From an uncultured Granulosicoccaceae bacterium (GTDB taxonomy: Bacteria > Pseudomonadota > Gammaproteobacteria > Granulosicoccales > Granulosicoccaceae), in the NCBI GenBank assembly GCA_938003855.1, contig CALKXD010000243.1, positions 1-36,645 on the forward strand: a DNA stretch of 36,645 nucleotides, given 5' to 3'. Shown here in pieces: positions 1 through 36,645 of this stretch. Under the pieces are notes generated by a model. That model was not told the DNA's origin. It made no database searches and saw only the letters and a list, made by a program, of their open reading frames with translations. Within the stretch, counting starts at the first letter, position 1; the number at the start of each line of letters is the position of its first letter. The translations under genes were made by a program, and so were the position numbers.

Positions 1-13
1 GGGATATTCATTT

Positions 14-1468
14 CTACTTAGCTGCTTTTTTAGCTGCTTTTGGATCCACTGGCTCTTCAACTGCCACTTCGAACTCGGCTAGTAAGTCGAGGAAGGTTTT
101 TGGAACCAGGTTTCTAACACGCTGCACTATTAACGGCACGGGACTGGAAGGCTCATGAACCTCAAAAAATTTCTGTATATCTTTTAGGGTTTGAACCACC
201 TGATTTCTTGAGGTAATCCCTTCTATCTCCGCCGACCCTGATACGTCAGTCACAGCATGGCCACCGTCGCCACCCTCCATTGCAACCTCTGCAGCAACTG
301 CCGTGTCGGTCTCTATCGAGAAACTCTCCCCTTTCAGGAAACTGTTATAGCTGTGCTCTAAAAGAAAACTTAACGGGTCGTCTCTAAGTGTTGTCATTAA
401 TTGGCGAAAATTGTCTGAATGTTGTGGAGCGAGTTCGCGAAGGATATCAAAAAAATTCTTATACACCATCTGCCGCGCTCTAAACACCAATATAGGCACG
501 GGGCTGGATGGTTCATACTTCTGATAAAACAGCATCACACTATCAAAGGCTGCCGCGACCGCGTCCCGGTCGGCAAACGCCGTGCTGTTTACCACGACCT
601 GAGTGGTTTGTGTCGATGACGCAGGCGTCGCTGCTTCAGAATCTGACACCGTGTCCGCGTAGGTATCGGTGCCGGCGTCATCTGCGCTTTGTGTATCTAC
701 GTCGTCTTCAACGTCAGCCACATCAAGCTTTTCGGCAGCGTATTCGCGAAATACGGCGCGGCATTCTTCGACCTGTTTTTTCAGGTTATCAAACGAGGGT
801 GCGTCTGCTCCTATATGCTGACCAAACAGCGCGTTGAGATCGTCACATGCCTGCAGCACATCTGCCATGGCTGAGTCGGTCGCGATTAGCTCTTCTTCTT
901 TACTTTCAGTAAATGCACCGCGAATTAAATTTGGGTTGCAGCGCTCTTTGTCTTCCTCAGAGCCTTCCCGCCGACCTGCAGCGATATCGATATCGCGTTT
1001 CGAGAATGCACCGATATGCCTGACGTTAACCAGATTTAACGTATAGAGGTGATCACCGGTTTGAGGATTGTCAGTCAGTTCCCTCAGCAGATTGATTCTC
1101 TCCCACCAGGGATCGTCGGGGTCGTCTTTGTCTTCCTCAGGGTGAATTGTGTCCCATTGCTCGCCGGCAATGCTTTGCGTCAGCGCCATGGCATCAGCCA
1201 GACCTTGAAAGCCGTGCACCCCGCTGGCCGCCTTCGTCAGCGAGACAAACAACGCGAGATGCTTCGACTGGGCCAGAAGGTCAGTACAGATTTCAAGCGC
1301 TTTCTTGTAATCTGGTGGTTGTGCTGCAATGATGGAGTCGCCCATCTGGCTTCCGGCTTTACCTTCAATTGCCACCTGCATTTCCATATATGCGGGTTCT
1401 GATGCAATTTCAGCATTTCCGGCTGCGCTGTCTGCAGCTAATTGCTTCTGTAGTCCTTCAAAGCGCAA
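14..1468 (-). CDS. tssA: T6SS protein TssA (ImpA-type), with a duplicated C-terminal motif
   Basis: TssA caps the distal end of the growing T6SS sheath or primes tail assembly on the baseplate in the cytoplasm. The N-terminal ImpA_N domain (about residues 8-130) has the family's ADSAAG start motif, a QMGD motif near 41 and a DPWWERINLL block at 119-128. After an acidic Ala/Asp/Thr-rich linker (about 245-300), the C-terminal ImpA signature EPSSPVP occurs twice, at 319-325 and 439-445; each copy lies in a related segment of about 45 residues. The frame is open up to 1528 through a GTG. I prefer TTG at 1468: it has an AGGA Shine-Dalgarno 8 nt upstream and places the family's first motif about 10 residues from the start, as in homologues. 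The protein is 484 aa and ends in a short Lys/Ala tail. It is divergent from the fha operon and is probably the first gene of a leftward tssB-etc. operon outside the window. The family call is firm; the start is inferred. Confidence 0.9.
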   Translation of the reverse strand: MRFEGLQKQLAADSAAGNAEIASEPAYMEMQVAIEGKAGSQMGDSIIAAQPPDYKKALEICTDLLAQSKHLALFVSLTKAASGVHGFQGLADAMALTQSIAGEQWDTIHPEEDKDDPDDPWWERINLLRELTDNPQTGDHLYTLNLVNVRHIGAFSKRDIDIAAGRREGSEEDKERCNPNLIRGAFTESKEEELIATDSAMADVLQACDDLNALFGQHIGADAPSFDNLKKQVEECRAVFREYAAEKLDVADVEDDVDTQSADDAGTDTYADTVSDSEAATPASSTQTTQVVVNSTAFADRDAVAAAFDSVMLFYQKYEPSSPVPILVFRARQMVYKNFFDILRELAPQHSDNFRQLMTTLRDDPLSFLLEHSYNSFLKGESFSIETDTAVAAEVAMEGGDGGHAVTDVSGSAEIEGITSRNQVVQTLKDIQKFFEVHEPSSPVPLIVQRVRNLVPKTFLDLLAEFEVAVEEPVDPKAAKKAAK

Positions 1469-1474
1469 ATGCAG

Positions 1475-1481
1475 CTTCCTC
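1475..1481 (-). promoter_or_regulatory. Ribosome binding site deciding the TTG start of tssA
   Basis: On the minus strand this reads GAGGAAG, a good Shine-Dalgarno match. Its AGGA core is 8 nt before TTG at 1468-1466. No comparable site precedes the upstream in-frame GTG at 1528. Confidence 0.6.
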
Positions 1482-1723
1482 AGATATCTTCCATGGATCG
1501 CAATGGACACGTACGACTCGGGGCACACTTCGCAAGACGAATCATTCGCTCTGATGCCCTAACTTTCTGGCCCCAATTAAACCACAGCAGAGCGCGTCTC
1601 GAAGGGTAATTTTACCGGACCAACACGCTCGTATTCCACAATGCAGAGCACAAGTATGCATTATCATAAGACGAGTCGGCAAGACGCTAACCATTTGGTG
1701 TCGGAAAATGCGTATCCAAGATG

Positions 1724-1751
1724 TTACGGTATCATCTACACTTTATATAGT
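1724..1751 (+). promoter_or_regulatory. Candidate promoter in the tssA/fha divergent intergenic region
   Basis: The region between the tssA start and fha (1469-1866, about 400 bp) contains no supported gene and must hold promoters for both directions. One sigma70-like candidate for the rightward operon is TTACGG (1724-1729), a 16-nt spacer and TATAGT (1746-1751). The -35 match is weak. I saw no convincing sigma54 (GG-N10-GC) site here and could not pick a leftward promoter. Confidence 0.3.
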
Positions 1752-1817
1752 GAGCTAACACACTGGCCATTCAACGGACGGACTGCGCCAATGGAGCTCG
1801 TATACAGCCTTACCGTC

Positions 1818-1838
1818 CGAAGCGCTGGAAACGCTTCG
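1818..1838 (+). promoter_or_regulatory. Perfect inverted repeat / hairpin in the fha leader
   Basis: CGAAGCG and CGCTTCG form a perfect 7-bp stem around a 7-nt loop, ending 28 nt before the fha ATG. It has no T-tract, so it is not a classical terminator. It could be an operator or a leader RNA hairpin. The role is unknown. Confidence 0.4.
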
Positions 1839-1866
1839 CGGTATCTCAATCAATTGATCCGCGGTT

Positions 1867-3342
1867 ATGCAACTCAAAATCAGGGCAAATTCATCCAATC
1901 CGTCAGCCGCTCCAGGTGAAGAACGCGTATTCGAGCAATTTCCTGTGGTGATCGGGCGCGCTCCCGGCTGCACTCTAGTCCTGCCCGACGAAAACAAATA
2001 TGTGTCGTCACAGCATGCCCAGATCTCGCTGGCAAACGGCACATTAACCCTGACCGACACCAGCGCCAATGGCACCTACATAAATAAGACATCAACTCCT
2101 ATCGGACGTGGTAACAGTACACCACTATCCAACGGTGATGTTCTCAGCATGGGGGAGTTCGATCTCCAGATAACCATAGAGACCTACCAGGGATCTGCGC
2201 CAACCCCGTTAGACGACCCCTTTGGCGACATTCCAGCCGCCACACCGGTCGCCCCTATAGCCGGGGACCCGTTTGGAGACATAGCTGCTCCAGGCAAACC
2301 TGCTGCTACCGCTGATGACCCGTTCGCAGGCCTTGAGGACGTCGCAGCGCCCGGTTTATCCAGTCTACAGAGCGATGAGCACATCGACCGGCTCGAAGGC
2401 ATTGGCATTGGACCCAGTGCGTGGGAAACAGAATCCGATGCCATACCTCAGGATCCTTTCGACGCTCTGGACCCCACTCCCACGGCGACACCGGGCGGTG
2501 ATTTCGGCGGTGAATCATTCCAGCAACCCGCCGCGCCACATCCACCGACTGCTGCCCCGCCCGCAGCTGCCAGCGATGACGACGACTGGGCCGGATGGAT
2601 TGGCTCGCTACCATCCGCAGACACCCCACCTGCGCCACAACCGGCAGCACAGCCTGCGGCTCACGCAGCACCACCTTCGGCCGCCTCACTGCCAACCATT
2701 GCCAACCCGAACATTACCGCGGCTGCACCCGTAGCTAGTGGTTCCGATGAGGCGCTCAACGCTTTGTTGCGCACCGCCGGCCTGAATCCAGCAGAGTTTT
2801 CGGCAATCGATCGTGCAGCTCTGGGCACTCATATCGGCGGAATTCTAAAAAAGAGCACTCAAAGCATGATGCTGCTGCTGCGTTCAAGAGACGAAATCAA
2901 AAACGCTATGCGCGCCGACGTAACGCTGCTGGGCGCCAAGGGAAACAGCCCGTTACAGTTTTCACTGACTGCAGAAGATGCACTGAAAAAACTGCTGACA
3001 CCGTCGCCCACATCTGGCTTTTCTGACGCCAACAAAGCCATAGACAAGGGACTACAGGATATAAAAATACACCAGCTTGCGATGCTCGAGGCAATGCGCT
3101 CGGCTTTGCAGATAGCACTGTCCCACTTTGACCCTGACACACTGCAGCAGCGTACGCGGGATTCCAGCCCGCTGGCCTCGACCATACCACTCGCCCGCGA
3201 AGCCAAGTTATGGGAGCAGTTTCAAGCGCGATATAATGATATAAAGCGCGAGACCGTGGACGACTTTAGTGATCTGTTCGGCAAAGAGCTTCGAAAAGCA
3301 TATGAAAAAAGCGTAAATGAGCTGAAACGCAATACGGAATAA
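1867..3342 (+). CDS. fha: T6SS FHA-domain protein (Fha1/TagH family)
   Basis: This is the cytoplasmic phosphothreonine-reading regulator of the T6SS; in Pseudomonas HSI-I, Fha1 is phosphorylated by PpkA and promotes assembly. The FHA domain is at about residues 5-105, with the phosphopeptide-binding residues visible: G30-R31, S47-S48, H50 and N68-G69 in the SANGTYIN loop. A Pro/Ala-rich linker (about 110-290) carries four DPF motifs near 117, 134, 151 and 196, three of them preceded by D or G and followed by a small or acidic residue. The C-terminal T6SS-specific helical domain covers about 292-485. The protein is 491 aa, within the family's range. The ATG at 1867 lacks a strong Shine-Dalgarno. 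It is the first gene of the rightward operon, 74 bp before tssJ. The family call is firm; control by PpkA is inferred from the neighbours. Confidence 0.92.
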   Translation: MQLKIRANSSNPSAAPGEERVFEQFPVVIGRAPGCTLVLPDENKYVSSQHAQISLANGTLTLTDTSANGTYINKTSTPIGRGNSTPLSNGDVLSMGEFDLQITIETYQGSAPTPLDDPFGDIPAATPVAPIAGDPFGDIAAPGKPAATADDPFAGLEDVAAPGLSSLQSDEHIDRLEGIGIGPSAWETESDAIPQDPFDALDPTPTATPGGDFGGESFQQPAAPHPPTAAPPAAASDDDDWAGWIGSLPSADTPPAPQPAAQPAAHAAPPSAASLPTIANPNITAAAPVASGSDEALNALLRTAGLNPAEFSAIDRAALGTHIGGILKKSTQSMMLLLRSRDEIKNAMRADVTLLGAKGNSPLQFSLTAEDALKKLLTPSPTSGFSDANKAIDKGLQDIKIHQLAMLEAMRSALQIALSHFDPDTLQQRTRDSSPLASTIPLAREAKLWEQFQARYNDIKRETVDDFSDLFGKELRKAYEKSVNELKRNTE

Positions 3343-3416
3343 GAACGGTTTTGAAGATATAGTAGACAAGAGTCCGATCGACTGCAGAGGAGCTGACACC
3401 GATCAACGCTAAAAAC

Positions 3417-3983
3417 GTGGTAAACCAGATTATCTGTCGCAAAAGGAATTCGCGGTTTTTAGTGCGTATTTTCATGCTTGCCTCAGCGCTGATGCTCACC
3501 GCTTGCAACCCCAAAGCAATCCCGACGGTTATTTTTCCGGCAAAACCGGAGGCACCCGCTCTGCCACCGCCACCTGCACCGGTCGTTGTGGTTCCGGATC
3601 CGGTGACGGCTACTGTCAATGTGTTTGCCAGAGATATCGTCAACCCCGATCCGGACGGCAACGCCTCACCTACGCAGATCCGGGTTTATCTGGTACCCGA
3701 CAGTACGGTTTTTGAGGGCGCCAGCTTCGAGCAGGTATTCGAATTCGACGGCATGACTTTCGACGTTAAACCAAAACTTATCAAAACCTTGCGACCGGGC
3801 TCATTGGCAAGCGTCGAATTCAACGTCCCCCCGGAGCAAACGATCATCGCTATTGCTGTCGCATTTCGCGACATTGGCCGAACGGAATGGTTAAGCCAGG
3901 TGAAGATCGACAATAGCAAATCGGTCAGCCTGAACTTTGTACTGTCCGATTTTTCAGTCACCTACGAATCAGCAGACAACTAG
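3417..3983 (+). CDS. tssJ: T6SS outer-membrane lipoprotein TssJ
   Basis: TssJ anchors the TssJLM membrane complex to the outer membrane by binding the periplasmic part of TssM. The 188-aa product has a basic n-region (RKRNSR), a hydrophobic core and a lipobox LTAC with the lipidated Cys at residue 30, followed by a Pro-rich spacer (about 40-60) and the beta-sandwich domain with the typical DPVTATVNVFARD opening. The frame starts at GTG 3417; an AGAGGAG at 3386-3392 is about 24 nt away, so the initiation site is uncertain. An alternative ATG at residue 20 would leave a very short signal peptide. It sits between fha and tssK, as in HSI-I-type loci. Confidence 0.9.
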   Translation: MVNQIICRKRNSRFLVRIFMLASALMLTACNPKAIPTVIFPAKPEAPALPPPPAPVVVVPDPVTATVNVFARDIVNPDPDGNASPTQIRVYLVPDSTVFEGASFEQVFEFDGMTFDVKPKLIKTLRPGSLASVEFNVPPEQTIIAIAVAFRDIGRTEWLSQVKIDNSKSVSLNFVLSDFSVTYESADN

Positions 3984-4012
3984 CGAACGGCACGGTCGTA
4001 ACCACACAGTAG

Positions 4013-4031
4013 CCGGCTGCAGGCAAGCCGG
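4013..4031 (+). promoter_or_regulatory. Intra-operon hairpin between tssJ and tssK
   Basis: CCGGCT and AGCCGG form a perfect 6-bp stem with a 7-nt loop. It lies 30 nt after the tssJ stop and 29 nt before the tssK TTG, with no T-run. It could stabilise or process the mRNA; this is inference only. Confidence 0.35.
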
Positions 4032-4048
4032 AAATACAAGCCGACGTT

Positions 4049-4055
4049 GAAGGAG
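4049..4055 (+). promoter_or_regulatory. Ribosome binding site supporting the TTG start of tssK
   Basis: GAAGGAG lies 5 nt before TTG at 4061. This strong match explains initiation at a rare start codon and gives the conserved TssK N-terminus. Confidence 0.65.
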
Positions 4056-4060
4056 CAGAC

Positions 4061-5398
4061 TTGTCCAATAATAACCGCACCGTATGGTCCGAAGGTATGT
4101 TTCTCGGACCACACCACTTTCAGCAGCACGATCGCTATCTGCTCAATACCATGGCCGGAATCAACGACGGCGGCAACCCCTATCCGTTTGGCGTTAGCAG
4201 CTTGCAGATCGACGAGCAGGCGCTCGGTGAAGGCCGCTTCTCCGTGCTCGAATGCAAAGGCATTTTTGCTGACGGCACACCGTTTTCACTACCCGAAGAC
4301 GCCCCTTTACCCGAGCCTATCGACATCAGCACCGACGAGATAGGCAAGGTTATCCAGATCGGACTGCCTTTTGAGTCACACGCCGAAAAAGACATTGCTG
4401 AAGCGCGTAATCGCGAGTCATTTTCTCGATACCTTCTGCAGGACCAGCAGGTCTCTGACCGCCAAACCCCGGACTCCCGCAGTGAAGAGACTGTATTCAC
4501 CGCCAATCTATGGGTACGGCTACAGCTGGAGGGTTCAGATGAAACGGCCTTCCACACCGTACCTGTGGCAAAAATCCAGGACCGCAAGGAAGACGGTACC
4601 GTGGTACTCGACACCGGGCACTTCCCCTGTGCCATGGCACTAGGGGCCAGTAAAGGGTTGTACCGGCTATGTCGTGAAGTTGATGTACTGCTTGCGCAGC
4701 GCGCCACTGATCTAGCGTCACGCCTGGGACGCCCCGATAGCGGCGACTCATCTCAGCTGACGCAGTTTTTTATGCTGCAGATCATCAATCGCGCAAAACC
4801 GTTAATCAAACATCTGCTGGCAACCTCCGGACTACACCCGGAAGTTCTTTTTCGCGAACTGGTGCAACTAAGCGGCGAACTCTCCACGTTCTGCACACCG
4901 GGCAAACTAGCGCCGGACTTACCCGACTATAACCACCGCGATCAATACGCCTGTTTTTACCCGGTGATCACAAACATCCGCCAAAGCCTGAATTTTACAG
5001 TCGATCAGAAAGTGGCTCAGTTTCCGGTGGAACACATCAAAGGCGGCATTTTCACCTGCACCATTCCAGAGCTTGCGTTGTTTCAGGGAGCACGATTCTT
5101 ACTGGCTGTATCGGCGCGAATGCAGCCCGAAACATTAAAAAGCCAGTTTTCGCAGCAAATCACAATCTCCTCGCGCGACAAGCTCAGAGATCTGGTCACC
5201 TCACACACCACCGGCGTGCCGTTAGCACCGGTGATTCAGGTCCCCAACAATATCCCCATGTACGATCAGTTCGTCTATTTCGAAATGGAACGTGGAACCG
5301 CAATGTGGTCTGAAATTTCGGTGACCGGCATCATCGCGCTGCACATTGCCGGTAACTTTCCAGAACTTCAAATGCAACTATGGACAATAAATCAATGA
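4061..5398 (+). CDS. tssK: T6SS baseplate adaptor TssK
   Basis: TssK is a cytoplasmic trimer that links the T6SS baseplate (TssFG) to TssL and TssM. The 445-aa length is typical. The N-terminus carries the family signature VWSEGMFLGPHHFQQHDRY (about residues 8-26), and similarity of pattern continues throughout, including the C-terminal region around PNNIPMYDQFVYFEME. The start is TTG with a strong Shine-Dalgarno. It is preceded by tssJ (77 bp) and overlaps tssL by 4 nt (ATGA), which implies translational coupling. There are no membrane segments or anomalies. Confidence 0.95.
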   Translation: MSNNNRTVWSEGMFLGPHHFQQHDRYLLNTMAGINDGGNPYPFGVSSLQIDEQALGEGRFSVLECKGIFADGTPFSLPEDAPLPEPIDISTDEIGKVIQIGLPFESHAEKDIAEARNRESFSRYLLQDQQVSDRQTPDSRSEETVFTANLWVRLQLEGSDETAFHTVPVAKIQDRKEDGTVVLDTGHFPCAMALGASKGLYRLCREVDVLLAQRATDLASRLGRPDSGDSSQLTQFFMLQIINRAKPLIKHLLATSGLHPEVLFRELVQLSGELSTFCTPGKLAPDLPDYNHRDQYACFYPVITNIRQSLNFTVDQKVAQFPVEHIKGGIFTCTIPELALFQGARFLLAVSARMQPETLKSQFSQQITISSRDKLRDLVTSHTTGVPLAPVIQVPNNIPMYDQFVYFEMERGTAMWSEISVTGIIALHIAGNFPELQMQLWTINQ

Positions 5399-6663
5399 GT
5401 GATGATCCATTCGCAGATGACTCAGACAAAACCGTACTAAAACCACGTGCCGAGGCGATCCCACAGCCAGCTGCCGGCGCTACGGCCACACTACCTGACA
5501 CGCTGCTCAGTGGTATCAACCCACTGGAAAATGCCGCATCGCGGTTGCTTTCTATTCTGGTCACCATTAAAACAGCATCCACCCATCCGGCACCCAATCA
5601 GCTGCGCAATGAGATCTCCAAAGAAATAGAGCAATTTCGCAACAAAGCAAAAACCCTGGTTGACGATCCCAAACAGCTCACCATGGCAAGCTACATACTA
5701 TGTACCGCCCTGGATGAAGCCGCTTTTAACACCCCGTGGGGACATAATTCAGACTGGCCGCAAAACTGCCTGCTATCTACTTTTCACGGCGAGGTTCGCG
5801 GCGGCGAGCGTTTTTTCGAATTACTAAAACGCCTTGGTGCTTCACCACACGAGAATATAGATATCCTCGAGCTCATGTACGTGGTGCTGTCCCTCGGTTA
5901 CGAAGGCACCTATAAAATTGCCGAGAACGGCCAGGCGACACTGGTCAAGGTCCGCAAGTGGCTTTTCGAAATTCTACGCAACTCAGGCCGGGCCGCACCA
6001 GCGACCCTCTCGACGCACTGGAAAGGTGCCGAGATGGGCGAGCGCACTCTGCCGCGCCTTACCTCTCTGTGGCTGATGCTTGCAGTGGCCGCCGCTATTT
6101 GTGCCGTAACACTTGTGTCCTTGCAGATAAAACTCGGCGAGCGCGCACAGGCGACTATCGGTACGTTTCTGGGGGTTAAATCGCAACCGCTGACCGCTAA
6201 AACCCCACCACCGCCACCGCCGCCTGACCCGGTGGCAAGACCCACCATGACCGACCTGCTGGCCGCTGAAGTATCCGCTGGCCAACTCGGGGTTATAGAA
6301 TCGGGAGACAGAGCGCTGGTGCGGCTGTTTGGCGACAATCTGTTCGGCTCCGGACGATCCGATCTATCAGCCCCGGCCGTGCCCATGGTCAATCAGGTCG
6401 CTGGCGCCCTGAACCGCTATCAGGGATCCGTACTGATAACCGGCCACACAGACAACATCCCAATCAGAAAACCTGAATTTCCGTCCAACCTCGACCTCTC
6501 AGAAGCCCGGGCCGTATCAGTACTGAAAATTCTACAGCAGACTGTGTCCAACCCGGATCGACTGATTGCCGAGGGCGTCGGTGACTTGCAGCCACTGAAT
6601 GACAACAGCACAAAAGAACTACGAGCCAAGAATCGTCGTGTCGAGATAACCGTATTCTATTAA
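5395..6663 (+). CDS. tssL: T6SS inner-membrane protein TssL (DotU) with OmpA-type peptidoglycan-binding domain
   Basis: TssL is part of the TssJLM complex and docks the baseplate. I chose the ATG at 5395 because it overlaps the tssK stop as ATGA and gives the usual MSDDPF...DKTVLKP N-terminus; an ATG at 5380 would add five residues. The 422-aa product has a cytoplasmic DotU domain (about 35-205, with LCTALDEA and TPWG motifs), one transmembrane segment (about 223-243), a linker with seven prolines (271-277), and a periplasmic OmpA-like domain (about 305-422) with GHTDN, LSEARA and NRRVEI motifs typical of peptidoglycan binders. This is the extended TssL type, which contacts the cell wall itself. 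A gap of 130 bp separates it from tssM. Confidence 0.94.
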   Translation: MSDDPFADDSDKTVLKPRAEAIPQPAAGATATLPDTLLSGINPLENAASRLLSILVTIKTASTHPAPNQLRNEISKEIEQFRNKAKTLVDDPKQLTMASYILCTALDEAAFNTPWGHNSDWPQNCLLSTFHGEVRGGERFFELLKRLGASPHENIDILELMYVVLSLGYEGTYKIAENGQATLVKVRKWLFEILRNSGRAAPATLSTHWKGAEMGERTLPRLTSLWLMLAVAAAICAVTLVSLQIKLGERAQATIGTFLGVKSQPLTAKTPPPPPPPDPVARPTMTDLLAAEVSAGQLGVIESGDRALVRLFGDNLFGSGRSDLSAPAVPMVNQVAGALNRYQGSVLITGHTDNIPIRKPEFPSNLDLSEARAVSVLKILQQTVSNPDRLIAEGVGDLQPLNDNSTKELRAKNRRVEITVFY

Positions 6664-6793
6664 AGCGCCGGATACGACCACTGACTATGCCAAACCCGTC
6701 TGCAACCAACGCTCGAATGTTGGCACTGAAGATTCAAAACAGCTGTATACAAACACCTGTAACAAAAACAGCTAAAGGACTATCGCTAAAACC

Positions 6794-9700
6794 ATGAACC
6801 TACTTGCGAAGTATTTTAAAAAGAAATGGGCATCCTCGCTTGGTGTGGTTGGAGCGGTGTGTGTCTTTATCTGGTTCATGGGTCCAAAACTCAAATTCCC
6901 GGGCTTTGCGCCGCTTCGCCCTGCCGAAAATCGCCTTGGGCTGATTATTGTTCTGTTAATCGGCTGGGCACTTTACGCCTACTTCCTGCGCTGGCGTGCA
7001 CAGAAAAACAATGAGGAAATGCTCGATGCACTGGCCGATGATGCGGGAGTCGGAGAAATGCAGGCAGCAGAAGCCGCGGCACTGCAGAGCAAGATGCATG
7101 AAGCAGTCGAGATATTAAAGAGCAAGGACTTCTCTAAAACCGGTGGCAGGAAATTTATCTACGAACTGCCCTGGTACATGATTATCGGGCCTCCCGGCGC
7201 AGGTAAAACCACCCTGCTGACGAATTCAGGCCTGAACTTCCCACTGGAAGAGTCACACGGCAAGTTTTCGGTAAAAGGTGTCGGTGGAACCCGTAATTGT
7301 GACTGGTGGTTTACCGATCAGGCCGTATTACTCGACACCGCTGGCAGATACACAACACAGGATAGTGACTCGGAAGTCGATAAAAGCGCCTGGGATACTT
7401 TCCTGCAACTGTTGAAAGACAACCGCAAGCGACGACCGGTTAACGGCATGATCGTCGCGCTGGCACTTCACGACATCATCAAAAGCAGCGAGGACGATCT
7501 GGTTCAGATGGCAAAGACCATCCGCTTTCGCATCTCTGAAATCCATGAGAAATTCGGTATGCGGCCACCGGTCTATCTGGTCGTAACAAAATGCGACCTA
7601 ATGGCAGGCTTTGCAGATTATTTCACGGGCTTTGACGAGGAGCAGCGCAATCAGGTGTGGGGGTTTACCCTGCCTGCCGGTAGTAAAGGCGACTTCACTT
7701 CTCAAGCAGTCGAAGAATTAAATCTGCTGAAAGACACACTGTACAAGCAACTCACCACAAAACTGGAGAACGAGGCATCGCAATCACGGCGTGACCAGAT
7801 CTATGGTTTCCCGATGCAGTTTGCGGCCATTCAGAAAAAGCTGGCGGTTTTTACCGAGCAGTTTTCTTCGGAATCACGCTTACAGGAAGACGTCCTGTTG
7901 CGTGGCCTGTACTTTACCAGCGCCACTCAGGACGGCTCGGCACTGGACCAGGTGATCAGCTCAGTCTCCAGACGTTTTGGATTCGCTGCCAATACGGCCC
8001 AGCAGAATACCGGCACCGGTAAAAGCTTCTTTATAAATCATCTTCTGACTGATGTGATTTTTGGCGAAGCCGGACTGGCTGGAACCGACCTGGCCGGAGA
8101 AAAGCGCGCGAGCCGCCTGCAAAAAGCAGCCGCAGCCGTGATCGGGCTTGTGACGCTGGGCATTGTCGGTATGTGGGGGTTATCACACCAGAAAAACATC
8201 GGCATGATGGAAGGCGTTGAGGCAAACTCCGGCAAGCTGAAAAACAGTATCGCCGAACTGCCAACCGACAGCCTGGACCTCCTGCAAACGTCGGCTATGC
8301 TCAGCGACGCGCGCAGCCTGGACACTACCCGCACTGACGAAGGATTCCTCCTCAAACGCACGGGCCTCTATCAGGGTAAGACCATCGGAACACGCGCAGA
8401 TCGCAAGTACGATGAACTTCTGATCGATGGACTACTGGCCCGCCTGATGGTGCGGCTTGAGCATCAGATGCATGCCGAATCCGACAACAGTGAGTTCCTC
8501 TTCGAGGCACTGAAGACCTACCAGATGCTCGACAATACAGAGGAATACAAGGCTGATGACGTGATTGGCTGGTTCCGCTTCGACTACGACCTGAACCTGC
8601 CACGCAATGTACCGAATGCCAAAAAGAAAGAGCTGAATGAACACACCGAAGAGCTGTTCCGCACCAAACCCCGGCGTCTGCCACGTCCGCTGGACCGTGC
8701 GCTGATCGATCAATACCAACAGGTCGCCGCCAATACGCCGCTCGAAAAACGCGCCTATTTCAGACTGAAGCAACAACATGCCGATGTCGTCAACACTTCT
8801 CTTAGACTGACAGACGCCGCCGGCAACGATCTGGCTCGCGCGTTGGTGTTGTCCGGCGATAAAACCTTTAACACATCTATCCCGAAATTTTTTACCGTCG
8901 CCGAGTACCAGAACCGGTTTTTACCGTCAGTGCCACAGGTGTCCGAGACACTGACTCGCGATGTGTGGGTCCTTGGTCCCTACTCAAGTACCGTTTCGGC
9001 AAACGATGCCAGTGAACTGCAACGCAGTGTCACCAACCAGTACTACGCAGAGTACATCCAGCACTGGCAGGAGTTACTCGACTCCATGTCACTGAGAAAA
9101 TCCAGCAACCTGCAAGAGCTGGCACAGTTTCTTTCTCTGGTCACCGACACTGACTCGCCACTTAAAAACCTGTTGGTCGCCGTCGACAAGCAAACCACAC
9201 TCAGTACCGAGTCAGATGAAGACCCGGAAGCCGCAGAGGGCGACGCCAATGAGCGGCAGAGCAACCTTGCCTCCCTGATAGGCAACAAGCCGACAACCGA
9301 CGAATCACAGGCAGCCCCTATAGATCCCGTCACCCTGCACTTTGATCCGCTGCATCAACTGCTACTGAACTGGGAGACCAATGGCTCAAAACTCGATGGC
9401 GTGTTGCAGCAAATGGCCGATCTGAACCTGCAGCTACTGCCAATGGCCACCACACCGGGCGCTGCCACTGACTCCACACTGGTCGGTGAGCTGGCTGTCA
9501 AAATTCAAAACATGAGCGCCAAGGCTGAACGCCTGCCGCCTGCGGTCGCCAAACTCGTCAGCAGCCTGACCAACGACGTTAACGATGCCTCCAGCGGCGG
9601 CTTTTGCGCGCAACTCAACGCCTTGTGGGAATCTGAAGTCTACCCCTTCTATGAACGCGCCTTAATCAGTCGCTACCCGCTGAGCCGACGAGCCACCAAT

Positions 9701-10312
9701 GAAATTACGCTGGAAGATTTTGGCCGTTTCTTTGGGCCCGACGGCATACTGGACCAGTTCGTAAACGAGTATCTGGCCAGCAACGTACAGAAAACACCAC
9801 GGCAATGGACCTGGGTTGGCAGCGGAAGCTCGCAGTGTGTTTCCGATAACACGCTGCGGCAACTGGCATTGGCCGATGAAATAAAACAGTCGTTCTTCAG
9901 TGCACGATCTCCAACGCCATCGTTTTCATTTGACCTGAATCCGTCTACCCTGTTTGTCGATAAAGACATATTTCAGTTGTTTTTGACTATCGGAAACAGA
10001 AAAATGGAATTTTTTCACGGCCCGCTGAAAGGCGGCAGTAACTTTGTCTGGCCCGGCGAGAGTGGCAGCACCGAAGCCACCCTGCGAGTAGAACCGATCA
10101 TAGCCGGCAGTCAGTCACGCATCAGCCTGAATGGCCCCTGGGCAATTCTTCGTATGCTTGACAGCGGAACCCTGAAGCAAAAAAGCAGCAGTGTCGTCTC
10201 TGTTGACTACAGCTTTGGTGGACGACCCGTGCATATGGAATTCCGTTCCAGCAGCTTCAATCCGCTAAACTCGCGCGCACTTCGACAATTCAGCTGCCCG
10301 AGGTCCCTATGA
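6794..10312 (+). CDS. tssM: T6SS inner-membrane protein TssM (IcmF)
   Basis: TssM is the central trans-envelope column of the T6SS membrane complex. The 1172-aa protein has two N-terminal membrane segments (about 14-30 and 48-64) and a cytoplasmic NTPase-like domain with an intact Walker A motif GPPGAGKTT (132-140) and a Walker B-like VLLDTAGRY (178-186). A third membrane segment follows (about 444-464), then a large periplasmic region with the IcmF-related and C-terminal TssJ-binding domains. The intact Walker A implies possible ATP/GTP binding, which only some TssM proteins keep. A weak AAGGA sits 14 nt before the ATG. The 3' end overlaps tagF as ATGA. Confidence 0.94.
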   Translation: MNLLAKYFKKKWASSLGVVGAVCVFIWFMGPKLKFPGFAPLRPAENRLGLIIVLLIGWALYAYFLRWRAQKNNEEMLDALADDAGVGEMQAAEAAALQSKMHEAVEILKSKDFSKTGGRKFIYELPWYMIIGPPGAGKTTLLTNSGLNFPLEESHGKFSVKGVGGTRNCDWWFTDQAVLLDTAGRYTTQDSDSEVDKSAWDTFLQLLKDNRKRRPVNGMIVALALHDIIKSSEDDLVQMAKTIRFRISEIHEKFGMRPPVYLVVTKCDLMAGFADYFTGFDEEQRNQVWGFTLPAGSKGDFTSQAVEELNLLKDTLYKQLTTKLENEASQSRRDQIYGFPMQFAAIQKKLAVFTEQFSSESRLQEDVLLRGLYFTSATQDGSALDQVISSVSRRFGFAANTAQQNTGTGKSFFINHLLTDVIFGEAGLAGTDLAGEKRASRLQKAAAAVIGLVTLGIVGMWGLSHQKNIGMMEGVEANSGKLKNSIAELPTDSLDLLQTSAMLSDARSLDTTRTDEGFLLKRTGLYQGKTIGTRADRKYDELLIDGLLARLMVRLEHQMHAESDNSEFLFEALKTYQMLDNTEEYKADDVIGWFRFDYDLNLPRNVPNAKKKELNEHTEELFRTKPRRLPRPLDRALIDQYQQVAANTPLEKRAYFRLKQQHADVVNTSLRLTDAAGNDLARALVLSGDKTFNTSIPKFFTVAEYQNRFLPSVPQVSETLTRDVWVLGPYSSTVSANDASELQRSVTNQYYAEYIQHWQELLDSMSLRKSSNLQELAQFLSLVTDTDSPLKNLLVAVDKQTTLSTESDEDPEAAEGDANERQSNLASLIGNKPTTDESQAAPIDPVTLHFDPLHQLLLNWETNGSKLDGVLQQMADLNLQLLPMATTPGAATDSTLVGELAVKIQNMSAKAERLPPAVAKLVSSLTNDVNDASSGGFCAQLNALWESEVYPFYERALISRYPLSRRATNEITLEDFGRFFGPDGILDQFVNEYLASNVQKTPRQWTWVGSGSSQCVSDNTLRQLALADEIKQSFFSARSPTPSFSFDLNPSTLFVDKDIFQLFLTIGNRKMEFFHGPLKGGSNFVWPGESGSTEATLRVEPIIAGSQSRISLNGPWAILRMLDSGTLKQKSSSVVSVDYSFGGRPVHMEFRSSSFNPLNSRALRQFSCPRSL

Positions 10313-11220
10313 ACACCACAGGCTACTACGGAAAGCTCCCGCAACGTGGCGACTTTGTTTCGGGAAAAATCCCCACCACGTTTAAGAACACCTGGGATGA
10401 CTGGGCCCAACAGCTGGTTATAGCCAATAACGAACTACAACAGCAAGGCAGCGCTCAGCCCTGGTTTCATTTGCCGGTTTATCGATTTTATCTATCCAGC
10501 ATGATCGCCGGTGACAATGCCTGGGTTGGCGTGATGCTACCCAGCGCCGATTCAGTCGGCCGGTTGTTTCCATTCTGTCTGGCGCGTGATATCGATCCAG
10601 CCATCAGTGCAGCAGAGGCAATGGCCAGCCACCAGGCTTTTTACGAGACACTGGAATCTCTGATTCAACAGCTCTATAGCAATGAGCTGAGCTTCGCCAA
10701 TCTTAACGACACACTGACACAACTGGATGCCGAAACCGCCGTCACGGCAGCTGCCGACACAGCCACCATCGCCCGCCAGTCAAGCGAGCCGGCACTGAGC
10801 ATACGTATCACTACACCTGCGGATACCGGCGACCCGCGATTCTGGCAATCAGCAACTTCGGCCGTACTGAGCCTGACGTGTGCCGGTCACAGTTTCTGGA
10901 CCACCAGCGCGTTAAGTAACTCAAGCTGTGAAACCCTTATCTGTGAGGGTTTGCCATCGGCCAATTGCTGCAAGAGCTTATTTCATGGCAACTTCGACGC
11001 TCTCCACTGGACGCAGTTTAATCAAAGCAACCTGCCAGCTGAACGACGTGACGCCAACCATTTCACCAATGACGATACCCCGCCACCAGCAGACCCAATA
11101 CCGGTAGATATGGGTGGTGACACCAAACCGATTCATAAAATTGCAGGCAACCAACCACCGCGGGAAGCTGACTTTCTGGAGCTTGACGACTCCGAACAAC
11201 CCGACGCACCGTGGGAGTAA
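10309..11220 (+). CDS. tagF: T6SS regulator TagF (ImpM family)
   Basis: TagF represses T6SS assembly post-translationally in several bacteria, by binding or sequestering the FHA protein independently of the kinase. The N-terminal part begins with GYYGKLPQRGDFV and contains the VGRLFPFCLA block (about residues 84-93), both characteristic of ImpM/TagF. The last 60 or so residues form an acidic, Pro-rich tail of low conservation. The 303-aa length exceeds the core domain because of this tail. The start overlaps tssM (ATGA) and the gene is followed directly by pppA. Some TagF proteins are fused to PppA; here they are separate. Confidence 0.9.
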   Translation: MNTTGYYGKLPQRGDFVSGKIPTTFKNTWDDWAQQLVIANNELQQQGSAQPWFHLPVYRFYLSSMIAGDNAWVGVMLPSADSVGRLFPFCLARDIDPAISAAEAMASHQAFYETLESLIQQLYSNELSFANLNDTLTQLDAETAVTAAADTATIARQSSEPALSIRITTPADTGDPRFWQSATSAVLSLTCAGHSFWTTSALSNSSCETLICEGLPSANCCKSLFHGNFDALHWTQFNQSNLPAERRDANHFTNDDTPPPADPIPVDMGGDTKPIHKIAGNQPPREADFLELDDSEQPDAPWE

Positions 11221-11228
11221 CCGACCCT

Positions 11229-11942
11229 ATGCACTGGCATTGTCATGCTGTTACTGACCCTGGCAAGGTTAGAAAACTGAATGAAGACAGTATCTTTCAC
11301 AGCGATGAAAAACAGCTGTGGGCTGTAGCCGATGGCATGGGCGGGCATCATCGCGGGGATATTGCCAGCCAGACAATTGTCAGGCACCTGCAGTCGTTCA
11401 ACTACGCTTCGCACAGCGGCATCACGGTTCAGCGTCTGGTCGACATACTACACACCGCCAACGATGAACTCATCGAGATTGCCCGTGTGGAATCTGCAGA
11501 TGTAGTCGCCAGCACCTGCGCTATCCTCAGTCGCAGCCACCACTCTATAATCTGCAGCTGGGTCGGTGACAGCCGCATCTACCGATTTCGTCAGGGCGAG
11601 TTAACTCAACTGACACGAGACCACAGCTACGAGTCACTGATCGACGATATGCGCAACAGCGGGCAAAACGTCGACGATATCATGGTCGATACGCAGACAC
11701 TGACGCGCGGCGTCGGTGCAGAACCCCTTTTAGAAGTTGAACACTGCCATTTTATACCCCAGCCCGGAGACCGCTATCTACTGTGCACTGATGGACTCTA
11801 CAAAGAAGTACCAAACCCTGAACTGGCACAGCGCTACGCGGCCAACACAAGTGACGAGGCGCTGACCCGAGAGTTACATCAGGCCTACCTTGACAATGGC
11901 GCCAGGGATAACCTTGGCTTGATTTTAATAACCACAAGCTAA
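11229..11942 (+). CDS. pppA: T6SS PP2C-family phosphatase PppA
   Basis: PppA dephosphorylates the FHA protein and switches the T6SS off. PP2C metal-binding motifs are intact: VRKLNEDS near the start, AVADGMGGH, VGDSR, CTDGLYKE and ARDNLGL at the C-terminus. The product is about 237 aa, a single catalytic domain without membrane segments. I chose the ATG at 11229 because GGGAG (11213-11217) lies 11 nt upstream and the resulting N-terminus fits PP2C proteins. A GTG at 11211, overlapping the end of tagF, is an alternative that adds six residues. It is 171 bp before ppkA. Confidence 0.92.
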   Translation: MHWHCHAVTDPGKVRKLNEDSIFHSDEKQLWAVADGMGGHHRGDIASQTIVRHLQSFNYASHSGITVQRLVDILHTANDELIEIARVESADVVASTCAILSRSHHSIICSWVGDSRIYRFRQGELTQLTRDHSYESLIDDMRNSGQNVDDIMVDTQTLTRGVGAEPLLEVEHCHFIPQPGDRYLLCTDGLYKEVPNPELAQRYAANTSDEALTRELHQAYLDNGARDNLGLILITTS

Positions 11943-12058
11943 ATGCGAACCACTCAACACTATAGACCGGCCGCTGCCGTTTGTGACATGCATCAACTAC
12001 CGGTGCATAGGCAGGCAGATGGTCAACGCTGTGTTGGCCAGACGAGTGAACACGGCCC

Positions 12059-12073
12059 TCAACCAGTGGTTGA
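12059..12073 (+). promoter_or_regulatory. Palindrome upstream of ppkA (possible operator)
   Basis: TCAACCA-G-TGGTTGA is a perfect 7-1-7 inverted repeat, ending 40 nt before the ppkA ATG in the 171-bp pppA/ppkA gap. Its right arm overlaps a possible -35 (TTGAAT, then 17 nt and TACAGC). This suggests ppkA may have its own regulated promoter; no regulator is identified. Confidence 0.4.
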
Positions 12074-12113
12074 ATTATTGCATTTGACGTTGTACAGCTA
12101 AGGTAATTTTCCT

Positions 12114-13976
12114 ATGAATGATGCACCACGGGCGATGGGTACGCAACCGCTACCGGTTAACCATGAACTACTCTGGTACACCATTGAGGCGGTTCTTGGT
12201 CACGGCGGTTTTGGCACTACCTATCTTGCGACCGATAAAAATCTCAATCGCAAAGTGGCAATCAAAGAATATTTGCCGTCAATGTTCGCCTACCGCAACC
12301 CGGACTTCACCGTCAGCCCGTTGTCCGATGATCATGACGACAATTACAACTGGGGGTTAACCAGCTTTCTCAATGAAGCGCGCACGCTTGCTCAATTCAA
12401 ACATCGCAATATAGTGCAGGTTCAAACAGTTTTCGAGGAATACAACACCGCCTATATGGTGATGGAGTACGAACACGGTGACCCCCTCGATCACGTTATA
12501 AAAACACGCAGCACAGAACTCGATCAGAATTTTTTCGAAAGCCTGTTGTTTCTGGTAATGGAAGGGCTGCAATCGATTCACGATGCCGGCTTTATTCATC
12601 GCGATATCAAACCGGGCAACCTTTATATTCGTGCGGACGACAGCCCGGTACTGATCGACTTCGGCTCTGCCCGCCAGACCTCGCAGCAGGAAACCTCTGA
12701 AATGACTACCCTGGTGAGTCAGGGCTATACACCGCTTGAGCAATACAGTTCCAACTTTGGCGATCAGGGTCCCTGGACAGATATTTATTCGCTGGCCGCA
12801 TCGGTCTATCACGGTGTGACCGGGCAGCGACCTGATGATGCTCTGAATCGCAGCGCCTCGCTAATTTCAGCGAGACCGGACCCGCTGCAGACGCTCTCAT
12901 CGCTTAATCTGGACGGCTACAGCGAACAGTTCTGCCATGCAATCGATGGCGCAATGGTGTTGAAGCCCTCTGACCGCCCTCAAAGCCTGGCGGCATGGAG
13001 AGATGTTTTTGAAGGGGGCGACATCCAACCGGCCGATCATGATCCGACCGGGATTGCCTACGAAGACGACGTCACCCGACTGCAACCGGCGCCGCATTTA
13101 AGCGCCGGACTATCACGATCACAGCCATCTGCCAGTCCAGCACCACAACACGACACAATGGATCTCGACGATGCCGACTGGAACAGGGAGCCAGCCACCC
13201 GGACCCATCAGCCTGCGCCAGCCGCCGCCAGTCCAGTGAAAAAACAATCCAATGCACCTTTGATTCTAGGTGCTGGTGTACTGCTTTGCGCGTTGGCAGG
13301 CGGTGGCTGGTGGTTTACGCAGCAAGATACCGACACCCCGGACACCATAACCGTGACCAGCCAGCTTCTCAGCGAACTGCCCAGGCCTGCAACCACCAGT
13401 GCGCTGCAGGTACCCACCGAGCTGGTTGCCGGTGAAATTGCCGAGCTAAGAGTATTAAGCACGGCTTATCAAGAGCTGCTGGCACTAGACCCGGACTCCG
13501 GACAGGGAAAGGAAGGTATGTCATTTGTACTCGACAACTATCGATCAATTGCCGCCTTGAGTGCGCTGGAAAACAGCGACTCACTCAGAAGCAAACTGGC
13601 CGCCGCACTGCAGGCGGTAACAATAAAAACCGATACCAATGGCGAAGCGGAACAACTGGCGGCGACACTGGATGCGATGCCTGCAACCCCGACTTTCACC
13701 GACCTTGAATCCCTGCTCGATCAGGATGACCTGGATGATAAAGATCGCGAACACCTGATCTATGGACTGGGCTCACTGAACCCACAGGACAAAGCAAAGG
13801 CGCTGGCAGATCGCCGGGTGATCAGTCTGACACGGCAATTCAAGGATTCTATTGTTGTCTCGGTAAAAGACAGGCAATTCAACCGCGCTAACCACATGAC
13901 CGCTTTGGCGCTACTGATCAACCCTGATGACGCCGAGCTGAAACTGCTGAAAAATCATCTGGAGAACGGCGGCTAG
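12114..13976 (+). CDS. ppkA: T6SS membrane Ser/Thr protein kinase PpkA
   Basis: PpkA activates the T6SS by phosphorylating the FHA protein. The cytoplasmic kinase domain (about residues 21-300) is catalytically complete: glycine loop GHGGFG (29-34), VAIK lysine K51, HRDIKPGN with D164 and N169, and the DFG aspartate D182. A Pro/Ala-rich linker (about 305-380) is followed by one membrane segment (about 381-401) and a helical, TPR-like periplasmic region of about 215 residues. I see no MIDAS-type vWA motif, unlike Pseudomonas PpkA, so the sensor part differs. Start: ATG at 12114 with AAGG 10 nt upstream. The next gene, convergent, encodes an exported SUMF1-fold protein that could be its partner. 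Confidence 0.92.
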   Translation: MNDAPRAMGTQPLPVNHELLWYTIEAVLGHGGFGTTYLATDKNLNRKVAIKEYLPSMFAYRNPDFTVSPLSDDHDDNYNWGLTSFLNEARTLAQFKHRNIVQVQTVFEEYNTAYMVMEYEHGDPLDHVIKTRSTELDQNFFESLLFLVMEGLQSIHDAGFIHRDIKPGNLYIRADDSPVLIDFGSARQTSQQETSEMTTLVSQGYTPLEQYSSNFGDQGPWTDIYSLAASVYHGVTGQRPDDALNRSASLISARPDPLQTLSSLNLDGYSEQFCHAIDGAMVLKPSDRPQSLAAWRDVFEGGDIQPADHDPTGIAYEDDVTRLQPAPHLSAGLSRSQPSASPAPQHDTMDLDDADWNREPATRTHQPAPAAASPVKKQSNAPLILGAGVLLCALAGGGWWFTQQDTDTPDTITVTSQLLSELPRPATTSALQVPTELVAGEIAELRVLSTAYQELLALDPDSGQGKEGMSFVLDNYRSIAALSALENSDSLRSKLAAALQAVTIKTDTNGEAEQLAATLDAMPATPTFTDLESLLDQDDLDDKDREHLIYGLGSLNPQDKAKALADRRVISLTRQFKDSIVVSVKDRQFNRANHMTALALLINPDDAELKLLKNHLENGG

Positions 13977-14011
13977 ACACATCGTATCGCGGCCGAAGAT
14001 GGCCTACTATC

Positions 14012-14034
14012 GACAAGTACGCAGGACACTTGTC
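14012..14034. terminator. Hairpin between convergent ppkA and the SUMF1 gene
   Basis: GACAAGT and ACTTGTC form a perfect 7-bp stem with a 9-nt loop, 35 nt after the ppkA stop. There is no clear T-tract, so termination is only suggested by the position. The rest of 13977-14195 holds no gene I can support. Confidence 0.35.
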
Positions 14035-14195
14035 TATCCGCTCGTCCGGTTACACACAACGGCGGTGGGCGCTCCAGGATTATTGCTAAAGAGCCGTTGC
14101 AACGATCACATCAGGCAACACACGCGAATAATTATCCGCTCAAGCACGCCGTGATAGCAACGGCGGGCACTCGGCTTAGCGCCCGACAGTAACGG

Positions 14196-15581
14196 TTAGT
14201 CCTCGTCTTGCGTGGTAAACAGATAGGCCACTGCCTCAGACAACTGATCCTGAAAATACCCGCTGAATTCTGCCTGCTTTTTTTCCCGTACTTTACGCAT
14301 CACTTTTACCCGTTGCAGAATTTCGTCAATCCGGCTGCTGTCACTCTCGGTGGTTACGGTATTGGTAGCAATTTGCGTTTGATTCGCTTTAGCCTGAACC
14401 TTGGCAGCCAGCGCTTTGGCTGATTCGATATCACTGCGCAGCCTAGCCGTTGCAGCCGGCCCGCCATCAATTGCATCAGCACGATCAAGCTCTGCCAGCG
14501 CGATATCGTACTTGCCGCGCTGGTACAACGTATCTGCGCTGCTTAGCAGTGATTTTATTCTGAGTTCTGCATTGCGCTCGGCGCGAGTCGCCAACATCTG
14601 CTGTTTCTCTTGCTCCGTGGGCTCTGCAGGCACAGGTAACTCAGAGGTAGCTTCAGGCTGCGGTTGAGTTTCGACCAGTTGCACTGACCCGGGGGCTTCT
14701 GGCCAGGCCGGCAAAGATTCAGCACACCGAAAACCAATGTCATCACCGGAATATAGAGGGTCTTCCAGACGGCGCACCGCGGCACGTAAGTTGGCCACAT
14801 TGCGACTGAACCGGGACCCGCCTTTCACGACTACCGCATCGTCTTCTTCGGTGACCGTCCATTCAGAAACACTACCGGACAGATCGTAATAGCCCGCTGC
14901 TGTGGGCTGATAAGAACCGACCGGGCGTGGCGAAATCTGCGCCAGCGCGGCGCCCCGATAGGCCGTCGCATCAGACCAGTTATCCCCCCACGGAAAATTG
15001 CGCAACTCAGCCCCTCTGGCTGCATACTCCCACTCTGCTTCGGTTGGCAATCGCTTGCCCAATGACGCGCAGTAGTTTGCTGCATCCTTGAAAGTCACAT
15101 GAACAACCGGGTAATCGCGGGCGTCTGCGTCGTAGGCGTTGTGCCAGAATTTGTCGTCGGCGTAGTAGCCCGACATGGGGTCATTTTCGTCCGTAACCGC
15201 GCTTTCGCGACGGACTTCAGCGGCTGTTTCAACACCGGTCTTTTTTACGTAGGTGGCAAAATCCTCCACCGAGACCTCGACGCTGTCGAGCCGGTAGGGG
15301 GAAACGGTAGCCGTTCTAACCGCCTCGTCCTCGTACCACTCGCGTTCACAACCTTCTGTGTACTCTTTGCACAGCGCTAACGCCGCCTCGATTGCCGCGC
15401 TATCACTACCGAGAGTAACCAACTTCGGCGCAGAGTCAGCGGCCACCGCACTCTGCAGCGCCGTGACAGACAACAGGGATGCCGTCAGACACCACAGTAC
15501 CCGCCGGCTGACACCCGAACCACCAGTGAAGCCCTCAGTCAGCCGCCGGGCCGGACCGTTGAAACGTCTATTGCTGGTCAT
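14196..15581 (-). CDS. Exported SUMF1/FGE-fold protein, TagR-like, with helical C-terminus
   Basis: The N-terminus has a long basic region, a hydrophobic stretch (about 28-43) and a likely AVA cleavage site near residue 48, so the protein is probably periplasmic. A formylglycine-generating-enzyme-like fold follows (about 90-288), recognisable from YPVVHVTFKDAANYC, LPTEAEWEYAARG, FPWGDNW, GYYDLSGSVSEW, VKGGSRF and IGFRCA. The two active-site cysteines expected after the GGS segment are missing, so oxidase activity is unlikely. The C-terminal 130 residues are helical, with a TPR-like motif. In Pseudomonas HSI-I, TagR is a periplasmic protein of this fold that acts through PpkA. The fold, export and place next to ppkA make the same role likely here, although this gene is convergent rather than co-transcribed with ppkA. 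No TagQ, TagS or TagT is in the window. Confidence 0.8.
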   Translation of the reverse strand: MTSNRRFNGPARRLTEGFTGGSGVSRRVLWCLTASLLSVTALQSAVAADSAPKLVTLGSDSAAIEAALALCKEYTEGCEREWYEDEAVRTATVSPYRLDSVEVSVEDFATYVKKTGVETAAEVRRESAVTDENDPMSGYYADDKFWHNAYDADARDYPVVHVTFKDAANYCASLGKRLPTEAEWEYAARGAELRNFPWGDNWSDATAYRGAALAQISPRPVGSYQPTAAGYYDLSGSVSEWTVTEEDDAVVVKGGSRFSRNVANLRAAVRRLEDPLYSGDDIGFRCAESLPAWPEAPGSVQLVETQPQPEATSELPVPAEPTEQEKQQMLATRAERNAELRIKSLLSSADTLYQRGKYDIALAELDRADAIDGGPAATARLRSDIESAKALAAKVQAKANQTQIATNTVTTESDSSRIDEILQRVKVMRKVREKKQAEFSGYFQDQLSEAVAYLFTTQDED

Positions 15582-16059
15582 TGATCATTTTTGTCCAAGT
15601 TGAGTCCGTATACCACCGACAATTGCCAGTGATGCGGATAATCGACGCATCGACAGCTTTGCCATCAGCGGTCTTCTTTTCACTTTACGTCGATACCAAT
15701 GCAATTATTTCCCCGATAGTATCTTAACACAGTGGCCGGATTGTCATTGTTCGGGCTACTTCATAGGATGCGCTACTCACAAGCACGGGTATCATTTAAA
15801 TGTGCCAGCGCTTCCACTAAGGATCCATATTTACAGCAACACTACCGATGCTGGCGCTTTGGTATATTTTGCCCTGCGCGGCGCACTGGCGCATCACCCT
15901 ATAGTGGTGTTATTACCTAACCGTGCAGTACGGCGCAGACCGGATCAATTGGTACCGGTTTCACGGCCATCAAAGGCGTTTTTAAGGTATTATAAACCGC
16001 TGTTTGCACTCTACCCTCAGCGGACTCGAGGACTTTCGACATCATTTGGAGCAATAATC
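15582..16059. promoter_or_regulatory. 478-bp divergent intergenic region
   Basis: This region separates the leftward SUMF1 gene from the rightward DUF4384-OmpA gene. The frame of the latter stays open leftward to 15802, but the extra 86 residues look non-coding and have no Shine-Dalgarno. An AT-rich TATTATAAA at 15988-15996 is a possible -10 for the rightward gene; I found no good -35. Nothing else is supported. Confidence 0.35.
16048..16051 (+). promoter_or_regulatory. Ribosome binding site deciding the GTG start at 16060
   Basis: GGAG lies 8 nt before GTG at 16060. Initiation here yields a normal signal peptide, whereas upstream in-frame starts give a non-signal-like extension. Confidence 0.6.
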
Positions 16060-17310
16060 GTGAACACTAGTCTGGCTCTCAACACTTCATCCGGCCATTC
16101 CTGGAAGGCAATAGGCTCTGCCCTGCTACTGCTCGGGACTCTTATTTCAAGCAACCCTCTAGCGGCCAATCAGAATTCCGTGCTGGCTAAATTTGAAACG
16201 GCGCCGTCGAACTGGACTCAGGCCGTTGTCGAGGCACGTATCAACGAAATCGACTCTGCATCCGATGCCGTTGTCGCACTCGGTGACACCGTGACTGTTT
16301 CAGTAGATAGCTCTGTCCCGGCCAGCTTCATCCTTGCGATCGTCAATACGTACGGAGACGTAAAAATTATAAAACCGGCCGGAGTGAGTTCAAGCACCAC
16401 TCACCAGTTTCAGGCTTCCAGTCCGGTTGGACAATATTCCCTTTTTGCATTCGCGTCTGATCCAGAGATCTCCAACGCCGAATTCGGTATGCCGACGGGT
16501 CAGACACAGCGTCAGCTCGCAGTCGGCATGAAAAGCGTCGAAACTTTCATCGGTGCACTCAACCGGATAAGCGCAACACACCAGATTGCCAAAGGCGCTG
16601 AATTACAATTCAACGTTGAAGACAGCAAGCTGGCAATGCGCGGCCTGCGCAAGCGCATCTCAAAAATGAAGGACAAAAAAGCCCCACCGGTGGTGATTCC
16701 GGAAACCACGCCTCCGGTTGTTGCAGTGGATCAACCCGTCATCGAGGAAACCAAAGCAGCAGTGTCGACTAAGGACCCGGGTGTGGCAGTCGTCACGAAA
16801 GATCCCGGTATCGCGGTGGTTGCCACATCCGTTTCGCCATCACCACAACCTGCTGAAACCGTGCTCGCTGCCAATACCGTGGCCACAACCCAGGTTGAGC
16901 TCATGGAAGTAAAGCCCGAGCCAGTACCGGTGACTGTCGCTGACAACACCAATGATGCAGACTCACTGTCTCTCGATATCAAGTTCCAGCTCAACTCAGA
17001 TGCTCTGACCGCATCCGGTGTCAACGCCCTCGACACGCTTGGCAGTGCCTTGCTTGGCATTCAGCGCAGTAGCGAACTGCCTATCATCATGCTGGAAGGT
17101 CACACCGACGACACGGGAGACGCCAACTATAATTTACGCCTGTCAGAGAATCGCGCAAACTCGGCCCGCAGTTACCTGCTTGAGCGCTTTGGCTTACCCG
17201 AAGACAGCATCATGGCGGCAGGCTTCGGCGAGACCTCACCAAAAATCCCGGACACCAGCGTGGCGGCACGCCGGGCTAACCGACGCGTCGAGCTTCGTGT
17301 GGTTCAATAG
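16060..17310 (+). CDS. Exported DUF4384-like protein with C-terminal OmpA peptidoglycan-binding domain
   Basis: The 416-aa product starts with a signal peptide (hydrophobic about 17-31, likely cleavage after an LAA near 36). Residues about 60-135 resemble DUF4384 (VVALGDTVTVSVDSSVPASF, then a GDVKIIKP turn), a beta domain often found with kinases, caspase-like and CHAT proteins. A Pro/Val-rich linker (about 205-300) contains a short tandem repeat KDPGVAVVTKDPGIAVV (238-254). Residues about 305-416 form an OmpA-like domain with EGHTDDTG, LSENRANSAR and ANRRVELRVV motifs. It probably tethers the beta domain to peptidoglycan in the periplasm. It is convergent with the CHAT gene and divergent from the SUMF1 gene. 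Whether it serves the T6SS or the CHAT/TPS module cannot be told from sequence. Confidence 0.78.
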   Translation: MNTSLALNTSSGHSWKAIGSALLLLGTLISSNPLAANQNSVLAKFETAPSNWTQAVVEARINEIDSASDAVVALGDTVTVSVDSSVPASFILAIVNTYGDVKIIKPAGVSSSTTHQFQASSPVGQYSLFAFASDPEISNAEFGMPTGQTQRQLAVGMKSVETFIGALNRISATHQIAKGAELQFNVEDSKLAMRGLRKRISKMKDKKAPPVVIPETTPPVVAVDQPVIEETKAAVSTKDPGVAVVTKDPGIAVVATSVSPSPQPAETVLAANTVATTQVELMEVKPEPVPVTVADNTNDADSLSLDIKFQLNSDALTASGVNALDTLGSALLGIQRSSELPIIMLEGHTDDTGDANYNLRLSENRANSARSYLLERFGLPEDSIMAAGFGETSPKIPDTSVAARRANRRVELRVVQ

Positions 17311-17321
17311 CAGATAACACT

Positions 17322-17350
17322 GAACGGATCAGCCTGACGCTGATCCGTTC
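17322..17350. terminator. Strong bidirectional terminator-like hairpin
   Basis: GAACGGATCAGC and GCTGATCCGTTC form a perfect 12-bp stem with a 5-nt loop between two convergent stop codons (17310 and 17359). A short T-rich run (TTCTTTAGTT) follows on the plus strand. The position and stem strength make bidirectional termination likely, and it marks the boundary between modules. Confidence 0.8.
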
Positions 17351-17358
17351 TTTAGTTG

Positions 17359-19824
17359 CTACTGCCAGTTACCCACCAGTATGAAGGGCGCCCAGAAATA
17401 CGGGTGCGAAAGCTCCTCAATCTCCAGTACCTGCCTCTGTGCCGAACGCAGCGCACTTGCCTTACTGGCTCCGTCAGTGCCAAGCCCCTCATAGAAGCCA
17501 CTCATCAGCACCTGTGTCGCCACATCGGCCACGACCCACAAAGACCCAAGCACGCTACGTGCGCCGGAAGTCAGCGCAACACCACTCAGCCCCAGTGGCG
17601 CAAGGTCATTACCTTCGGCGGTTTGGCAAGCGCTCAAGATCAATAACTCCACCGGCTGGTCGGAAAACTCCTTGGGTTTAAACAGATCACTGAGCTCTCC
17701 GAGATCGATCAGGTCATCGTGCGTCATAATCCAGCTGTCTTCGACTTGTCCGCCAAAGTACCCGTGCGAAGCAACATGAACAATCTGGTACGAACTGTTC
17801 ACGACTTCATCTCTAAAAGTGTCTATCTTGAATGCATCATCGAGCAACACCGTTGAGGGCAGATCGTTCTGATCCGGTAGTTGCACCTCGGATTCAACCG
17901 CACCGAGGCGATGCCACAACCGCACACGCTCGTCATTGTCTGCTGAACGCAAGCTTTCGACAGAACCGCGTGTAGGTGGATTCGCACCGGGAGGCAGTGT
18001 CTCTGAAAACGCATCAACGTAATAGTCATCGGGCAACTTACTGATGGCCTCACCAGGCAGGCTCAGGCCAGCCACCAGTGTGCGACGTTTGCTTTTAGCC
18101 AACGGCTCAGCATTGAGTAACGTCAAACCCGGTGCCGAGGCGATTTCATAGGATTCCATCAGATACTCTTCGCCACTCCAAAGCGCAGCAAGCGGTATGG
18201 TTCGAAGGACACCGTCGGGGACAAAAAACAGTGTGGTGGAATTAGTTAGTTCCAGCTGCGCCCGCAAGGGTGTGATCACCCAGTCATAGACTCGTCCCGC
18301 ATGTACTTTTAGCGCGGCCTCATCTGACTCGAAATCGCGTAGCATCTCTGCCAGCAGAGTTACTTCAGAACGCAGCGTCGTGGCAGACACCGCTGACGAG
18401 TAATGATAATAAACCCCATCTATGTTCAGCAGTAGTGCCAACCGGTCCGGCAGTATTATCGGATACACGACTGCTGCTCCTGCGGCCAGATCAGCACCGA
18501 TGGAACTCGACTGGTTAATCACACAAGTGTCCCTGAAATAATCCTGCAGTTCAGAGCCTTTGACCTGCTCCATCACTGACTGCGCTTCGAAGAGCAGCGC
18601 CTGGCTATCGTCGTAGTTGGTGGTGGCATCAGATTGTCGCAGCAGTAAATCGGCCAATGCAAAATAGATTGGCGCGCGTGTCTCTTGAAAGGATGAGCGG
18701 CCATCAACGTAAGACACCGGGATATCCTGCCGAACCCGGTCGATATGCCTGATCGATCTGCGGTATGAATCTATCGCCGAAGCACTGTCACCGCGAGCAC
18801 GGTATATTTTTGCCAGATCCCACTCCCAGTCTATAGCAAGGTCATGTGCGTCAGGCGCCACACCCACCGCGCGTTCCAGCATCTCTATGGCACGCAATTC
18901 ATCGCCGGTTTCAAGGTACCAGTCACCCAGATACCCCAGGGCGGACGCCACTTGCCGTTTGTCTGCAAGTGCACCAGCCATCGCAACCACACTTTTAAGA
19001 GCCGGCACACCAATGTTATTAGCCGTGGCCCCACCAAAGATCGCCGACTCCCGACCTACGGACAGCGCCAATTCTGCGCGCGAGTAACCTTCAGGCATCG
19101 CGTCAATGCGCTTTAAGGCGTTGCGTAAAATTTCAATCGCATCGTCGGTATATGAGGCGAGTCTTGCAGCGCGGGCATACTTGATTCGTGCATTAGCCTG
19201 CAGCAAAAGACTCTGTGTTGAATCGGCCTCCAGCACGGCATCCTGTAAGGTACCGAACGCCACCTGAAAGTTGCCGGAATCCAGATGCCAGGTACCTAAT
19301 CGAACACCGGCGGTGGAAACCAGTTCAGCCACACCGGTATCAAGCGCGTGATCGAGGCTTGTTTCGAGCAGCGCCAACGGGTCAGCCAACGGCCCTTTGA
19401 ATGAGCGATTGTGTCTTGCCGCCGTGTGCAACTCGGCCAGTGATCCGGTGACCATGGATTGCAACGCCGGAAACGACAGTCCATTAGCCAGTGTCAGTGC
19501 TTCCTGCAAATCTACATCAGCACGATTATAAAACCCGATCCGTTGATAGGCTTCGCCACGTCGCAGCAGCAATTTTGCCAATGACAGTCCTACCGCTGAC
19601 CCCCTACTCGTCGACAGTAACGCGGTCGTTGTTTGACCGTCGGCACGTATTTGATCAATGATAGTTGACCAGTTAGTGATAGCTTCACGGTAGTTACCAC
19701 CCGCCACCGCTGCCTCGGATGATGGCACCGCACCGGTTAATTCCGTTTGTGCATTCACTGCTGTAGACGTGAGCACCGTTACTACGGCGAGTGTCTGCAA
19801 GATCTTTGATATTCTCATATTCAT
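17359..19824 (-). CDS. Exported TPR-CHAT domain putative cysteine protease
   Basis: The 821-aa product begins with a signal peptide (hydrophobic about 10-24, ending VNA-Q), so it probably acts in the periplasm or beyond. Residues about 40-400 are helical repeats of TPR type, with units such as EAYQRIGFYNRADVDLQEAL and LGDWYLETGDELRAIEMLE. The CHAT domain spans about 520-821: HVASHG with putative catalytic His687, LSACQTAEG with putative Cys733, then the hallmark GARSVLGSLWVVADVAT, and it ends PFILVGNWQ. Both dyad residues are present, so it could be an active separase/caspase-like protease. It starts 53 bp after the TpsB stop, with a weak Shine-Dalgarno, and is probably the third gene of the tpsA-tpsB operon. 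Substrate unknown; the giant exoprotein is the obvious candidate by context only. An ATG at 19818 is an equivalent alternative start. Confidence 0.85.
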   Translation of the reverse strand: MNMRISKILQTLAVVTVLTSTAVNAQTELTGAVPSSEAAVAGGNYREAITNWSTIIDQIRADGQTTTALLSTSRGSAVGLSLAKLLLRRGEAYQRIGFYNRADVDLQEALTLANGLSFPALQSMVTGSLAELHTAARHNRSFKGPLADPLALLETSLDHALDTGVAELVSTAGVRLGTWHLDSGNFQVAFGTLQDAVLEADSTQSLLLQANARIKYARAARLASYTDDAIEILRNALKRIDAMPEGYSRAELALSVGRESAIFGGATANNIGVPALKSVVAMAGALADKRQVASALGYLGDWYLETGDELRAIEMLERAVGVAPDAHDLAIDWEWDLAKIYRARGDSASAIDSYRRSIRHIDRVRQDIPVSYVDGRSSFQETRAPIYFALADLLLRQSDATTNYDDSQALLFEAQSVMEQVKGSELQDYFRDTCVINQSSSIGADLAAGAAVVYPIILPDRLALLLNIDGVYYHYSSAVSATTLRSEVTLLAEMLRDFESDEAALKVHAGRVYDWVITPLRAQLELTNSTTLFFVPDGVLRTIPLAALWSGEEYLMESYEIASAPGLTLLNAEPLAKSKRRTLVAGLSLPGEAISKLPDDYYVDAFSETLPPGANPPTRGSVESLRSADNDERVRLWHRLGAVESEVQLPDQNDLPSTVLLDDAFKIDTFRDEVVNSSYQIVHVASHGYFGGQVEDSWIMTHDDLIDLGELSDLFKPKEFSDQPVELLILSACQTAEGNDLAPLGLSGVALTSGARSVLGSLWVVADVATQVLMSGFYEGLGTDGASKASALRSAQRQVLEIEELSHPYFWAPFILVGNWQ

Positions 19825-19877
19825 GCTGCCAGTGTTAGGCGATTACCAATGTATTCCATACTGCTACAAAAAAGTCT

Positions 19878-21824
19878 CTATAACTTAGCAACGAGCTTTA
19901 AATGAATACCGCGTTCCTGAAGGCTGCTGCCATCCCGGCTGTCCCGGTCACGAAGCACGGACCCGAAATACAACTCGCCGGAAAATCTGGAGCGCAGCGA
20001 CCAGAGTATTCCCAACCCCACAGAGGCGAGCTTTTCATCGGCCTTAAAGAAATTTTTGTTGCGCCCGTAACCAACATCAAGAAATGGTGCAAGCTGAAAT
20101 GTTCCGAAGTCCCCTGATCGAAAAAACGGATATCGGAACTCTACCGAAGCCAGCACAGCATCATCCCTGACCAGTTCATTCTCACGATAGCCTCTGACAC
20201 TGGTGGCGCCGCCAAGAGCAAAGCGTTCCAGTGGCAGGAGTTCGGTGCTGGCCAGTTGCGCATCAACTTTCAACAACAACTGCGCCCGATCATCGAGGTA
20301 TCGGCGGGCATATTGAAACTGCCCCTGCAAAGTAAAAAATTCGCTGTCAGGCCGACTGCCGTCGTGCATCGTCGAGCCGAACATATCCAGCCCCATATTC
20401 AGTGTCGACCGAAATGCCAGAACATCTTTGCTGCCCCGTCGTATCAGGTCCTGCCAGATACGCGCAACCGCGACACGACTGCGTCCGTCTTCTTCGCCGC
20501 TGGAAAAAGAAAACGGCTCACCGGACAGGGTGTTTTTATTTTCCCGCAGAGCAAAGCCGGTTCCGACCGTCAGCAAGCCATTGACACTACGTTTGAGAGA
20601 ACGGCTGATCGATATATCAGCACCTAGTGTCTGGCTATCGATATCTATGGAATCAAAAGGCTCTTCAACAACTGTACTGTCTGCAATAGACACACTGGCC
20701 TTGACGCGGGTTTCTTCACTACTGATCGGCAATTCATAGACCGACGAGACATTGTACTTGTTCTGGTTACCACCAACAGTGATACCAAGCTCATCACCCC
20801 GCCCGGACAAATTGCGAAGGGTGCCGTTTAAAAACATTTGCTGTGATCCCAGACTCAAGGCGCCATGGTTGCTACCGGTAATACTAAAATCATAAGGACG
20901 CGCACGTGTCACCCTAAGGTTCAAAGCGGTTCTACCCGGCTCCGGCAATGCCTGTAATTGACCGTCCATACGGTCGATCAGCGGGTCGTCCAGCAACAGC
21001 TGAAAATTCTCCTGCAGCGCAAAGGAATTAAAAGGCTCGGCGGCATCTCTGAGGACCCGTTCAGAGATATACTTCTCTCGTAAATCACCTTCACCTTCTA
21101 TATTCAGATCTGCCAGCGTACCTTCTATAACACTAAAAACAATATTACCGGCTTCGACCTTTTGGTCCGGAAGGATCGCGCCGGAGTTTAGATAGCCTCT
21201 CTTCACATACGCCTGAGTCAACTGAATTCTGAGTTCTTCCAGGTCAGACAAACCGATTCGCCGCCCGACAAATGGCGCTGCCACCTGCCCCAGTGTGGCG
21301 TCATCAATCACGGTGTTACCTTCAAACTCCACGTTACTAAGAATCACATGGCGTCCCGGTGTCGACACAACTTCTTCTGTCTTCACAGCAGCAACGGTTG
21401 ACTCTGCGGTATCGGCAGCATCCTGGGTTGCACGTACAGGGGTTTCAGTCAGCAGCACTTGCGCCTCAGACTCCACTGTTTCAACAACCGTTTGTGCCGT
21501 TTCGACCAACGGCGTCTCGGTCAGTGTGACCGCCGGCGCCTGGTTGGCCGCCACTTCGCTGAAGACCACCTCTGCCGCACCAGATAAGCCACTTTGGCCA
21601 ACAGAGTCTGTCACACTGACCCAGTCGCCTAAACCGGCAGCCAGAGGCGCGGCATCTGACCTGGCAGCGTTTACCGGGCGTAATTCTACCAGCGTGACTT
21701 CTGCATTGTCATTGGCGGCTCCTGCCACGGCAGCGTCATAGTCATTTGCAGCAACCACGCTATGCAGACAGGCACAATGAACGGCAACCATACCCGCTAT
21801 AGTAGTTCTCGATAGCTTATGCAT
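19878..21824 (-). CDS. TpsB outer-membrane transporter (FhaC/ShlB family)
   Basis: This Omp85-type pore would secrete the TpsA partner encoded just upstream. The 648-aa product has a signal peptide (cut near residue 26, VVAA-ND) and then an unusual Ala/Thr/Glu/Val-rich extension (about 27-155) containing a repeated LTETP. POTRA 1 lies about 157-234 (VILSNVEFEGNTVIDDATL through VFSVIEGTLADL) and POTRA 2 about 235-305. A 16-strand-type barrel covers about 308-648 with the VRGY motif of the L6 loop at 543-546. The C-terminus ends LKLVAKL rather than in the usual aromatic. The ATG at 21824 has GAAGGAG 9 nt upstream and is one base from the TpsA stop, so translation is probably coupled. The frame is open to 22034, but that part overlaps the giant gene and is rejected. 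Confidence 0.9.
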   Translation of the reverse strand: MHKLSRTTIAGMVAVHCACLHSVVAANDYDAAVAGAANDNAEVTLVELRPVNAARSDAAPLAAGLGDWVSVTDSVGQSGLSGAAEVVFSEVAANQAPAVTLTETPLVETAQTVVETVESEAQVLLTETPVRATQDAADTAESTVAAVKTEEVVSTPGRHVILSNVEFEGNTVIDDATLGQVAAPFVGRRIGLSDLEELRIQLTQAYVKRGYLNSGAILPDQKVEAGNIVFSVIEGTLADLNIEGEGDLREKYISERVLRDAAEPFNSFALQENFQLLLDDPLIDRMDGQLQALPEPGRTALNLRVTRARPYDFSITGSNHGALSLGSQQMFLNGTLRNLSGRGDELGITVGGNQNKYNVSSVYELPISSEETRVKASVSIADSTVVEEPFDSIDIDSQTLGADISISRSLKRSVNGLLTVGTGFALRENKNTLSGEPFSFSSGEEDGRSRVAVARIWQDLIRRGSKDVLAFRSTLNMGLDMFGSTMHDGSRPDSEFFTLQGQFQYARRYLDDRAQLLLKVDAQLASTELLPLERFALGGATSVRGYRENELVRDDAVLASVEFRYPFFRSGDFGTFQLAPFLDVGYGRNKNFFKADEKLASVGLGILWSLRSRFSGELYFGSVLRDRDSRDGSSLQERGIHLKLVAKL

Positions 21825-21825
21825 C

Positions 21826-24800
21826 TTAGTAGGCTCCTTCACAATCGTGACCCAGTGCATCGGTGTCTGCCGGAATAAATGTCTCGAATCCCTGCGTTTC
21901 CGTCGGGATAAACAGGAAGTCGGTAATTTTCTTCTCCTTCTCGTTTTGTTTCTTTTTCGTTCCCGGACGAGTGATATCATCGAGAATATCAAGTAACTCG
22001 CTGGTAACATCAGTTGTGCCGGTGATAGAACCAATCAGCGGCAGTCCGCCATTGCCCGGTGTGGTTAGGGTGCTTGGTGCCCCCTCGATAAACGCTGCAC
22101 ACGGGTTGCGTGCCAGATCAGTCACATCGACGATGGTAGAATCCAGATCATTCACCACCGCGCTGACATCAAATATCGGTGACGTCAGGTTTAGCGCGCC
22201 ACTCACACCTGTTTCCGAGGCCGCCTGTATAACACTGCCACCCGAGGAGTTCGGATCAAGCAATGCCAGCACGCCAGGTGAGGTAAGGCGATCGCCCCCG
22301 ACGTTAACTCCTCCCGGTGCCAACGTTACCCGTGTATCTATAGTGACATCGCCACCGGTTCCACCACCGGCGTTTGCCTGAACATAAGCCTGCTCAAGCG
22401 TCAGGATGTCACTGGTCACCGAAATTTCACCAGCGACGACGCCTGCCGAACCTTCCGTGGTCGACTCAATCAGGCCACGGTTAATAATGACGTTCTCTGC
22501 ACTGACGTCTACATCACCTGAACTGCCTACTTCTGATGTACTGAGTATTCGCGAGCCATCAGACAGAACAATTGACTCCGATTCGAACCCGTCTGCGGCA
22601 TTACCACCACCGAGAATTATATTGCCGCCGGAGCTGGTACCCGGAGCACCAGGCACAGAGTTGGTATTGGCGTTTGTGATCACACTACGGTTGGTTACTG
22701 TGATCGACTCACCGTCAACGTCAATTTCTCCTGCCGGTCCCGTACCGCTCGACGACGCAGTTAGTCTGGCGCCAGCAGTCAAATCAACCGCAGATTGATC
22801 CGGATTTAGATTCTGATCAGTGGCTACGATAGTGACATTACCACCGTTGTAACCATCCTGATCAGCACCGCTATAGGCGCTGGATGCCCTGATTGCCGGT
22901 CCGGATTCAGGTTCCTCATAGGCCTCGCCGCTTTCTGCTGCAGCCTGCTCAGCCGCTGCAACCGCTCGCAACCAGGCATCACCACCATCCATCATCAACT
23001 GGCCCGTGGTTATATTTATCGAGCCGCCACGATTGTTGCTGCCACTGGACCCGGAACTGATCTGTCCTTCGTTGAGCACCTCTGTCAGGACCGCAGTGGT
23101 AATGGTAATGCTGCCACCATCTTTATCAGGCCCTGCACCGCTGGACTCACTGTAGATACCAGTCCCCAGATCGACCACACCATCGGTAGTTTCACCTTCA
23201 TCGCTGAGTAATACGGCTGTAGCGTCTGCGTCAGTATCGGGCTCAGCCACACGCTCACTGTCTATAGACAGAGTCAACGCGGTGATGTCGATCGATCCAG
23301 CAGGACCGGCACCGGTAGAGCTCGACGTTATTTCACCGCCGTTTATTACATCGATCCGGTCGCTGGACACAACGGTTATATCCCCTGCCGGGCCACCTGA
23401 CGTGGTACTGCTTGATACTGCCGCGTTCTCGGCAATCAGTAGTGAACCACCTACCGTGTCTATACGGACTTCACCTTTACCAGTACCTGTTGCACCGGTG
23501 TTAGTAGATATCCGGGAGCCACCATTGAGCACCAGATCGCCTGCTGTGGTAGCTACCGCGACAGAGCCGGCACTTGCCGATGATGCAACGCCATCAGCCG
23601 GAGCCGCATCACTACTGATTCGGCTGTCACCCGACACGACAACACTCGCCGCAGTCACCTCGACCTTACCGGCATCACCGTCTCCCTCTGAACTCGACAC
23701 AATTCGACTGCCTGTATTCAGGGTGGTGGCTTGCGCTGTTGTTACCGTGATGTTACCCGCTGCGCCAGCAGACACTCCGGAATCAGAGTTCAAGCCTGTA
23801 CTGGCGCTGGTGATTTCACTACTATCCAGGTCAACTGTATCAACCGTTATAGAGATATCTCCGCCTGTGGCCGCTCCACTGGTTGTCGCATTAATCAGCG
23901 CGCCGGCCACTACCTTCAACGACCCGCTGTCCTCTATAGTAATTTGACCGGTCACATCGTCACCACCATTCGCCAGGGTAGACGATTGTGTGGCTATTTC
24001 TGTTTGCGCCAGCGGATCTTCGCTAACGAACCCGGTGAGCAGTATAGACTCACTGTTTTTGATCAGCACGCTGCCTGCTCCACCGGTACCGGTACTGCTG
24101 GATGTGATCTTACCGCCGGTAGACAAAGAAACAGTACCTCGGGTGGCACCGGGTTCTTTCGGGTCAGCGATAGTTGTATCAATAATGATAGCCCCCGCAC
24201 CACCAGCACCAGATGCTTCACTCTTTACCGAACTGCCCAATGCAACATCCAACTCGATAGCATTGATATTTACCTGCCCGGCGTCGCCTTCCCCGGAAGA
24301 ACTGGACGACACGGAACTGTCGAGACTCAACCGGGTCGCACCCTGAAGCGAATTAATGGTAATCAGACCCGCTCCTCCTTTGCCGGACGCCTCACTGGTA
24401 ATAAATGCATCAGTGACCAGCACATTACCCGTAGCCGATTCAACAATTATCGTAGCGGGAATGTTGCCATCTGTTTCGGTGTTGGTGGAGATGCGGCTCT
24501 TGCCAATCAACTGAACATCTTCAGTCGCGGTAACCTTGACATTGCCCGCAATAACGGTATCGTCGCTACCGAATATTTTGGTTGTTGTGCTTTCAATACT
24601 ACTGGCCCCGGATAACCCGACACCGACCGCACTAAGAGTAATGCCACCTGCATTTCCGTTACCTGAAGAACTCGACGAGACACGGCCACCCGCTGTCAGT
24701 GTCGCAACACCAGCCGACCGTATGTTAATCTCTCCCGCTGTGGCCTTACCGGTCGTCTCACTGGTTATCTCAGCATCAACTATCTCGATATCCGTCGCAT

Positions 24801-27800
24801 CTATAGTAATTGCGCCCGCCAGGCTGTCTACACCATTAGTCGCTGTGCTGGTAGATATGCGACTTTTTCCGCTGAGCGATACGTTGTTCTTGACAAGAAT
24901 ATCAACAGCGCCGGCTTCGGCCACAGACGGAGACTCGAGATCGATATTGTTTTCACCGGTAGTGGTGCTTTCTATAATACTGTTGCCAGACAACTCAAGG
25001 CTATCAGCCTTTATAGAGACAGTTCCAGCATCGCCGTCGCCCAGAGATCTGGACAATATCTGGCTTTCGGCGGTCAGGACCGTTGCACCGGTAGTTACAA
25101 TTTTAATGTTACCCGCTGAACCTGCCGGGGTCTCATCATTATTTAAACCAATAGTGGAACTGGTAATGCTGCCACCGACAAGTTCAAGGGAGTCTACTTC
25201 TATAGTGACATTACCCGCATCCGCACCACCCTCTGATTGAAGGTTAATGCTGGAACCCGCACTCAGCACCAGATTCCCGGCGTCCTTTATAACAATATTG
25301 CCACTGGACAAGCCCGCCAGCGACCCGGATAGCGCTTCCGTTGAAATATTACCCTGACTGTCCTGCACACCCGCCAGAAAAATCGAGCCACTGTTCAATA
25401 GCATGACTTCACCCGGAGACCCGGCACCATCAGTACCTGACGCGATTCGGCCACCACCAGTGACAGACAGCCTGCCTTTACTTTCTATATCGCCGTTTTC
25501 ATCTCTGATTGCGTTATCAATAGTGACCGTTCCAGCATCACCCGGCCCTTCTGTCAGGCTGGTTATAGAACCACCAATTAACTCGACGATACCAGAGGCA
25601 ACATTAACGGTGCCCTTCGTCGTATTGGAGGTTGCTGTATTGGCGGATATACTACTGCCATCAAGCACCTGAACCTTCTCAGACGCAGTTACCGTGACAC
25701 TGCCCGGGTTGGCTTGCGACTCGCCATCGGCGGCATTTGTGGTCTCACTCTCAATTTTGCTTTCAGCCGTCAGAATCACCGAACCCGAAGTCACCGCTAC
25801 CGCACCGGCATCGCCGTCTCCAGCAGAACTCGACGAAATTCTACTGCCCTCAGAGAGCAGGGTTTCTCCATCCAGCGCGGTTATGGTTATTACACCGGCC
25901 TTGCCTTTGCCAACCTGACCGGTCGCCGTCGTCTGACTGGTAATGGCACTCTCGGTCAGTACGATATCTCCAGTGGCAGAAGTCACTAGTATCTCACCTG
26001 GCACGGAACCGTTGGTCGAAGTATTGGTGGAGATAGCACTATTGCCGGTTAGAAGAATATCCTCAGTGGTGTTAACTGATACGTTACCGGCATTTGCTGT
26101 TGAGGCTGCGTCTGTACTTGTCGTGACGCTTTCTATCACACTGCTGTCCGACAGGGTCAGCTGATTTCCATCAACAGACACTGAACCGGCACTACCAAAA
26201 CCTGATGAACTGGAAGATACCCGACTACTCAGCGATAAAGCTACTTCGTCACTGACATCAATATCAACTACACCCGCATTACCTTCGCCGGTAGTTTCAC
26301 TGGTAACTTCACCTTCCAGCAATGCGACGTTTACACCGGAAATCTTAATACTGCCCGGGACCAGCCCACTGTCCGTTAGCGCGCCGGTGCCTTTTGTCGC
26401 AGTGGTGGTAGAAATCACGCTTTTACCACTCACCGTTACTGTGTCATCAACCGTAATCAAAACCGTACCGGCATCGGCGGTGGTTTCTCCATTGGGCCCG
26501 AGTTGTGTAGTACTCTCGATAGCGCTGTCGCCAGCCACTAACAGATTTTTCGATTGAATGGTCACTTCACCGGCACTGCCGGCACCCGTGGAACTCGAAG
26601 ACAGTCTGCTTGCATCAAGTAACACAGTGTCGTCAGAGGTATGTATATCAATAACACCGGCCTTGCCGACGCCCGATGTCTCGCTGGTGATGAGTCCCTC
26701 GACAAGATCAACTGTCGTAGCCACAATGGTCACATCACCGGGGCTGCTACCACCCGTTGACGAACTAGTCGATATCTGACTTTTCCCGCTGATAAGCAGT
26801 GAATCAGCTGCATTTACAACAACGGTACCGGCGCTTGCCGATGCACTGTTTCCTGATGTCTCACTTTGAACGATACTACCATCGAGCATATCCACAGTGG
26901 TGGCATCAATTGAAATCGTTCCTGCATTACCATTGCCGGAAGAATTAGAGGATATCTGACCCTTAACCATATCGAGCGTTGTGGCGGCTACAGTGACATC
27001 ACCCGCTTTGGCCTCACCCGACGTCCCGCTGATCACCTCACTTTCCAGAATTTCTATTTCCGGTGCGGTCAGATTGATCTGGCCAGGCTCGGTTCCGGCG
27101 GTGGAAGTCGCTGTTGTAATCTTGCTTTTGTCGCTGACGACAATTTCTTCATGCGCTTCAATGGTGATGGTTCCGGCATTGGCCATACCTTCATCGCTGG
27201 ACGTTGCGCTTTCAATAGTGCTTTCACCCGCAAGAGCGACTGACGTTGCCAGTATATCAATCTGCCCTGCATTACCCGCGCTGGATGAACTGGACGATAT
27301 CTGACTACCGTCAGCAAGAGTCATATCATCGCTGACGTCTATATCAATAACTCCGGCGTTGCCGGTTCCCTCAGTGGAGCTGGTGATTTTCCCACTGACC
27401 AGTGCCAGCTCATCAACCGCCACCGTAATGTTACCAGCGTTACCTGCGCCACTGGTTTTACTGGTAATCTCACCCTCAGTCAGCTGTAGCTCCGGAGAGT
27501 GAATGATCACTTCACCCGCATCGGCACCGGCAGTTGATGTACTGGTAGAGACGACACTGTCCTCCCCGACAATTAATTTATTAGTGGTGGTAATTTGCAC
27601 AGTTCCAGCACTTGCGGTTCCGGCAGATCCGGTGGTTTCACTGTCGATTTTACTGGCACCGGACAACTCAACCGTCTCGCCAGTAATGGTGACTGTACCG
27701 GCGTCACCACCACCCGACGAACTAGACGACACCTGACTCGCATCGGCGAGTGTCATCGTACCGGCGATGGCAATGTTTATCTCACCGGCATTACCGGAAT

Positions 27801-30800
27801 CAAGCCCTTCCGTTGAACTGACGATCAGCCCTTTTGTCATTGCTAACGTGTCTGCGGTCACTGCCACACTTCCGGCGTTACCCGCACCACTGGTATTACT
27901 GGCAATCTGCCCCTCGTTGATTTCAACCAGGGGGGCATGGATAACTATTTGCCCGGGGTTAGTTCCTGCGGTATTCGTACTGGTGGAAATAACACTCTTG
28001 GTTGCCACGGACAATCTTTCGCTGGCGTTTATGTTTACGGTGCCGGCACTGCCGTCCCCTTCGCCGGCAGTGGTCTCACTGATGACATTACTTTCATCCG
28101 AAAGCTCCACCAGTTTCGAAACAATAGTGACCTCTCCTGCATCACCGTCTCCACTGGAACTCGAAGAAATCTCACTGGCATTTTTCAGAGCCGTCAGTTC
28201 TTCAGTGGTAATGCGTATGTTACCGGCATTACCCGCCTTGAGTGACTCACTGTAGTCTTCGCCGGTGGTCTCACTGATGATTGCCCCTTCATCGAGCTCT
28301 AGCTCGGAACTGTTAATCGTAATCTCACCCAGTTCAGTACCATTGGTCGCTGTGGATGTGCGAATTTCACTGCCACGGGCAACCAGAATGTTAAGGTCAA
28401 CATCTATATCAACAAGCCCCGCACTGGCTGGAGACGATGTACCCGTGTGCGAACCCGTCTCTCCAACAGCCGGTATAGATGCCGTCGTGTTCTTACCGGT
28501 TGTTTCACTGCTTATGGTACTGCCGGCCAATACATGAAGGATGTTGGCGTCGATAGAAACAATGCCAGCGTTACCATCGCCGTCCGAGCTCGACGAAATC
28601 CGGCTGTTAATCAGCGACGTCAGACCGGTTTCTGTGTGGATGGTGATCTCTCCCGCATCACCGGCCTCCTGTGCGCCTATATCCAGGCCGGTGGTTTCGC
28701 TCGTCACCTCACCGTTGTTCATGGTCAGTGCGCCGGCAATAATGTCTATGGTTCCAGCCTCATCGCCATGTGTCGACGTCGTGGTGGTTATGCCGCTTTC
28801 TTCGTCTATCAGAACGGTACCGGCAACCTCAATGATCACGTTACCAGCATTCGCCGGCGAAAAATCATTAGTGTGGCTACCAGTCTCCGCCACCACGATT
28901 GCGGACGGTGCTTCCGGTGGATTATCCGTGCTGGTAAAGCTATCAATCGTGCTACCTGCAAGAAGCTGTAGACTGGCTGCGGAGATGTCAATCGTACCGG
29001 CGTCACCATCACCGTAGGAACTCGACGAAATCTGACTACCTTCGTCCAGGACAATCGCATTGGTAAACTCAAGCGTTACATCACCGGCATTACCGGCAGC
29101 GTCAACGGCATCATCGCCTGTGGTAATTGTGCGAATGGTGGAGCTGGTTATAGTCGCCTCCCCCATTTTTATGAAAACATCACCGGCTTTCAGTTGACCA
29201 CTGCTGCTGGTGTCAATGGTGGCAAAGTCTTTGTCGCCATTGATCATTACAAACGTGCTGTCCTCAATACCGTCTTCTTTGGCGGTAATAGTTACATCAC
29301 CTATTGCCGCTACCGCGTCATCGAAATCAACATCAGTGGGATCAAGACTGGCCAATGACGAATTCGGACCGGAAGTGGTCTTGATCGATGATCGAAAACC
29401 ACCACCCGACACCTCGCTGTTGATTGTCACCGATGTGGTATCTGTGATCTTTACCGTGCCTGGAGCTCCTGTTCCGGTGCTATTCGACTCAATGCGTCCG
29501 CCGTTTTCCAACAACACGGTACCACCGCTATTGTCTATAGAAATCTCCCCGGCGTTTCCGGTACCAGAAGTTGATGAAATCAACAATCCATCATCAATGA
29601 TCTGCACATCCGGCGAAATAACAAAAATATTGCCCGAGTCACCATCCTCGGACCTGGTATCGATTGTATTTCGGATGATGATCGACGGGCCTTCCAGTGT
29701 TTTATCCTGCCCATTGCTGGAGCCTCCGACAATATCGGTGATAACGGCTGTCGAGAGATCCAGCTCACCTCCCGCATTGAAGTTAAACGCACCACCCGTT
29801 CCTCCACCGGTTGCCACACTGCGGATCTTGCTATTCTGCACACTGATATCTGCGCCAGCCGTAATGTCAATATTTCCATTGTCACCAATACCGGTACCAA
29901 CAACCGCAACATCGCTCATCCGAATTGGATCAGTGCCTTCTCCCTGAATCAGTACGTCATTGCCCGCATTAATATCTATGTGCCCGCCATTTCCGGCGGC
30001 ACTTGTTGTAGAAATTATGTCCGAGCCTGTGACGGTAATATCAACGCCAGCACCAATAGTGATATCTCCCGCATCACCGGCACTGGATGATCTCACCTTT
30101 ATCTGGCTTTCGCCGTTGATATCGACTGAGTCATTTGCTGTCAACGTGATGGTGCCGCCTTCACCCGCACCAGTTGTGGTGGCAAATACTTGCGCACCGG
30201 TCAAAAGAATGTTCTCCGCCGTACCCGAAATATCGCCGCCCTTTGCATCACCGGCGGTATTCGTAGCCAGTTTTCCGCTGATGCTCAACTCTCCGTTGTA
30301 GCTGTTTCCACCCGCAGTTAACGGGGTAGCTGTGATGGATATATCTCCGGCCCCTGCCAACCCGGGTAATGCTGTTAGGTCCGAGCTGGCCGTGGTAATC
30401 TCTCCCGCAACGGAGACCTCCCCACTGGTAACAGTAATAGAACCTGCGCCACCCGCCCCACGCGCACTGGCTCTGACTATCGCTGTGTCTTTGACGTCGG
30501 TTTTATAGGCATCAATCTCTATATTTCCACCGACGCCATCACTATTGGTACTGGTAGTAATACGCCCATCAGAATCCAGTGTGGCAGTTGTTACTTCTAT
30601 AGCGATATCTCCACCGTCACCGGTAGTCTCAACCACTGCAGCATCAGGCGTTGTACTGTTGCTGACAATCTTGCCCTGATTAATGACATCCAGGCTTCCT
30701 CTGACAGAATTACCACTGATAATTCTTGGCAGAATAGAGATATCACCGCCGTCACCTGAATCATTAGTCGTGCTTGAAATGCTGGCAGAATCAACAATCA

Positions 30801-33800
30801 CCTCAGCCGACCTAATTACGATATCGCCACCAACTCCGTCACTGGTAGTCACCGTAGAAACTTCAGAATCACCAGACAGGTTTAAAGCTACATTGCCGTC
30901 TATGGTGAGAGAACCAGCAGCACCCGCACCGGCACTATCTTCAATGGAAGTGGTCGTGATCGCAGAACCACCCGCCAGCGTTGTCGTACCTGTATTGAGA
31001 TTATCAATCAATAAGGTGCCACCGTCTCCTGAACCTGCAGTTGTTGTCCGTATAGCACCATCGGTGTCTAGTGAAAGTGCTGTCGCAGCACTGATCGTCA
31101 GATCGCCTCCGTCTCCACTGGAGCCTTCAGTGGCAATGGTTCGGATTAAACCTTCGTCAGACACAGTGACTGTTGGCGACACAATCGCAACCGCACCGCC
31201 ATTGCCGGATGACAATGTCTGCGAACCAATAAAACTGCCATCGTTCTGGACAGTAACCACAGAGGCATTCACCGCCAGATCTCCGCCATCACCGGTTGCC
31301 GCAGAGGTAGTGGTGAGCTCGCCACCACTGGCAAGTGTCAGTGTTGTGCCTGTTCCTATCGTGACAGAACCACCGGCACCGCTGGCCCGGCTACTACTTT
31401 TTATCTGTCCGTTATCACTGATATCGACACTACTGGCAACTATCGACACACTGCCGCCTGTACCGGCGCCCGTGGTGCGTGTCCCGATAAATGACCCGGT
31501 GCCTTCGACTGTCACCTGATCCGCCTCAACATCCAGAGCGCCACCTGCACCGGTGCCGCCAGTTGCAGTCGCCACCACAGCACCATCAGCCAGGGTCAAT
31601 TCAGCGCTGTCTTGAATAGTTATACTGCCTCCGCTGCCAGCACCTGCACCGGTATCAGTAGTATTGCTTGCAATAAAAGCATCACTGCCCAGAGTAATGG
31701 TACCGGTGCCGAGGTTATCCAGGGTAAGACTGCCACCGGCACTTTTGCCATTGGTGTTAGTTGTGACAGATCCGCCCGTATCCAGCGCTATCGTGGTATC
31801 GGCGCTAATAGTTATGTCACCACCAAGACCCGTGGCGGTACTGGCGCTGTTAGTCCTTATAGACCCTCTGGCAGTGACGCTGACCGTCGGTGCCACCAGA
31901 GACAGTGCTCCACCATTCCCGCCACCCGTGATCACAGTAGAGATGGCGCTGTTGTCACCATCAACCGTTATTGAATCTGCGTCAATACTGATCGCCCCGC
32001 CTGCCCCTCCGGCAGTAGCGATCGTAGTAATTTCTGCCCCACTGAACACATCGACGTCGGTCGAGTCACCAATGGTGAGTTCCCCACCGTCACCATCCCC
32101 TCTGCTTGTGGTTTTCACGGTAGCATTATCCGTGAGTGTAAGCACAGGCGTATCCAACGTGACAGCTCCACCTTCTCCTTCGCCTGTCGTGCGGGTGCCG
32201 ATATAGGAATCAGTGTCTTTTACGATGATCAAATCCGCATCGATCATCAAAACGCCACCGTCAGCAATGCCGGATGTCGCCGTGGCTATACTGCCACCAC
32301 TCTCCGCGGTTACGCCGGTGCTTCGTGTTATATTTATCGAGCCACCGACACCCGCGCCTGACGTGGCTAAACCGGTATTTGAAGCAATGAAACTGTCGCC
32401 TTTCAGGGACACAGAACCCACACCCTGATTATCGATTGTAACAGCACCGCCATTACCTTTATCACTGGCGCTTGTGGTTATTGAACCTTCAGTATCCAGT
32501 TCTACGAGGGTACTTGCCTCTATGACTAACGAACCACCGGCCCCGACATCAGAAGTAGATGTCTTTACAGCAGCTTTATTTGTTACTGCCACCGTGGGGG
32601 ATGTAATTGCCAGTGCACCGCCATCTCCCGCACCGGAAGCAACTGTCGAAATAACTGAGTTTTCACCGTCAATTGCTATACCACTGGCGTCAATTGTCAC
32701 CGCCCCGCCATTACCAGCATCCGAAGTTATCGACGTAATTCCTCCACCGCTCGCGATGGTCAGATCAGTGGAACTTCCGATATCCAGGGATCCACCATCA
32801 CCCGCACCAGTGGTGGTACTTTTTACCCGTCCATTGTCCGACACTTCCAGCAGCGGCGTGACCAGATCTACAGCACCACCGGTTCCGGAACCCGTTGTAC
32901 GACTGCCGATATAGGAATCGTCGTTTTTAACAACAACCTTGTCAGCATCGACTGTAATAGCGCCGCCATCTGCTGATCCGGAAGTCGCACTGGCGATACT
33001 CGCACCACCCATGACAGTCACGTCGCTGCTGCGCTGAATATCTATGGCACCACCGAGACCGGTGTCTGTTGCACTCGATGCGATAAAACCGCCCGTATCC
33101 AGAGTCACTGTGCCTGCCGGATCATTATCAATGAGTATGTCACCGGCGTCCGCTCGACCGTCAGTACTTGAGGTGATAGCGCCGCTTGCGCTTACGGTAA
33201 TTGCTGGAGAATTAATCTCAACAGCACCGCCAGAAGCCGCCGCTGTTGCGGTATCTGTGGCAGCACTGTTCAAACGGGCATTGTTGGTAACGGTTAATTC
33301 ATCTGTGGTTAGCCGAACCACTCCACCTTCGGCGGTGCCTTCCGTGCGCGTACCGAGGAATGACTTTGCATCCGCGATGGTAACCTTGGCGACCTCTTTA
33401 CCGGAACCGCCAATCGTTATTGCCCCACCGTCTCCCCGACCGGTTGTCTCTGTAACAATCACACTGCCGTCAGCCAGTGACAAATCACTGCTATTGCTTA
33501 TTTCAATGTCTCCGCCGCTACCTGCACCGGAACCGGCATCACTACTGCTCGACGCAATAAATCCGCCGCTGTCCAGCACGATAGTCCCGGCAGGGTCATT
33601 GTCGATCGTGATTTCACCCCCCGCAGCACGACCCGCGGTGCTGGTGGACACACCACCACCACCGGTCAGCGTAATGGCAGGCGAGACAATCTCAATCGCG
33701 CCACCCAATACACCCGAACTGGTATCTTCACTGGCATTGGATTTAATTTTTGCTTTATCAGTAACCGACAATTCAGGTGTGGTTATGTTGACCAGGCCGG

Positions 33801-36645
33801 CATTACCCGCACCGTCCGTGCGTGTGCCGATAAACGAATCTTCGTTGTTTACAACAACCCTGGTAACGACACCCGCTGAACCACCGATCTCAATGCTTCC
33901 ACCTTCACCGCGACCCGTAGTCTGCGACAAAACTGCACCACCAGTCTGCACCGACAACTCGGCGCTGTTTATTATCTCGATCGATCCACCAGTACCTGCG
34001 CCTGAACCCGTATCACTAGTTGCAGAAACGATAGCACCATCGTCTTCCAGAAGGATATTTCCTGCTGCCGCATTGTCTATGGTGATGTCACCGCCAACCG
34101 CTCTGCCATCGGTACTGCTTGAAATCGTTGATCCAGCCCCGGAAACTGTAATATCCGGTGAATTAATATTGATAGCACCCGCCGTGGCCCCGGTGCTGGC
34201 GCTGTCTGCACCATTGCTTGTTACGCTCCCGTCGTTTTCCAGTACAATCTCAGGTGTTGTAATTGAAATTGCGCCACCCGCGGCCGATCCTTCCACACGA
34301 GTTCCAATAAACGAATCACTATCACTGACTGCTACCTTCAAGACTTCTTTTCCAGCACCACCAATAGTGATGTCGCCTCCGTCACCAGTGCCTGAGGTCT
34401 CCGACAGCACAGCGCTATCTCCCGACACCGCTAACTCGGCACTGTTGGCAATTTCTATCGAACCGCCGGCACCGGAGTCGATTGTATTCGACGCCACAAA
34501 TGCCTCACCGGCCACTGTCATAGTGCCTGTTGTCTGGTTATCGATATTAATATCACCACCAGCCGCATCACCGGCACTACTGCTCGAAATTGCAGCGGAA
34601 GTGTCTAGTGAAATTACCGCTGAACTGATGTTCAACGCGCCACCCGCGCCACCCGCCGAGGCGGTGGCAGCGCTGTTGGTTTTCACTTTGCCGCTGTCAG
34701 ACAAAGTAAGCTCATCAGTCGTGAGGGTAACTTTGCCTCCTGCGCCGGACGCCGAAGCGCGGGTGCCTATAAATGAGCCAGTATCAGTCACCGTCACCGT
34801 CGAAGCAGCCAGGTTGATGTCGCCGCCTGCTGCCGCACCGTTGGTTACTGTGGAAATCGAACCGCCATTGTCAACAATAACGTCCGCTGTGCCGCCAATA
34901 AAAGCGACCGCGGGAGCTGCAGATGATGTTGTATTGATTCTTAGTTCGCCGCCGGTTCCTGTCGCCGTACCGGTGCTGACGGTTTTCACCTCAGCACTAT
35001 CAGAGACGGTTAACGCTGGTGTGCTTATCGTTAGTACACCGCCGGTTCCCGAACCGGTGACCAGTGTGGTCAGTTCGGTTCCCGAACCTGTCAGTGAAAT
35101 GGCTGCTGAGCTGTCTATAGTCAGATCGCTACCGTCAGCGGTGCCGGTACTAACACTCGAAATGCTGCCGTTATCAGACATATTCAATGTCGGCGCGGTT
35201 ATCGTAACCGACCCGGCGCTCCCGCTGCCGGTAGCACGCGCTCCGATGCTGGAACCGGTCCCCGTTACGTTCACCACAGTCGCAGCTACTGTGACGTCAC
35301 CACCATCACCGGCCGCTGAACTCAGAGTCGTCACATCACTGCCCGTCATAACGGTAACCGCAGAACTGTTGGTAATCTCCACAGCTCCACCGGTGCCCGC
35401 GCCACTGGTGCTCGAGGCAATGTAGGACGCTCCATCAAGGACAGTTGTTCCGGTACCCTGGTTGTCTACAGTAACTTTTCCACCGGTCGCAGAACCCGCC
35501 GTACTGGTCGAGATTGCGCCCTGAGTATCGAGCTTCACAGTAGCAGAGTTGATGTTAATAGCCCCACCGGTTGCAGCACTGGTGGCCGTCGACGTTCCGT
35601 TGCTTTTAACCCTACCATCGTCATCTACATTCAGTTCCGCAGTGGTGATCGTGATCGCACCGCTATCACCGGAACCAGATGTTACGGTACGGATCTCTGA
35701 GCCATCATTTGTCACAGTCGCCGAAGTTGTTGCGATAATATCGATGTCCCCACCCGCACCGGCCGCAGAGGTACTACTGGATACAACCCCACCATTCGAC
35801 ACATCGATCGTCGGTGCAGTCAGAGATATATCACCACCGCTGCCACTGCCGCTCGTTAAACTGGAAATACTCCAGTCATCAATGTTCAATGCATCGGATG
35901 AGATACTGATTGCGCCACCGGCACCGGCGTCGGTCGCCAGAGACGACATACTTACGCCGGCTGTACCGTCTACACCGGCACTATTAGTAATTTCAATATC
36001 ACCACCGGCACCGGCACCCGAACTACTCGAAGCGATAAAAGCATCACCGTCTAATACGACCGTACCCGCCCCTTGATTGTCTATGGTGATCTTGCCACCC
36101 GACGCCGCACTCGCTGTACTGCTTGTTATCGCCCCCAGCGTATCCAGTGTCACTGCCGCTGAGTTAACATTGATCGCACCCCCTGCTCCCGTCGCCGTCG
36201 CTGACGAGGCACTGTTGCTTTTTATCCTGCCGCTGTCTTCTACATCAAGCGTCGGTGCCGTCACCGTTACCGTTCCGGCTGCACCTGACCCTGTCGCTTT
36301 GCTCCCTATCGTGGAACCGGCTCCGGTTACCGTTACTGCTGTCGCATCTATTTCTACATCGCCTCCGGTCCCTGCACCAGAGGTCAATGTCGTTACATCG
36401 CTGCCTGCCTGCACCGTCACCGACGCACTGTTGTCGATATCTACTTTGCCACCTGTGCCTGCATCACTCGTGCTCGAGGCGATAAACGATCCGCCGTCCA
36501 GAACCACGGTTCCTGTGCCCTGGTTATCTATGGCTATCTGGCCGCCATTCGCTGCACTCGCTGTACTTGTCGTGATTGATCCCTGTGTATCCAGTGCCAC
36601 TGCTGCTGAATTCAGATTCAACGCTCCACCGGTTCCTGCAGCCGT
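21826..36645 (-). CDS. Giant TpsA-like beta-helical exoprotein, partial (N-terminus outside the window)
   Basis: The frame is open for 4939 codons to the right edge. The TTG at 36621 is not a real start, because the repeat pattern continues through the eight codons upstream of it. The N-terminal TPS secretion domain is therefore off-window. The sequence is almost wholly repeats of about 30 residues of the form GxAGxIxIxxxxLxLxxGSxISSSTxG, the pattern of cyanobacterial-type filamentous-haemagglutinin TpsA proteins, predicted to form a very long right-handed beta-helix. The C-terminus supports this: a GVSGALNLTSPIFDVS ... VDVTDLARNPC ... GGLP block is the same kind of ending seen in those proteins. 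I saw only two Cys, both within the last 95 residues. It is followed after 1 nt by tpsB. A surface adhesin or long fibre is the likely role; a toxin tip is not visible in this part. Confidence 0.88.
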   Translation of the reverse strand, partial: TAAGTGGALNLNSAAVALDTQGSITTSTASAANGGQIAIDNQGTGTVVLDGGSFIASSTSDAGTGGKVDIDNSASVTVQAGSDVTTLTSGAGTGGDVEIDATAVTVTGAGSTIGSKATGSGAAGTVTVTAPTLDVEDSGRIKSNSASSATATGAGGAINVNSAAVTLDTLGAITSSTASAASGGKITIDNQGAGTVVLDGDAFIASSSSGAGAGGDIEITNSAGVDGTAGVSMSSLATDAGAGGAISISSDALNIDDWSISSLTSGSGSGGDISLTAPTIDVSNGGVVSSSTSAAGAGGDIDIIATTSATVTNDGSEIRTVTSGSGDSGAITITTAELNVDDDGRVKSNGTSTATSAATGGAININSATVKLDTQGAISTSTAGSATGGKVTVDNQGTGTTVLDGASYIASSTSGAGTGGAVEITNSSAVTVMTGSDVTTLSSAAGDGGDVTVAATVVNVTGTGSSIGARATGSGSAGSVTITAPTLNMSDNGSISSVSTGTADGSDLTIDSSAAISLTGSGTELTTLVTGSGTGGVLTISTPALTVSDSAEVKTVSTGTATGTGGELRINTTSSAAPAVAFIGGTADVIVDNGGSISTVTNGAAAGGDINLAASTVTVTDTGSFIGTRASASGAGGKVTLTTDELTLSDSGKVKTNSAATASAGGAGGALNISSAVISLDTSAAISSSSAGDAAGGDINIDNQTTGTMTVAGEAFVASNTIDSGAGGSIEIANSAELAVSGDSAVLSETSGTGDGGDITIGGAGKEVLKVAVSDSDSFIGTRVEGSAAGGAISITTPEIVLENDGSVTSNGADSASTGATAGAININSPDITVSGAGSTISSSTDGRAVGGDITIDNAAAGNILLEDDGAIVSATSDTGSGAGTGGSIEIINSAELSVQTGGAVLSQTTGRGEGGSIEIGGSAGVVTRVVVNNEDSFIGTRTDGAGNAGLVNITTPELSVTDKAKIKSNASEDTSSGVLGGAIEIVSPAITLTGGGGVSTSTAGRAAGGEITIDNDPAGTIVLDSGGFIASSSSDAGSGAGSGGDIEISNSSDLSLADGSVIVTETTGRGDGGAITIGGSGKEVAKVTIADAKSFLGTRTEGTAEGGVVRLTTDELTVTNNARLNSAATDTATAAASGGAVEINSPAITVSASGAITSSTDGRADAGDILIDNDPAGTVTLDTGGFIASSATDTGLGGAIDIQRSSDVTVMGGASIASATSGSADGGAITVDADKVVVKNDDSYIGSRTTGSGTGGAVDLVTPLLEVSDNGRVKSTTTGAGDGGSLDIGSSTDLTIASGGGITSITSDAGNGGAVTIDASGIAIDGENSVISTVASGAGDGGALAITSPTVAVTNKAAVKTSTSDVGAGGSLVIEASTLVELDTEGSITTSASDKGNGGAVTIDNQGVGSVSLKGDSFIASNTGLATSGAGVGGSINITRSTGVTAESGGSIATATSGIADGGVLMIDADLIIVKDTDSYIGTRTTGEGEGGAVTLDTPVLTLTDNATVKTTSRGDGDGGELTIGDSTDVDVFSGAEITTIATAGGAGGAISIDADSITVDGDNSAISTVITGGGNGGALSLVAPTVSVTARGSIRTNSASTATGLGGDITISADTTIALDTGGSVTTNTNGKSAGGSLTLDNLGTGTITLGSDAFIASNTTDTGAGAGSGGSITIQDSAELTLADGAVVATATGGTGAGGALDVEADQVTVEGTGSFIGTRTTGAGTGGSVSIVASSVDISDNGQIKSSSRASGAGGSVTIGTGTTLTLASGGELTTTSAATGDGGDLAVNASVVTVQNDGSFIGSQTLSSGNGGAVAIVSPTVTVSDEGLIRTIATEGSSGDGGDLTISAATALSLDTDGAIRTTTAGSGDGGTLLIDNLNTGTTTLAGGSAITTTSIEDSAGAGAAGSLTIDGNVALNLSGDSEVSTVTTSDGVGGDIVIRSAEVIVDSASISSTTNDSGDGGDISILPRIISGNSVRGSLDVINQGKIVSNSTTPDAAVVETTGDGGDIAIEVTTATLDSDGRITTSTNSDGVGGNIEIDAYKTDVKDTAIVRASARGAGGAGSITVTSGEVSVAGEITTASSDLTALPGLAGAGDISITATPLTAGGNSYNGELSISGKLATNTAGDAKGGDISGTAENILLTGAQVFATTTGAGEGGTITLTANDSVDINGESQIKVRSSSAGDAGDITIGAGVDITVTGSDIISTTSAAGNGGHIDINAGNDVLIQGEGTDPIRMSDVAVVGTGIGDNGNIDITAGADISVQNSKIRSVATGGGTGGAFNFNAGGELDLSTAVITDIVGGSSNGQDKTLEGPSIIIRNTIDTRSEDGDSGNIFVISPDVQIIDDGLLISSTSGTGNAGEISIDNSGGTVLLENGGRIESNSTGTGAPGTVKITDTTSVTINSEVSGGGFRSSIKTTSGPNSSLASLDPTDVDFDDAVAAIGDVTITAKEDGIEDSTFVMINGDKDFATIDTSSSGQLKAGDVFIKMGEATITSSTIRTITTGDDAVDAAGNAGDVTLEFTNAIVLDEGSQISSSSYGDGDAGTIDISAASLQLLAGSTIDSFTSTDNPPEAPSAIVVAETGSHTNDFSPANAGNVIIEVAGTVLIDEESGITTTTSTHGDEAGTIDIIAGALTMNNGEVTSETTGLDIGAQEAGDAGEITIHTETGLTSLINSRISSSSDGDGNAGIVSIDANILHVLAGSTISSETTGKNTTASIPAVGETGSHTGTSSPASAGLVDIDVDLNILVARGSEIRTSTATNGTELGEITINSSELELDEGAIISETTGEDYSESLKAGNAGNIRITTEELTALKNASEISSSSSGDGDAGEVTIVSKLVELSDESNVISETTAGEGDGSAGTVNINASERLSVATKSVISTSTNTAGTNPGQIVIHAPLVEINEGQIASNTSGAGNAGSVAVTADTLAMTKGLIVSSTEGLDSGNAGEINIAIAGTMTLADASQVSSSSSGGGDAGTVTITGETVELSGASKIDSETTGSAGTASAGTVQITTTNKLIVGEDSVVSTSTSTAGADAGEVIIHSPELQLTEGEITSKTSGAGNAGNITVAVDELALVSGKITSSTEGTGNAGVIDIDVSDDMTLADGSQISSSSSSAGNAGQIDILATSVALAGESTIESATSSDEGMANAGTITIEAHEEIVVSDKSKITTATSTAGTEPGQINLTAPEIEILESEVISGTSGEAKAGDVTVAATTLDMVKGQISSNSSGNGNAGTISIDATTVDMLDGSIVQSETSGNSASASAGTVVVNAADSLLISGKSQISTSSSTGGSSPGDVTIVATTVDLVEGLITSETSGVGKAGVIDIHTSDDTVLLDASRLSSSSTGAGSAGEVTIQSKNLLVAGDSAIESTTQLGPNGETTADAGTVLITVDDTVTVSGKSVISTTTATKGTGALTDSGLVPGSIKISGVNVALLEGEVTSETTGEGNAGVVDIDVSDEVALSLSSRVSSSSSGFGSAGSVSVDGNQLTLSDSSVIESVTTSTDAASTANAGNVSVNTTEDILLTGNSAISTNTSTNGSVPGEILVTSATGDIVLTESAITSQTTATGQVGKGKAGVITITALDGETLLSEGSRISSSSAGDGDAGAVAVTSGSVILTAESKIESETTNAADGESQANPGSVTVTASEKVQVLDGSSISANTATSNTTKGTVNVASGIVELIGGSITSLTEGPGDAGTVTIDNAIRDENGDIESKGRLSVTGGGRIASGTDGAGSPGEVMLLNSGSIFLAGVQDSQGNISTEALSGSLAGLSSGNIVIKDAGNLVLSAGSSINLQSEGGADAGNVTIEVDSLELVGGSITSSTIGLNNDETPAGSAGNIKIVTTGATVLTAESQILSRSLGDGDAGTVSIKADSLELSGNSIIESTTTGENNIDLESPSVAEAGAVDILVKNNVSLSGKSRISTSTATNGVDSLAGAITIDATDIEIVDAEITSETTGKATAGEINIRSAGVATLTAGGRVSSSSSGNGNAGGITLSAVGVGLSGASSIESTTTKIFGSDDTVIAGNVKVTATEDVQLIGKSRISTNTETDGNIPATIIVESATGNVLVTDAFITSEASGKGGAGLITINSLQGATRLSLDSSVSSSSSGEGDAGQVNINAIELDVALGSSVKSEASGAGGAGAIIIDTTIADPKEPGATRGTVSLSTGGKITSSSTGTGGAGSVLIKNSESILLTGFVSEDPLAQTEIATQSSTLANGGDDVTGQITIEDSGSLKVVAGALINATTSGAATGGDISITVDTVDLDSSEITSASTGLNSDSGVSAGAAGNITVTTAQATTLNTGSRIVSSSEGDGDAGKVEVTAASVVVSGDSRISSDAAPADGVASSASAGSVAVATTAGDLVLNGGSRISTNTGATGTGKGEVRIDTVGGSLLIAENAAVSSSTTSGGPAGDITVVSSDRIDVINGGEITSSSTGAGPAGSIDITALTLSIDSERVAEPDTDADATAVLLSDEGETTDGVVDLGTGIYSESSGAGPDKDGGSITITTAVLTEVLNEGQISSGSSGSNNRGGSINITTGQLMMDGGDAWLRAVAAAEQAAAESGEAYEEPESGPAIRASSAYSGADQDGYNGGNVTIVATDQNLNPDQSAVDLTAGARLTASSSGTGPAGEIDVDGESITVTNRSVITNANTNSVPGAPGTSSGGNIILGGGNAADGFESESIVLSDGSRILSTSEVGSSGDVDVSAENVIINRGLIESTTEGSAGVVAGEISVTSDILTLEQAYVQANAGGGTGGDVTIDTRVTLAPGGVNVGGDRLTSPGVLALLDPNSSGGSVIQAASETGVSGALNLTSPIFDVSAVVNDLDSTIVDVTDLARNPCAAFIEGAPSTLTTPGNGGLPLIGSITGTTDVTSELLDILDDITRPGTKKKQNEKEKKITDFLFIPTETQGFETFIPADTDALGHDCEGAY
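21834..21840 (-). promoter_or_regulatory. Ribosome binding site of tpsB inside the end of the giant gene
   Basis: The minus strand reads GAAGGAG, 9 nt before the ATG at 21824, and also encodes Glu-Gly near the giant protein's C-terminus. This overlap supports translational coupling. Confidence 0.65.
24400..29100 (-). repeat. Zone 3 of the giant gene: roughly 4-coil super-repeats
   Basis: Coils recur in the order EITSxTSGxGxAG, SQISSSSSGxGxAG, SxIESxTT...AG, SKISTSTxTxGxxPG. The IESxT-type coils lie near 24595, 24970, 25750, 26130, 26515, 26870, 27210, 27645 and 28080. The usual spacing is 340-440 nt, about 127 residues, with one doubled interval. Two units carry a related ETGSHT insertion. 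Boundaries are approximate. Confidence 0.7.
29100..31200 (-). repeat. Zone 2 of the giant gene: irregular coils
   Basis: The coil pattern persists, but the fixed order of zones 1 and 3 is lost. It includes longer, more varied segments such as one encoding LEGPSIIIRNTIDTRS, and a non-repeat stretch near 29190-29440. It is a transition between two repeat families. Boundaries are approximate. Confidence 0.55.
31200..36645 (-). repeat. Zone 1 of the giant gene: roughly 5-coil super-repeats
   Basis: Coils recur in a fixed order: a FIASST-type coil, a TTxTSGxG coil, a FIGTRTTG-type coil, an xIKSNxxxTA coil and an xISSSTxGxA coil. FIGTR-type coils lie near 34765, 34305, 33828, 33355, 32908, 32195 and 31485. 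The spacing is about 450-480 nt (some 155 residues), lengthening to about 710 nt for the last two units. Boundaries are approximate. Confidence 0.75.

Follow-up and report, generated by a model that had tools for sequence, protein, structure and literature searches.

The window analysed here, that is, the whole stretch of DNA, is one entire contig (C243, 36,645 bases) of a 6.8 Mb genome. Its right part is occupied by three genes on the minus strand, and a re-check of the open reading frames gave the same order, coordinates and gaps as the initial annotation. The first gene (21826..36645) encodes the C-terminal 4,939 residues of a giant TpsA exoprotein, which is repetitive and beta-helix-like. 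Its stop codon is located at 21826-21828, and the frame is open up to the contig end at 36645. After a gap of 1 nt, the second gene (19878..21824, minus strand, with ATG at 21824) encodes TpsB, a ShlB/FhaC-type Omp85 transporter with a POTRA domain and a long N-terminal extension. The Pfam search of this protein gave PF08479 (POTRA_2, 5.4e-18), PF03865 (ShlB, 7.8e-28) and PF01103 (Omp85, 4.8e-17), and the ShlB-type POTRA and the Omp85-type barrel of a type Vb transporter are both present. After a further 53 nt, the third gene (17359..19824, minus strand) encodes a TPR-CHAT protein of 821 aa with a signal-peptide-like start and the residues His687 and Cys733.

A stem of 12 pairs (17322..17350), which is terminator-like on the plus strand, lies between the convergent CHAT and OmpA genes. 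However, the terminator-like sites of the window were overall at chance level (5 vs 4.7 expected), and so were the promoter-like sites (4 vs 3.2 expected). The word operon would therefore describe the gene layout only. The left part of the window (14-13976) holds a type VI secretion cluster, in which Pfam recognized TssA, Fha, TssJ, TssK, TssL, TssM, TagF, a PP2C phosphatase and a Ser/Thr kinase, and FGE-sulfatase-like and OmpA proteins are encoded between this cluster and the trio. Kinase and TssM-type genes also flank the trio in two other genomes of the family (by Pfam in L061, and by the same cluster in L048), and L048 also retains the FGE-like and OmpA genes.

In the third protein, Pfam found the CHAT domain (PF12770, E 1.7e-52) as well as TPR. 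The CHAT domain has the His-Cys dyad, and proteolytic activity is predicted. The dyad had been described as intact, and this holds well beyond the window: both motifs, His and Cys, were found in all 79 relatives with a complete C terminus (77 by pattern, and L051 and L116 by eye), a count that leaves out L049, which is cut by the contig end. Furthermore, His687 and Cys733 are invariant in 69 aligned rows. Meanwhile, three of eight CHAT proteins from cyanobacterial plasmids match neither the His-motif nor the Cys434 pattern, and thus a more distant branch of the family exists.

The structure model of the window CHAT protein reached a pLDDT of 92 (69 sequences). In the fold search, the best match was Csx29 of Craspase (Z 29.4, rmsd 4.8 A over 566 residues, 12% identity), followed by separase (Z 23.4 over 312 residues) and, lower, by gingipain RgpB (Z 18.7). 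Sequence searches gave less: phmmer of the CHAT part against the PDB chains returned one match, at E 0.4, and the whole-protein profile had 186 matches among the PDB sequences, of which the 60 listed look TPR-derived. Among the PADLOC families of anti-phage defence systems, there was one marginal match for the CHAT protein (BovA, E 0.0009, 16 bits) and none for TpsB, and a place among these systems was set aside.

There were some further observations on this protein. The transmembrane anti-sigma factor DdvA (8rot and 8rw5) matches most of the CHAT model (Z 19, 554-563 residues aligned), and judging from the model, it is perhaps another membrane-tied TPR-CHAT-like fold. Cys434, in the ELQDYFxDxC region between TPR and CHAT, is also invariant in the 69 aligned CHAT proteins; besides it and the catalytic Cys733, the window protein contains no further Cys. 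As an idea, Cys434 might act as a redox latch or form a bond with the invariant Cys of the TpsA tag described below. In addition, the window genome has a second CHAT protein (L044 10081-12939, contig C165) of 952 aa with no other Pfam domain.

Because the 5′ end of the window TpsA gene is off the contig, its TPS domain is outside the window, and Pfam found no domain in the 4,939 residues present. The identity of the protein as a TpsA comes from its C-terminal tag and from the orthologue in genome G012, a frame of 4,786 residues that carries the Pfam TPS domain (PF05860, E 9e-27). The TPS domain was also found in other linked TpsAs by Pfam. In the TpsA part of the window, no tandem repeats were found at the DNA level. 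The C-terminal region of TpsA was modelled as a confident beta-helix followed by the tag at low confidence, and the model suggests that the tag is probably flexible. Another contig of the window genome (C184, L168, 8,943 bases) is a single open frame throughout and has the sole TPS domain found in this genome. This contig may carry the 5′ part that the window TpsA lacks, or it may be a different gene; between C184 and the window there is no exact end overlap of at least 15 bases and no common 25-mer, and their composition differs.

The TpsAs of this system end in a short motif with the consensus C-x(5-8)-SS[LF]-x3-GxGG[LI]P. In the window, it has the form C-x8-S-T-L-x3-G-N-G-G-L-P and, as located in the alignment of 33 TpsA ends, extends from Cys to Pro at 22039..22101 (minus strand), while the tag profile matched at 22012-22434 (E 2.9e-36). 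In this alignment, the Cys and Ser are invariant and the glycines are near-invariant. By pattern, the tag was found in 45 of the 59 low-complexity frames of 80 CHAT loci (see below), and it is followed by 8-70 residues (median 31). Many of these tagged frames are shorter than 1,000 aa. The 14 frames missed by the pattern include one of 853 residues in L120, in which the tag was seen by eye, and a divergent form in L090; by eye, the remaining ones are truncated at contig ends or do not resemble such TpsAs, with L065 being ambiguous. The same ending was found by pattern in cyanobacteria, in four of the seven separate TpsAs checked and in a natural fusion protein. Pfam gave no domain at the tag end of the tagged TpsAs scanned, and no fold match with an E value of 0.001 or below was obtained for the tag model.

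Two simple interpretations of the tag were rejected. Cleavage after an Arg of GxGG does not agree with the data, since x is Arg in only 25 of the 45 tags, and with x varying in this way, no fixed P1 residue is evident. A disulfide loop of two Cys is not a general trait of the TpsA end, either: a single Cys follows the tag in 23 of the 45 tagged frames, and no Cys follows it in the other 22. The second Cys near the end is a trait of some TpsAs, among them the window protein and the orthologues in G008 and G012. Within its 4,939 residues, the window TpsA contains just two Cys, which are 91 (in the tag) and 5 residues from the C terminus.

To estimate the recurrence of the gene set, the window CHAT was searched in 95 genomes (its own and relatives). 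Four further members of the family have the trio or a CHAT-TpsB pair, and two other genomes have it in rearranged form. When one genome per species was scanned, 368 CHAT relatives were obtained, and the best 80 were retained. These include Chromatium, Methylobacter, Undibacterium, Accumulibacter, Beggiatoa relatives, Desulfobacter, Desulfamplus and MAGs labelled Alphaproteobacteria. A rarity of tpsB beside CHAT homologues had been set beforehand as what would refute the proposed association, and this condition does not hold for this CHAT branch: TpsB was found in the fetched stretch of 56 of the 80 relatives, in 39 of them on the same strand and within 300 nt. The query alignment had 7 rows, 5 of which came from TpsB-linked loci, and favours this CHAT branch; with this bias and the choice of the best 80 of 368, the neighbour rate is valid for this branch and not for CHAT proteins at large. 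TpsB or a tagged TpsA was present in 61 of the 80 loci. In the 30 loci flanked by 5 kb or more of sequence on either side, TpsB was found in 25 and a tagged TpsA in 22. No TpsB was seen in the fetched stretch of 24 of the 80 loci, nor in 5 of the 30 with room, which counts against the explanation proposed below.

The gene order differs between loci, and two other types of neighbours were seen repeatedly. One cluster, with CHASE2 cyclases as its scanned members, is represented in 24 of the 80 loci, and another, with DUF928 as its scanned member, in 10. DUF928 was found in 9 of 274 gammaproteobacterial genomes, 7 of which carry the tag. Similar gene pairings had been suggested for cyanobacteria, and this turned out to be right: among ten cyanobacterial plasmid stretches picked by hand from the hit lists, TpsA adjoins or is fused to CHAT in eight and not in two. 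CHASE2-cyclase-type genes occur in four of the ten. For example, Planktothrix has haemagglutinin, ShlB, CHAT, DUF928 and CHASE2 within a single stretch, as does Pseudanabaena ABRG5-3, and a plasmid of Anabaena cylindrica has the same set with no ShlB within range. A compact version of the gene set was seen in L173 (contig C41 of G188), with TpsB, a CHAT frame of 507 residues and a TpsA frame of 587 residues; there, the CHAT profile match begins only past the TPR part, and the tag match of TpsA is partial.

The export of the CHAT protein, which the initial annotation had proposed from the signal peptide, is supported by two kinds of evidence. With a crude predictor whose background is 46%, 69 of the 76 CHAT frames whose 5′ end is intact (including the second CHAT of L050) have a signal-peptide-like start, vs 154 of the 337 other long frames in these loci (p = 4e-14). 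In addition, TpsA and CHAT form one frame of 1,756 residues on plasmid pREC3 of Acaryochloris marina (L163 4599-9869), in the order of TPS domain (24-229), beta-helix, tag (at residue 878), TPR and CHAT (1486-1754). In the alignment with the separate proteins of Kovacikia, the TpsA part of the fusion extends to about residue 900 and the CHAT part starts from about residue 951, which is aligned with residue 109 of the CHAT frame of Kovacikia and thus lies beyond the signal-peptide-like stretch of that frame. The CHAT part of the fusion has no signal peptide of its own. Because TpsA and CHAT are one polypeptide, the protease of the fusion can exit the cytoplasm only with TpsA, which is a stronger argument for export than the predictor. 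Judging from these sequences, the window CHAT protein is apparently exported, and its location is most likely the periplasm. In L163, the fusion gene is preceded by a DUF928 gene and followed by two genes annotated as toxin-activating lysine-acyltransferases.

The tag and CHAT also occur together at the level of whole genomes. A genome was counted as a tag genome when its match to the tag profile (A3) reached model position 115 or beyond; G053, G142, G291 and G587, which match the beta-helix repeats only, were therefore not counted. In the 274 gammaproteobacterial genomes, CHAT (at least 100 bits) was present in 13 of the 15 tag genomes vs 5 of the 259 others (p = 1.5e-16). Among the 94 of these genomes that have a TPS domain, it was present in 12 of 13 with the tag vs 2 of 81 without it (p = 2.4e-12). 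According to this table (12, 1, 2 and 79 genomes), nearly all other two-partner systems of the 274-genome sample lack both the tag and CHAT. In a second sample, comprising 349 genomes of the phylum, CHAT was present in 10 of 10 tag genomes vs 4 of 339 others (p = 1.5e-16). The two samples overlap in some tagless genomes and in the window genome, which is the sole tag genome common to both. Stricter cut-offs gave similar tables, with 12 of 15 vs 4 of 259 at 200 bits in the first sample and 9 of 10 vs 1 of 339 at 250 bits in the second.

Some of these genomes deserve comment. As for the two tag genomes counted without CHAT, the CHAT gene of G075 is disrupted, being spread over three frames, and the completeness of G146 is 73%. 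Meanwhile, G232 was counted with CHAT though its gene is cut before the catalytic part; in the second sample, the match of G463 is in pieces at contig ends, and that of G644 is exactly 100 bits. Only the top candidates of each genome were scored (3 for A1, 2 for A4, and up to 14 and 11 for A3), and thus the copy numbers are lower bounds and CHATs may be missed in any genome. G079 has at least nine contigs with a tagged TpsA and one TpsB match, and in G286, three tagged TpsAs are accompanied by one strong TpsB, weaker TpsB matches and further TPS domains. These numbers would fit a tag that serves as an address label read by common machinery. However, the tag, TpsB and CHAT are inherited together, and co-occurrence therefore does not prove that CHAT is the reader.

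To separate these partners, distances were compared in 40 loci by partial Mantel tests. The TPR distances were correlated with the tag distances beyond TpsB (0.42, p 0.001), and the TpsB distances were correlated with the tag distances beyond CHAT (0.46, p 0.001). Between the CHAT domain and the tag, there was no correlation with TpsB controlled (0.06, p 0.195), and a co-evolution of the CHAT domain with the tag was rejected, for it vanishes under this control. The outcome is thus mixed; it would suit docking by TPR together with a conserved catalytic half, for which it is weak evidence.

From the gene layout and these comparisons, we propose a two-partner secretion system with a third partner, in which a periplasmic TPR-CHAT protein would dock on the tag, cut the TpsA C terminus and so control release or display. 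We put the chances of this mechanism at about even. TpsA would enter the periplasm, where its N-terminal TPS domain would engage the POTRA domain of TpsB. The beta-helix would then thread outward and fold at the cell surface, and the flexible tag would be the last part of TpsA to leave. At this stage, the periplasmic TPR-CHAT protease would capture the tag, probably by its TPR solenoid, and the caspase-type site of His687 and Cys733 would cut the C-terminal segment. The cut would release the exoprotein or fix its final surface form, and would set the timing and form of display or shedding. One TpsB could serve several tagged TpsAs in this way. The Acaryochloris fusion retains the tag, which suits self-cleavage and equally a stop that is not cleaved. 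The initial annotation had linked the CHAT protein to maturation, release or surveillance of the exoprotein; since the TpsAs share a CHAT-associated C-terminal tag, maturation or release is now the best reading, whereas we infer the cleavage itself.

Several other explanations should be weighed against this proposal. The TPR-CHAT protein could be mainly a periplasmic holdase for quality control, in which the TPR part would keep the huge TpsA export-competent, the protease would clear stalled chains, and the tag would be a handle instead of a processing site. The substrates are indeed very long and repetitive (frames of 4,786 and at least 4,939 aa), a TPR solenoid is present, and the TPR part correlates with the tag while the CHAT domain does not. 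However, the dyad is kept in 79 of 79 relatives, which is beyond the needs of a holdase, and many tagged frames are below 1,000 aa, so we consider this function unlikely. A relay for contact sensing is less probable again. There, TpsA would be a surface receptor or contact probe whose binding activates CHAT, and the cut would signal inward through CHASE2 cyclases or harm the cell or its neighbour; the CHASE2-cyclase-type genes of 24 of the 80 loci and of 4 of the 10 plasmid stretches speak for it, as does the role of CHAT proteases elsewhere as triggered effectors, for example, Csx29. But the window trio has no adjoining CHASE2 gene, the window genome has no DUF928 match, and most loci are without both.

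We give slightly less credit still to a transpeptidase, which would cut at the tag and join TpsA to a surface anchor, like sortase or the caspase-fold PorU of type IX secretion. A short C-terminal motif, several tagged clients per TpsB and a fold family that includes the clan-CD gingipain RgpB (Z 18.7) agree with this reading. However, it has no known nucleophile or anchor, no hydrophobic and basic tail was seen by eye after the tag, and CHAT would have to act extracellularly, or in the periplasm before export is finished. Finally, the genes might have no functional link and be inherited together in a mobile block, with the tag being the natural end of this TpsA family. All parts co-inherit, their distances correlate, and some CHAT loci have no TpsB; yet the several gene orders, the natural fusion and the near-exclusive co-occurrence in two genome samples, even with tag and CHAT on separate contigs, make this the least probable of the explanations, and we regard it as very improbable.

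The proposed cut can be compared with known systems. FhaB/FhaC of Bordetella, with DegP, CtpA and SphB1, has the same TpsA/TpsB architecture, and PMC8263021 describes periplasmic C-terminal proteolysis that governs maturation and release there. The C-terminal prodomain of FhaB is trimmed by periplasmic DegP and CtpA, and the release of FhaB needs DegP (PMC8263021). The differences are that FhaB has a long C-terminal prodomain and proteases that are not caspase-like (DegP is of the HtrA family, according to PMC8263021), whereas here the set includes a gene for a predicted caspase-fold cysteine protease, and a short tag is common to the TpsAs. In the window and in the family orthologues, two Cys lie near the TpsA end, similar to HMW1, but a Cys follows the tag in only 23 of the 45 tagged TpsAs. 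HMW1 of Haemophilus is a TpsA anchored by a C-terminal segment containing Cys. Sortase, exosortase and PorU each read a short C-terminal motif on several surface proteins. We infer the same logic here, but the enzyme family or the secretion route differs, and anchoring would be hypothetical in our system.

As for the enzyme, what is known of CHAT proteases mainly concerns cytoplasmic immunity and separase-like enzymes. Csx29, the closest solved structure, is alike in its TPR and CHAT fold, but the window protein has a signal-peptide-like start and TPS neighbours instead. No Cas7-11 or CRISPR genes were among the window proteins scanned (T6SS, TPS, FGE-like and OmpA). Separase, which is eukaryotic and nuclear, shares a CHAT-like protease domain and a helical solenoid with the window protein. 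In the open-access literature, we found no paper that links CHAT to two-partner secretion, caspase-like proteases to two-partner secretion, or TPR-CHAT to periplasm and secretion, and the terms CHAT and haemagglutinin are absent from the available part of PMC3501461. The tag and its tie to CHAT are new here.

If the proposal is true, the widespread, exported branch tied to two-partner secretion is a new role for the CHAT family, and two-partner secretion gains a dedicated third partner whose clients can be spotted by a short C-terminal tag. Furthermore, the unexplained neighbours that recur on cyanobacterial plasmids (filamentous haemagglutinin-like proteins, CHAT, CHASE2 and DUF928) become a single testable system. 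A wider idea, which we hold possible though somewhat doubtful, is that CHAT and the tag constitute a sorting system for type Vb secretion, common to Cyanobacteria, Pseudomonadota and Desulfobacterota, in which a periplasmic separase-like enzyme would read a short C-terminal address on many surface proteins and process or anchor them.

In addition, one TpsB of this system (L050 7595-9727) has an N-terminal LysM domain (Pfam E 6e-05), and this case suggests that the long N-terminal extensions of TpsB may hold peptidoglycan.
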